A stretch of DNA of 45,756 bases from Fibrobacteria bacterium. GTDB lineage: Bacteria > Fibrobacterota > Fibrobacteria > UBA11236. Both the position numbers and the translations under genes were made by a program. The notes beneath the pieces are model-generated. The model was not told the origin of the DNA and did no database searches. It saw only the letters and a list, made by a program, of their open reading frames with translations. This document shows, one piece after another, positions 1 through 45,756 of this stretch. Where the stretch lies: positions 1 through 45,756 of the forward strand of contig JADGQO010000162.1 in the NCBI GenBank assembly GCA_017881725.1, read 5' to 3'. Each line of letters begins with the position of its first letter. Position 1 is the stretch's first letter.

Positions 1-837
1 GCCATCCGCAAATTGGCCGAGGCCGATCCGGATTCCGCTCCGCGCGGCTACGGCATGCTGGTGAAGAACACCCGCGACGGCGGCAAGACCGGGAGCGTCT
101 TCAACCAGGTGCGCATGTTCCCCAACCGCCCGACCATCCGGTTCCGCGCCCCAGTGCACGAACAAGTGCTGCCCGCGCTCGAGGAAAGCGGCATCGCCGT
201 GGACTACACTTCCATCCGCGTCCTGCACACCGGTTATATCGATGCCGAAATTTCGCGCGCCAAACAACAACGCAACAAGACCATATTGGACGCCCAGGTG
301 GCCTCCGGGCAAGGTATCACGCCGGTTACCCTGTTCACGCTCGCCAACGCCTGCGCCGATCTGGGCCAGCATGCCGAGGCGGCCGCCTGGTACATAAAGG
401 CCGGAGCCTCGGCGCGGGCGGCGGGCAATAACCCGCATATCGCTGCCGCAGCCGCGTCCAAAGCCGCCGCCGCCATGGCGTCCCAGGGGCTGCATCGCGA
501 AGCCCTAAAGCTGCTCGAACCGGATCTCTCCTCCGGCGCGCCCGGTCCCGAAGCCGTGCTCGTGAAAGCCCAAGTGGAAGCCGCCCTGGGAAAACCCGAG
601 GCCGCCCGTCCCTGGTTTGAAAAATTGCTGGGTCTCCGTGAAACCGGCGCCTTCATCCCCGTCGACTTCCAAATGCTCAAAATCCAAGCCCTGCAATTCC
701 TGGGAAAGTACTGGTTCGATCGGGGCTACCGTGACCTGGCGGTTACCCTGCTCAAGGCGGGGCTCGGCGTGAAGGAAGGCGTCGAATTTCTTCCCTCCGA
801 TTTGGATGCCTTGTACCGCCGCTTCCAGGCGGTTTAA
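1..837 (+). CDS. Glycosyltransferase family 2, TPR-type (3' part)
   Basis: The reading frame is open to the left edge, so the gene starts outside the window and only its C-terminal part is present. The segment RMFPNRPTIRFRAPVHEQV matches the end of the catalytic domain of TPR-containing family-2 glycosyltransferases, where a similar FPN.P.IRF...VHEQ signature is typical. The rest is a helical, alanine-rich region (VTLFTLANACADLGQHAEAA and following) with tetratricopeptide-like spacing. The catalytic DxD part of the GT-A fold would lie upstream and cannot be checked. Probably a cytoplasmic enzyme moving a sugar from a nucleotide sugar to a surface or lipid acceptor; the substrate is unknown. 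The next gene is 195 bp downstream. Confidence 0.75.
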   Translation, partial: AIRKLAEADPDSAPRGYGMLVKNTRDGGKTGSVFNQVRMFPNRPTIRFRAPVHEQVLPALEESGIAVDYTSIRVLHTGYIDAEISRAKQQRNKTILDAQVASGQGITPVTLFTLANACADLGQHAEAAAWYIKAGASARAAGNNPHIAAAAASKAAAAMASQGLHREALKLLEPDLSSGAPGPEAVLVKAQVEAALGKPEAARPWFEKLLGLRETGAFIPVDFQMLKIQALQFLGKYWFDRGYRDLAVTLLKAGLGVKEGVEFLPSDLDALYRRFQAV

Positions 838-934
838 CCCTCCGAAATAAGCGTCCTTCGCAAAGGAATTTTGAGGTTTTCTTGCGAAATTTCCGGGCCA
901 ATAAGGGTTTTCACTAGGAAATTGAATTGATAGT

Positions 935-962
935 TAAAGTGGTTTCTCACTAATGTCGATAA
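935..962 (+). promoter_or_regulatory. Putative sigma-28 (FliA-type) promoter
   Basis: TAAAG at 935-939 and GTCGATAA at 955-962 resemble the FliA consensus TAAA-N15-GCCGATAA. The spacing is 16 rather than 15 bases and there is one mismatch in the -10 box. It lies about 70 bp upstream of a FlgM-like gene, which in flagellated bacteria is commonly transcribed by sigma-28. Seen in sequence; function inferred. Confidence 0.5.
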
Positions 963-986
963 TTTAAGTAGAGACGAGAGGAGAAT

Positions 987-998
987 ATGACTTCTTAA
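987..998 (+). other. Minimal 3-codon upstream ORF (Met-Thr-Ser-stop)
   Basis: A very good ribosome binding site (GAGAGGAGAAT, from 976) is followed at once by ATG ACT TCT TAA. It lies between the sigma-28-like promoter and the FlgM-like start at 1033. It could be a minimal upstream ORF that controls translation, or the remains of an older start site. No protein function is implied. Confidence 0.3.
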
Positions 999-1032
999 GA
1001 TTCAGTCACAAAGAGAAGCAGGCAGGTGTACC

Positions 1033-1338
1033 ATGATGAGTACAGACATAGTCAACGAAATCGCGCAACTCTTGCGCACGCGGGTGACGGGGTTGAACGC
1101 TCCCAAGGACGCGAAACCGCTGAAGGCCCATAGCAGCCGGGAAACGCCCAAGGATGAAGTGGAGCTCTCGCATACGGCGGAACAATACGCCAGCAAGGCC
1201 GGCGGAACTTCCGAGTTCGATAAAGAGCAATTCATGAAGGTCGAGCGCTTGAAGGCCATGATGAACGCGGGTATGTATAAGGTGGACCACCAAATGGTGG
1301 AAACCATCGCGGAACGCATCGCCAACACCTTGGTGTAA
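1033..1338 (+). CDS. flgM: FlgM-like anti-sigma-28 factor
   Basis: A 101-residue protein of the size of FlgM. The N-terminal half is polar and probably disordered. DEVELSHTAEQY (about residues 41-52) matches the D.V.LS..A..Y segment of FlgM, and the C-terminal part ends with YKVDHQMVETIAERI, like the family's Y.VD...VA..I signature that binds sigma-28. The second ATG (1036) is an equally possible start. FlgM holds FliA inactive until the flagellar hook is complete and is then exported. The sigma-28-like promoter at 935-962 supports the call. No other flagellar gene lies in the window, so the gene is isolated here. Confidence 0.7.
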   Translation: MMSTDIVNEIAQLLRTRVTGLNAPKDAKPLKAHSSRETPKDEVELSHTAEQYASKAGGTSEFDKEQFMKVERLKAMMNAGMYKVDHQMVETIAERIANTLV

Positions 1339-1438
1339 GGGCCCGTAAAGGTTAGTCCCGGGTCGATTCCGCAGTCGATAACCTCCCCCAAGCCGCCTCC
1401 AACGGGAAGCCCATCGCGGGACTTATTATTATTGGCCC

Positions 1439-2437
1439 ATGATTCCCATTCTCGCCCCCCTGGAAGCCAACCTGCGCGCCGCCGCCAAGGCCCTGGCTGC
1501 TGGGGAACTCGTGGCCTTCCCGACGGAAACGGTTTACGGCTTAGGCGCCAGCGCTGGGGATGCCCTGGCACTGGCGCGCGTTTTCGAGGTCAAGCGCCGG
1601 CCGTTTTTCGATCCGCTCATCGTGCATGTATCCTCGCCTGCGGATCTCTCCGATATTTGCGGAACCGTTCCGGATCTGGCGGCGCGCCTCATGGAAAAAT
1701 TTTGGCCCGGCCCGCTCACCTTGGTGTTGCCGAAATCCGATCGCATCCCGGACCTCGCCACCTCCGGCTTGCCCACCGTGGCCGTGCGCATGCCTGCCCA
1801 TCCCGTGGCCTTAGAATTAATCCGCCTGGCCGGACCCTTGGCTGCGCCCAGCGCCAATCCCTTTGGACGCTTGAGCCCCACCTCCGCGCCCCATGTGCAA
1901 GACGCCTTTGCGGGCGGCATCGCCATGATTCTGGACGGCGGCCCATGCAGCGTCGGCGTGGAGTCGACCATCCTGTCCCTCGAGGGGGAAACACCCGTGT
2001 TACTGCGGCGCGGCGGCCTCTCCCGCGAGGACATCGAAGCCGTCATCGGCCCGATAGCCTTAGGCGCTTCCGTCGCGGACCTGCCCCAGGCGCCTGGCCA
2101 ATTGGCCGGACACTATGCACCCCGCACGCCCCTGCGATTGCTGAAATCCGCCGGAGGCCGTGGAAAATTCACCGGACCCGGCCGCTTCGGGCTCCTAGCC
2201 TTCCGTGGAGTCGATATATCGGGCTCGGGCGCCCCCGCCGTAATTGAAGTCCTCTCGCCAACCGGGGACCTGCGTGAGGCCGCAGCGCGCCTTTTTTCCT
2301 GCCTGCACCGATTGGATAGAGCCGGCTTGGACGGAATCGAAGCGGAAAGCGTACCGGAAAACGGACTCGGAGCGGCCATCATGGATCGCCTGCGTAAAGC
2401 GGAAGCGGGATCCGGTCCGAACCCCGAAGGCGTATAA
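1439..2437 (+). CDS. tsaC: L-threonylcarbamoyladenylate synthase (Sua5/TsaC long form)
   Basis: Makes threonylcarbamoyl-AMP from threonine, bicarbonate and ATP, the first step of the t6A37 modification of ANN-decoding tRNAs in the cytoplasm. The N-terminal YrdC domain (about residues 5-190) begins with GELVAFPTETVYGLGA and continues with KRRPFFDPLIVHV, the KxR nucleotide-binding region, then LAAPSAN and VESTILSLE. The linker APGQLAGHYAPRTPL (about residues 220-234) is the mark of the long Sua5 form, and about 95 residues of Sua5 domain follow. The length of 332 residues is normal for Sua5. The start is ATG at 1439; no strong ribosome site is visible. The downstream gene is convergent. Confidence 0.95.
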   Translation: MIPILAPLEANLRAAAKALAAGELVAFPTETVYGLGASAGDALALARVFEVKRRPFFDPLIVHVSSPADLSDICGTVPDLAARLMEKFWPGPLTLVLPKSDRIPDLATSGLPTVAVRMPAHPVALELIRLAGPLAAPSANPFGRLSPTSAPHVQDAFAGGIAMILDGGPCSVGVESTILSLEGETPVLLRRGGLSREDIEAVIGPIALGASVADLPQAPGQLAGHYAPRTPLRLLKSAGGRGKFTGPGRFGLLAFRGVDISGSGAPAVIEVLSPTGDLREAAARLFSCLHRLDRAGLDGIEAESVPENGLGAAIMDRLRKAEAGSGPNPEGV

Positions 2438-2475
2438 GTCCGAAGCCCGAAAAGCCCGGAATCCCCGGTTGAGGC

Positions 2476-2808
2476 TTACAGCAGTCTGGTGGCCAGGCTG
2501 CTCACGATGGCGACCATCAGCCAACCCAACAGCGCCGACCCGAAGCCGTCGATGGTGAAGCCAGGCAGCATCCATGCCGTCAAGGCGATCATCCCCGCGT
2601 TGATGACCATGAGGAACAGCCCCAAAGTCAACAAGGTGATCGGAAAAGTCAGAACGATTAAAATGGGTTTCACGATGGCATTGATGATGCCGAGCAGAAA
2701 GGCGGCCTCGAATAAGGTAAGCCCGTCATTGATGTGGAATCCCGGAACCAGCAAGGCGGCGAGACCCAGGCTCATGGCGCTAATGACCAAGCGGGCGAGG
2801 AACATCAT
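2476..2808 (-). CDS. Phage holin family 4 / YvlD-like membrane protein
   Basis: A 110-residue, very hydrophobic protein with about four membrane segments. The order LLVPGFHINDGLTLFEAA, LLGIINAIVKPILIVLTFPI, TLGLFLMVINAGMIALT and LPGFTIDGF matches the small YvlD/phage_holin_4_2 family of inner-membrane proteins, common in bacteria and not necessarily viral. The family's role is poorly known; links to envelope stress are described. It stands alone on the minus strand, convergent with tsaC and about 90 bp downstream of the HupE/UreJ pair. MM at the start leaves 2808 or 2805 as the first codon. Confidence 0.85.
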   Translation of the reverse strand: MMFLARLVISAMSLGLAALLVPGFHINDGLTLFEAAFLLGIINAIVKPILIVLTFPITLLTLGLFLMVINAGMIALTAWMLPGFTIDGFGSALLGWLMVAIVSSLATRLL

Positions 2809-2898
2809 ATCGGTTAATTACCTATTTGCGGTCGAGCTTTCAATGGCAGTTTCCTGGCCATTGCGACTTTCCGGCCGGCGCCTCATGGCGTCGCGCAG

Positions 2899-3495
2899 TT
2901 ACGGTTTTTTCAGGAAAACGCTGAGCGACAAGGCCAGCAAGGCGCAGGCGGCGATCCAGGAGCCTAAAACGCGCACACCGATTTGCTGCCATTTTTGTTT
3001 GGTGAAATTTTCGCTGAGCAGCATGGCATATAGGCAAATGAAATACAGCGTCAAGCCGGTGCCGAAATTCAATGCCCCCTTGGACTTGACGATTTCCGAC
3101 GCGAAGTCCAGGCCCATGACAAGCCCCATAGCCAAGGCGGCCGACCAGCAGATGAATGCGGGAAGCGGCCTACCGACGGCCAACAACAACCCCAAGGCCG
3201 CCGCGCCCACGAGCAGGGTTTTCTCGGCCGCGAAGCCGATGGAAAAAGTCGCACATCCCAGGCCAACCACCAATGCCAGCAGGAATCCCAACGACAGGGA
3301 CGTTCCGCGTTTTTCCGCTTGCCGTCCCATGAGAATCCCCAAGGGAATAACGACCAATAAATGAGGTAAGGAAAAAAACGGGTGCAACAACCCATTGTAA
3401 AAATCGCTCATGCCCTGGATGGGGCTGTGCGCGGAGGCCAATCGCGGCGAGAGGAGAGCCAACAGGACGATGATGCCGGAGAATTTTTTTTTCAT
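2899..3495 (-). CDS. HupE/UreJ family protein (second of pair)
   Basis: A 198-residue membrane protein with a cleavable signal peptide ending ...PRLASA, so the mature protein starts with HSPIQGMSDFYNGLLHPFF. A mature N-terminal His followed by a GLLHP box is typical of HupE/UreJ proteins, which are linked to nickel uptake for hydrogenase and urease. Five to six further membrane segments follow. Its ATG overlaps the TGA of the upstream gene (ATGA at 3492-3495), so the two are translationally coupled and probably act together. No hydrogenase or urease genes are nearby, so the metal and partner are open. The stop codon TAA sits in an isolated GTAAC half-site (2898-2902). Confidence 0.8.
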   Translation of the reverse strand: MKKKFSGIIVLLALLSPRLASAHSPIQGMSDFYNGLLHPFFSLPHLLVVIPLGILMGRQAEKRGTSLSLGFLLALVVGLGCATFSIGFAAEKTLLVGAAALGLLLAVGRPLPAFICWSAALAMGLVMGLDFASEIVKSKGALNFGTGLTLYFICLYAMLLSENFTKQKWQQIGVRVLGSWIAACALLALSLSVFLKKP

Positions 3496-4094
3496 AACAG
3501 ATGCGTGAGGAATCCCACTCCAATCAAAGAAATGCCGCCGCCCAGAATGCGGATGACCAGTTTGCCGCGGCGAAATCGATCCAGCAAGCCGAAGGCGATG
3601 CCGGATAAGTGCAAAAGTCCCGTGGCAATGACGAATCCCGCGCTATAGGCCAAAGGGTTGGCCGCGCTGGGCAGCTCGGTGCCATGCGCGTGGCCGTGGA
3701 ATATGGCGAAGGAGCCGACCAGTATCGCCGCGAACGGAAGCGGCGGACGCGCAGCCGTGGCGACCATCAAGCCCAGCACGATGGCTGACAGGGCAATGCC
3801 GATTTCCACGCCCGGGAGTGGTACGCCCGCAACGCCCAATACGCCCCCGAAGGCCATGACCAGAGGAAACACCACCGGTAACAACCAAATCGCCGGGCTC
3901 CCTAGAAAGGCGCCCCACAGTCCCACCGCCACCATGGCGACGACATGATCCAACCCGCTGACCGGATGCAAAAAACCGCTGACGAATCCGCCCGATAGGC
4001 CCTGTCCGGAATGCGCCTCCGCGCAAGCGGCGCAAACCAGGAGTATCCCCATGGCCTTCCCGATTGCGTGTTTGCCTCTTTTTCCCGGTCGCAT
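3492..4094 (-). CDS. HupE/UreJ family protein (first of pair)
   Basis: The open frame extends to 4268, but its first part is the C-terminal zinc finger of a decayed glycosylase gene. The likely start is ATG at 4094, preceded by a G-rich GGGGGCGGGGAT, giving 200 residues. A signal peptide ends in CAEA, and the mature protein begins HSGQGLSGGFVSGFLHPVSG, the classic HupE start with the GFLHP..G.DH box. About six membrane segments follow, with FHGHAHG in the later part, a possible metal-binding His cluster. Likely a nickel or cobalt permease or metal-delivery protein, coupled to the following paralogue through an ATGA overlap. The metal is inferred from the family. Confidence 0.82.
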   Translation of the reverse strand: MRPGKRGKHAIGKAMGILLVCAACAEAHSGQGLSGGFVSGFLHPVSGLDHVVAMVAVGLWGAFLGSPAIWLLPVVFPLVMAFGGVLGVAGVPLPGVEIGIALSAIVLGLMVATAARPPLPFAAILVGSFAIFHGHAHGTELPSAANPLAYSAGFVIATGLLHLSGIAFGLLDRFRRGKLVIRILGGGISLIGVGFLTHLL

Positions 4095-4148
4095 ATCCCC
4101 GCCCCCATCCGTAGGCGCATGAATATACGAATTTGCTTTCCCGTCTAC

Positions 4149-4677
4149 ATCGGCCAAAAGCTTTCCACCCGTCTGGCAGGTTGCGCAATAATTGGTTTCA
4201 TTCTCCCGCATGGCGAATGCGCTGCACGGGACTGCCACACACCGGGCAAGGCTCACCGTAACGTCCATGAACAGCCATTCCTTTGCGGAAAGCCGTGACC
4301 TTTTCTGGGAATCCGCCCGCAGCCTCGCATCGCAATGTTTCAGTCCATTCCGTCAACACAGCGCTCGTCGCGGCGAATTCGGCGCGCGACGCCTCCAACG
4401 GTTCCACCCCCACGGGGAATTGCAATTTCAAGGCCTCGTGTCCTTGAACAGCATGCAAAGCGGCCCGTTTTTTTGTTCCTGATTCGGTCAAAACCAGGGT
4501 TCCAAAATCGAAATCCATCGCCAAGAGGCCATTCGATTTGGGGATCGGGGCGGCTGCGGCCTTCCAATGCAAGCGGCCGGCCACCATTAAGTGCAAGGCG
4601 AGGAATTTTTCCTCCGGAAAAGCGAAAACCATGCGCTTGGAGCGACGTAACACATCCGTTACGGGTAATTCCGGCAT
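4149..4677 (-). pseudogene. Decayed formamidopyrimidine-DNA glycosylase (Fpg/MutM family)
   Basis: From ATG at 4677 the product begins MPELP, the invariant Fpg start with catalytic Pro and Glu, but jumps at once to VTDVLRRSKRMVF, so about 50-60 residues of the N-terminal domain are missing. It continues normally through FLALHLMVAGRLHWK and LTESGTKKRAALH. After EASRAEFAA it jumps to TSAVLTEWTE, losing the H2TH DNA-binding module. The zinc finger starts with GRYGEPCPVCGSPVQRIRH and hits a stop at 4198. One surplus G near 4206 explains this, because the next frame continues ENETNYCATCQTGGKLLAD. The last ~20 residues are also gone. Deletions are judged from family knowledge, not an alignment. A function is very unlikely. 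Confidence 0.85.
4647..4662. repeat. GTAAC-N6-GTTAC palindrome, copy 1
   Basis: Perfect dyad with a 6-bp spacer (ACATCC), extended to CGTAAC/GTTACG. It sits exactly at the N-terminal deletion junction (MPELP to VTDV) of the decayed glycosylase gene. Confidence 0.8.
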
Positions 4678-4739
4678 GGAGGGAAATATGCCGTTTAATT
4701 CATCCGCTGGCTTCTGGAAAAAGACGGGGCGTGAATCCG

Positions 4740-5921
4740 CTACAAAGCGAAATTCATAAAAGACGATTTTTGCCCGTTGCGAACGCCGTTGTCGTAGGAA
4801 TGGATCCGTTGCCAACCCACTTCAATGCGCGGGTTGGCGCGGAAGGGGATCCCGAAAAAATTCACGGTCTTGAATTGAAACCCGGTTTCCAACTGTTCAG
4901 AGCGAGTATAAAAATCCCCATGATCCAATCGCTTCAGAATTTTAGACCAGCGCAGAAAATCAAACGCGTAGAAATACGCCGTATGCATTTCCATTCGCTT
5001 GCCCCCGGGGTCCACCAAGGCGGCCCGGGCGAAAGTGAAGCCTAACAAGTCATAGGCGACGCCTTTATTGATCACGGGATCACCGCGTCCTCGCCAAGTG
5101 CGCTCCTGCTCGGAATCCCAGGCCGCTTTGAGCGTGAAGGCATCAAAGAAATCGAATTTGGCTGCATAGGATTCGCACACTGTCGTTGGAATAGGATCAA
5201 CTTCCGCGGCATCGACATAAAAAACATCCGGACCCCAATTGCGCAGGCTATACCCCGCCGAAGGCGTGAATACAAAAGCGGGGAAATGGAAATCCTCCGG
5301 AAAAGATAAGCGAGGGTCTACCAGCACGCCCAAATCGAATGCCCAACCGAAGGCATGGGCCTCGATTTGTTTTCGGGGATCAAAAGAAGAACCTGTTTTA
5401 CCCAAGTAACTATCATAATACTTGGCCGCTAAACCCACACTTACAGGCATTCCAAACCGTAGACCGGCGCCGAGCGAATACACGGATTCCTCGCCTAAAT
5501 TCTGATCCACATCTTCACCGAATTTATTGGCGATTGGAATATGCCCGAAATTGATATTGTTCCACGAATACCCAATACCCAAATCAAAACCGGTTTCCCC
5601 ATCCGGAAATACCAAGGCCATGGATCGGAAATTCTGGGACAAGCCCGGAAGACCAATTTTTGGAAGCAGATTCTGGTCGGAACTCGTAAAAAATGCTTGC
5701 GATCCCGTCGCACGTTGCAGCTCGGCCAAATTCGCAGGGTTGTAATACATGCTGGCCGCGCCCTCCGGTAAGGCCGCGCCGGATTGTACTGCGGAATAAC
5801 CCTCGCCGCCCGGAGGAGGCATCACCAAGGTGATGATAGCCGAACCGCCTTGCGCGAAGCAAAGTCGAAACGCCAGCATAGCCATTAAAATTACCGCGCG
5901 GGACGGTGCGCTCAGGGGCAT
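4740..5921 (-). CDS. PorV/PorQ-like outer-membrane beta-barrel protein (UPF0164 type)
   Basis: 393 residues with a signal peptide (ending about LCFAQG) and then SAVQSGAALPEGAASMYYNP, the signature of the PorV/UPF0164 family, in which a loop after the first strand carries a G.......YNPA motif. The remainder alternates hydrophobic strands and loops, as in a barrel of about 14-16 strands. PorV proteins shuttle substrates in type IX secretion, whereas UPF0164 proteins have unknown roles; which applies cannot be decided here. The lipoprotein upstream is on the same strand but 57 bp away and separated by a GTAAC-N6-GTTAC palindrome. Confidence 0.7.
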   Translation of the reverse strand: MPLSAPSRAVILMAMLAFRLCFAQGGSAIITLVMPPPGGEGYSAVQSGAALPEGAASMYYNPANLAELQRATGSQAFFTSSDQNLLPKIGLPGLSQNFRSMALVFPDGETGFDLGIGYSWNNINFGHIPIANKFGEDVDQNLGEESVYSLGAGLRFGMPVSVGLAAKYYDSYLGKTGSSFDPRKQIEAHAFGWAFDLGVLVDPRLSFPEDFHFPAFVFTPSAGYSLRNWGPDVFYVDAAEVDPIPTTVCESYAAKFDFFDAFTLKAAWDSEQERTWRGRGDPVINKGVAYDLLGFTFARAALVDPGGKRMEMHTAYFYAFDFLRWSKILKRLDHGDFYTRSEQLETGFQFKTVNFFGIPFRANPRIEVGWQRIHSYDNGVRNGQKSSFMNFAL

Positions 5922-5966
5922 GCGCGTTATCTAGAAAAACCAGCCGGAACATTAACCCGTCAGGGC

Positions 5967-5982
5967 GTAACGCAGACGTTAC
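5967..5982. repeat. GTAAC-N6-GTTAC palindrome, copy 2
   Basis: Perfect dyad with spacer GCAGAC; the stem is CGTAACG-like on both sides. The TAA stop codon of the minus-strand lipoprotein gene (5979-5981) is the centre of the right half-site. Confidence 0.85.
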
Positions 5983-6599
5983 AGCAAACCCGAAAGCAGA
6001 TTCGTCACCGTTCCCGAAGGTCGCGTCGCAATTTCTCCGGAGGCCAAGTCCAAATCGGATTTTCCCGCCCCCAATATTTTCGCCCCGTCCAATAGGTTGA
6101 AATTAATGGTGCCGCTCAGGAAATACGGTATGGCATCACCATTGATGATTTTTTTCGCCACGGCCTGGTCGATGGCGCTCAGGGGAATCTCAATGGGAAA
6201 AGCCAAATCCACCAGGCTGCCGCCGGCGACGGAAAATGCCGGGATGGTTGTGGTTATCGGCCGGTTCCCTTTGGAATTGATGCAGAACTTCAAAATCGGT
6301 TTCAACGCATCCGTGCCGAACACGGCTTGACCCGAGTTACCGGTGTTATCGGCTTTGACATGGAAAACCATCTTGAAACGGAATTTATCCAGGCTCGGCA
6401 GATCCGTTAATCCTCCGGTATAGGTCACGGTTTGCCCATCAACAGCCGGCGACCCTTCGGAAAATTTCACGCTGAGAACATTCAACGAATTGCCAGCGAC
6501 ATCCGAAAGGGTACACGCGCTGAGTAACAGCGCAAATCCGAATGCGAGAAAGGCCGTCAGTGACTTTTGCAAAGGAATAAATCGGAAGCATGATTTCAT
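5979..6599 (-). CDS. Lipoprotein, LEA14-like fold possible
   Basis: The likely start is ATG at 6599, with TTGGAG about 6 bases upstream, giving 206 residues; the frame extends further upstream but without a signal sequence. The N-terminus has a basic stretch, a hydrophobic core and lipobox LLSAC (Cys about residue 29), so the protein is a membrane-anchored lipoprotein. The mature part begins NSLNVLSVKFSEGSP and has alternating strands with long-range V.F.V/I patterns, loosely like LEA14/WHy-type domains. I do not recognise a specific family. It is upstream of, and on the same strand as, the PorV-like gene, so both may serve the outer membrane. Confidence 0.65.
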   Translation of the reverse strand: MKSCFRFIPLQKSLTAFLAFGFALLLSACTLSDVAGNSLNVLSVKFSEGSPAVDGQTVTYTGGLTDLPSLDKFRFKMVFHVKADNTGNSGQAVFGTDALKPILKFCINSKGNRPITTTIPAFSVAGGSLVDLAFPIEIPLSAIDQAVAKKIINGDAIPYFLSGTINFNLLDGAKILGAGKSDLDLASGEIATRPSGTVTNLLSGLL

Positions 6600-6767
6600 G
6601 GGCGACTCCAATGTCAGGGACGAACCAGAATAATTCGATGTCGATACCGAATCAGGATAATCCGGCACTTTTAATTTACATGGATATTTAGACGTCTAAG
6701 GATTTAGACGCATAGGTCAGGCATATCCGCTACCCTTGGAATATACCGGCCCAATTCGAAAAAGTCC

Positions 6768-9700
6768 TCAAACCTTGATGGTTTTACGGGGTCGGCCACG
6801 CTTGCTTGAAGCAGCATCACTTGGATCAGACTCATCCATTTTCGCGGCGGCCCGCATCCGCTGCAACGCCGTAGCGCCTTTAGCCTTGGCTGGGTCGAGA
6901 GGAAGGTGCATCCCGGTTTCATCCTCCCGATTCGCTTTCTTGAGATTCGCGGCATTCGCGGGCTTCACCGCAGCGGCCGTCATGGGTAAGGCAATACCAG
7001 GCTTCAGCGATGTACCCGCCCCGGGTAGGGCAATAACAGGTTTCACCGGAAAAACCTTGCGCACGAAGGGCGGCAACTTTTTCTCTTCATCCAACAGTTT
7101 TTTCAGCCACTCTCCGGTATAAGAGCCCTTCGCCGCGGCCACTTGTTCCACCGTGCCTTTGGCGATCAAACGACCGCCGGCTTCCCCGCCTTCCGGTCCC
7201 ATATCAATGATCCAATCGGAATTCTTGATGATGTCGAGATTATGTTCGATGACGAGCACGGTATTGCCTTGCGATACCAAAGAATGCAACACCACCAACA
7301 ATTTGCGCACGTCTTCGAAATGCAGTCCGGTGGACGGTTCGTCCAGGATGTAGAAGGAACGGCCCGTGGATCGGCGCGACAATTCAGCCGCGAGCTTCAT
7401 GCGTTGCGCTTCGCCGCCGGACAAAGTGGTGGCGCTTTGGCCCAAGCGGATATACCCCAAACCCACGTCCAGCATGGTCTTCAGTTTGTTCGCCAAGGCG
7501 GGCAAATGCGCGAAGAAGGCCTGGGCTTCCTCGACGGTCATTTCCAGCACATCGGAAACGGTCTTGCCCTTATAATGGATTTGCAAAGTGTCACGATTGT
7601 AGCGCTTGCCTTTGCACACTTCGCAAGTCACGTAAACGTCCGGCAGGAATTGCATCTCGATGCGGATGAGACCGTCGCCTTCGCATTGTTCGCAGCGTCC
7701 GCCCTTGACGTTGAAGCTGAAGCGGCCGGGTTTGTACCCGCGGATTTTCGACTCCTGCGTGAGCGCGAACAGGTTGCGGATTTCCGCGAACAGCCCGGTA
7801 TACGTAGCGGGATTCGATCGGGGCGTGCGGCCGATGGGGCTTTGATCGATGACGATGGCCTTGTCGATATGTTCCAGGCCCATGATGGATTTATAGCCGC
7901 CGGGTCGGGACTTCGCGCCGTGGATTTCCTTGGCCAGGATGCGCGAGAGCACGTCGTTCACGAGCGAGGACTTTCCCGATCCGGAGACGCCGGTGACGGA
8001 CACGAATTTGCCCAGGGGGATGTCCACATCGACGCTCTTGAGATTGTTCTGCGTGACGCCGGTGAGTTTAATGAATTTTCCCAGCGAATTTTCCGGGCCG
8101 ACGCTTTCGCCGATGCGCTGCGGGACGATGCGAATGTTAAGACTGCGGATTTCCTCGTAAATCTCACCGCGATCCACGCGCCGTTTTCCGGAAAGAAAAG
8201 CTCCGGTATCGGTATTGCCCGAGGCGATCAGATCCTCCGGCTTCCCGCTGAACACAATGCGGCCGCCATGTTCGCCCGCGCCGGGACCGATATCGATCAC
8301 CCAATCCGCTTGTCGAATCGTGTCCGCGTCATGTTCCACCACGAGAACCGTGTTGCCCAAGTCGCGCAAATGCTGCAAGGTTTTCAGCAGTCGATCATTG
8401 TCGCGCTGATGCAAGCCGATGGAAGGTTCGTCCAACACATAAAGCACGCCGGTCAGGCCGGTTCCGATTTGCGAGGCCAGCCGAATGCGCTGCGACTCGC
8501 CGCCGGACAGCGTGCGGGCGCTGCGCGAAAGGCTTAAATAGTTGAGACCTACGCTGACCAGGAAATTCAACCGCGCCATGATTTCCTTGAATACCTGCTT
8601 GGCGATGGCACGCTCGTTCTCGGATAAATCATCTTCGGACGGAGCGATTTTCGGGAACTTGAAGAATTGATACAGGGACGAATTCACATCGTCGGGGCAA
8701 TCGGCCCATTCTTGCAACGACTTGGTCCAATCATAGGCGTCGCGGATGGACATGTCCCCGATGTCGGCGATATTGAGGCCCCGAATGGTGACGCACAAGG
8801 ACTCCGGCTTTAGCCGGAGTCCTTGGCAGGACGCGCAGGGCTTGTCGTCCATGTACTCTTCGATTTCCCGGCGGACGATGTCGGAATCGGTTTGCTCATA
8901 CTTGCGCATGAGGCTGGAGACGACGCCTTCGAAACGGGCCTGCCAGGTGTTGGCCCCCGATCCGCCCCACTTCACCTTATACCTCTCCTCGCCCGTGCCG
9001 TGCAGGATGACTTCCAGATGCTTCTTCGGAATTTGCTTGAGCGGAACGTCGAGCGAGAAGCCTTCGGACTTCGCGATTTGGCGCAGCAATTGCATGGGCC
9101 AAGAGTCGCTGTTATCCGCCGATCTTGCCCAAGGTAAAATGCCGCCGTCATTGATGGAAAGCTCCATGTCGAAAACGGTTTTCGGATCCACTTCCTTGAT
9201 GAAGCCCAAGCCGTTACAGGTGGGGCAAGCGCCATGCGGCGAGTTGAAGGAGAATGTATGCGGTTCGATTTCCGAGAAGGATTTTCCCGTGGCCGGATCC
9301 ACCAGGCGCTCGGAGAAGAAAGCGTCCTCTTTTTCATCCAACAGGTTCACGAGCATTTCCCGCTCGCCGAGGGTCAAGGTCAATTCGACGGAATCGGTGA
9401 GCCGTTTGACCAGTTCAGGATTTTCCCGCGTATCCTTGCGCATGACCAAGCGGTCGACTACCAATTCGATATTGTGCTTGACGTAACGATCGAGTTTTAT
9501 TTTTTCTTCCAACTGGTAAACCTGGCCGTCCACGCGGGCACGCACGTACCCTTGCGCCAGATAGCGAGCGAATAATTCCTCGTAAGTGCCCTTGCGGTCT
9601 TTGACCAGCGGGGCCAAGAGCATGATTTTGACGCCTTCGCCCGATGACTTCAAGCCTTTGCGGTTGGGCAAATCCAATACCGCGTCGACGATTTCCTGCA

Positions 9701-10100
9701 CGGTCTGGCTCTTCAGCCGCTTGCCCGATGCCATGCTGCGCGCATGGCCCACGCGCGCATAGAGCAGGCGGAGATAATCGTATACCTCGGTGATGGTGCC
9801 GACGGTGGAGCGGGGATTGTGTCCAGCGGATTTTTGATCAATGCTGATGGCCGGGGACAAGCCTTCGATCATATCGACGTCGGGCTTTTCCATGAGGCCG
9901 AGGAATTGCCGCGCATAGGCGGAAAGGGATTCGACGTACCGGCGTTGGCCTTCCGCGTAAATGGTGTCGAAGGCCAAGGATGACTTGCCGGATCCGGACA
10001 GCCCCGTGATCACGACCATCTTGTCCTTGGGAATGTCGACGTCGACGTTCTTCAGGTTGTGGGCCTTGGCCCCGCGCACGCGAATGAAATTGTCAGCCAT
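6768..10100 (-). CDS. uvrA: Excinuclease ABC subunit A with long C-terminal tail
   Basis: Damage-recognition ATPase of nucleotide excision repair; it forms a dimer that loads UvrB on lesions. Walker A GLSGSGKSS is at residues 33-41 and the second ABC domain carries GVSGSGKSS. Both LSGGE..R signature sequences are present (LSGGESQRIRLASQ and LSGGEAQRMKLAAEL), as are the zinc-binding sets CPTC, CASC and CEQC...CEVC. The normal protein is about 940 residues and should end soon after GSYTGEWLKKLL. Here there are 1110 residues, and the last ~107 are rich in Pro, Ala and Lys and end with KRGRPRK (about 1100-1106), an AT-hook-like motif. Monocistronic; a GTAAC-N6-GTAAC repeat lies about 640 bp upstream. 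Confidence 0.98.
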   Translation of the reverse strand: MADNFIRVRGAKAHNLKNVDVDIPKDKMVVITGLSGSGKSSLAFDTIYAEGQRRYVESLSAYARQFLGLMEKPDVDMIEGLSPAISIDQKSAGHNPRSTVGTITEVYDYLRLLYARVGHARSMASGKRLKSQTVQEIVDAVLDLPNRKGLKSSGEGVKIMLLAPLVKDRKGTYEELFARYLAQGYVRARVDGQVYQLEEKIKLDRYVKHNIELVVDRLVMRKDTRENPELVKRLTDSVELTLTLGEREMLVNLLDEKEDAFFSERLVDPATGKSFSEIEPHTFSFNSPHGACPTCNGLGFIKEVDPKTVFDMELSINDGGILPWARSADNSDSWPMQLLRQIAKSEGFSLDVPLKQIPKKHLEVILHGTGEERYKVKWGGSGANTWQARFEGVVSSLMRKYEQTDSDIVRREIEEYMDDKPCASCQGLRLKPESLCVTIRGLNIADIGDMSIRDAYDWTKSLQEWADCPDDVNSSLYQFFKFPKIAPSEDDLSENERAIAKQVFKEIMARLNFLVSVGLNYLSLSRSARTLSGGESQRIRLASQIGTGLTGVLYVLDEPSIGLHQRDNDRLLKTLQHLRDLGNTVLVVEHDADTIRQADWVIDIGPGAGEHGGRIVFSGKPEDLIASGNTDTGAFLSGKRRVDRGEIYEEIRSLNIRIVPQRIGESVGPENSLGKFIKLTGVTQNNLKSVDVDIPLGKFVSVTGVSGSGKSSLVNDVLSRILAKEIHGAKSRPGGYKSIMGLEHIDKAIVIDQSPIGRTPRSNPATYTGLFAEIRNLFALTQESKIRGYKPGRFSFNVKGGRCEQCEGDGLIRIEMQFLPDVYVTCEVCKGKRYNRDTLQIHYKGKTVSDVLEMTVEEAQAFFAHLPALANKLKTMLDVGLGYIRLGQSATTLSGGEAQRMKLAAELSRRSTGRSFYILDEPSTGLHFEDVRKLLVVLHSLVSQGNTVLVIEHNLDIIKNSDWIIDMGPEGGEAGGRLIAKGTVEQVAAAKGSYTGEWLKKLLDEEKKLPPFVRKVFPVKPVIALPGAGTSLKPGIALPMTAAAVKPANAANLKKANREDETGMHLPLDPAKAKGATALQRMRAAAKMDESDPSDAASSKRGRPRKTIKV

Positions 10101-10174
10101 TGGATTTAAGTCCGTGAAAAGAGGATGTCCAAAATATAGTGAATATTTGGGCAGCTAGTGCGAAATAATCCGGT

Positions 10175-10666
10175 TCAATCGACCTTTTTCTTGAGCCGAT
10201 CCAATTTTGCCTTCAGGCTGTCCAGCCCATGCCCCGTGCGGTCTACCAGTTCATTCCAACCATGGCCCGCAGCTCGGCCGATTTTTTTTTCCAGTTCATC
10301 CATTTCGCCCTTCAAATGGTCCCGTTTTTTTTCCAAAGCCTGCATTTGCCGTTGCGATTCGCCCTTGGCCTTCTTTCCAGCTTCGTCCACCCCCGTTTCC
10401 ATTTTGGACCTCAAAGCATCCATGCGCCGGGAGAGGGAATCCAGTCGGGCGCGAAGGCCATCGACGGTTTTGTGCATTAAAGAAGCGGAGTCGGATGCGG
10501 TTTGGGTTTCCGTGGAAACATGACCCGCCGAAGATTCATGGAGGACGGGATGCGTCGAATCCCGGGTGTCGGCGGCGAATCCATGGCCCGTGTTTAGGAT
10601 GGCGGCGAAAAACATAAGCGTTGGGAAGGACGGAAAAATCGAATTCTCATTTTTTGTGTTCAGCAT
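10175..10666 (-). CDS. Exported coiled-coil protein, unknown function
   Basis: 163 residues. The first ~32 look like a signal peptide with a core at FPTLMFFAAILNTG and a cleavage site near GFAAD. The rest is nearly all charged helix with heptad-like spacing (LDSLSRRMDALRSKMETG, LEKKRDHLKGEMDELEKKIG, LDSLKAKLDRLKKKVD), so it is a long periplasmic or extracytoplasmic coiled coil. No family recognised. It is divergent from the lipoprotein at 10885 and lies just upstream of uvrA on the same strand; co-transcription with uvrA is possible but there is a 75-bp gap. Confidence 0.65.
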   Translation of the reverse strand: MLNTKNENSIFPSFPTLMFFAAILNTGHGFAADTRDSTHPVLHESSAGHVSTETQTASDSASLMHKTVDGLRARLDSLSRRMDALRSKMETGVDEAGKKAKGESQRQMQALEKKRDHLKGEMDELEKKIGRAAGHGWNELVDRTGHGLDSLKAKLDRLKKKVD

Positions 10667-10740
10667 GTTATACCCTTTCGCAAAACCATTCTTTGGCCGG
10701 ATGCGGATCGGAACATACTATTCGCGAATCCATTCTGAAA

Positions 10741-10756
10741 GTAACCCAGCGGTAAC
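10741..10756 (+). repeat. GTAAC-N6-GTAAC direct half-sites
   Basis: Two GTAAC half-sites in direct orientation with a 6-bp spacer (CCAGCG), the same spacing as in the palindromic copies. It lies in the divergent promoter region between 10666 and 10885, so it could be a regulator site. Confidence 0.55.
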
Positions 10757-10884
10757 GTCCGGATTTACGGTTGCGATAAATTCGTCCCTGCTTCCCGGCG
10801 ATTGCTCACAATTTGAGAACCGCAAAAGGCTAAAGGGAGCGAGATAAAGAAGGATTCGACGTATTCTTCCTTAAGGAGGAACCC

Positions 10885-11442
10885 ATGAAAATATTTTTCG
10901 CGGTTTTTGTTTGCCTGTGCTTCACGTCATGCATCACAAACAATCCGGAGTCCCCGCAAAGCAAAGAACTTTTGATCGTAGGGAGAATCGGACAATCCTG
11001 TCCTGTAGCGGTGAAATGCGACGAAACGTTCGACTACCACGCCTATTCCGGAGAAGTGGACAGCTTAAAACTTTATCTCTCGTTTAATCCTAGTATCGTG
11101 ACGAACAAATCACCCGAAAACATCCTTTCGGCTTTCCATTATTTGTATTTCAAGTTTTCCTTCCCGTCCTTAAATACCGACAGTTCAACCGTCTTTGTTT
11201 TTTCCCCGACATTATATGGAAGAATGAGCGACACCTCCGGATATAAGAGCGAGGTCATCAAGTTTGAAAACGGTAAATTGTATGGGCGACTTAGCTTTCC
11301 CGTTCAGGAACTTGTGGAAGAGATTCATTCGAAATCCGAATCTTGTTTTACCGGCGATATGCTAGGCATCTGCCGAAAAACCCGGAAATTAAATGTTCCC
11401 ATCCATTATGTGATTAATTATGAGTTGGAGCTTCAGGAATAG
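10885..11442 (+). CDS. Small lipoprotein of unknown function
   Basis: ATG at 10885 follows an excellent ribosome site, AAGGAGG at 10874-10880. The 185-residue product starts MKIFFAVFVCLCFTSC with the lipobox Cys at 16, so it is a lipoprotein. The mature part is beta-rich (LKLYLSFNPSI, YLYFKFSFPS, STVFVFSPTLYG) and has three further Cys. No family recognised. Its base composition is visibly richer in A and T than its neighbours (many AAA, TTT and TTA codons), which suggests recent transfer or weak selection. It ends 27 bp before the next gene on the same strand. Confidence 0.7.
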   Translation: MKIFFAVFVCLCFTSCITNNPESPQSKELLIVGRIGQSCPVAVKCDETFDYHAYSGEVDSLKLYLSFNPSIVTNKSPENILSAFHYLYFKFSFPSLNTDSSTVFVFSPTLYGRMSDTSGYKSEVIKFENGKLYGRLSFPVQELVEEIHSKSESCFTGDMLGICRKTRKLNVPIHYVINYELELQE

Positions 11443-11468
11443 CGCCTTGCGAATACTAAATATTCTTC

Positions 11469-12341
11469 ATGGCCCATCCCAAACGCCGCCTGCCGGACAA
11501 TGCTCCGGGCGATTTTTACGTCGATGACAGTTGCATCGATTGCGACACCTGCCGCTGGCTGGCACCGGAAACGTTTCACGCCGTGGCTGGACAGTCCGCC
11601 GTGCGCATCCAACCGGATGGTCCCGAGGCCCGTCGGCAAGCCCTCCTGGCCCTGACGGCTTGCCCCACCGCCTCGATCGGCACGGAGACGCCCGCCCCGG
11701 AAATGGCGGAGATCAGGCGTGCGTTTCCCTTGCTCCTCGCCGACACGGTGTATTATTGCGGTTACCATAGCTCCCATTCTTTCGGCGCGGCCAGCTACCT
11801 CATCGTCCGTCCAGAGGGCAACGTACTGGTGGACTCCCCGAGGCGTTCGGAAACATTGGCGGAAAGCATCGCAGCCTTGGGCGGAGTGCGCACCTTGTTC
11901 CTAACGCATGGCGATGACGTGGCGGATCATCAATACTGGCACGATCGATTCCAATGCGAGAGGATCCTCCACGCCGGAGACGTCACGCACGGCACACGCG
12001 GTGTCGAAAGAATCCTGGTAGGCGATGCGAACATTGAACTTGCGTCCGATCTTCTATTGATACCGGTGCCGGGCCACACGGAAGGCAGCGTAGTGCTTTG
12101 GTACCAAAACCGTTTTCTGTTTACGGGCGACCACTTGGCTTACTCGGAAAGACGCGGTCATCTCTACGCCTTTCAGGATGCCTGCTGGTATTCCTGGCCG
12201 GAATGCATCCGATCCATGGAGAAACTTGCAGGTTACCCCACCGAATGGGTGTTGCCGGGCCACGGCAGGAGATGGCAGGGTAACCAGGATGCCTGGATTC
12301 AGCAGATGGACGCGTGTATCCGCTGGATGAAGGCGCGATAA
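11469..12341 (+). CDS. Ferredoxin / metallo-beta-lactamase-fold hydrolase fusion
   Basis: 290 residues with two domains. Residues about 14-70 form a small single-cluster ferredoxin: CIDCDTC, then a distal Cys in LTACPTA. Residues about 85-290 form an MBL fold: LTHGDDVADH is the HxxxDH-type metal motif, VPGHTEGS gives the second His, FTGDHL the bridging Asp and LPGHG the last His. The fusion is known in plants and cyanobacteria and scattered bacteria, with an uncertain substrate (often compared with glyoxalase II or persulfide dioxygenase relatives). The product is cytoplasmic with no signal peptide. ATG at 11469; no strong ribosome site. Confidence 0.88.
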   Translation: MAHPKRRLPDNAPGDFYVDDSCIDCDTCRWLAPETFHAVAGQSAVRIQPDGPEARRQALLALTACPTASIGTETPAPEMAEIRRAFPLLLADTVYYCGYHSSHSFGAASYLIVRPEGNVLVDSPRRSETLAESIAALGGVRTLFLTHGDDVADHQYWHDRFQCERILHAGDVTHGTRGVERILVGDANIELASDLLLIPVPGHTEGSVVLWYQNRFLFTGDHLAYSERRGHLYAFQDACWYSWPECIRSMEKLAGYPTEWVLPGHGRRWQGNQDAWIQQMDACIRWMKAR

Positions 12342-12404
12342 AATATTTCCAGTCCCCGTCCGGCCATTGACCCGTCGGAAGAATTCCGAATCGTCGCCAA
12401 GGCA

Positions 12405-12554
12405 TCAAAGCACGTGACGGCCTTTGCGATTGGCCATCAGCAACAATGCCAAGGCAGCCAAAAGCAGCAAATGCACCAAGCCCCCAAAGGTGGAAGCCGA
12501 AGCCATCATCGCGAGCCAAAGGACGAGGAAAATTCCGCAAATTGCCCAAAGCAT
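12405..12554 (-). CDS. Small lmo0937-type membrane protein (DUF5670-like)
   Basis: From ATG at 12554, preceded by GAGAAAGGAGAACCGT, the product is 49 residues: MLWAICGIFLVLWLAMMASA, then GGLVHLLLLAALALLLM and a basic tail. This matches the short two-helix lmo0937 family of membrane proteins (MLW...I..VLWLLG, GG.IHLLLV.A). The family is often stress induced; the function is not known. The frame extends to 12605 but the ribosome site fixes the shorter start. Confidence 0.82.
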   Translation of the reverse strand: MLWAICGIFLVLWLAMMASASTFGGLVHLLLLAALALLLMANRKGRHVL

Positions 12555-12648
12555 ACGGTTCTCCTTTCTCGTGCGACAAATATCGCTTTCTCTAGGCCGA
12601 CCCACAATATCAGATTCCGTTTCATTGGAATTGCGATTGAGCCTGACT

Positions 12649-12676
12649 TTGACTTTTCAAAAACTTTGTGTATACT
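12649..12676 (+). promoter_or_regulatory. Sigma-70-like promoter of leader RNA
   Basis: TTGACT (12649-12654) and TATACT (12671-12676) with a 16-bp spacer; each box has one mismatch to consensus. The predicted start lies near 12683. Confidence 0.7.
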
Positions 12677-12682
12677 TGTGAA

Positions 12683-12826
12683 ATGACCTCGTTCCCGAAA
12701 ATTTCCACCCTTTGGCGTACCGACCGCTGCGGCAAGTGCCAAGCCCCGGCCGTGCGCATTGCCATGCATTCGACCATGGCCGTGGTATCTTGGCGCAAAT
12801 TCCATAAATGGAGCGGGTCATTGTAA
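12683..12826 (+). CDS. Possible 47-residue leader peptide
   Basis: An ORF fills most of the leader RNA: ATG at the predicted transcription start, ending TAA at 12824-12826, just after the antiterminator half. It holds three Trp codons, two of them near the end (SWRKFHKWSGSL), and a CGKC pair. There is no ribosome binding site, so it would be a leaderless message. It may be a chance frame inside a structured RNA; listed because its stop is well placed for ribosome-dependent attenuation. Confidence 0.25.
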   Translation: MTSFPKISTLWRTDRCGKCQAPAVRIAMHSTMAVVSWRKFHKWSGSL

Positions 12827-12852
12827 AAAAGGCGCATAGTCCTTTTGATAAC

Positions 12853-12882
12853 AAGCCCGCTCCCCAGAGCGGGCTTTTTTTT
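12853..12882 (+). terminator. Strong Rho-independent terminator
   Basis: Perfect 10-bp stem AAGCCCGCTC / GAGCGGGCTT with loop CCCA and a run of eight T (12875-12882). It lies between the leader RNA and the ribosome site (AAGGAGG, 12894-12900) of the methyltransferase-like gene. Confidence 0.92.
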
Positions 12883-12906
12883 GCGTTTTTCCCAAGGAGG
12901 CGGGAA

Positions 12907-13827
12907 ATGGAACTGATTTTCAAAGATGAAACTGCGATGCTGGACCAGGCGTTTATCGCCGATGCCGGGGAAGTCGCGTCTTTTCTCGTAAACGCGATGT
13001 ATCTGTTCGGGGATCAACGCGTCCAGGCGCTGGGCGGCTTCCCGGCCAAGGTAACTGCGGAGTTACTCCGGATGGGCCATGCCGTGGAGCCCTCGCGCGG
13101 AGCGCCGGTCGCCAAGATGGCGGGCGGCGGATTGTCGGCTGGCAGGGTGCCGGCCGGCAGGGTGCCGGGCGATTGGCCATCGCGCCGGAATAGCTCGGGC
13201 GGTTATGCGCGGGGCTGCAGGGCGCGGGGCGGCGAGACGCGGATGGTCCAATTGGAACGAGCGATTGGATTTGCCGATCAGGAAACCGATTTGGACTGGT
13301 TGCGATCCATGCGTCGCGACTTGGCGCCGGGAGGATTGTTGTGCTTTCATGCCTGGGATCGCGATCGCGCGTGGGGCCGTTCGGGATCGGATACCGCGCG
13401 GTTGGGAGAACGGGAGTACGCCATCGAACGGCGATTCGACCCGCGGGACGGCCGCGTGCGGGTGAGTCTCCGCGGGTCTGATGGGGATAGACCCTTCGGG
13501 GCCGGGTCCGCCAAGGGCTGGTCCGACAGGGTCGGGGAGGCGGGACTAAGTCCGGCTATGCCGGGGGAAAAACCGTTGGGGACCGCTTCGGTGCGCGCCT
13601 ACAATCTGGCGGAGATTGAGGCCATGCTGCAAACTTCCGGTCTACGGTTGGAACGGGCCTATGGCGATTGGACCGGGGGCAATCCGGAAGAATCGGGCGC
13701 GCGCACGGGACGGCTGATCATCGTGGCCAGCAAGCCCAGGGGCGGCCGGAAATACCGGCCGAATAGGGTAACTAAAAAGGGACGTCCCATCGGGGTTACG
13801 TCGGAAGATACGGGGAAGACGATATGA
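12907..13827 (+). CDS. Class I SAM methyltransferase-like protein, degenerate
   Basis: The start is ATG at 12907 with AAGGAGG seven bases upstream; the longer frame from 12808 would run through the terminator hairpin and is rejected. The 306-residue product has the outline of a class I methyltransferase: a helical lid (FKDETAMLDQAFIADAGEV), LGGFPAKVTAELLRMGHAVEP where motif I (normally GxGxG) should be, DLDWLRSMRRDLAPGGLLCF as motif IV/V, and a final GLRLERAYGDWTGG and RLIIVASKP. Motif I has lost its glycine pattern, and about 40 residues (SAGRVPAGRVPG and on) are low-complexity Gly/Arg/Ala sequence from GC-rich tandem repeats. Activity is doubtful. Overlaps the next gene by ATGA. Confidence 0.55.
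   Translation: MELIFKDETAMLDQAFIADAGEVASFLVNAMYLFGDQRVQALGGFPAKVTAELLRMGHAVEPSRGAPVAKMAGGGLSAGRVPAGRVPGDWPSRRNSSGGYARGCRARGGETRMVQLERAIGFADQETDLDWLRSMRRDLAPGGLLCFHAWDRDRAWGRSGSDTARLGEREYAIERRFDPRDGRVRVSLRGSDGDRPFGAGSAKGWSDRVGEAGLSPAMPGEKPLGTASVRAYNLAEIEAMLQTSGLRLERAYGDWTGGNPEESGARTGRLIIVASKPRGGRKYRPNRVTKKGRPIGVTSEDTGKTI
13051..13066. repeat. GTAAC-N6-GTTAC palindrome, copy 3
   Basis: Perfect dyad, spacer TGCGGA, extending to GTAACT/AGTTAC. It lies inside the methyltransferase-like coding region (AKVTAELL), where it brings in a rare TTA leucine codon. Confidence 0.8.
13141..13170 (+). repeat. 15-bp tandem repeat, two copies
   Basis: GGCAGGGTGCCGGCC at 13141-13155 is repeated at 13156-13170 (one mismatch at the last base positions). 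In frame it encodes AGRVP twice, at the start of the low-complexity insert of the methyltransferase-like protein. Confidence 0.7.
13768..13799. repeat. Nested palindrome with GTAAC/GTTAC ends
   Basis: GTAAC (13768-13772) and GTTAC (13795-13799) flank the perfect 10-bp palindrome GGGACGTCCC (13779-13788). The outer arms are 27 bp apart, unlike the 11 bp of the main family. It lies at the 3' end of the methyltransferase-like gene. Confidence 0.6.
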
Positions 13828-14447
13828 GAAGGGCGATTCAAGCCGCGCCCGGCGCGGCATTGTCGGGCCTGGCCTTGCAGGGCTTGGCATTGCCAGGCGT
13901 GGCCCTGCTGACGGTGGATCTGCAACGGAGCCGGGAGCCGGGGCTGTTTCCTTCCGCGCAACGCGAGGCCCTGGGCCATTACCTGGATTTGTTCCGCGCC
14001 GCGGGAAGACCGATTTTCCATGCCGTCGGCGGGGCGATATTGCCCCTGGCGGAATCGGCCGCCCAGGTCCTGGACGTGCGCTTTTTGCCTGAGCCGGGGA
14101 TGGCCCTGTATGGGCACTATTTGGCACGCGGCTATCTCCAGCGCATCGGCCCGGGCGAGGTCATGTTGCAAAAGCGCGGCTGGGGGGCGTTCCACGGAAC
14201 GGCCTTGGAGTCGTCGCTGCGGGCCTTGCAGGTGGAGACCTTGCTGATCGCCGGTTGCGATTTTCCGGCCGGTCCGCGCGCCACGTTGTACGAGGCGAGC
14301 GAAAGGTTTTTCCGCACCGTGCTGCTGGAAGACGCCGTCTCCGGCGTGCATGCCCTGGCCCGAACGGAAACGGAAAACATGGGCGTTGCCTTGCGGTCTC
14401 GGCCCCGCTTGGCCTCGGAGCCATCGAAGCCGAGCCTGGCGGCGTGA
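13824..14447 (+). CDS. Isochorismatase-family cysteine hydrolase
   Basis: 207 residues. The family triad is visible: Asp in VALLTVDLQ (about residue 33), Lys in MLQKRGWGAFHG and Cys in IAGCDFPAGPRATLYEASER, where the GC.FP..PR.T.YEASER pattern is typical of a cysteine-hydrolase subgroup. Members hydrolyse amides, imides or isochorismate; the substrate here is unknown. The first ~25 residues (AALSGLALQGLALPGVAL) are repetitive and not part of the fold, but the ATGA overlap with the previous gene supports the start at 13824. It forms a two-gene unit with the methyltransferase-like gene. Its TGA abuts the TGA of the convergent tolC-like gene (TGATCA). Confidence 0.85.
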   Translation: MRRAIQAAPGAALSGLALQGLALPGVALLTVDLQRSREPGLFPSAQREALGHYLDLFRAAGRPIFHAVGGAILPLAESAAQVLDVRFLPEPGMALYGHYLARGYLQRIGPGEVMLQKRGWGAFHGTALESSLRALQVETLLIAGCDFPAGPRATLYEASERFFRTVLLEDAVSGVHALARTETENMGVALRSRPRLASEPSKPSLAA

Positions 14448-15812
14448 TCAGAGCCGGGCGATGGATTGCGTCAGACGTCCCGCCAGGCGGAGCCATTCGG
14501 TTTCGGACCGCTTGGCTTCGAAGCGGGCGGAAACCAGGCGCGTTTCCGCCGCGATGAATTTCTCCTGCGCGGTGCGGAGCTCCAAGGAGGCGATGGTTCC
14601 CAGCCGCAGCCGTTCCATGGCGATGCCGACGTTTTCCCGCGCCACACCGACATTGCTGACTTCCAAAGCCAGGATCTCGTGGCTGGCGGTAAAGGCCGCT
14701 TCGGCCGTACGCAGGGAAGTCTCCAATTGCGCGCGCGCTTCCTGATATTGCAAATCGGCGCGACGTCGCGCTGCCTGCGCGGCATGGTAATCGACCGGTA
14801 GGCTCAGGCCGTCGAAAATATTCCATTTCATATTCACGCCGTAAGACCAGCCCAGGGCCTGGTTCGACCTGAGGGAGCCGACTTCGTTTTCGGCCAAACT
14901 GTAATTGTATCCGGCGGTAGCGGCCAAGGAGGGAAACAGATGGCCGACATATTCGCGCAACCCGGCGTCGGCGACATTGCGGGAAGCTTCCGCCTGTTTT
15001 AGGGAGGGATTTTCCGCATAGGCCTCTTCGTGCAAACCGCGCAGGGTTTCCACGGCGGCCAGGGAAATGGAATCCTCCACTTCGTAAGCCGGGTCGTCCG
15101 GCCAGGAAAGCAGGTGGGCGAGATTCAGCTTGGCGGAAGTCAGGACCACGGCTTGGCGGAGACGGGCGGACAAATCCTCGTTCAAATCCAACTCCGCTTG
15201 CAGTTTATCGAGCTTGGAAACGGATCCCAACTTGTACTTTCCTTCCGTGATGCGGGCGCGCTCCCGCGACAAGACCACGGCCGAATCCAAGGCAGCAAGC
15301 AAATTCCGCTGGCGCACCACGTCGCTATAGGCCAGGATGGCGAACGCGGCCAAGTCCTCGCGGGCCTGTCTGCGTCGGGCTTCCGCGCCCTCGGCCCCGA
15401 AAGCCAACCGCGCATGCGCCGCTAAGGAAGACAACCCTTCGAAAAAAGTCCACGACCCGTTCACGCCCAACGCCGCAGTCGTCGCGTTCGAGTTGCTGCT
15501 CGTCGTAGCGGGGCCGACGGCTGGTTTTTGGCGCGTATCATATATGCTGTTCACGTAACTTCCCGTGATGTCCGCCTTGGGCAAGGCACCGGATTTTCCC
15601 CAGGTGACTTGGTCTCGCGCGGTTTGCGCATCCAACTCCGTTACGCGGTACAGGCGGTTTTGATCCAAAGCCAGGCGCAAGGCCGAGTCCAGCGTGAGTC
15701 GCTTGGGCATCGTGGATGCGTCGGAGGACCAGGCCTCTGTGGAAATTGCGGACATCCCGCCAATTGCCCAAACCGTGAAAACCCAACGCGCGGACATGAA
15801 TGATTTTTTCAT
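14448..15812 (-). CDS. TolC-family outer-membrane factor
   Basis: The start is ATG at 15812, overlapping the TGA of the pump gene (ATGA); the frame continues upstream but only as a shadow of that gene. 454 residues with a signal peptide (MKKSFMSARWVFTVWAIGG...) and then LTLDSALRLALDQN, the usual start of the first TolC repeat. Two repeats of helix-strand-helix follow (WTFFEGLSSLAAHARLA in the first, WNIFDGLSLPVDYHAAQAA in the second), as expected for a trimeric channel with a periplasmic helical tunnel. It is the outer-membrane exit duct of the operon 20147-14448. Confidence 0.92.
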   Translation of the reverse strand: MKKSFMSARWVFTVWAIGGMSAISTEAWSSDASTMPKRLTLDSALRLALDQNRLYRVTELDAQTARDQVTWGKSGALPKADITGSYVNSIYDTRQKPAVGPATTSSNSNATTAALGVNGSWTFFEGLSSLAAHARLAFGAEGAEARRRQAREDLAAFAILAYSDVVRQRNLLAALDSAVVLSRERARITEGKYKLGSVSKLDKLQAELDLNEDLSARLRQAVVLTSAKLNLAHLLSWPDDPAYEVEDSISLAAVETLRGLHEEAYAENPSLKQAEASRNVADAGLREYVGHLFPSLAATAGYNYSLAENEVGSLRSNQALGWSYGVNMKWNIFDGLSLPVDYHAAQAARRRADLQYQEARAQLETSLRTAEAAFTASHEILALEVSNVGVARENVGIAMERLRLGTIASLELRTAQEKFIAAETRLVSARFEAKRSETEWLRLAGRLTQSIARL

Positions 15813-18800
15813 TGCGGCGGCTCCGGCTGCTCCGTGGGATCCGGCGGCAAATCTCCGCGCTTGGCCAAGTAGCCGTACATGGCGGGCACGACGTAAAGGG
15901 TGAGAACCAGAGCGAACATCAATCCTCCGATGACGGCGATGCCCATGGGCTTGCGGCTTTGCGAACCCGCTCCGAGCGCCAGGGCGATGGGCAAGGTGCC
16001 CAGCACGGTGGCCAAACTGGTCATCAGGATGGGTCGGAAACGCGAGGCCGCCGCGTCCTTCACGGCGTCGAGAAGCGGCAGACCTTGCCGCCGCCTTTGG
16101 TTGGCGAACTCGACGATCAGGATTCCGTTCTTCGTCACCAATCCAATCAGCATGATGATGCCGATTTTGCTGAAGATGTTCAGGGTCTGGGAGAAATACC
16201 ATAAGGTCAGGACGGCCCCGCACATGGCCAGGGGAACGGTGAGCATGATGATGAGCGGATCGCGGTAGCTTTCGAATTGTCCCGCCAAGACGAGATAGAC
16301 CAGGCACAGCGCCAGTCCCAACGCGAACCACAAGCTGGAAGAACTTTCCGCGAAGTCCCGTGAAGGGCCGGACAAGTCGGTGGTGATGGCCGGATCCAAG
16401 GTCTTGGCGGCGATGGCGTACATGGCGTTGATGCCCTCGCCCAGGGTCACGCCCGGAGCCAATCCGGCGGACACGGTGGCGGAAGTGTAGCGGTTGAATC
16501 GGAACAATTGCGGCGGGGTGATTTGCTCCTTGTAGCTCATGAGATTGTCGAGACTGATCAATTGGCCCGCGTTGTTCTTGACTTGGATGTCCTTGAGCGC
16601 GGAAGGCTCGCTGCGGAACGCTTTTTCCACCTGCCCGATAATTTGGTACTGCCGTCCATCCTTCAGGAAATAATCGAACCGCACTCCGCTGAAGGCCAAC
16701 TGCAACGCCGTCGCCACGTCACGGACGGACACGCCCAGCGCGCGCATGCGGTCGCGATCGATGTCTACGCGGAGCTCCGGCTTGTTGAATTTCAAATTCT
16801 CATCCACCACGGCGAAAGCCGGATTTTTGCGCGCTTCATCCACGAACTTGGGCAACGATTCGCGCAGCCTCTCGAAGTCCGGTGCGAGTAGGACCATCTG
16901 CACCGGTAGGCCGCCGCGCGCTCCCACCGAAATGGTCTGGTCCTGGGACACAAAGGCCCTCGCCCCGGTGATGGCCTTGAACTTGGCGGTGAGCACGTCG
17001 GCCATTTCCTGTTGGCTGCGTTTGCGCGACTCCGGCGGATTCAGGAACATCCGCATGATGCCGGAGTTGACCGAACCCGTGGCCGAGAAACCCGGCGAGG
17101 TCACCGACAGGATGACGTCGGATTCCGGTCCGATGGACTCGCTTACGGTCTTGACCAGCCTGTCCATGTACGCATCCATATACGGATAGGAAGCGCCCTC
17201 CTGGGCCGTGGCGTTGACGGAAATGGCGCTGCGATCCTCGAGCGGCGCGATCTCGGCCTTCAGCAGTCCGCCGACCCACAGCAATAGTCCCAACGACGCG
17301 ACCAGAATCACGATGGCCATCCAAGGTTTTTTTAGGAACCCGTCCAGGGAATTACGGTAAGCGTCGTTCAGCCAACGGAACATCGGTTCCGTCATTTCGT
17401 AAAAAGCGCTTTGACGCTTGCGGTGCTTCACGATGCGCGTCGTCATCATGGGCGTCAGGGAAAGCGAAACGAAGGCGGAGATGATCACCGATCCGGCCAC
17501 CACCACGCCGAACTCACGGAACAAGCGGCCCGTGAAGCCTTGCAGGAAAATGATGGGCAGGAACACCACGGCCAGGACCATGGTGGTCGACAGCACCGCG
17601 AAGAAAATCTCGTTCGATCCCTTGAGACCCGCCTCGACCGGATCCATGCCCCGTTCGATTTTGGCATAGATGTTTTCCAGCACCACGATGGCGTCGTCCA
17701 CAACCAGGCCGATGGACAAAACCACCGCCAGCAAGGTCAACACGTTGATGCTGAAGCCCGCGATGTACATGATGAAAAAGGATCCGACCAGCGATACGGG
17801 AATGGCCAGCACGGGAATCAAGGTGGTCCGCCAGTCGCGGAAAAAGAAAAAGATGATCAACACCACCAGGATGAAGGCGATGAAAATGGTGTCGCGCACC
17901 TCGTGGATGGACTTGCTGATGAACTGGGTGGCGTCGAAGCCGAGTTTGAGCTTGATGTCGGCGGGGACGTCCTTTTTGATTTTTTCCAATCGCTTGTAGA
18001 AGTCCTCGGCGATGGCCAGGTTGTTCGCGCCCGGTTGGGCGGAAATGGCCAAACCGATCATGGGGACGCCGTTGTTCTTGAGGATGGTCTTCTCGTTTTC
18101 GGCCCCCAACTCCGCGAAGCCCACGTCCTTCAGACGCACGGTTTGACCGTTGGCGGCCTTGAGGATCAAGTTGTTGTATTCTTCTGGGGTGTTTAGCCGT
18201 CCCGTGGTGCGCACCGCCAGCTCCGTATTTTTCCCTTCGATGATTCCCGAGGGCAACTCCACGTTCTCGGCGGTCACGGAATTGCGCACGTCCACGACGG
18301 TCAATCCATAGGCGGTCAGCTTCTTGGGATCCAACCTGAGGCGCATGGCGTATTTCTTCTCGCCCCAAATGGCCACGGCCCCCACGCCCGCGATGGTTTG
18401 CAGGCGCTCCTTGATGCGCGTCCCCACGGCCGTCACGTCCTGGATGTCGCGCGTGTCGCTTTGCACGGTCAGCATGAGGATGGCGGCGGCATTGGCGTCG
18501 GCCTTGGCCACCACGGGCGGATCCGCGTCCACGGGCAGGTTGCGCACCGCGCGCGACACACGATCACGCACGTCGTTGGCGGCGGCGTCCAAGTCCTCGC
18601 CCAGATTGAATTCCACCGTGATGGTGCTCAGCTCGGTGCGGCTGGTGGACACGATGGTGCGGATGCCGGAGATGCCGTTGACGGATTCCTCCAACGGCTC
18701 GGTGATTTGCGATTCGATGATGTCGGCGCTGGCGCCGCGGTACGACGTGGTCACGGAAATGGTGGGCGGATCCACGGCGGGAAATTCGCGCACTCCCAGA

Positions 18801-18892
18801 AAGGAATACCCGATCATGCCGAACACGGTGATCAAGATGCTGAGCACCGATGCGAGTACGGGACGGCGGATGCTGACTGACGAAAGACTCAT
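15809..18892 (-). CDS. RND multidrug efflux permease (HAE1/AcrB type)
   Basis: 1027 residues, the normal length for AcrB/MexB-like pumps. It starts SVSIRRPVLASVLSILI and shows REFPAVDPPTISV, two large periplasmic loops and 12 membrane segments. The proton-relay Asp pair is in GLVVDDAIVVLENI (TM4), and the Lys is in GLVTKNGILIVEFANQ (TM10). This is a proton antiporter that expels hydrophobic compounds from the periplasm. It overlaps the downstream TolC gene by ATGA and starts 31 bp after the adaptor gene. The closest subgroup is the general multidrug HAE1 branch; the exact substrates cannot be told. Confidence 0.95.
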   Translation of the reverse strand: MSLSSVSIRRPVLASVLSILITVFGMIGYSFLGVREFPAVDPPTISVTTSYRGASADIIESQITEPLEESVNGISGIRTIVSTSRTELSTITVEFNLGEDLDAAANDVRDRVSRAVRNLPVDADPPVVAKADANAAAILMLTVQSDTRDIQDVTAVGTRIKERLQTIAGVGAVAIWGEKKYAMRLRLDPKKLTAYGLTVVDVRNSVTAENVELPSGIIEGKNTELAVRTTGRLNTPEEYNNLILKAANGQTVRLKDVGFAELGAENEKTILKNNGVPMIGLAISAQPGANNLAIAEDFYKRLEKIKKDVPADIKLKLGFDATQFISKSIHEVRDTIFIAFILVVLIIFFFFRDWRTTLIPVLAIPVSLVGSFFIMYIAGFSINVLTLLAVVLSIGLVVDDAIVVLENIYAKIERGMDPVEAGLKGSNEIFFAVLSTTMVLAVVFLPIIFLQGFTGRLFREFGVVVAGSVIISAFVSLSLTPMMTTRIVKHRKRQSAFYEMTEPMFRWLNDAYRNSLDGFLKKPWMAIVILVASLGLLLWVGGLLKAEIAPLEDRSAISVNATAQEGASYPYMDAYMDRLVKTVSESIGPESDVILSVTSPGFSATGSVNSGIMRMFLNPPESRKRSQQEMADVLTAKFKAITGARAFVSQDQTISVGARGGLPVQMVLLAPDFERLRESLPKFVDEARKNPAFAVVDENLKFNKPELRVDIDRDRMRALGVSVRDVATALQLAFSGVRFDYFLKDGRQYQIIGQVEKAFRSEPSALKDIQVKNNAGQLISLDNLMSYKEQITPPQLFRFNRYTSATVSAGLAPGVTLGEGINAMYAIAAKTLDPAITTDLSGPSRDFAESSSSLWFALGLALCLVYLVLAGQFESYRDPLIIMLTVPLAMCGAVLTLWYFSQTLNIFSKIGIIMLIGLVTKNGILIVEFANQRRRQGLPLLDAVKDAAASRFRPILMTSLATVLGTLPIALALGAGSQSRKPMGIAVIGGLMFALVLTLYVVPAMYGYLAKRGDLPPDPTEQPEPPQ

Positions 18893-18923
18893 GGTTTTAC
18901 CGATGCGATCCGGAGGTGGCCCA

Positions 18924-20147
18924 TCAATTTACGGCCGTGAGCGTGACGGGAGCCCCGGGCCGGATCTGGATGATGCCCGAAGTGATGATCGTGTCCCCGA
19001 CGTTCACGCCGCCGGTCAATTGCACCATGGTTTCGGTGCGCAAGCCCGCCTGCACGGAATGCGGCTCAGCCTTGCCGGCCTTATACAGGAAGACCTTGGG
19101 GCCTTTCGCATCGGCGGAGAGGGCTTCCGTGGGCACCATGATTGCCGCGTCGATGACCTGTAGCGGGACTTCGATGTTGGCGAAGGAACCGGGCAAGACC
19201 GAACCGGCCTGGTTCGGGCACAGGGCGCGTAAATGCAACGTGCGCGTGTCGGGATCGATTTTGGGATCGACGGCGTAGACCTTGGCCGCTTGCGCCTGAT
19301 CGAGGCCTTGCACCGTGAAGGTGATGGGCGTTCCGGGTTTGACCCATCCGGCGTATTTTCCGGGAATGGTGAAGTCCACCTTGACGGGCGTGACCATCTG
19401 CAATGTGGTGATGCGTGCGGAGGGGCTGACCAAGGCTCCCTCGCTGACGTATTTGAGGCCGATGACTCCCGCAAAGGGCGCGCGCAGTTCGGTTTTATCC
19501 GTCTGAGCCTTCAGCAATTGTTCCCCCGCCTTGGCGAGATTGAGGGCATTGAGCGATTGGTCATAGTCGCGCTGGCTCACGGCCTCGATTTTAAGCTGCA
19601 TGCGCATGCGGTATTCTTCATCATCGGCCAGCTTGCGTTGGTACTGGGCACGTAGGAAATTGGCTTGCAATTCGGCGTCGTCGATTTTCACCAGCAATTG
19701 GCCCTTATTGACCTTGGAGCCTTCCAGGAAAGCGATGCGGACGATTTTCCCGGATATTTCGGAGCGGATTTCCACTTCTTCGTTGGCCAGCACGGTGCCG
19801 GTGGCGGAAATACGATTATCGATGCGTTCGGTGTGGAGTACCTTGGCGGTTACGGGTAATCCGCCCATCACGGACGGAGCTCCTGACTGGGGATTCGCGG
19901 CTCCGGGAGCGGACGGGGATGCCGAACCCGGTGCGGTCGTCGGAGCGGCCTTGGCGTTAACCGGCGCGGAACCTGACGGGGCTCCGGAACCTTGACCAGG
20001 TATGCCCCCAGGACCGCCCGGACCCTGACCAGTGGCACCCGGGCCTTGACCGGCGGCGGCGGCGCGCGCGGCTTTGATTTTCGGATAGGCGATAAGTCCC
20101 AATACCGCAGCCACTATGGCCCAAATTGCGATGCGTTTGCCGGCCAT
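18924..20147 (-). CDS. RND periplasmic adaptor (membrane fusion protein)
   Basis: The start is ATG at 20147 with AAGGAG 9 bases upstream, giving 407 residues (MAGKRIAIWAIVAAVLGLIA, a signal anchor). A Gly/Pro/Ala/Ser-rich linker of about 80 residues (PGATGQGPGGPGGIPGQG and on) separates it from the barrel-sandwich part: GTVLANEEVEIRSEISGKIV, a helical hairpin and LRAPFAGVIGLKYVSEGALV, then the beta-barrel. This is the HlyD/AcrA family that bridges pump and TolC. The linker is unusually long. First gene of the three-gene operon and divergent from the Cus operon. Confidence 0.93.
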   Translation of the reverse strand: MAGKRIAIWAIVAAVLGLIAYPKIKAARAAAAGQGPGATGQGPGGPGGIPGQGSGAPSGSAPVNAKAAPTTAPGSASPSAPGAANPQSGAPSVMGGLPVTAKVLHTERIDNRISATGTVLANEEVEIRSEISGKIVRIAFLEGSKVNKGQLLVKIDDAELQANFLRAQYQRKLADDEEYRMRMQLKIEAVSQRDYDQSLNALNLAKAGEQLLKAQTDKTELRAPFAGVIGLKYVSEGALVSPSARITTLQMVTPVKVDFTIPGKYAGWVKPGTPITFTVQGLDQAQAAKVYAVDPKIDPDTRTLHLRALCPNQAGSVLPGSFANIEVPLQVIDAAIMVPTEALSADAKGPKVFLYKAGKAEPHSVQAGLRTETMVQLTGGVNVGDTIITSGIIQIRPGAPVTLTAVN

Positions 20148-20346
20148 GAAAAATCCATCTCCTTCCGGACGCTCAGTGACGGCGTCCGTTAGTGCAAGGG
20201 CGTAAATTAGTAAACGGCGCGGAGACGGGAAAAGTACCGCTCTCTGGGTTGGCGCCAATCAACGCGAAGAAACATTCCCATACAGGCTCTAAACCGGACA
20301 TTCTGAATCGCCCGTGTTTTCCTACGCATTTCCATGCATAACTGGC

Positions 20347-20375
20347 TTGGCAAATAATTAAAATCGCTTTATGGT
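20347..20375 (+). promoter_or_regulatory. Putative promoter of the Cus operon
   Basis: TTGGCA (20347-20352) and TATGGT (20370-20375) with a 17-bp spacer, in an AT-rich stretch before the ATG at 20399, which lacks a ribosome site. Rest of the 20148-20398 gap: no gene seen. Confidence 0.4.
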
Positions 20376-20398
20376 CCAGCCAATGATATATTTAAAAT

Positions 20399-20860
20399 AT
20401 GCCTGCCTTCCGGAATAGCCCTTGGTATAAAGCTCTCGGTGTCGGGCTAATGGTGGTTTTCATGGGCAGCCAGTTGTTCGCCTGTTGCCTCGTGAATCGC
20501 GAACTTGGAAATTTCCTTTTGAGCTGGCTTCCCGGGCAAGCCCCCGTGCAAACCCATGCTTGCTGCCATAAAGCCACTCCCACGTCGCCCATAGCCCATG
20601 CATCCACGCCCAACCGACCCTCCGGCTCCCCGCCTTGCAAGCCATCTGCGGAAAATGCCTGCTGCATCCAGACCGCAAGCCAAAACGCACCGGGCCTGGT
20701 ATCCCAAAGCCCCACGCTCCCGCTTTTTTCGCTGGTCATCGGACTCCTTCCCGCTCCGGTCGATGCCCCGTCCATCCGTGAGGCCTCCGCCCTGGACTTC
20801 GTTCCCCATTTCGCCTCCGGGCCGCCTATCTATCTGGCCCAACTGCGTCTGCTCATTTAA
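20399..20860 (+). CDS. Cys-rich exported protein at head of Cus operon
   Basis: 153 residues. An N-terminal hydrophobic stretch (ALGVGLMVVFMGSQLFACC) serves as signal or anchor. Paired cysteines follow: ACC, THACCHKA, PPCKP and NACCIQT, then a second hydrophobic part and a short end GPPIYLAQLRLLI. Small proteins with HxCC-type motifs and this ending often precede Cus-like efflux genes in other bacteria, so periplasmic metal (copper) binding or sensing is likely, but I do not know a named family. There is no ribosome site before the ATG. 117 bp separate it from the outer-membrane factor. Confidence 0.6.
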   Translation: MPAFRNSPWYKALGVGLMVVFMGSQLFACCLVNRELGNFLLSWLPGQAPVQTHACCHKATPTSPIAHASTPNRPSGSPPCKPSAENACCIQTASQNAPGLVSQSPTLPLFSLVIGLLPAPVDAPSIREASALDFVPHFASGPPIYLAQLRLLI

Positions 20861-20865
20861 GTCGA

Positions 20866-20983
20866 CCCCATCCCAATCCTGATGGATGTTGCGTTTCGTT
20901 GCTTACGAACGCCATCCGCGCGGAAGCGGGAGCCGCTCCGTCAATCCCTCAATTGAAACATTCAACACATTCATGGGATGGGG
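20866..20983 (+). repeat. 9-bp inverted repeat around CusC start
   Basis: CCCCATCCC (20866-20874) and GGGATGGGG (20975-20983) are perfect inverted repeats 100 bp apart. The right arm covers the first possible ATG (20978) of the outer-membrane factor. In RNA this could close a long leader domain, or be chance. Confidence 0.3.
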
Positions 20984-22522
20984 TATCCGTCGATGAGGCA
21001 ACTAACCGTTATTACGAATGGGTCGGAAACCCGCTCCGGCCACGGACGAGGTTTCCTAATAAGGGACGCATCTTGGATAACCTACACGTTACTGATGGCG
21101 TTGGCTTTGGGGCCGACGGTGAGGATTTCGGCCCATGAAATGACCGACGATTCCTCGCATGGCGGTTCCCTGGAAGGAGTTTCCCGTGCGGGCGCGCCCG
21201 GAGGTGGCAATTCGTCCCTGGCCGAGAAAGATTCCATATCCGGAATTCATGCCGACTCGACCCGATGGTCCGAGCAAACCTGGGATCCCAAATCCTTGGT
21301 GCAATTGGCCTGGAAACGGAATTCCGGCATGCGCGCGCAGCGGCTGCAAGTGAAAGGCCTGCACTCCAACTCCAGCCATACGTGGTACCTGGACGCGCCG
21401 CAAGTCGGCGTGAACTTCTACCAAGCCCCGGTGGCGACCTTTCCCAACCCGATGGGCCGCCAATCGGAAGTCGACTATTCCGTGCAACAGGCCTTCCCCT
21501 TTCCCGGAAAAATCTCCGCCCGCATCGATGCCGTGCACCAGCATGCGGAAATGGGCGAGGCGGATTTGTTGGCCCTGCGGCGAAAGGTCGCGCGCATGGT
21601 ACGTGATGATTTTTACGCCTTGGATTTGACGCGGCAGCGGCAGGCCATCAATGACGAAAACCGCGCGCTGATGGTTCGCTTCATCGCCGTGGCCCGGCGG
21701 CAATACGAAGTCGGGCTTGGCCGCCAAGCCGACATTCTCCGGGCCCAAGCGGAGTTGACGCGGTTGCAATCGGACAGCATCGATCTCGCCGAGGCGCGCG
21801 CCTCCACGCTCGCGGACATGAACGCGCTGCTGGACTTCACTACGACGCGGGAATGGAATTTGGCGACGCCGCCGGATCCGAAACCCATCGATTGGACCTT
21901 GGAGCAATTGCGCCCGTTGATCGAAAAAGATCAGCCCGGATTGAAATCCATGCGCGTCGGGGTGGCCATGCGGGAAGCCGAATTGCGGGCGGCCGGCAAG
22001 GAATATTTGCCCGATATCATGGTGGAGGGGATGTATAAGGACATGTTGCGGATGCCCCCGGGTTCGATGGCGACGAAGCTGGAGGACTTTTGGTCGTTGG
22101 GAGTCAGTGTCAACGTCCCCTTCGCATTTTGGTCCGCGCCCAAATACCAGGCTGCCATCGCCGAAGGCCGGGCCAACCTGGAAAGCGCGGAGCAAGCTTA
22201 TGCGGATTCGCGCAATGGCATGCTGGCGGCGGCACAAACCGCGCTGCAAAAATCGCGTACCGGCGCGGCGCGCCTGCGGCTAAATGTTGAAGCCCTGGTG
22301 CCGCAATCCGAACAAGCTTTGGTTTCCATGCTGGCCGCCTATGAGGGAGGCAAGGAAGAGTTTACTCCGCTATTGGAAGCCTACCGGGCAAGATGGGAAG
22401 CGCGCGAGAACATGGCTACCGCGCGGGCCAACGCATTATCGACACTGGCGGATTTGGAAGACGCCGTGGGCATGGACTTGGACGAAATCGCGCGCTGGTT
22501 GGCGCCGGGAGCTGGAAAATGA
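20978..22522 (+). CDS. CusC/CzcC-like outer-membrane factor (TolC family)
   Basis: 514 residues from ATG 20978 or 509 from ATG 20993; neither has a ribosome site. A hydrophobic segment (WITYTLLMALALGPTVRISA) is a late signal sequence. Two TolC repeats follow: SLVQLAWKRNSGMRAQRLQV, VDYSVQQAFPFPGKISARID, RRQYEVGLGRQADILRAQAE, and VNVPFAFWSAPKYQAAIAEG in the second half. FPFPGK is typical of heavy-metal type factors. It forms the outer-membrane channel of the CusABC-like pump. It overlaps cusB by ATGA (22519-22522), so expression is coupled. Confidence 0.88.
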   Translation: MGYPSMRQLTVITNGSETRSGHGRGFLIRDASWITYTLLMALALGPTVRISAHEMTDDSSHGGSLEGVSRAGAPGGGNSSLAEKDSISGIHADSTRWSEQTWDPKSLVQLAWKRNSGMRAQRLQVKGLHSNSSHTWYLDAPQVGVNFYQAPVATFPNPMGRQSEVDYSVQQAFPFPGKISARIDAVHQHAEMGEADLLALRRKVARMVRDDFYALDLTRQRQAINDENRALMVRFIAVARRQYEVGLGRQADILRAQAELTRLQSDSIDLAEARASTLADMNALLDFTTTREWNLATPPDPKPIDWTLEQLRPLIEKDQPGLKSMRVGVAMREAELRAAGKEYLPDIMVEGMYKDMLRMPPGSMATKLEDFWSLGVSVNVPFAFWSAPKYQAAIAEGRANLESAEQAYADSRNGMLAAAQTALQKSRTGAARLRLNVEALVPQSEQALVSMLAAYEGGKEEFTPLLEAYRARWEARENMATARANALSTLADLEDAVGMDLDEIARWLAPGAGK

Positions 22523-23973
22523 AAAACATCACCGTTAAAAAATGGATTCGGGTTTTCGGAATACTGGCCTTGGCGTCCGCGACTTTACTGGCGGCGTTTG
22601 CCTGCCGGGGTAACACGTCGGATACCTCCGCCCAAGGCGGGGCCGCGGCTGGGAAAGACACCGCCGCCAAAAGCCAGGGCGGCGCCCAGGCGGAAGAGAA
22701 GCTTTACCATTGCGCCATGCATCCCTGGTACATCGCGCATGCGCCCGGCCATTGTCCCATTTGCGGCATGGAACTGGTGCCCTTCATCCAGGAAAAAGGC
22801 GGAAACGGGGTGCCGGGCAACGGCGGGGCAGCTGGGAGTGGGTCCACCGGGGGTGGGGCCGCCATCGTGCAAGTCGATTCGGCCTCCATCCAGAAAATCG
22901 GAGTGAAGACCCAAAAGGTGGGCCGCCGCGATCTACGCGGGGAAGTCCGGGCCAGCGGAAAAATAAAGGTGGAAGAAAACCGCGTGACCATCGTGAACTC
23001 CCGCGTGACCGGATACGCCGAAAAACTCCACGCGAACACCACGGGCCAGCGCGTGCGCAAGGGAGAAACCCTCCTGGATATTTACAGCCCGGATTTGTCC
23101 AGCGCCCAGGAGGAATATTTGCAGGCGCTGCGATACGCCCGCGGACCGGGCAACAACGCCGTGACCGGCTCGCAGGATTTAGTCGAAAGCTCTCGTCTCC
23201 GGCTTCTCAATTGGGGCGTTCCGTCCCTGGTCGTAGATGCCTTGGCGCGCGACGGCAAGGTCCGCCACACCCTGCCCATCGCTTCACCGGCTTCGGGGAT
23301 CATCCTTGAGAAGATGGTGAACGAAGGCCAGAGCATCGGCATGGGCATGGAGTTGTATAAGTTGGCCGACCTTTCCCGCGTGTGGGTGGTAGCCTACGTC
23401 TACCAACGGGACCTGCCCTTGTTGTCGACGGGATCCCGCGCCGAGGTGGAAATGGATTATGCCGGACGAAAACCCATTCCCGGCCGCGTGACCTTCATCT
23501 CCCCGGTGCTCGACGAGGCTTCGCGCACGGCGGAAATCCGCGTCGAAGTGGCGAATACACCCGCCATGGATCTGAAGCCGGAAATGTTCGCGACCGTGCA
23601 TTTCCAAGGGGCCGTGCACCAGGGTGTCATAGCCGTGCCGGATCAGGCCATCATCCGATCGGGACGGCGAAATCTGGCCGTCATCGCCCTGGGTGCGGGG
23701 TATTTCCAGCCGCGCGAAGTGACCTTGGGAACGTCGGCCGACGGCTATGTGGAAATTCTCTCCGGCATCGAAGAAGGGGACGACCTGGTGGTGTCCTCGC
23801 AATTCCTCATCGATTCGGAAAGTAACCTGCGCGCCGCCGTGCAAAAACTGACTACCATGAATCCGGCCGGGGAAAATGCAGGCGCGGCCGCAGACGGCGC
23901 ACCGATGAATAAGCCCGGCATGGGAAACTCCGCCGGACAGGGTAACATGGCGGATACCGCCGGAAAGCATTGA
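22519..23973 (+). CDS. cusB: CusB-like periplasmic adaptor with heavy-metal-binding domain
   Basis: The start is ATG at 22519 (overlap with the previous stop); 484 residues. The signal ends with lipobox-like LLAAFAC (Cys about 29). Next comes a small metal-binding domain, YHCAMHPWYI plus CPICGMELVPF (about residues 70-95), found in many CusB and CzcB proteins. The barrel-sandwich hybrid and helical hairpin follow (LRGEVRASGKIKVEENRVTI, YSPDLSSAQEEYLQALRYA), then ILEKMVNEGQSIGMGMELYK and the barrel. The C-terminus is Met, Gly and Asn rich (NKPGMGNSAGQGNMAD), a further possible copper site. Ends 9 bp before cusA. Confidence 0.93.
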   Translation: MKNITVKKWIRVFGILALASATLLAAFACRGNTSDTSAQGGAAAGKDTAAKSQGGAQAEEKLYHCAMHPWYIAHAPGHCPICGMELVPFIQEKGGNGVPGNGGAAGSGSTGGGAAIVQVDSASIQKIGVKTQKVGRRDLRGEVRASGKIKVEENRVTIVNSRVTGYAEKLHANTTGQRVRKGETLLDIYSPDLSSAQEEYLQALRYARGPGNNAVTGSQDLVESSRLRLLNWGVPSLVVDALARDGKVRHTLPIASPASGIILEKMVNEGQSIGMGMELYKLADLSRVWVVAYVYQRDLPLLSTGSRAEVEMDYAGRKPIPGRVTFISPVLDEASRTAEIRVEVANTPAMDLKPEMFATVHFQGAVHQGVIAVPDQAIIRSGRRNLAVIALGAGYFQPREVTLGTSADGYVEILSGIEEGDDLVVSSQFLIDSESNLRAAVQKLTTMNPAGENAGAAADGAPMNKPGMGNSAGQGNMADTAGKH

Positions 23974-23982
23974 GGAACAGCC

Positions 23983-26900
23983 ATGCTCGCCGCCATCATC
24001 ACTTGGTCCATCCGCAATAAAATTCTGGTTTTGCTTTTCACTGTCCTCGCCGCCGGTGCGGGCGGATACGCGCTCCTGCGCACGCCGATCGACGCCTTGC
24101 CCGACTTAAGCGACGTCCAGGTCATCGTATACACCGAGGACAAGGGCCAATCCCCGCGCATCGTCGAGGATCAAGTCACCTATCCCTTGACCACGTCCAT
24201 GGTCAGCGTTCCCGGGGCGAAAGTCGTAAGGGGCTACTCGTTCTTCGGGTATTCCCTCGTGTACGTGATCTTCGCCGACGGCACCGATATTTATTGGGCC
24301 CGCAGCCGGGTTTTGGAATACCTGAATTACGCGCAGAAAAAATTGCCCGTGGGCATCACTCCCACCTTGGGCCCCGACGCCAGCGGCGTGGGCTGGGTCT
24401 ACGAATACGCATTGGTATCCGATCATCGCTCCTTGCAGGAACTGCGTTCCCTCCAGGACTGGTACCTCAAATACCAATTGGCCAGCATCGAAGGCGTCAG
24501 CGAAGTGGCCAGCATCGGCGGCTACGTGAAGCAATACCAAGTGACCGTCGACCCCGTTAAGCTGCAAGCTTTCGGATTGCAATTGGCCACGGTGGAAATG
24601 GCCATCAAGAACGGCAATTCGGATGCCGGCGGCGAGGTGATGGAAATGGGCGAGGCGGAGTACATGATCCGCGGGCTCGGCTATTTGCGCGGCCGGGAGG
24701 ATTTGGAGCAATTGCCCCTGTCGAGCCGGATGGGTTCGGGCGCGCCGGTACGATTGAAGGACGTGGCCGACATCACGGTGGGTCCGGAAATGCGGCGCGG
24801 CATCGCGGAGTTGGACGGCGAAGGCGAAGTGGCCGGAGGCGTCATCGTCATGCGCTACGGACAGAACGCCTTGCAGGTGATCGACGCCGTGCGCGCCAAG
24901 TTGGAAACCATCAAGGCGGGCCTACCCTCCGACGTGCGCATCGTGCCTACCTATGATCGCTCGCTGCTAATTCGCCGGGCGGTGGACAACCTGGATCATA
25001 AGCTGATCGAGGAAATGCTCATCGTCGCCGCGGTGTGCGGGATTTTCCTGTTGCATTTGCGCAGCGCCTTGGTGGCGGCCTTCACCTTGCCCATCGCCAT
25101 CCTCATGGCCTTTCTGGTGATGCGCGCGCAAGGCATCAACGCCAACATCATGTCGTTGGGCGGCATCGCCGTCGCCATCGGCGCCATGGTGGACGGAGCC
25201 ATCATCCTCATCGAGAACGCGCATAAGCATTTGGAGCGGGAGCATGCCCTGCCTCCGGAGCAGCGCCGCGATCATTGGGAAATCATCCGCCTCGCGTCCT
25301 TGGAAGTCGGCCCGGCCCTGTTCTGGTCGCTCATCCTCATCACCGTTTCCTTCCTGCCCGTCTTCACCTTGGAGGCTCAGGAAGGCCGTTTGTTCAAGCC
25401 CCTGGCCTTCACCAAGACTTGGGCCATGGCGGCCTCGTCCATCCTGGCCATAACTTTGGTGCCCGTGCTGATGGGTTTGTTCATCCGCGGGAAAATCCCT
25501 GATGAGAATCGGAACCCGATCAATCGGCTGCTGATGCGTCTGTATCACCCCGTGGTGCGCGTGGTTCTGCGCGCGCCCAAGACGGTATTGGCATTGGCCG
25601 CATTGGCCATTCTGATCACTTTCATTCCGTTGCGCCGCCTGGGAAGCGAATTCATGCCCACGCTTTTCGAAGGCGACATTCTCTACATGCCCACCACCTT
25701 GCCGGGCGTGTCGGTGACCAAGGCCAAGGAAATCCTGCAACGCACCGATCAAATGCTGAAGTCCTTTCCCGAAGTTGCCCAGGTATTCGGAAAAATCGGG
25801 CGCGCGGAAACGGCCACCGATCCGGCCGGTTTGGACATGGTGGAAACGACCGTGCGCTTGAAGCCGGAAAAGGAATGGCGCAAAGGCATGACGGCCGAAA
25901 AGCTGATCGAGGAAATGGACGCGGCCTTGCGCGTGCCGGGACTGACCAATTCCTGGACCATGCCGATCAAAAACCGCACCGACATGCTGTCCACGGGCAT
26001 CAAGACTCCCGTCGGGATCAAGATTTCCGGTCCTGACCTGGATACCCTGCAAAGTATCGGCATGGAGGTGGAGGATCTGATGCGCCAGGTGCCCCATACG
26101 GCGTCGGCCTTCGCGGAACGCGCCGTAGGTGGAAATTACCTGGACGTGACCATCAACCGCGCCGCAGCCGCTCGTTACGGCGTGAACGTCGAGGACATCC
26201 AAGGAGTGATTCAGACCGCACTGGGCGGCATGACCTTGACCACCACGGTGGAAGGCCTGGAGCGCTATCCCGTATCCCTACGTTACAGCCGTGAGTTGCG
26301 TGACAATATCGAGGACGTGAAACGCGTGCTCATTCCCACGCCCTCGGGCCAGCAAGTTCCGCTCGGTCAAGTCGCGGACATCGCCACTACGCGCGGACCG
26401 ATGGTGATCCGCAGCGAAGGCACGCGGCCCAACGCCTGGGTGTTCGTCGACATGCGCGGCACGGACATCGGTTCTTACATCAAGGATGCGCAAAAATTGC
26501 TCGGCTCCAAATTGCAATTGCCCGCCGGTTACAACCTTATCTGGAGCGGCGAATTCGAGTTCATGCAACGCGCGCAAAAACGCCTGCTGGTCGTGATCCC
26601 GCTGACGTTGTTCATCATCTTCATCATCCTGTTCCTCAACACGCAATCGTTGGCTAAAACCGCCCTGGTGCTGCTCGCAGTGCCGTTCTCGTTGGTCGGA
26701 GCCATTTGGTTCGTGTACCTGTTGGGGTTCAACATGAGCGTCGCCGTATGGGTCGGCCTCATTGCCCTGGCCGGCCTCGACGCCGAAACTGGAGTAGTGA
26801 TGTTGTTGTACCTGGAACGGGCCTATGCGAACGCGCAGGAAGCCGGTGCCCTGATAACCCACGGGGATTTGCGGCGCGCCATCGATGCCGGAGCCGTCGG

Positions 26901-27108
26901 CCGGGTGCGGCCAAAGGTCATGACCGCTTGCGTGATTCTCGCCGGGTTGATTCCCATCATGTGGAGCCACGGCGCGGGGTCGGACGTCATGAAACGCATC
27001 GCCGCGCCCATGGTGGGCGGGGTGGTGACCTCGGTGTTGATGGAGTTGGCCGTTTATCCCGCCATCTTCTATTTGTGGCGACGGGGAAAATTGGCGAAAG
27101 GCGATTGA
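23983..27108 (+). CDS. cusA: CusA-type copper/silver RND efflux pump
   Basis: 1041 residues, full length for the HME branch. It begins MLAAIITWSIRNKILVLL and then TPIDALPDLSDVQVIVYTE, a heavy-metal signature. The TM4 relay Asp is in GAMVDGAIILIENAHK, and TM10 has GLDAETGVVMLLYLE, as in CusA. Met residues known to bind Cu(I)/Ag(I) in CusA have counterparts in ILYMPTTLPG and NRTDMLSTGIK; a third Met (GGMTLTTTVEG) is one position off. Copper or silver is therefore favoured over zinc or cobalt. Inner-membrane proton antiporter, last gene of the operon 20399-27108. Confidence 0.95.
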   Translation: MLAAIITWSIRNKILVLLFTVLAAGAGGYALLRTPIDALPDLSDVQVIVYTEDKGQSPRIVEDQVTYPLTTSMVSVPGAKVVRGYSFFGYSLVYVIFADGTDIYWARSRVLEYLNYAQKKLPVGITPTLGPDASGVGWVYEYALVSDHRSLQELRSLQDWYLKYQLASIEGVSEVASIGGYVKQYQVTVDPVKLQAFGLQLATVEMAIKNGNSDAGGEVMEMGEAEYMIRGLGYLRGREDLEQLPLSSRMGSGAPVRLKDVADITVGPEMRRGIAELDGEGEVAGGVIVMRYGQNALQVIDAVRAKLETIKAGLPSDVRIVPTYDRSLLIRRAVDNLDHKLIEEMLIVAAVCGIFLLHLRSALVAAFTLPIAILMAFLVMRAQGINANIMSLGGIAVAIGAMVDGAIILIENAHKHLEREHALPPEQRRDHWEIIRLASLEVGPALFWSLILITVSFLPVFTLEAQEGRLFKPLAFTKTWAMAASSILAITLVPVLMGLFIRGKIPDENRNPINRLLMRLYHPVVRVVLRAPKTVLALAALAILITFIPLRRLGSEFMPTLFEGDILYMPTTLPGVSVTKAKEILQRTDQMLKSFPEVAQVFGKIGRAETATDPAGLDMVETTVRLKPEKEWRKGMTAEKLIEEMDAALRVPGLTNSWTMPIKNRTDMLSTGIKTPVGIKISGPDLDTLQSIGMEVEDLMRQVPHTASAFAERAVGGNYLDVTINRAAAARYGVNVEDIQGVIQTALGGMTLTTTVEGLERYPVSLRYSRELRDNIEDVKRVLIPTPSGQQVPLGQVADIATTRGPMVIRSEGTRPNAWVFVDMRGTDIGSYIKDAQKLLGSKLQLPAGYNLIWSGEFEFMQRAQKRLLVVIPLTLFIIFIILFLNTQSLAKTALVLLAVPFSLVGAIWFVYLLGFNMSVAVWVGLIALAGLDAETGVVMLLYLERAYANAQEAGALITHGDLRRAIDAGAVGRVRPKVMTACVILAGLIPIMWSHGAGSDVMKRIAAPMVGGVVTSVLMELAVYPAIFYLWRRGKLAKGD

Positions 27109-27127
27109 CCGCGCCGCCGTGACCCCG

Positions 27128-27202
27128 TCATTTAGATTGGATCTTCACGCGGCCTATGGCGATCGCCACGCTCACGCCCGCGACGACGAGCCAATAGATC
27201 AT
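27128..27202 (-). CDS. Possible 24-residue single-helix membrane peptide
   Basis: ATG at 27202 to TGA at 27128. The peptide starts MIYWLVVAGVSVAIAIG and ends in a basic tail, so it would be a single membrane helix. There is no ribosome binding site, and the area is a pseudogene graveyard, so it may be a leftover end of a larger gene. Confidence 0.25.
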   Translation of the reverse strand: MIYWLVVAGVSVAIAIGRVKIQSK

Positions 27203-27208
27203 GGGGCA

Positions 27209-27247
27209 GTGGTTCCATACTCGTCATTTGTGGTTCCAAATTCGTCA
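27209..27247 (+). repeat. Imperfect 18-bp direct repeat, 21-bp period
   Basis: GTGGTTCCATACTCGTCA (27209-27226) and GTGGTTCCAAATTCGTCA (27230-27247) match at 16 of 18 positions. They lie right beside the end of the SRPBCC remnant. They could be a protein-binding array or the end of a lost mobile element. Confidence 0.6.
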
Positions 27248-27446
27248 CTAGCGCGGAAGGTCCGGCCAGCCGCCGGACGCAACGCCGAGTTGTTCGGCAT
27301 AGTCCGCGTTCAATTGCCGCCATCCCTCCAGCTTCAAGGCTACGATCGGCATCGCAGGGCGCCCACTCACGAAGCTGATCGGGTTCGGTGAGCGCCTTCC
27401 AAACTTTAGCGGGTGGATGGCGCAGCTCGCGGACCAGAACCAGCGT
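27248..27446 (-). pseudogene. SRPBCC (AHSA1-like) gene remnant
   Basis: The N-terminal part VRELRHPPAKVWKALTEPDQ followed by LREWAPCDADR matches the start of SRPBCC proteins of the ATPase-activator (AHSA1) branch. In another frame the typical C-terminus EGWRQLNADYAEQLGV...GGWPDLPR runs to TAG at 27250-27248. About 80 central residues are missing and the frames differ, so the gene is dead. It is fused directly behind an ArsR remnant, the usual regulator partner of this family. Confidence 0.75.
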
Positions 27447-27540
27447 CCCGCAACACGCGCAGGTGCTTGGAGACCGAAGTCTGGGGCATCCGCAACCGGC
27501 GTTCAAGGTCGCCGACCGATTGCTCGGAAGCGGTCTTACT
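27439..27540 (-). pseudogene. ArsR-family regulator remnant
   Basis: SVGDLERRLRMPQTSVSKHL followed by RVLRDAG is the helix-turn-helix core of an ArsR/SmtB-type regulator. Both the start and the C-terminus are lost; it runs straight into the SRPBCC remnant in a different frame. ArsR-SRPBCC pairs are common operons, so both pieces come from one ancestral locus. Confidence 0.75.
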
Positions 27541-27925
27541 GAAACGGCATTGCCAATACCTTCCAAACCTCCCGGGAATCGGGAAAGGCCTCCGGCCGTT
27601 CCACCCCCAACCGCTGCGGTTGGAATCCCGGGACATAGCGAAAAGTTCCAAACAACAAATCCCACCCGGGCAATACAGCCCCATAATTCTTCGCCTCACC
27701 CTTGTCCGCGCTATGATGGCGGTGGTGAAGCTCCGGCCCCACCAGGAGGTAATTCCAGAAACCGGCACGCACGTCTACGTTGCAATGCGAAATCATGGTT
27801 TGCAAATCGATCAACAAGGTCGCGGCGAAAACCGCATAGGGAGAAAGCCCCAGGAACAAAAGCGGAGCCTGTACGATAACGGCCGTCATCACCGCGTTGA
27901 TGGGGTGAAAGCGCGCGAAGGACAA
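27536..27925 (-). pseudogene. Sterol desaturase / fatty acid hydroxylase, 3' fragment
   Basis: 129 residues from a TTG at 27925. RFHPINAVMTAVIVQ, then SHCNVDVRAGFWNYLLVGPE, LHHRHHSAD and NYGAVLPGWDLLFGTF give the last His boxes and the C-terminus of the desaturase family. The first two His boxes and the leading membrane helices are absent, so the di-iron site is incomplete. The stop at 27536 touches the ArsR remnant. The frame loses homology upstream of 27925, where a TetR remnant begins on the other strand. Non-functional by inference. Confidence 0.8.
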
Positions 27926-27926
27926 G

Positions 27927-28273
27927 CGCGTCGGGCGGACCCGGCAGAAGCTATCCGAAGCCGTCGTGGCTTTGGTCCGCGAGCGAGGTTACGCGAATGT
28001 TACGGTGGGCGATATTATCCGCAAGGCCAAGGTGGGGCGGTCCTGCATTATTTGGACGGCATCGTGCGGAAAGGCATTCTGGAAACCTACCAGCCGACCC
28101 AAGGAATGACGGGAGAACTCCTCCAACTTTTTGAAATGAAAGTCGATGCCGCTGCGGCGGCGATTACCACTCTCCTAAATGGTTGGTTGAAACGCGGGAT
28201 GAAAATACATCCGGATAAAATGGCCCGCCAAAGCGAAGCCCTATTGGATAGTCTATTCACACGCATTCGTTGA
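27927..28273 (+). pseudogene. TetR-family regulator remnant
   Basis: The helix-turn-helix VALVRERGYANVTVGDIIRK followed by AKVGRS is clear in one frame (27930-28043). The frame then shifts, and the C-terminal helices appear as LHYLDGIVRKGILETY and ALLDSLFTRIR up to TGA at 28273. The region between helix 3 and the ligand-binding core is missing and no start codon remains. Two GTTAC half-sites 6 bp apart lie in the helix-turn-helix. Confidence 0.75.
27988..28003 (+). repeat. GTTAC-N6-GTTAC direct half-sites
   Basis: Two GTTAC in direct orientation, spacer GCGAAT, inside the TetR remnant. May be chance, as it encodes RGYANVT of the helix-turn-helix. Confidence 0.35.
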
Positions 28274-28306
28274 ACGCCTCCCCTTAAGGTGTAACCCCTG
28301 TGAAAT

Positions 28307-28334
28307 TTTTTCGGTTTTGATTCGATCCGAAAAA
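28307..28334. terminator. Possible bidirectional terminator hairpin
   Basis: TTTTTCGG (28307-28314) and CCGAAAAA (28327-28334) form an 8-bp stem with a 12-nt loop, T-rich on one strand and A-rich on the other. It is located just after the TetR remnant. The rest of 28274-28457 shows no gene. Confidence 0.35.
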
Positions 28335-28457
28335 TGGGGATCCGTCCGCGCCGTATCGAATATTCCATTTTTCCCGTTGCCAATTTTTCAAAGGAAATCG
28401 CTTCGCGCCGCCTTCATAATTGGATGTCATTATCTATTGAAGTCCCGCATCTCCTAA

Positions 28458-29621
28458 AAATGGTTTCAGGGAGGTGGTATCCATCGGGGACAAGGGACAA
28501 TCCAGCAAACCAAGGAGTGCCTCGAATGCCACAAAGCCGATAAGGGCGATATCGACGTCCTGAAGGACAAGGACCACAAGGATTTCCAAATCGCCACCAT
28601 CGTCTCGCCCAAGGATTGCGCGCGCTGCCATGACAAGGAAGTCGACGAGTTCGTCAACTCGCACCATTCCAAGGCCGGCCGCATCCTGGGTTCGCAGGAT
28701 AATTTTTTGGCCGAAGTGGTGGAGGACAATCACGGCATGAATACACCGGCCTTCCCGGAAGGCGTTTCCGCCGCCGCCGTCAACGGTTGCTGGCAATGCC
28801 ATGGCAGCGAGGTCAAGGTCAATCCCAAAACCGGAAAATTGGATCCGGCCACGTGGCCGAACTCCGGCATCGGACGCATCAATCCGGACGGCAGCGAAGG
28901 CTCTTGCTCCGCGTGCCACCAGCGCCATTCCTTCTCCGCCGCGCCGACTTGCGCCACTTGCCATATGAGCGCCACTCCGGATCTTCCCGTGACGCACAAC
29001 GTCGGACTGCGCATCAAATGGAACAACCGCCCCGTGCATTCCAAACTCTCCCATGAGACCGACAAGAAGTGGGGCTTGAAATCCGCCGATTACCCGGCCG
29101 ACAAACGCCGCGCCGACATGAAGAAGGTTTGCGAGGCTTGCCACCAAGCCACCTTCGTGGCCAACGCTTTCATTCAATACGAAGGCATCATCACTTTGTA
29201 CGAGGATAAGTACGCCAAACCCGGAGAAATGCTATACAACCTGGCGGTCAAGGTCATGCAAAACGATTCGAGCTACGCCACCTTCTCCCAGCCCATTGAT
29301 TATACCTGGTTCGAACTGTGGCATCATGAAGGCCGGCGCGCCCGTCATGCCGCCTCCATGCAAGCACCGGATTACACCCATTGGCGCGGCACCTACGATT
29401 TGGCCAAGAACTGGAACTCCAAATTCATTCCCGAACTGAAGGAGATCATCCAACGCTTCAAGGATAATCCCAAAGCGGTCAAGGACGTGCAGGCCTTGCA
29501 GACCGGGCTCACCAATGTGCTCAACAGCCCCGATCACAATTGGTCCCTGAACAAGGAAGATCCCGCCGTGAAGGATCTGCGCGCCAAGCGCCAGAAGGAG
29601 TTCCAAGAACACTATAAATAA
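28458..29621 (+). pseudogene. Hydroxylamine oxidoreductase-like multiheme cytochrome, 5' truncated
   Basis: The frame opens after TAA at 28455-28457 and has no start codon with a signal peptide. In the 387 codons there are six CxxCH heme sites: CLECH, CARCH, CWQCH, CSACH, CATCH and CEACH. IATIVSPKDCARC, SHHSKAG, WFELWHHEGRRARHAASM and APDYTHWRGTYDLAK are typical of the octaheme HAO family, which has eight hemes. The first heme segment passes directly from CLECH to KADKGDID, so an internal piece also seems lost. An export signal is essential for a c-type cytochrome, so it is probably dead. A TTG at 28707 is the first usual start, but would drop two hemes. Confidence 0.75.
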
Positions 29622-29637
29622 TCTGGGATTTCCAAAT

Positions 29638-29669
29638 AGCGGACTCTATTTCGAGCAATGGAGTCCGCT
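29638..29669. terminator. Stem-loop after cytochrome remnant
   Basis: AGCGGACTC (29638-29646) pairs perfectly with GAGTCCGCT (29661-29669), 9 bp, 14-nt loop. There is no T-run, so a processing or stability hairpin is as likely as termination. Confidence 0.45.
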
Positions 29670-29840
29670 CGCCGCATTAATTAGACAAGCATCACGCATC
29701 TCTTGTTCGAAATCGCTCAATTCTTGATCGGCATCACTCAATTCCTGATCGGCAGTACACCCTGCCTCATCAGCATTGTCGCCCAACCCTGAGTCCCGTC
29801 GACCCAACTCCTCAAAAAATCCACTCCGGATTTTTGGCAT
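29646..29840 (-). CDS. Doubtful small ORF with heptad repeats
   Basis: 64 residues from ATG at 29840 with AAGGGG about 10 bases upstream. It contains two copies of ADQELSD, encoded by the 21-bp tandem repeat. There is no signal peptide and no known family. It overlaps the probable promoter zone of the gene at 29892 on the other strand, so it may not be real. Confidence 0.25.
   Translation of the reverse strand: MPKIRSGFFEELGRRDSGLGDNADEAGCTADQELSDADQELSDFEQEMRDACLINAASGLHCSK
29712..29753 (+). repeat. 21-bp tandem repeat, two copies
   Basis: 29712-29732 and 29733-29753 match at 19 of 21 positions (ATCRCTCAATTCYTGATCGG core). A multiple of three, so the reverse-strand frame stays open. Confidence 0.75.
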
Positions 29841-29891
29841 GCACTTTGCCCCTTAGAGCCGCAGGTCCATTTCCAACCTTCGGAGTTCCCC

Positions 29892-32147
29892 ATGCACCGC
29901 CTAAATGTCCGCGCACTATGCGCCGGACCCTTGTTGTTATTGGCGTTCCAAGCCGCCGAGGCTTCGCTCGATTTCAATACCTACGCAATCGTCAACCAGA
30001 CTTCCCGCGTTCTCGTGAACGGAAAGTACCAGGACAGCACGCGAATCTCCTACAATCTGACGCGACTGGGATCCACGTCATTGGAAGCCACCTCGCTCAC
30101 GTTGACGTCACATGGAAGTTACCTGGCGGTGGTGGAAGAGGCGACCCTGACCTCCAACGTCGAGACGCGCCCGAATAACATCACGCGCGATTTCCTGATG
30201 CAGGGATCCTTGCCCGTTCCACCCCTAGCGGCGGTGCATTCCCTAGCCGTGTACCACGGCGATACCCTGTACCAGGCCCATTTGAAAAAATCGGTCTATT
30301 CGCTGGATGACCAGTTTTTCGATACCACCGCCTTGCAAGCCACGCTGGATTCCCGCGTCGCCTTCCTGCAACAACTCGGGGACAATTCCTACGAAGCCAC
30401 CTTTTCGAAATTGACCCTGGGCGAACCCGTGCGGATTCGCATCGAGTACGACATTCCTTTTTCCGGAGCCCCGAGCGCGTCGCTGACCTTGCCCGTTCTA
30501 TTCCATCCTTCGGGTCAACCACCGCGCCAGGCGCAAATCACATTTTTCGAAAAGGCCTCCAACATGCCGGTCCTGCAATGGCTGAGCGATGCCGGGCGCG
30601 TGACCTTGGTCGACGCGGGCACGCAAACCGTCGCATACCAAAGCCGGTTCACATTCCGCCGCGATGAAAACACAAAAACCGTCGCCAGCCTGCAAGCCAC
30701 CACCTTCGAATCCGGGGGGTTCAAGGGCAACTACCTGCTTTTCAAAGCCGGGCTGAACGATTCCCTCATGGACGAACTTTCCCGGCCCTTGGAAGTCTCT
30801 TTCTTGTGGCGATGGAATCCGCCCTATCATTTCGTCGAGACCCAGAACGGCCTCAAGACCTTGTCCGCGCTGGGACAAACGGTCGTCCTGGAAGCCGCGA
30901 CCTTGAAACAAATCATCACCGAACTTTCCCCGCGCGGCCACCGTTTCGGACTGTTCCGCAGCGCTCCGGGCCAGCCGGATACCTTGTTTCCGCCTTCCGA
31001 ATACGCAGGAGACGGCTATCATAAACTCCTGGCCTATTTGGATCAGTTCACGGCGGATCGCATTTACGCCGACTACAAGGACAACCCTGCCGATAAACCG
31101 GATTGGGTCACGACCACTTGGACCGATTCCGGCGAAATCGTAAAAAGCCGCAATGCATTCTTGGAGGTACTGTCCCGCATCCGCAATGGATTCAGCGCAA
31201 GACCGGAAGCCTTGAAGCATATCGGCATGGTGGGCTTCGGCAGTGCGCCCAGCACGTTGCTGGACTTGAATGATCCGACCGCTTTAGAGTCCATCCTGGA
31301 CAGCGTCACGCTTTCCAACGTCAATGCCGTTTGGCCGGGAGTGAATTTGCCCCGATGCCTGCAACTGAAAAGCAGCGCCACGCTTAGGCCCCTGTCCGTC
31401 AATTCACCCTTGGCCGCGACCCTGCCTCCGCTCCTCTTTCCGGTGTACCAGCCGACCTCGGTGGAGTATCGGGCCTTCACCCCGTCACGCAGCCACGCCA
31501 TCGTCCTGCCCTTCAATAAAAACGCGGAACGCGAAGCCGTAGTCAAGTCGTCCAATGCCTTCGACGACACCGTGGAATTGCAGGGCATCGACGCGCTGGG
31601 ACGTAAAACCCGCATCCTGACCCTTACCCCCCGTACCATCCACGTTACCCAGGATTCAGGCATGGCCCGTTTGTGGGCGGCCGATCCGGACCGGATTTCG
31701 GAAGCGAGCGAGGTGGATTTGGGGCTGCGGTACGGTATCCTGACCAAGGGGACCTATTGGTCGGCCGGGGTGGGCGACGGCATGACAGCGGGGGTAACAC
31801 CTGGAACCGTTCCCGGAGGGAATCCAATCGGCATTCACGCTCTCCCGAAAACCGTGCGGGCAGGCGCGCGCGCGGGATTCCGACAAGCGGGAGGATACCT
31901 CGCATTGACCGGATTGGAAAGCTTCGGTCCGAACGCATCGCGTGCTTTACATTCCAATCCCGTGCTTGAGGTTTACGATGTCCGGGGGAAACTCATTTTA
32001 CAACTCTCCTTGTCCGCGTTCCGCGCCGGTGACGGTTACAGCGTTCCCCTGGAATTATTCCGACGCTTGGGCCAGGAAAGACTTTTCATAATGCTCGCAG
32101 GATTCCGCCAAGTGCAACCCTTCGTCTTGAACCTTGGAGGCCGATAA
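29892..32147 (+). CDS. Large secreted protein with VIT-like domain
   Basis: 751 residues with a signal peptide (LCAGPLLLLAFQAAEA). Residues about 75-205 follow the VIT (vault/inter-alpha-trypsin) plan: DFLMQGSLPVPPLAAVHSLA, then YQAHLKKS, FSKLTLGEPVRIRIEYDIPF. Near 590 comes ARLWAADPDRISE and GLRYGILTKGTYWSA, like the helical end of VIT-vWA proteins (LWAR.KI.EL...YGLVTPYTS). The middle has no visible MIDAS motif (DxSxS), so any vWA part is lost or very diverged. The last ~65 residues (LEVYDVRGKLILQLSLSAFR) look like a type IX-style sorting domain. Likely at the cell surface. It shares TAATG with the next gene. Confidence 0.6.
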   Translation: MHRLNVRALCAGPLLLLAFQAAEASLDFNTYAIVNQTSRVLVNGKYQDSTRISYNLTRLGSTSLEATSLTLTSHGSYLAVVEEATLTSNVETRPNNITRDFLMQGSLPVPPLAAVHSLAVYHGDTLYQAHLKKSVYSLDDQFFDTTALQATLDSRVAFLQQLGDNSYEATFSKLTLGEPVRIRIEYDIPFSGAPSASLTLPVLFHPSGQPPRQAQITFFEKASNMPVLQWLSDAGRVTLVDAGTQTVAYQSRFTFRRDENTKTVASLQATTFESGGFKGNYLLFKAGLNDSLMDELSRPLEVSFLWRWNPPYHFVETQNGLKTLSALGQTVVLEAATLKQIITELSPRGHRFGLFRSAPGQPDTLFPPSEYAGDGYHKLLAYLDQFTADRIYADYKDNPADKPDWVTTTWTDSGEIVKSRNAFLEVLSRIRNGFSARPEALKHIGMVGFGSAPSTLLDLNDPTALESILDSVTLSNVNAVWPGVNLPRCLQLKSSATLRPLSVNSPLAATLPPLLFPVYQPTSVEYRAFTPSRSHAIVLPFNKNAEREAVVKSSNAFDDTVELQGIDALGRKTRILTLTPRTIHVTQDSGMARLWAADPDRISEASEVDLGLRYGILTKGTYWSAGVGDGMTAGVTPGTVPGGNPIGIHALPKTVRAGARAGFRQAGGYLALTGLESFGPNASRALHSNPVLEVYDVRGKLILQLSLSAFRAGDGYSVPLELFRRLGQERLFIMLAGFRQVQPFVLNLGGR

Positions 32148-32872
32148 TGAAAAGGTCGCTGTCCATGTTACGCATTGCCTTGTTGATCCTTTTCCTAGAC
32201 CTATGCCTGGTCCAATCAGTGTTCGCGGACTCAACCGTCAATTGGAGGTTCGCCCTTCCCCGGTATGTGGACCTTGGCCCCCAGATCGGGTTCGCCGGTT
32301 CACAGTTGACGGCCACGCGCGACAATGCCGCCTTGTTTACGCCGACGCCGGTTAATGATCGAACCCATATTTCCTTGGACTGGGGCGTGACGATGTCCGC
32401 ACATTGGAAACTTTTCAGCTTGACGATTGCGCCGCGCCGCGAGGAATTTGGTTTGGAAACGAAGGCAGGGACGGTGGAATTTTCCGGCAACCCGTTTCCG
32501 CATACGCTCAACGCGACCACGCAACTTGCCTATAACGTTTGGCCGGTTTCTTTGGGGATGGGATGGGCGTCCACCCGCAGCCATTTTCAAGTTCGCCTGG
32601 GTGTTTACTCAGCCTTTTTACAATCCGCCGATGTACACTGGACCGTGGATGGAAGCGATTATAAGCAAATGCCGGGATCCAACTTTCAGGAATCCTATAC
32701 CGGATGGCTTTTGGGGATGGAATACGGCCTACGCATGGGTCCGGGCGAGTGGGTTTGGGGGTTGGAAAGCGAGCGTGGTTTCCGCTCCTTGACCTCCGGC
32801 ATGGCCGGCGCCCTGCGGGCCCAATCCATGCGGGCCCAGTTGGCATATGCCTGGAGATGGAACTTGCCTTGA
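32147..32872 (+). CDS. Outer-membrane beta-barrel protein, unknown
   Basis: 241 residues, signal peptide ending VQSVFA. The rest has amphipathic strands with aromatic ends (ISLDWGVTMSAHWKLFSLTI, LAYNVWPVSLGMGWAST, WLLGMEYGLRMGPGEWVWGL, AQLAYAWRWNLP), so a barrel of 8-10 strands is likely, ending in an aromatic strand. No family recognised. Translation is coupled to the VIT-like gene by a TAATG overlap, and the two may form a surface protein with its membrane partner. Confidence 0.6.
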   Translation: MKRSLSMLRIALLILFLDLCLVQSVFADSTVNWRFALPRYVDLGPQIGFAGSQLTATRDNAALFTPTPVNDRTHISLDWGVTMSAHWKLFSLTIAPRREEFGLETKAGTVEFSGNPFPHTLNATTQLAYNVWPVSLGMGWASTRSHFQVRLGVYSAFLQSADVHWTVDGSDYKQMPGSNFQESYTGWLLGMEYGLRMGPGEWVWGLESERGFRSLTSGMAGALRAQSMRAQLAYAWRWNLP

Positions 32873-32915
32873 AAGGGAGGCTCCCGTGTCCGCATAGCCT
32901 GACATTGGATGATGC

Positions 32916-32931
32916 GTAACTTGAACGTTAC
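32916..32931. repeat. GTAAC-N6-GTTAC palindrome, copy 4
   Basis: Spacer TTGAAC. It lies between two convergent genes, embedded in a longer dyad GATGCG...CGCATC (32911-32937). Confidence 0.88.
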
Positions 32932-32956
32932 CGCATCTCCCGACAACGGATGCTAC

Positions 32957-32972
32957 GTAACTTAAACGTTAC
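32957..32972. repeat. GTAAC-N6-GTTAC palindrome, copy 5
   Basis: Spacer TTAAAC; 41 bp after copy 4 and nearly identical to it (GTAACTTRAACGTTACCGCA). The right half-site supplies the TAA stop (32969-32971) of the chrA gene. Confidence 0.88.
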
Positions 32973-34207
32973 CGCAATCCGGACGCCGAAAGGATTCCCG
33001 CCGCCGCCACCACCAACCAGGGCGGCCATTTCCAGATCATCAGGCAGGCCGCGGACGCGACTGCCAACAGCAAATCCCGGACGCTTAAAATTCCGGAGGC
33101 GATGACGGGACGAAACCAGGCGCTCAATAAAAGTCCCACCACGGCGGCGTTGATGCCGGACATCAAGCCTTGCCAGCCGGCGTTGCGACGCCAGGCTTCC
33201 CAAAAAGGCAGGGCTCCCAGGACCAACAGGCCCCCCGGAAGGAAAATCGCGATGCAAGCCAAAACACCGGCGGGCCAACCGCCCCAGGCCGTCACGGCTA
33301 GGCTTCCCAGGTAGGCGGCGAAAGTGAATAACGGACCCGGCACCGCCTGCGCCGCCCCATAGCCCGCCAGGAATTGGCTATTCGTGACCCAATGTGAATC
33401 CACCGCCACGGCATGCAGCAGCGGAAGCACCACGTGGCCGCCTCCGAATACCAGGGCTCCGGCCTGGAAAAATCCGGAGAAGGCCTGCAGCGGCATGAAT
33501 CCGGACACGCCGAACGTCAGTGGCAAGGCGACCAACAAAACGCCATAGGCGAGCAGGCAAACCGCCCCGAACGTCCGTGACGGCGCGCCTGGAAAGGCAT
33601 GCAGATGCGGCTCACCGGAGCGACGGAGCAGCAACCAGCCCGAAAAGGCCCCGAAGGCAATGACGGCCAATTGGCCGCATCCCGTAGGCCAAAGAAAGGC
33701 GCACAGCGTTCCGATCGCCGCCAGGACAAGACGCGGGGCGTCCCGGCGCATGGGCTTGGCCAAGGACCACAAGGCTTGCGCGACGACGGCGACGGTCACC
33801 ACATGCAGCCCGTGCAAAGCGCCTCCGGCATCCCAACCGAAACGCCGCATGCCCCACGCGAACAAAATCAAAATCACGGCCGAGGGCAAGGTAAATCCGC
33901 ACCAGGCGGCCAAAGCGCCCGTCCAACCGCCTCGCGCGTATCCGATGGCGATGCCCGTTTGGCTGGAAGCGGGCCCAGGCAGGATTTGGCAAAGCGATAC
34001 TAAATCGAGAAAAGCGGTTTCCTTCCACCATTTCCGGACGGTAACGAATTCCTTTTTAAAGTATCCGATATGCGCGATTGGGCCGCCAAAGGAAGTGCAA
34101 CCCAAGCGGAGAAAAATCAGGAAAATTTCCCAGGCCTTGCCGTCTTGGGGCGCCGGCCCGCCTCGGGCCGCCGGGCCTTCCGCTAATTTTTTTTCCTCCG
34201 CTTCCAT
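32969..34207 (-). CDS. chrA: Chromate transporter ChrA (two-domain form)
   Basis: 412 residues, standard for long ChrA. First half: FLRLGCTSFGGPIAHIGYF and LPGPASSQTGIAIGYARGGW, the CHR domain hallmarks. The second half repeats them as GALVFGGGHVVLPLLHAVAV and AVPGPLFTFAAYLGS. Ten or so membrane helices. It expels chromate, driven by proton motive force, although many homologues have other or unknown anion roles. It is monocistronic and convergent with the barrel gene. The start at 34207 is followed by a hydrophilic 20-residue lead, so an internal start is possible. Confidence 0.93.
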   Translation of the reverse strand: MEAEEKKLAEGPAARGGPAPQDGKAWEIFLIFLRLGCTSFGGPIAHIGYFKKEFVTVRKWWKETAFLDLVSLCQILPGPASSQTGIAIGYARGGWTGALAAWCGFTLPSAVILILFAWGMRRFGWDAGGALHGLHVVTVAVVAQALWSLAKPMRRDAPRLVLAAIGTLCAFLWPTGCGQLAVIAFGAFSGWLLLRRSGEPHLHAFPGAPSRTFGAVCLLAYGVLLVALPLTFGVSGFMPLQAFSGFFQAGALVFGGGHVVLPLLHAVAVDSHWVTNSQFLAGYGAAQAVPGPLFTFAAYLGSLAVTAWGGWPAGVLACIAIFLPGGLLVLGALPFWEAWRRNAGWQGLMSGINAAVVGLLLSAWFRPVIASGILSVRDLLLAVASAACLMIWKWPPWLVVAAAGILSASGLR

Positions 34208-34277
34208 GGACGAAATATATCATTTGCAGAGCGGGTATTTTCCGGAGGAACGGAATTGAACTTCGCAGGAGGCGTGG

Positions 34278-34346
34278 ATGGATTTCATCTATCGGGATGA
34301 ATATGCGATTGACGACAAGGGCTGCTCGCGTCCGGAAAGCGCCTGA
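34278..34346 (+). CDS. 22-residue upstream ORF coupled to regulator
   Basis: GCAGGAGGCGTGG precedes ATG at 34278. The reading is MDFIYRDEYAIDDKGCSRPE and two more residues, ending TGA that overlaps the ATG of the WYL regulator (TGATG). The regulator has no ribosome site of its own, so translation of this small ORF probably delivers ribosomes to it. It may be a leader peptide or a trimmed older gene. Confidence 0.5.
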   Translation: MDFIYRDEYAIDDKGCSRPESA

Positions 34347-35035
34347 TGTCCCGCAGCGCCCGATTGTTGAGCCTGCTGGAATCATTGCGCCGCCGCCGCT
34401 ACTCCGTAACCGGCAAGGTACTGGCGGAGGAGTTGGGGATTAGCCTCCGGTCACTCTACCGGGACATTGCCACCTTGCAAACGCAGGGCGCGCGCATCGA
34501 CGGGGCCGCAGGTGTGGGATTCCGGTTGCGTCCCGGTTTCCTCATGCCTCCCCTCATGTTTTCCAACGAGGAAATCGAAGCCCTAGTATTAGGCTCGCGT
34601 TGGGTAGCTGATCGCGCCGACGCTCCCCTCGCCACCGCCGCATCGGGGGCCTTGGCCAAAATCGCCTCCGTGCTCCCGGAAAACCTGCGTGAGGATTTGG
34701 AAGGCTCCGGCCTGGTGGTGGGTCCGTCCCGCGAACCCAAGCCCGACGGCGCGATTTCCACGGCCGTGCGTAAAGCCATGCGCGAGGAATTTAAGGTTCG
34801 GGTCGATTATCTGGACGCCCAAAACCGGAAGTCGCAACGCACCATCTGGCCGATAGCCCTCGGGTTTTTCGAAAGCATCCAGGTCGTCGTCGCATGGTGC
34901 GAACTGCGACAGTCCTTCCGTCATTTCCGCCTGGATCGCATTGGGAATGTCCAACCGTTACCTACGCGTTACCCTAAAAAGAGGCGGATTTTGTTAGGGC
35001 AGTGGCGCGCGTCGGAGGGCATTCCGGAATCATGA
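34346..35035 (+). CDS. YafY-type transcription regulator (HTH + WYL)
   Basis: 229 residues. An N-terminal winged HTH of the HTH_11 type (LLSLLESLRRRRYSVTGKVL, then GISLRSLYRDIATLQTQGA) is followed by the WYL region: PPLMFSNEEIEALVLGSRWV and FKVRVDYLDAQNRKSQRTI, WPIALGFFESIQVVVAWCEL, FRHFRLDRIGNV. The classic W-Y-L triad is altered. Such proteins are DNA-binding switches that sense small or nucleic-acid ligands; the target is often next door, here perhaps the VOC gene at 35242. It ends TGA at 35035. Confidence 0.9.
   Translation: MSRSARLLSLLESLRRRRYSVTGKVLAEELGISLRSLYRDIATLQTQGARIDGAAGVGFRLRPGFLMPPLMFSNEEIEALVLGSRWVADRADAPLATAASGALAKIASVLPENLREDLEGSGLVVGPSREPKPDGAISTAVRKAMREEFKVRVDYLDAQNRKSQRTIWPIALGFFESIQVVVAWCELRQSFRHFRLDRIGNVQPLPTRYPKKRRILLGQWRASEGIPES
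34957..34972 (+). repeat. GTTAC-N6-GTTAC direct half-sites
   Basis: Spacer CTACGC; located in the last 25 codons of the WYL regulator gene. Same 11-bp periodicity as the palindromes. Confidence 0.5.
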
Positions 35036-35241
35036 AGTCCCCCAAAAAAAAACACCTATAAAAATTCCTTTCGGCCTCGACCCGCCGCGGTGACCCTAGA
35101 CGGCGTTGCGGCCAACCGGATATCCGCCTTTCCCGAGCCCTGGTTTCCCTGTCGCCCAATCGCTACTGACGGAATCTGTCGCAACCGGGAATTATCATCT
35201 ACCTGGGCGAGGAAATGAATCCGCGCCGTCCGGAGGCCATC

Positions 35242-35613
35242 ATGTTCGATCCAAACTTCATTCTGCTTTACGTCGAAAAACCCCAATCCAGCGCGGAATT
35301 TTATGCCGCGTTGCTGGGCAAACAGCCCGTCGAGTCGTCGCCGAATTTTGCCATGTTCCTTTTGGGTTCGGGCCTAAGGTTGGGGCTATGGGCGCTTCAC
35401 GACGTGCTGCCCGCGGTTACGGCGCAAAGTTTCGGAGGGGAAATCGGTCTGGAAGTGGATAGCGACGATGCCGTCGGCAAAACGCATAGGGCCTGGGTCG
35501 CGAAGGGAATCCGTATCGCGCAAACGCCCACGCGCATGGATTTCGGCTATACCTTCGTGGGGCTGGATCCGGATGGGCACCGGCTGCGCGTATTCGCTCC
35601 GGCCATGCGCTGA
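35242..35613 (+). CDS. VOC/glyoxalase-superfamily protein
   Basis: ATG at 35242 with GGAGG 7 bases upstream is preferred over ATG at 35215; 123 residues. FDPNFILLYVEKPQSSAEFY, ALLGKQPVESSPNFAMFLL, and at the end DFGYTFVGLDPDGHRLRVF give the two beta-alpha-beta modules of a VOC fold. Members include bleomycin-type binding proteins, glyoxalase I and PhnB-like proteins. The metal His residues are not obvious in the first module, so a binding protein is likely. Downstream of the WYL regulator on the same strand. Confidence 0.85.
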   Translation: MFDPNFILLYVEKPQSSAEFYAALLGKQPVESSPNFAMFLLGSGLRLGLWALHDVLPAVTAQSFGGEIGLEVDSDDAVGKTHRAWVAKGIRIAQTPTRMDFGYTFVGLDPDGHRLRVFAPAMR

Positions 35614-35663
35614 GAAAACCAGAAAACCGCCGGGATGCGGCCTGCACCACCCACCAATCCTGA

Positions 35664-35679
35664 GTAACTCACAGGTTAA
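35664..35679. repeat. Near-match to GTAAC-N6-GTTAC
   Basis: GTAAC-TCACAG-GTTAA, one base off, flanked by TGA..TCA to give a longer imperfect dyad. Between the convergent VOC and DUF1161 genes. Confidence 0.45.
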
Positions 35680-35723
35680 CTCAGTGGACGGGGTGGGATA
35701 TGCCTGGGCTCCGAGGCGCCGGT

Positions 35724-36041
35724 TTATCCCCGCTTGTAGGTGATTTTCTTGGAGCCGGCCTCGCAGTTCCCGACCACTTTGGCGCCTTTTACGTCGGCGG
35801 CGGGCACGATGTCCAGCGTAAAGGTTTTCACGCCTTTAGCTTTGATTTTGGCCTCGATTTCAGCCTTCACATCCTCGCAAGTTTTTTTGGCTCCGCTGTT
35901 GGCCACCGGCGCGGGAGCGGGGGTGGGAACGGAAGCAGTTTTGGCCGCAGGTTTTGCGGCTTCTTCGGCGGAAATCGCACCACCGAATGCCAAGGCGGTC
36001 AAAAGGGCTATTCTCGTAACGTTCATGCGATTCAAAATCAT
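35724..36041 (-). CDS. DUF1161-family exported protein
   Basis: The start is ATG at 36041 (GGGAGAACC ahead) or 36026; about 105 residues. Signal peptide MNVTRIALLTALAFGGAISA, then a Pro/Ala linker (ASVPTPAPAPVANSG). The domain is KTCEDVKAEIEAKIKAKGVK, LDIVPAADV, KVVGNCEAGSKKITYKR, matching DUF1161 (CE.L..EI..KI...GV ... VVG.C.GG.KKI.Y.R). The two Cys could form a disulfide. A periplasmic protein of unknown role. Confidence 0.85.
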   Translation of the reverse strand: MILNRMNVTRIALLTALAFGGAISAEEAAKPAAKTASVPTPAPAPVANSGAKKTCEDVKAEIEAKIKAKGVKTFTLDIVPAADVKGAKVVGNCEAGSKKITYKRG

Positions 36042-36291
36042 AAAAGGTTCTCCCAGTCTAAATTTGTTGGTTCCAAAGTGGTGTCGCGTCCCCATAAAAT
36101 AAATATTCTCGTCGCGAGCGGGGAGCCCAACGCCGATTCATACCCCTTTTCCGACGCTTTATGGATATCATCGCGGCCCCGACGGCACTCCGCCCTTAAC
36201 TCCAGATATTTCCGGGAGCTCGCCTTCATGTTCGTGAGGCAGAGTTGGCTTACCGCGTGAACGCGCGGATCGAAATCCGTATATTCATGGC

Positions 36292-36855
36292 ATGCTTAAA
36301 ATCATCATCGCGACGACGGTTTTGGTCGGCCTGGTTCCATTCGGGGTCGCCGCGAGGGATTCCGTCGACGCAGCTAACGCCGCCAATGCTTCCTCATCCG
36401 AAATCTCCCGTACCGCCCATGTTACCTACGATGCCGCCTTCTGGTCCTGGAAAACCGTTTCGTTGCGGGGCGATTCCGTGAACATGGCGAAATTCAAAGG
36501 CCGCTACGTGCTTCTCAATTTTTGGGGGGAATGGTGCCCCAAATGCCGGGAGGAAATCCCTTTCTTGCGCAAGCTCCAAGCCAGGTATGGTTCGGATCGG
36601 CTGGTGATTATCGGGATGTTGAAATCGGCGGATCAAGTCAAGGCCAAGGCCATGGCGGCCGACAGCGGCATGACCTGGACCCAGGTGGAGATGACTCCCG
36701 CCATGGAACGGGGTTTCCATATCGAAAAGTTCCCCACCAACCTACTCTTGTCTCCAGAGGGCGCCATCGTCATGGATGGCTTCAGCGGGCATTGGAAGGA
36801 CTTCCTCCGTTGCATGAACGAAAAGTCCACGATCAAGCAGACGTCCATCCGGTAA
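36292..36855 (+). CDS. TlpA/ResA-like periplasmic thioredoxin
   Basis: 187 residues with signal peptide IIIATTVLVGLVPFGVAA. The thioredoxin fold is plain: FKGRYVLLNFWGEWCPKC carries the CxxC redox pair, followed by REEIPFLRKLQARYG and the cis-Pro region EKFPTNLLLSPEGAIV. The protein probably reduces disulfides of exported proteins or apocytochromes. It has no ribosome site. Only 4 bp separate its stop from the stop of the convergent catalase-like gene. Confidence 0.9.
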   Translation: MLKIIIATTVLVGLVPFGVAARDSVDAANAANASSSEISRTAHVTYDAAFWSWKTVSLRGDSVNMAKFKGRYVLLNFWGEWCPKCREEIPFLRKLQARYGSDRLVIIGMLKSADQVKAKAMAADSGMTWTQVEMTPAMERGFHIEKFPTNLLLSPEGAIVMDGFSGHWKDFLRCMNEKSTIKQTSIR

Positions 36856-36859
36856 TCGC

Positions 36860-37822
36860 CTACTGGCCCATGTCCTCCGGGGCCGGAGCGCTTCTGACTT
36901 CATGCTCGCGCCGTGCAAAGGAAACGCCGTAAATGACGCTGCGGAATTTCAAGACGGGATCCTCGGAAAGTTCGATTCCCGAGGGAACGCCGGTGGGATC
37001 GAAAACCATTAGTTCCGTCGCTTTTTGATCAGGATGGACACGATCCAAGTTCAAGCGGCCAAGTAGCGCCATAGGCCGGGAATCCGGCCAAGCTCGGGAG
37101 GGATCCGTGAGGTCGTCCGTCGGCTCCGGCCATTGGGCGAACAAGTCCCAGGCGATGGGCGCGCGCGCTACCCGGCGTCGGATTTCGTCCAACAAGTATA
37201 AATCGCGGCCGGCGGGAATAGGCTCATCGCCGGACCCGGGCTTTTGCACCGGAACCCAGTGGTAGCGAAAGGGACGTCGGGTTCCATCGGCAGCGACGAA
37301 AAAATAGGTGTGGATGCCGAAGTAAGTTTCCAGCGCCATGCTGGAGCTCGGCGTCAACGCCTTGATGCGCTTGAGGCCCGAGAGAATATAGAGGTGGCGG
37401 CCGATATGCCAAAACAGTCGCAATAGGTTCGGCTTGCCGCTGGGGCCTTTTTCCTGGGCGGCGGTGAGGGCGATGAATTCCTCGGGCGTGCGCGCGGGAA
37501 ATTCGGGAATATTAATGCCGGCCCACGTCGCGGCCTTCCCATTGGGCAGTTCGAACCTGACGGCGAATCCGAGCACCCGGCCTTTTTGCGGTGAATCCCG
37601 ATCGGGCGTGCAGGGATTCCCCGACGAATTGGAGAGACGGACGATGCAGGGTATTTCCGCACCTTGGAAATGGGCGGCGATGGTAAACGCGGACGCCTCG
37701 GGAGCGGCTCGAAAATGACCCTGTAACGCCAAGCCCCGAGAATGGGCCCGCCGATAGCCCGGCAGGCAATGGACCACGCGTTCGATGGTGTCCAATGCGT
37801 AAGTCGGAAACTCAACTGCCAT
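36860..37822 (-). CDS. Catalase-related heme protein (SrpA-like)
   Basis: ATG at 37822 with GGGAGG ahead; 320 residues, the size of minimal catalase-like proteins. RAHSRGLALQGHF has the distal His, VRLSNSSGNP, GFAVRFELPNG, INIPEFPARTPEEF and GIHTYFFVAADG follow the family, and near the end FDPTGVPSGIELSEDPVLKF runs to RSVIYGVSFARR, where R...Y is the proximal heme ligand motif. It probably degrades peroxides, with peroxidase activity likely in this subgroup. There is no signal peptide. Confidence 0.85.
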   Translation of the reverse strand: MAVEFPTYALDTIERVVHCLPGYRRAHSRGLALQGHFRAAPEASAFTIAAHFQGAEIPCIVRLSNSSGNPCTPDRDSPQKGRVLGFAVRFELPNGKAATWAGINIPEFPARTPEEFIALTAAQEKGPSGKPNLLRLFWHIGRHLYILSGLKRIKALTPSSSMALETYFGIHTYFFVAADGTRRPFRYHWVPVQKPGSGDEPIPAGRDLYLLDEIRRRVARAPIAWDLFAQWPEPTDDLTDPSRAWPDSRPMALLGRLNLDRVHPDQKATELMVFDPTGVPSGIELSEDPVLKFRSVIYGVSFARREHEVRSAPAPEDMGQ

Positions 37823-37889
37823 GATTCGCCTCCCGGTATAAACGATGGGCTGAAGATAGCTGTTCTTGGGGCTACCTCCTAAATCTGAT

Positions 37890-39353
37890 TTAAGCAATGG
37901 TTTCCGCGGCAACGGCAACGCGGGAACGACGGCGACGCACGGTCGCCAGCATCAGTCCCAAAGCTCCAATCGCCATGAGGACCAAGGAACCCGGCTCCGG
38001 CGTAACATGGATGTCCTGGGCGACGTAGGGTGCGAATCCGCTCGCGGCTAAATCCGCATCCGTGAATCCGAACACGTAAAACCGGTTCGGGCCGGCGACG
38101 TCCGGAATGAAATCATTGTCATTGGCGATGTACAGGGTATGGTAAACCACGCCCGCGGTGATGACGTCCGCGCCGAAGGTCATGCCTTCCAGTTTGGCGG
38201 GAATCTGCGTGGCCGGAACGCCCATGGCCAGCAAGGCGGATTCGATGTCCAGGAACAGCTTCTTGGTCGGAGCCTTGGCCAAGAGGGCGATTTCTCCCGT
38301 CAGTAACGTAACGTCTTGCGCACCCGTCAAATCCACGCCCCAAATCTGCTTCACCACGGCGCTGGAACCGTCTCCCAGGCCCTTGCCGTCGCGCTCCAAA
38401 ACCAGGAATTGATGATCGTTCAACGCGACGATTTCGCTGCTGTTGTAGTTCTTGCTGCCGATTTTATTGTCGTACGCGAACTCATGGGTCGTGCCGGTCG
38501 CGATGTCGATGGTGACGATGCGGTTGGCCCGGCCACCGTCGCCGCCGTCCTGTATGAGCGGGCTCTGCATGAAGCCTACCAAGGTTTTTCCGTCGGGCGT
38601 GATGGCTAATCCTTCCATGCCCTTATTCGCCACCCGGCCGGAAGTGTTGCCGCTGATTTCCGTCGCGCCGTTGGAACTGAGATTGGCGATGTCGAGATTG
38701 GTCGGCAAGGTGAACGTTTTGACGCGTTGGCCGGTGGCCAAATCGATTTGATATACATAGGGACCGTACTCGTCGGAAACGAAGGCGGTTTTGCCGTCGT
38801 TGGACATGCGAATGGCTTCCGGATCGATGCGCGCGTCCGCGGGATTGGCGGAAGTTCCCGGTCCGAATCCATCCGATCGTCCCGTGAAATAATTTTTGCC
38901 GGCGGTATTGATGGTCGGGACGGCGCTGGGCAGTCCGGCCGTCGTTCCATAGGTAAGCGGCGAATCGCTGTACATCAGGGTGGTTTTATCCAACGAAGTC
39001 GTAAGCGTGAACGGCAAGGCGCCGCCGGCCGAGGCGGTAAGATCCAGTTTCAAGGTCTCGATGCGCGCGATGTAGCTTTGGGTATTGTCGATGGGTGCGC
39101 CGCCGGCATAGGGAGCGGCGTTGGGACCGCGATCCGGGGTGGCCAAAAAGGTATTGCCTCCCGCGTAGGTCAGGCCGGAACCGATACCGCCCAGTTGGTT
39201 GTCGGCCGATCCGCCTTCCAGCTTGTCGGTCAACCCGGAAAGATCGGTGGCTTGATCGAGCGTACCTGACGCCAGCAGAACCGGCGAGGCTTGGACGCCG
39301 CCGGCCAAGAAACACGCGGATGCGAATGATGCGATTTTCGGAAATTTATGCAT
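37890..39353 (-). CDS. Phytase-like esterase domain protein with PEP-CTERM
   Basis: ATG at 39353 with CTGGAG 12 bases ahead; 487 residues. A signal peptide (ASFASACFLAGGVQAS) leads to a beta-propeller-type esterase-like domain of the phytase-like family: GGIGSGLTYAGGNTFLATPD, RIDPEAIRMSNDGKTAFVSD and KGMEGLAITPDGKTLVGFMQ. The C-terminus is VTPEPGSLVLMAIGALGLML plus RRRR, a complete PEP-CTERM sorting signal. It implies an exosortase elsewhere in the genome and export to the surface or an exopolysaccharide matrix. The substrate is likely a phosphate ester, but is not certain. Confidence 0.9.
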   Translation of the reverse strand: MHKFPKIASFASACFLAGGVQASPVLLASGTLDQATDLSGLTDKLEGGSADNQLGGIGSGLTYAGGNTFLATPDRGPNAAPYAGGAPIDNTQSYIARIETLKLDLTASAGGALPFTLTTSLDKTTLMYSDSPLTYGTTAGLPSAVPTINTAGKNYFTGRSDGFGPGTSANPADARIDPEAIRMSNDGKTAFVSDEYGPYVYQIDLATGQRVKTFTLPTNLDIANLSSNGATEISGNTSGRVANKGMEGLAITPDGKTLVGFMQSPLIQDGGDGGRANRIVTIDIATGTTHEFAYDNKIGSKNYNSSEIVALNDHQFLVLERDGKGLGDGSSAVVKQIWGVDLTGAQDVTLLTGEIALLAKAPTKKLFLDIESALLAMGVPATQIPAKLEGMTFGADVITAGVVYHTLYIANDNDFIPDVAGPNRFYVFGFTDADLAASGFAPYVAQDIHVTPEPGSLVLMAIGALGLMLATVRRRRSRVAVAAETIA

Positions 39354-39488
39354 GATGGAAAACTCCAGAGGAAAGTGATTGGACATGGACGGGACTCATC
39401 CACGCGGCGATAAGTTACCCCGGAAAGATTTCGGAACCATTGCATACGGAATTGAAACCGGTTGGAAAACATCCAACTATACGTCGAG

Positions 39489-39517
39489 GTTATTTACAGA
39501 GGTCGGAGTTATTTACA
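39489..39517 (-). promoter_or_regulatory. Two TGTAAATAAC boxes upstream of PEP-CTERM gene
   Basis: On the minus strand TGTAAATAAC occurs twice, 19 bp apart (39508-39517 and 39489-39498), about 140 bp before the start at 39353. They could be regulator boxes. The remainder of 39354-39557 shows nothing else. Confidence 0.4.
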
Positions 39518-39557
39518 TCGGGTCAATTGGCGGTTGAATCCATTCCAAGGAATCCGT

Positions 39558-40349
39558 TCAAGATATTTTGTGCACGCGATACTGGTATTTCGAATCCTTG
39601 GTGCCCAGAATCAAAATGCCGCCGTCCGGCTTGAAGAACACGGGTCCGGGACCAGCTCCGGCGCCAATCTTTTCGCCGTCCACAATGGCGCCCAATTGAC
39701 TGCCTCGATCCACGGCTCCGATTTTTCCGTCTTCCAGGATCAAGGTCACATGATGACGGGAAATCTGAAGCGGGGCGCGATCCAGGATTTCCACATGGTT
39801 GGTCACCAGGGGGTCTTCCGTACGCCGACCGATTTTGATCGGAAAAGTATGGAAGAGAAAAGGTTTTCCTCCCATGGCGTCAACGGCTTGGTCGGTGAGG
39901 CCTGCGAATTGATAAGTGGTGGTTGGGCGCTCCGGTGCCCAAGCCGCCGGGAGAGATGCCCGTAATCGGCCCGGATCGGCCGAGTCCTGAGGCGAAGCGG
40001 TCAATTGCGCGATAAGCATATTCGCCTCGCGTAACCGCTCGAATAGGTTATTCAACAATTTGACGATGAGGTCGGGATTATGCTTCATGGAGATGAACAG
40101 TTCATCACGGTGGATTTCGCGGAGAACGGTTTCCTCGATCGCCGTCACCGTCGCGCTGCGAGGCATGTCATCGACCATGGCCATTTCTCCGAAGGTCGCG
40201 CCCGTTTCCAGATCGACGACATGCACTTTCCGTCCGGCGTTGGACTTCGTGACTTCGACGCGGCCCCGTTCAATCACGAAGGCGGATTCCCCTACCTCAT
40301 CCTCGCGGATTATGGTTTCGCCGGCCGCATATTGCCGCAAGGTGATCAT
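39558..40349 (-). CDS. Cyclic-nucleotide-binding / FHA domain fusion protein
   Basis: 263 residues. The N-terminal cNMP-binding fold (about 1-115) has AAGETIIREDEVGESAFVIE and the phosphate cassette FGEMAMVDDMPRSATVTA with the Arg-Ser pair that binds cAMP in CRP. The C-terminal FHA domain (about 175-255) has IKIGRRTEDP, then the phosphothreonine-site RAPLQISRHHVTLILEDG and DRGSQLGAIVDG. There is no DNA-binding HTH, so it is a signalling adaptor that joins a cyclic nucleotide signal to recognition of phosphorylated proteins. Cytoplasmic. ATG at 40349; single gene. Confidence 0.9.
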   Translation of the reverse strand: MITLRQYAAGETIIREDEVGESAFVIERGRVEVTKSNAGRKVHVVDLETGATFGEMAMVDDMPRSATVTAIEETVLREIHRDELFISMKHNPDLIVKLLNNLFERLREANMLIAQLTASPQDSADPGRLRASLPAAWAPERPTTTYQFAGLTDQAVDAMGGKPFLFHTFPIKIGRRTEDPLVTNHVEILDRAPLQISRHHVTLILEDGKIGAVDRGSQLGAIVDGEKIGAGAGPGPVFFKPDGGILILGTKDSKYQYRVHKIS

Positions 40350-40462
40350 CCTGCCTCCATCCAGCGGGTAATACGATAAACTATCCCATTATAAAACCTG
40401 GACGCGACGGGGTCCACCGCGGAATCGGAAAAAACGTGGGAATTTCAAAAATCCACGCCTAG

Positions 40463-40478
40463 GTAACTGGAGGGTTAC
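40463..40478. repeat. GTAAC-N6-GTTAC palindrome, copy 6
   Basis: Spacer TGGAGG. The right half-site contains the TAA stop (40475-40477) of the minus-strand YdcH-like gene; it lies in the promoter zone of the cNMP-FHA gene. Confidence 0.85.
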
Positions 40479-40717
40479 TCTTGGGCGCGCAAATAGGCGT
40501 ACAATTTGTCCTTAAGGCGGATGCGATTCAACTTCAACTGCTCCATCTCATAATCCGATATCCGCAACCCGTCCATTTCCAGCCGTCGAATCTCGGTCGT
40601 CAAGGCGTCGTACTCATCGTACAGCTTGGCGAAGCGGTGGTCCTTGAGTTTCAGTTCGTGGATCCGTTCCTTATATTCCGGAAATTCGTGCGGTAAATCA
40701 TGTTGATCAATTTGCAT
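40475..40717 (-). CDS. YdcH-like small protein (DUF465)
   Basis: ATG at 40717 with AGGAG 6 bases ahead; 80 residues. EYKERIHELKLKDHRFAKLY, DEYDALTTEIRRLE and LKLNRIRLKDKLYAYLR follow the DUF465/YdcH pattern of a helical hairpin. The family is widespread, cytoplasmic, and of unknown function. It ends within a GTAAC-N6-GTTAC palindrome and is followed by the cNMP-FHA gene on the same strand, 126 bp away. Confidence 0.85.
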   Translation of the reverse strand: MQIDQHDLPHEFPEYKERIHELKLKDHRFAKLYDEYDALTTEIRRLEMDGLRISDYEMEQLKLNRIRLKDKLYAYLRAQE

Positions 40718-40908
40718 GGTGACTCCTATCACTAAGGGCATGCGGTTTCCTGGGAGGCCCTAAGGAATATTTAAATTTTTTCCGTGGCCGGAGCACGCGC
40801 GCCGGTAGACAATTTGCCGAATGGCCGTTTGCCGGGCCATTTTCGCGGTTGCGTAACGGTTTGACAATAACTTGCCTGTCGGCCTTACCAGGGGAAAAGG
40901 AATTCCTG

Positions 40909-41562
40909 ATGAAAATAAAACCGCTCCGCCCTGATTACGGAAAGCGCGCCTTCGCGGGAATCGCCGTCGTAGGGATGCTGGGATGTTCAATGATGGCGGG
41001 ATGTTCAATCCCCTCCGGGCCGGACGAGAAGTCGTGCATGACTTACTCGCGGCAAGACTTCGGATATCAAGCCGATTTGGACGGGGACGGCTGTTTCACG
41101 CGGGCTGAATTGCTCATGGCCCGTTCGCTGATTCCGGTATCGATGGATTCGGGGTCGAATTGCCGCGTGCTGCGCGGCGCCTGGCAGGACGCGTACTCGG
41201 GCGATACTTTGTATTCATCGGACAGCGTGGAAATCGATCATTTGGTGCCCTTGAAGGAAGCTTTCACATCGGGAGCGGACCGATGGCCGTCGGAGCGGAA
41301 AAGGATTTTCGCCAACACGGACAGTCTCGATCAACTCGTCGTTGCGCGCGCCAGCACCAATCATTCCAAGGGCTCGCGCGATATCGGCGCTTGGCAACCG
41401 GAATCGAAGCAGGCGAAAATTCGGTATGCCTTGAGTTGGGCGCGCATCAAGGTCGCCTGGGAGCTCACCGCCGATGCCAAGGAATTGGGCGCGCTGAAAG
41501 CCATCCTGGGGGAAACGCACGTAGTCTTGCCCCTGGAAGCGGAAGAGCCGCCTTGCCCTTAA
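40909..41562 (+). CDS. Exported lipoprotein HNH nuclease (DUF1524)
   Basis: ATG at 40909 with AAAAGGA ahead; 217 residues. After a signal with GMLGCSMMAGC (lipid anchor at one of the Cys) there is an EF-hand-like DLDGDGCFTRAEL, and then the HNH core VEIDHLVPLKEAFTSGADRW, FANTDSLDQLVVARASTNHS and KGSRDIGAWQP, typical of DUF1524/GmrSD C-terminal nuclease domains. A surface or periplasmic nuclease for DNA breakdown or uptake is likely. Its upstream region has TTGACA (40861-40866) but no clear -10. Confidence 0.85.
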   Translation: MKIKPLRPDYGKRAFAGIAVVGMLGCSMMAGCSIPSGPDEKSCMTYSRQDFGYQADLDGDGCFTRAELLMARSLIPVSMDSGSNCRVLRGAWQDAYSGDTLYSSDSVEIDHLVPLKEAFTSGADRWPSERKRIFANTDSLDQLVVARASTNHSKGSRDIGAWQPESKQAKIRYALSWARIKVAWELTADAKELGALKAILGETHVVLPLEAEEPPCP

Positions 41563-41647
41563 CCGGATGTTCAGGGTGTTCAGCGTTTTGAAAAACTGCG
41601 CCCGGATCCACGCCCGTGAATGTTGTACTTTCATTTTTGGAGGAACC

Positions 41648-42127
41648 ATGAATCAAGCCCATATCCATTTGCTTTCCAACCATTTTCCCGTCATCGGCCC
41701 CGTCATGGGCTTAATTGCCCTGGCCGTTGGGATGGCTTGGAAAAGCGCTCCGGCGCGGTTGGCCGCTTACCTGATTTTCATCGTTTCGGGTTTGGGAGCG
41801 ATAGTGGCGTTCACCAGCGGCGAGGGGGCCGAGCACATCGTTAAAACCGGACTGACGGTGAGCAAGGAGGCCGTGGATCGTCATGGCGATTTCGCCGACT
41901 ACGGCTTTGCGGCCATTATGGCGCTCGCGGCGGCGTCCGTATTCGGAGCCTTGGAAAGCCGTATCCGCATCAAGGTCAATTGGCCTTGGGACCGCATCGT
42001 TTTCATTCTGGCGATCATCACTTTAGCGCTGTGCGGTTGGACGGCCTATCTCGGCGGAAAAATCCGCCATACGGAATTCAATGATTCGGCTTCGTCCCTA
42101 CCGCCATGCAATCCCAGCGCCGGATAA
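41648..42127 (+). CDS. Four-helix membrane protein (DUF2231-like)
   Basis: ATG at 41648 with GGAGG ahead (TTTGGAGGAACC); 159 residues. MNQAHIHLLSNHFPVIGPVM opens the first helix, then AAYLIFIVSGLGAIVAFTSG, AEHIVKTGLTVSKEAVDRHG, FAAIMALAAASVFGAL and IVFILAIITLALCGWTAYLG. The H.H.L.NH.P motif at the start and the TSGE..E turn recur in a widespread group of inner-membrane proteins, sometimes linked to heme or metals through the His residues. No enzyme role is known. Confidence 0.7.
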   Translation: MNQAHIHLLSNHFPVIGPVMGLIALAVGMAWKSAPARLAAYLIFIVSGLGAIVAFTSGEGAEHIVKTGLTVSKEAVDRHGDFADYGFAAIMALAAASVFGALESRIRIKVNWPWDRIVFILAIITLALCGWTAYLGGKIRHTEFNDSASSLPPCNPSAG

Positions 42128-42155
42128 GTAGATTCTGCCTGGTCATGGGAACCGG

Positions 42156-42644
42156 ATGGTGGACTCAAGGGAGGCGGGCGTGCAAGAGGATTTGAAGTCG
42201 CAATTGTTCATGTCGGATTCCGGCATTCACGGCAAGGGAGTCTATACGCGTGACTTCATCCAGCAAGGCCGGTTGGTGATCCACTGCCGCGGCATTGAAA
42301 GACATAAGGACGAAATCGTGGAAGGCATGCGCGCCATGCAAATCGGCCCCGAAACCTATTTGGCGGAAGATCCGGACCATCCCGGATTAGATGATTTCAT
42401 CAACCATAGCTGCAATCCGAACGTCGGGTTCCTGGATGGCAGCCTGCGGTTCTTCGCGTTGAAGGATATCCAACCCGGCGAGGAATTGTTCTGGGACTAC
42501 AGCACCACGATGAACGAAGAGGGCTGGGAAATCCCTTGCGGATGCGGCGCCCCGAATTGCCGCGGAAAAATCCAGAGCTTCTGTGATCTTGCCAGCGAGC
42601 ATAAGGACCGCCTGCGCGGCATTGTGCTCGGGTATTTGCGCTAA
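42156..42644 (+). CDS. SET-domain protein lysine methyltransferase
   Basis: 162 residues from ATG 42156, or 154 from GTG 42180, which has GGGAGG better placed. SDSGIHGKGVYTRDFIQQG is the SET-N strand pair; DDFINHSCNPNVGF is the NHSCxPN motif of the pseudoknot; GEELFWDYSTT carries the catalytic Tyr region, and CGCGAPNCRGKI is a post-SET zinc site with Cys-x-Cys...Cys. It would transfer methyl from SAM to a protein lysine. There is no signal peptide. Bacterial SET proteins are scattered and were probably acquired by transfer; the substrate is unknown. Confidence 0.92.
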   Translation: MVDSREAGVQEDLKSQLFMSDSGIHGKGVYTRDFIQQGRLVIHCRGIERHKDEIVEGMRAMQIGPETYLAEDPDHPGLDDFINHSCNPNVGFLDGSLRFFALKDIQPGEELFWDYSTTMNEEGWEIPCGCGAPNCRGKIQSFCDLASEHKDRLRGIVLGYLR

Positions 42645-42691
42645 GGGCGCCCGCTCAGAGGGCCCGCTAAGAGCGGCCGTTAAGCGCGCCC
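42645..42691 (+). other. GC-rich structured intergenic stretch
   Basis: Directly after the SET gene stop, GGGCGC (42645-42650) can pair with GCGCCC (42686-42691), with CCGCT (42664-42668)/AGCGG (42672-42676) inside and imperfect 13-15 bp repeats. No T-run follows. Possible 3' hairpin. The rest up to 42844 shows no gene. Confidence 0.4.
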
Positions 42692-42844
42692 TTCCGAAAA
42701 CGGCTGGAGTTGCGTTCTTAGGGCCTGCATATTTCCGAAACTCGACCCTCCCGGGCCGACAAGCTTGTTGATAAACACTTCCGTCTCGTAATATTTCCAT
42801 GGGTGTGGCCGCGCGGCGCGCATACCGATGGGATGAATTCGGCC

Positions 42845-43186
42845 ATGAAAACGATTGCTTGTCTGGTCCTAGGATGGCTGGCCTTGGCGCCGATCGGAAT
42901 TGCTTACGGCCAATCGCAAAGAGACGACCATGCGGGCAAGAATCAAAAGCCATCCGATGTAAACGCGAAGCCCCCAGCTAACCAAAAAGCACCGGATTTG
43001 GATTTTGCCGTCGACGAAGGCCGCGAGTCGCCTGGACTGAACCGAGCCTCGGGCCAGAGGGTGTGGTTGTATTGGACCTTAGGCACGGCAGCCGTCGTCG
43101 GCGGCGGCATTTGGTATTTCCGTATTGAACCCGTCAAGTCAACCGTCGCGCCGATCAAGACGACGCAGGTATTTTCTGATGGATAA
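42845..43186 (+). CDS. Small exported/membrane protein, unknown
   Basis: 113 residues from ATG 42845. Signal peptide KTIACLVLGWLALAPIGIAY, a polar stretch rich in Asp, Lys and Pro, and one membrane helix near the end (VWLYWTLGTAAVVGGGIWYF). No family. Its last 8 bp overlap the start of the LamG lipoprotein gene, so the two are coupled; it may be an accessory for its neighbour. Confidence 0.6.
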   Translation: MKTIACLVLGWLALAPIGIAYGQSQRDDHAGKNQKPSDVNAKPPANQKAPDLDFAVDEGRESPGLNRASGQRVWLYWTLGTAAVVGGGIWYFRIEPVKSTVAPIKTTQVFSDG

Positions 43187-45110
43187 TCCGGGGACTCTTC
43201 AACCGCATTCACGCCCGGGGATTCCCGGAACCCTCCGCTTAAGTTCGACGTGGCGCGGCTTGCGGGCCTGCCTGCTCGCCATCGCGGCTCTTTCGCTGTT
43301 CATGCAATGCAATTCGGGCGGGACGACTTCCAGCCCGGCGGAGAATTTCGTTTCCATCAAATTAAACGACTCCCTGTCCCGCTTCGACAGCGTGTCCGTG
43401 CTGATTGTCGCTGCGGGAGATACCAGCCGCGTGATCGGTAAAGCCTGGTCCGGGCCCTTGCCCAATCCCAAGGCCATTCCCGATTTCCGGCTCGCGGACG
43501 GGACGAAGACCATCGTCTCCATCCACGTCCTCGGGTATAAAAACGGAGGCGCCGTCGTTCTGAGCATGCTCATGTCCAATCAGGCAGGCGTCACGGTGGT
43601 GCAACAATTTCCCCAGCAGAACATCCCGCCCAACAAGGATCCCACGGCGACAGCAACCGATCCCAAATCTGATACGGCGCGCACGCCGGTTCCCGCAAAC
43701 ACGACGACCAAACCGACCACGCCCCCGCAGGGGACGGACCTCTCCACCGTTCTGGCCAACTTGACGCCCTCCGCCGGGAGCTTGTCGCCCGCCTTCAATC
43801 CCGCCCTCCACGAGTACACCCTCACGCTGGCAAGCACCGCGAGCACGGTATCATTTACCGCCACGCTGGTCTCGACCAAAGCGTCCCTGGCATTTAACGG
43901 AGCGCTTCTGGATCCCCGAACGACCAGTCCTCCCATCATGCCGGCCATTGGAAACAAATCCGTAGCCGTCCAAGTTTCCATCGGAGCCGATGTCACGATC
44001 TACACGGTCAAGGTGGTGTGGTTACCGATTAAGGGCGGCGACACCGGCGCTAAATATTCCGATCCGCGGAATTCCGGCGGCGGAACTTGGAAATACCGCA
44101 CTCGCATCGCCGTCAACGGCCAAAGCCTGGGTCTGGGCGCCGGGATCGCGGTGCGCAACGCGCCCCTCCTAATCCGGTTGACCGGGGACAATTTCAAATT
44201 TTCCGAGGCGGACTCCCTGGGCAACGATATCCGGTTTTCCAAGGCCGATGGCACGCCGCTCGATTATGAAGTCAGCCGGTGGGACGCCCAGGCTCTCCAA
44301 GCGGAAATTTGGGTGCGCGTCGATACCGTGTACTGCGACGATACGACCCGCATCCGGATGTACTGGGGTAACCCTGCCGCTACCTCAGCGGCGGACTCCA
44401 AAGGCGTTTTCCAAGTCGCCAACGGTTTCAACGGCGTCTGGCATCTGGGCGAAAGCCCGAAAGGCGCCGAAGGCGAATTCAAGGACGCGGTAGGCCGAAA
44501 TGACGGTACCGGCGGCGGTGGGAATGCGAATTACCTGACTACCCGGATCGCGGCGGTTACCGGATTCGGACAGGACTTTGGTTCTCCGAATTGCAAAGGC
44601 ACCATCTCAATTCCCAATGCCATGGATCCGGGGCCGTCGGGATGGACCTTCCAATCCTGGGTGCGGGTGCGCGGCTCCAACGAAGGCGTCCTGTTCAGCA
44701 AATGCAACGGCGCCGACCGGACGCACGGCCGCTTCCAAATCGTCGTCAAAGCCGGCAACGGCCATCAACTGGCGCTGGCCAGCTTGGCTTCCATATGCCT
44801 CACCAACGTCTACCTTCCGGACAACGCATCCGTGCTCTTGACCATCGTCTACGACGGGCAAAACGCAGACTTCTACGTGGATGGTTTCCTGCGCGAAAGC
44901 CATAAGTGGACCCAGGATCCGGACTCAACGGCGGCTGTCACTATCGGAAGCGATGCCCCCTCGGATATCGCGGCGGGATTCCAGGGCTATTTGGACGAGG
45001 TCTGGATTTCTTCGACGCCCCGCAAACCGGAATGGACCCGGCTGGCGTTTGAAAACCAAAAGACGACGACCAATCTAATCTCAATGCTCCCTTTCGTCTC
45101 AGCGGAATAA
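43179..45110 (+). CDS. Large lipoprotein: Cadherin-like, DUF2341 and LamG domains
   Basis: ATG at 43179; 643 residues. The signal has lipobox-like LSLFMQC. A Thr/Pro linker (ARTPVPANTTTKPTTPPQG) precedes a Cadherin-like beta-sandwich (LTPSAGSLSPAFNPALHEYT, about 187-283), a DUF2341 domain (WKYRTRIAVNG, DNDIRFSKADG-like, TRIRMYWGNP; 304-427) and a LamG/concanavalin-like domain (GWTFQSWVRVRGSNEGVLF and YLDEVWIS; 434-624). This architecture is frequent in Fibrobacterota surface proteins and probably binds polysaccharide or other cells. Confidence 0.88.
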   Translation: MDNPGTLQPHSRPGIPGTLRLSSTWRGLRACLLAIAALSLFMQCNSGGTTSSPAENFVSIKLNDSLSRFDSVSVLIVAAGDTSRVIGKAWSGPLPNPKAIPDFRLADGTKTIVSIHVLGYKNGGAVVLSMLMSNQAGVTVVQQFPQQNIPPNKDPTATATDPKSDTARTPVPANTTTKPTTPPQGTDLSTVLANLTPSAGSLSPAFNPALHEYTLTLASTASTVSFTATLVSTKASLAFNGALLDPRTTSPPIMPAIGNKSVAVQVSIGADVTIYTVKVVWLPIKGGDTGAKYSDPRNSGGGTWKYRTRIAVNGQSLGLGAGIAVRNAPLLIRLTGDNFKFSEADSLGNDIRFSKADGTPLDYEVSRWDAQALQAEIWVRVDTVYCDDTTRIRMYWGNPAATSAADSKGVFQVANGFNGVWHLGESPKGAEGEFKDAVGRNDGTGGGGNANYLTTRIAAVTGFGQDFGSPNCKGTISIPNAMDPGPSGWTFQSWVRVRGSNEGVLFSKCNGADRTHGRFQIVVKAGNGHQLALASLASICLTNVYLPDNASVLLTIVYDGQNADFYVDGFLRESHKWTQDPDSTAAVTIGSDAPSDIAAGFQGYLDEVWISSTPRKPEWTRLAFENQKTTTNLISMLPFVSAE

Positions 45111-45139
45111 ATCCATCAAATCCAAATTCGCGACGCTAA

Positions 45140-45756
45140 TCACATAGTGAACTTTCCGCCCGCAAACGGATCGCCGCCCAAGGCCTCGTTGCGTCGCCAG
45201 ATGGAAAAGCGCCGGCGGGATACATCGGCGTGGAAATCCACCAACCGGCTGACTACGGGGCCTTGGCGCAACATCCGATAAGCGCCGGAGGCTTCCGCGA
45301 GCGCGATGAAACATTCATGCTCCTCCTCCGTGTGGCACCAAGCCATCATGGCCGCGCCGGGTTTCTGCAAGGAGGCGGACTTACTCAGAATTTTTTCCGG
45401 CGCGAAGTACCGCAGGGGAAGTCCCCATAAGAGCAGATGCCGGGGCAACACGAAAGGATAAAAGAAGGAAACCAGGTCGTAATCGCCTTCCCCGTAAGCG
45501 AGGAAATCTCCGGTCGCATAGGTAACTTTCGAGTTACCTGTCTGGGCGATATAGGCTTCGGCATAATCGCGCCGGGAGCGCAAATCAGGATAGATGCCGA
45601 AACCGTCGAGTTCGATACCTTCCAGAACGGGCCATTCCGCTTCCGGCTTCGCGACGGAATTCCCCATGCGCCGCAGCCACCGTTCCAATCCGAATACATA
45701 GTGCCAATCCTGGCAGCCGACGTCGAGGGCCTTCAATGGACCTGCCGCATTGGAGC
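45140..45756 (-). CDS. Class I SAM methyltransferase-like protein (5' end outside)
   Basis: The frame is open to the right edge; the TTG at 45736 is not a real start because the sequence reads SNAAGPLKALDVGCQDWHYV. ALDVGCQDW is a modified motif I (GC.D instead of GCGxG). GIELDGFGIYPDLRSRRDYA is motif II with the acidic residue, and YATGDFLAYGEGDYDLVSFF is motif III/IV. The C-terminus is normal. Substrate unknown. Convergent with the LamG gene, 29 bp apart. Confidence 0.7.
   Translation of the reverse strand, partial: SNAAGPLKALDVGCQDWHYVFGLERWLRRMGNSVAKPEAEWPVLEGIELDGFGIYPDLRSRRDYAEAYIAQTGNSKVTYATGDFLAYGEGDYDLVSFFYPFVLPRHLLLWGLPLRYFAPEKILSKSASLQKPGAAMMAWCHTEEEHECFIALAEASGAYRMLRQGPVVSRLVDFHADVSRRRFSIWRRNEALGGDPFAGGKFTM
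45522..45537. repeat. GTAAC-N6-GTTAC palindrome, copy 7
   Basis: Spacer TTTCGA; the longest version, AGGTAACT-TTCG-AGTTACCT, an 8-bp perfect stem with a TTCG loop. It lies inside the methyltransferase-like coding region (GNSKVTY). Confidence 0.88.

Follow-up and report, generated by a model that had tools for sequence, protein, structure and literature searches.

GTAAC-N6-GTTAC, a dispersed spaced palindrome of one Fibrobacterota genus, and its clusters on phage contigs

Few kinds of short motif are known to be kept in bacterial genomes in such high numbers, and Chi, uptake sequences, HIP1 and matS have each led to a basic mechanism or to a standing question. Chi is oriented and has a density of about one per 3-5 kb. 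The sites of matS/MatP, SlmA and Noc are dispersed palindromes read by dimers, which number in the tens and are regional, while mycobacteriophage stoperators are repressor sites dispersed in a phage genome. HIP1 is a contiguous octamer, and such sequences occur at around 500-2500 per Mb and are tied to methyltransferases (PMC4390886). Uptake sequences include the Neisseria DUS, present in almost 1,500 copies, and the Pasteurellaceae USS, biased to gene termini (PMC2346458). A use in telling self from non-self has been proposed for Chi, which is over-represented in lambdoid phages without recombinases (PMC3784561).

Here we analyze GTAAC-N6-GTTAC, a motif of uncultured Fibrobacterota, starting from one window (the whole stretch studied, 45,756 nt, contig JADGQO010000162.1 of GCA_017881725.1) of a 5.22 Mb MAG. 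With about one site per 3-5 kb it is as dense as Chi; however, Chi is a contiguous oriented octamer, whereas this motif is a spaced palindrome whose one-mismatch sites have no preferred orientation (39 vs 42, counted on a 301,813-base contig of the relative G002). Unlike matS, SlmA and Noc sites, it has over a thousand copies in its own genome and is even along that same contig, and unlike stoperators it is chromosomal and genome-wide. It resembles HIP1 and the alternate HIPs, as described in PMC4390886, in being palindromic, highly iterated and lineage-limited with one-nucleotide deviants, but it is a spaced dyad, it reaches about 100 exact copies per Mb (300 with up to one mismatch), and HsdS was not found in four of the genomes that bear it. 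Like DUS and USS it has hundreds to thousands of copies, many of them in genes; unlike the DUS and USS of PMC2346458, which are contiguous and non-palindromic, it is a symmetric spaced dyad and clusters in phages. It differs from these motifs in its spaced-dyad form, with the look of a site for a protein dimer.

Abundance in the window, the genome and the phylum

A preliminary description of the window had claimed seven exact copies, against about 0.03 expected. All seven are present (Table 1), and this expectation agrees with dinucleotide shuffles (mean 0.00), none of 100 reaching seven. The two near-matches that it had named are genuine, but they are only 2 of the 17 one-mismatch sites; with up to one mismatch the window holds 24 sites (7 exact and 17), compared to a mean of 0.20 and a maximum of 2 in the shuffles. 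Chance is rejected as the origin of the sites. Among the other spacers from 0 to 30, an exact inverted pair occurs at spacer 22 alone, as a single instance. The copies lie in coding, intergenic and 3'-end DNA, as had been proposed, according to our own ORF caller. Searches of the window with Rfam at gathering thresholds and with ARAGORN gave no matches and no genes, respectively.

Table 1. Exact and one-mismatch GTAAC-N6-GTTAC sites in the window
Feature	Coordinates	Strand	Remark
Exact site	4647..4662		Aligns with sites of up to one mismatch in L020 and L028
Exact site	5967..5982		3' end of minus-strand ORF
Exact site	13051..13066		Within ORF
Exact site	32916..32931		Convergent intergenic; first of pair 41 bp apart (with 32957)
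Exact site	32957..32972		Second of pair with 32916; overlaps 3' end of minus-strand ORF
Exact site	40463..40478		3' end of minus-strand ORF
Exact site	45522..45537		Within ORF
One-mismatch site	314..329		Pattern count
One-mismatch site	731..746		Pattern count
One-mismatch site	1988..2003		Retained in G002; G005 has two mismatches
One-mismatch site	10741..10756		Outside called ORFs
One-mismatch site	12221..12236		Kept, spacer changed, in 3 of 4 aligned relatives
One-mismatch site	19838..19853		Kept in G001, not in G003
One-mismatch site	21077..21092		Named in the preliminary description
One-mismatch site	22610..22625		Pattern count
One-mismatch site	23942..23957		Pattern count
One-mismatch site	27988..28003		Pattern count
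One-mismatch site	30107..30122		Pattern count
One-mismatch site	31633..31648		Pattern count
One-mismatch site	34406..34421		Pattern count
One-mismatch site	34957..34972		Pattern count
One-mismatch site	35664..35679		Named in the preliminary description
One-mismatch site	36410..36425		Pattern count
One-mismatch site	44368..44383		Pattern count

A genome-wide count close to chance, or equal enrichment of other spacers, had been named as possible refutations. Neither was observed: the whole genome holds 513 exact copies vs 4 of the reversed pattern, and the twelve spacers from 7 to 18 jointly give 21. With up to one mismatch the counts are 1569 and 135 for the reversed control. A 415,743-base sample of this genome has 51 exact, 107 one-mismatch and 89 two-mismatch sites at spacer 6, compared to 0-2, 0-12 and 57-126 at any other single spacer between 0 and 15. 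The sampled stretches L100-L119 come from contigs in which exact sites had already been located and, together with the window, carry 12.3 exact copies per 100 kb, above the 9.8 of the whole genome; in seven stretches taken without such selection (114,498 bases) there are 6 exact copies and 24 sites in all.

Within the phylum, the site is confined to one genus and one outlier. Among 167 Fibrobacterota genomes, six of the genus carry 60-513 exact copies and one of a sister genus 23, while the remaining 160 have 0-6 each. This bears out the genome-wide, HIP1- or matS-like dispersal that had been suggested. Each genome of the genus holds about 650-1570 sites with up to one mismatch; the reversed control puts the background share of these at some 75-135. 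Small samples of site-free relatives (G006, G008, G010 and G012, 15-80 kb each) revealed no replacement palindrome of comparable strength; some sampled stretches contain N, which was left in place, and N dominated those of G001, G002 and G007. Site-bearing genomes of the genus and sister genomes that lack the motif together offer a natural comparison for finding the reader.

Form, placement and turnover of the sites

Outside the ten core bases, weak preferences span about 26 bp, from -5 to +20 (positions -5, -4, -2, -1, 6, 9, 16, 17, 19 and 20). The flank profile of the exact sites was symmetrised, and 158 unsymmetrised sites also give preferences on both sides. Within the half-site, position 4 is the most tolerant, 56 of the 107 one-mismatch sites of the own-genome sample having lost the adenine there. 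Two-mismatch sites are near background in that genome, which together with the tolerant position 4 gives a pattern such as would be expected for threshold binding; they are in excess in G001, G002 and G004, so the threshold is not equally sharp in all genomes.

Mirrored flank and spacer bases pair no more than in shuffled sites at five of six position pairs, with -3/18 as a marginal case (52 observed and 41 expected; 0.046 of shuffles). Because covariation between mirrored bases is this slight, we consider the motif a double-strand site rather than a hairpin, and a hairpin or terminator element is disfavoured. The preferences on both sides and the lack of marked covariation support, as an inference from the DNA, the proposal that a dimer reads two half-sites spaced by one helical turn. 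The suggestion of a mobile mini-palindrome did not hold, as spacer and flanks vary from copy to copy; only the core bases and the weak flank preferences are common to the copies, which rejects a mobile repeat.

Gene context was likewise taken from our own ORF caller and not from a standard annotation. In three samples, the ratios for divergent intergenic DNA were 0.96, 0.84 and 0.86, for tandem intergenic DNA 1.03, 0.83 and 1.61 (p 0.11 for the last) and for coding DNA 0.86, 1.00 and 0.92. The sites thus showed no clear enrichment at promoters or upstream of genes in these samples, in line with the earlier remark that they are unlike a normal operator. The convergent intergenic excess was roughly 5-fold in a first count, fell to 2.5-fold (p 0.053) in a larger own-genome sample, and was 1.8-fold and 0.9-fold in relatives. 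Around stop codons of the own genome, sites are enriched 2.3-fold (30 vs 13.1). Along the 301,813-base contig of G002, gene context follows that of the genome, gap lengths fit an exponential distribution (KS p 0.32) and each 20 kb holds 2-11 sites with no regional clustering seen; the assemblies are fragmented, with no closed chromosome, and may conceal gradients between origin and terminus.

Turnover was counted in three regions of the own genome (the window, L115 and L117) against five relatives, dropping alignments below 40% identity and leaving out sites in unaligned or non-coding DNA. Sites were kept at the orthologous position in 8 of 62 aligned pairs, which corrected an early impression, from few sites, of strong positional conservation. 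The comparison indicates that density is maintained and single positions are not. The window sites at 4647 and 13051 are not among the 62 pairs. For the former, extending the alignment by 60 bases reached a counterpart with up to one mismatch in L021 as well; the latter is a one-mismatch site in three of four aligned relatives and has two mismatches in the remaining one. Identity at the core is 0.50 vs 0.64 for the control, so the sites are located where constraint is low. A test for sites that override conserved residues gave 4 of 17 core codons as against 45 of 336 neighbouring ones, which is not significant (p 0.27). Two exact sites lie within 30 bp of each other at three places in the own genome. 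Two of these places are outside the window: a permease-like ORF contains one, and the other directly follows a coaE-like ORF (both as we read the ORFs); neither points to a regulator, and an autoregulated reader gene with clustered sites was rejected.

Clusters on phage contigs

Unrelated phage contigs share clusters of the site. Four microvirus contigs (L260, L330, L331 and L409) carry 8, 9, 6 and 5 sites in 4.5-6 kb, and a tailed phage contig (L446) carries 14 in 21.4 kb. The clusters have a step of 17-18 bp that is likewise present in the chromosome. Among the capsid relatives of L260 (80 kept of 99), 77 of the 79 others fetched have 0-2 sites, and among the terminase relatives (80 kept of 84), the 79 others fetched have 16 jointly, near background. 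Some viral site pairs at 23 bp spacing resemble phage repressor operators by eye.

We scored the phage flanks with the host preferences and compared them with random places of the same contig, because control contigs are often A+T-richer, which lowers the mean; from an earlier control of 229 sites (mean -6.6), 8 contigs with clusters or repeats had also been removed by name. Held-out host sites score 1.95. The L446 sites score 1.63 bits vs -2.96 at random places, and 0 of 2000 draws were as high, as against 0 for L330, 7 for L331, 5 for L409 and 53 for L260, which fits weakly; sites within one cluster are not independent in these scores. By tetranucleotide profile, G002 is the nearest of 47 references to L446, with the site-free G006 third, ahead of the own genome (G000). 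Composition gives 0.53 for G000 vs 0.52 for the next reference in L331 and 0.58 vs 0.57 in L409, while a WOR-3 genome comes closer to L260 and L330. With such small margins, the WOR-3 result and the rank of G006, composition points to the family at most. The hosts of these phages, inferred from composition and flanks, would be bearers of the site. Since L544 shares a like cluster and flank fit, yet its composition does not point to the genus (G000 11th of 47), the mark may not be tied to the genus.

A 22-bp match between L446 and the window (E 0.002) falls within coding sequence, and we did not treat it as connecting the two. L577 shows a dispersed-operator-like pattern with the same half-sites, but its flanks do not fit what the host prefers (583 of 2000 random draws scored as high); Pfam searches of ten of its reading frames identified an AAA ATPase only and no candidate reader.

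Possible readers and roles

We give an even chance to the reading that GTAAC-N6-GTTAC is the recognition site of a dimeric host protein that marks or anchors the cell's own DNA, and that phages have acquired clusters of it. A putative dimeric double-strand DNA-binding protein of the genus would take one GTAAC half-site per subunit, 11 bp apart on the same helix face, with weak contacts over the wider span. Sites would be maintained since their density along the DNA matters, while individual positions would come and go. Once bound, the protein would serve as an anchor for the nucleoid or for segregation, or else as a self mark in the manner of Chi; phages of such hosts would have acquired site clusters so as to be handled as host DNA. 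Several points go against this reading: besides the small composition margins, the weak fit of L260, the cluster of L544 and the uneven threshold, the stop-codon enrichment is not predicted by a position-blind mark and resembles uptake sequences, and selection on more than 1000 weak sites is demanding, whereas a mutational or transfer drive would need none.

It is possible that the protein is an anchor with no part in self-recognition, similar to MatP, SlmA or Noc but chromosome-wide, on which phages hitch-hike. The random and non-polar dispersal is consistent with this, and phage DNA could be held to the nucleoid through the clusters; however, matS is confined to Ter, and the G002 contig shows no comparable regional grouping. 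Only tentatively do we propose the more specific form of the favoured reading, a Chi-like self mark, in which a dimeric double-strand binder and not a single-strand nuclease would recognise a minimum site density irrespective of position, and ssDNA microviruses and at least one tailed phage would escape via tandem clusters. These clusters make the self-recognition hypothesis testable.

That the motif is a DNA uptake sequence appears doubtful. Competence machinery would prefer fragments bearing it, and biased uptake with recombination would act as a molecular drive with no function per copy. Copy number and random placement are like those of DUS and USS (PMC2346458), and the stop-codon bias and the low-constraint locations also agree. 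The ComEC family (PF03772) was found in 10 of 10 genomes searched, but these include G006-G008, which are without the site. Moreover, the uptake sequences printed in PMC2346458 are contiguous and asymmetric, unlike this symmetric dyad, and transformation from cell to cell does not explain dense clusters on phage contigs.

We regard as unlikely a HIP1-like origin, in which an orphan methyltransferase with a bipartite target would modify the A residues, and sites would arise and persist through a repair bias linked to methylation. Type I/IIB targets commonly have an N6 spacer between their half-sites, but the mismatches tolerated best here are those that remove the adenine of position 4, and weak preferences outside the half-sites, as seen here, are unusual for a methyltransferase target. 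Palindromy, high iteration and lineage restriction are shared with HIP1 as given in PMC4390886. In a search for the HsdS type alone, the specificity domain PF01420 was found in 3 of 10 genomes and not in four of seven site-bearing ones (G002, G003, G004 and G009, the last 87% complete), which speaks against this origin and against the restriction-modification site of the preliminary description if of the bipartite Type I/IIB kind, and rejects a Type I/IIB target as the general reader.

An operator of a global transcription regulator with CRP-like geometry (5-N6-5) is very improbable: its spacing and symmetry would fit CRP/FNR or XRE-type dimers, as would the look of the viral pairs at 23 bp, but promoters are not clearly enriched and positions turn over.

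A recC-like gene is present in all eight genomes searched, the site-poor G006 included, and in the own genome it adjoins a RecB-kind helicase.

Counts, spacing and form of the site

The seven exact copies of GTAAC-N6-GTTAC claimed in the preliminary description (starting at 4647, 5967, 13051, 32916, 32957, 40463 and 45522) are all present in the window, and its two near-matches are real but belong to a total of 17 one-mismatch sites. A genome-wide count against a control, proposed along with these claims, gave 513 exact sites in the own genome (the 5.22 Mb MAG containing the window) versus 4 for the backwards pattern, or 1569 versus 135 with at most one mismatch; spacers 7–18, twelve pooled, gave 21 exact pairs. 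The fixed 6-bp spacer also held: across 415,743 bases from the own genome, spacer 6 alone was enriched among spacers 0–15, with 51 exact and 107 one-mismatch sites versus 0–2 and 0–12 for each other spacer. Two-mismatch sites are near background in the own genome (89 versus a mean of 71.9 at seven other spacers) and exceed other spacers in three relatives (G001, 30 versus 12.4; G002, 23 versus 11.6; G004, 20 versus 8.6).

Tolerance within the half-site is graded, as the 107 mismatches fall at position 4 (56), 3 (19), 2 (18), 1 (10) and 5 (4). In own-genome sites, weak preferences flank both half-sites over a total span of about 26 bp: G or C is preferred at -1 and C at -5 and -4, T is scarce at -2 and A at the second spacer base. 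The base table of exact sites was symmetrised; the unsymmetrised table of all 158 sites gave the same preferences. Six tests detected no covariation of mirrored flank and spacer bases except for a marginal value at -3/18. The motif thus looks as the target of a putative dimeric double-strand reader would, and unlike a hairpin. Tandem sites are few in the own genome (four gaps of 17–18 bp among 137), where half-site direct repeats occur five times at 17 and five times at 18; no site pairs less than 60 bp apart were seen in the smaller samples from relatives.

Spread, placement and turnover

Among 167 Fibrobacterota genomes, the six of the genus contain 60, 83, 210, 252, 311 and 513 exact sites and G009, from the sister genus, contains 23, with 0–6 in each of the remaining 160. 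When at most one mismatch was allowed, we counted 655–1569 sites in the six genomes (reversed control 75–135), 77 in G009 (control 15) and 19–25 in the comparison genomes G006–G008 (control 33–124). The source is an uncultured member of the Fibrobacterota, as the best four UvrA relatives come from MAGs named Fibrobacteres or Fibrobacteria (74–79% identity). L023, a contig labelled Candidatus Doudnabacteria whose UvrA shares 65% identity with the one in the window, is possibly mis-binned.

In a first own-genome sample of 158 sites, 121 lie inside ORFs, 26 between them and 11 across an ORF end. A larger one (543,207 bases, 185 sites) showed ratios to expectation of 0.96 for divergent intergenic, 1.03 for tandem intergenic and 0.86 for coding sequence, and 2.30 for the stop-codon region (p 4e-5). 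The same ratios were 0.84, 0.83, 1.00 and 1.20 along G002:C14, from a relative (301,813 bases, 101 sites), and 0.86, 1.61 (p 0.11), 0.92 and 1.42 in sequence sampled from four more relatives (118 sites). Along G002:C14, the gaps between sites follow an exponential distribution (KS p 0.32). Placement therefore does not look like that of an operator, and the sites are not regional within the part of the genomes visible. Frame 2, in which GTAAC would create a stop, is never used by 33 exact sites inside ORFs.

Codon alignment of three regions with five relatives gave 62 site pairs, of which 8 retain the site when up to one mismatch is allowed. Identity of the ten core bases is 0.50 at sites versus 0.64 at nearby control positions, yet full 10/10 identity is reached by 11% of sites and 3% of controls. 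It is mostly site density that is preserved rather than single positions. The end of the conserved block around site 4647 resembles, by eye, the zinc finger of formamidopyrimidine-DNA glycosylase.

Coordinates of individual sites, clusters and neighbouring features
Stretch	Position	Strand	Observation
Window	4149-4665	minus	DNA-level conserved block in relatives around site 4647; no ORF called
Window	4647		Near-sites at aligned place in relatives; outside the 62-pair count
Window	12221		Kept in three of four relatives, spacers changed
Window	13051		Near-sites at aligned place in relatives; outside the 62-pair count
L115 (own genome)	12234-16094		recC-like gene holding five sites
L544 (phage contig)	707-1650		Eight-site cluster outside called ORFs, neighbours mostly 17–19 bp apart; further pair inside an ORF
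L261 (phage contig)	9942-10002		Three exact sites directly upstream of a small reading frame
L328 (phage contig)	7547-7607		Three exact sites directly upstream of a small reading frame

Clusters in phage contigs

A viral-contig scan that required two exact sites within 30 bp gave 89 stretches; in 65 of them the total is just two or three sites, even with one mismatch allowed. Several of the others (L265, L314, L289) are simple repeats, by sequence or even spacing. Two parts of IMGVR_UViG_3300014502_000006 (L529 and L563) hold 38 and 23 near-sites, which are probably coding repeats rather than the motif because other spacers also count high (12.3 and 7.7 per spacer).

Microviruses of one clade carry 8 (L260), 9 (L330, identical to L245) and 6 (L331, identical to L301) sites in 4.5–5.0 kb, of which 7, 5 and 5 form a single cluster within about 140 bp, mostly in 17–18 bp steps; that of L260 extends as far as the start of the replication-initiation ORF. 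Among the 79 other relatives of the L260 major capsid protein (best 80 of 99), three or more sites occur in L330 and L331 alone; another 5 relatives carry one or two sites, and the remaining 72 carry none. L409, also a microvirus, carries 5 sites. The tailed phage L266/L446, with terminase and portal, has 14 sites in 21.4 kb, with 17–18 bp pairs, and its 79 other terminase relatives (best 80 of 84) pool 16, near background. A second larger phage contig, L544 (40,023 bases), has ten sites, eight within about 200 bp.

Phage sites were scored for the host flank preferences against 2000 random draws from the same contig, which overstate independence because clustered sites share flanks. L446 scored 1.63 versus -2.96 bits at random places, with no draw as high; draws as high numbered 0 for L330 and L544, 5 for L409, 7 for L331 and 53 for L260. 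Tetranucleotide profiles against 47 references placed G002 first for L446, followed by another G002 stretch, the site-free G006 and the own genome (G000). The own genome led by 0.01 for L331 and L409, came second for L260 and was 11th for L544; the flanks of L544 match the host preferences, but its composition does not point to the genus of the window. In an earlier comparison with 11 references, L260 and L330 were nearest to a WOR-3 genome (0.55 versus 0.46 for G000, and 0.50 versus 0.40, respectively). The phage–host link, strongest for L446, is therefore no more than suggestive.

The viral contig L577 (12,528 bases of IMGVR_UViG_3300027832_000038), Betaproteobacteria-like in composition, contains dispersed sites, 14 exact and one near-exact, that have a longer core in common, roughly CGGTAACCGNNYGGTTACCG. 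Their flanks do not beat random places (583 of 2000 draws as high), and they resemble scattered phage operators belonging to a separate system.

Possible roles and readers

Density that is kept at mostly free positions, the lack of polarity, the dimer look and the clusters in phages of different families suggest that the site may be a genome-wide mark or anchor. An uptake sequence fits less well, even if such sequences are the nearest precedent for the copy numbers and the terminal bias (PMC2346458, which also reports that they favour genome-maintenance genes); ComEC occurs in each of the ten genomes searched, whether or not they carry sites. A methylation target also fits less well: of ten genomes searched, only G000, G001 and G005 gave an HsdS domain match, and the site-bearing G002, G003, G004 and G009 gave none. 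These ComEC and HsdS searches did not identify a reader protein. Other nearest precedents are Chi, for phages acquiring a host mark (PMC3784561), and HIP1, for palindrome iteration (PMC4390886). Searches of open-access papers by the literal motif found none, and wider searches by topic listed titles and opening abstract lines with no mention of GTAAC-N6-GTTAC.

By eye, the small frame beside the L261 and L328 sites has the appearance of a helix-turn-helix regulator, and these frames offer a lead to protein families able to read GTAACN6GTTAC.
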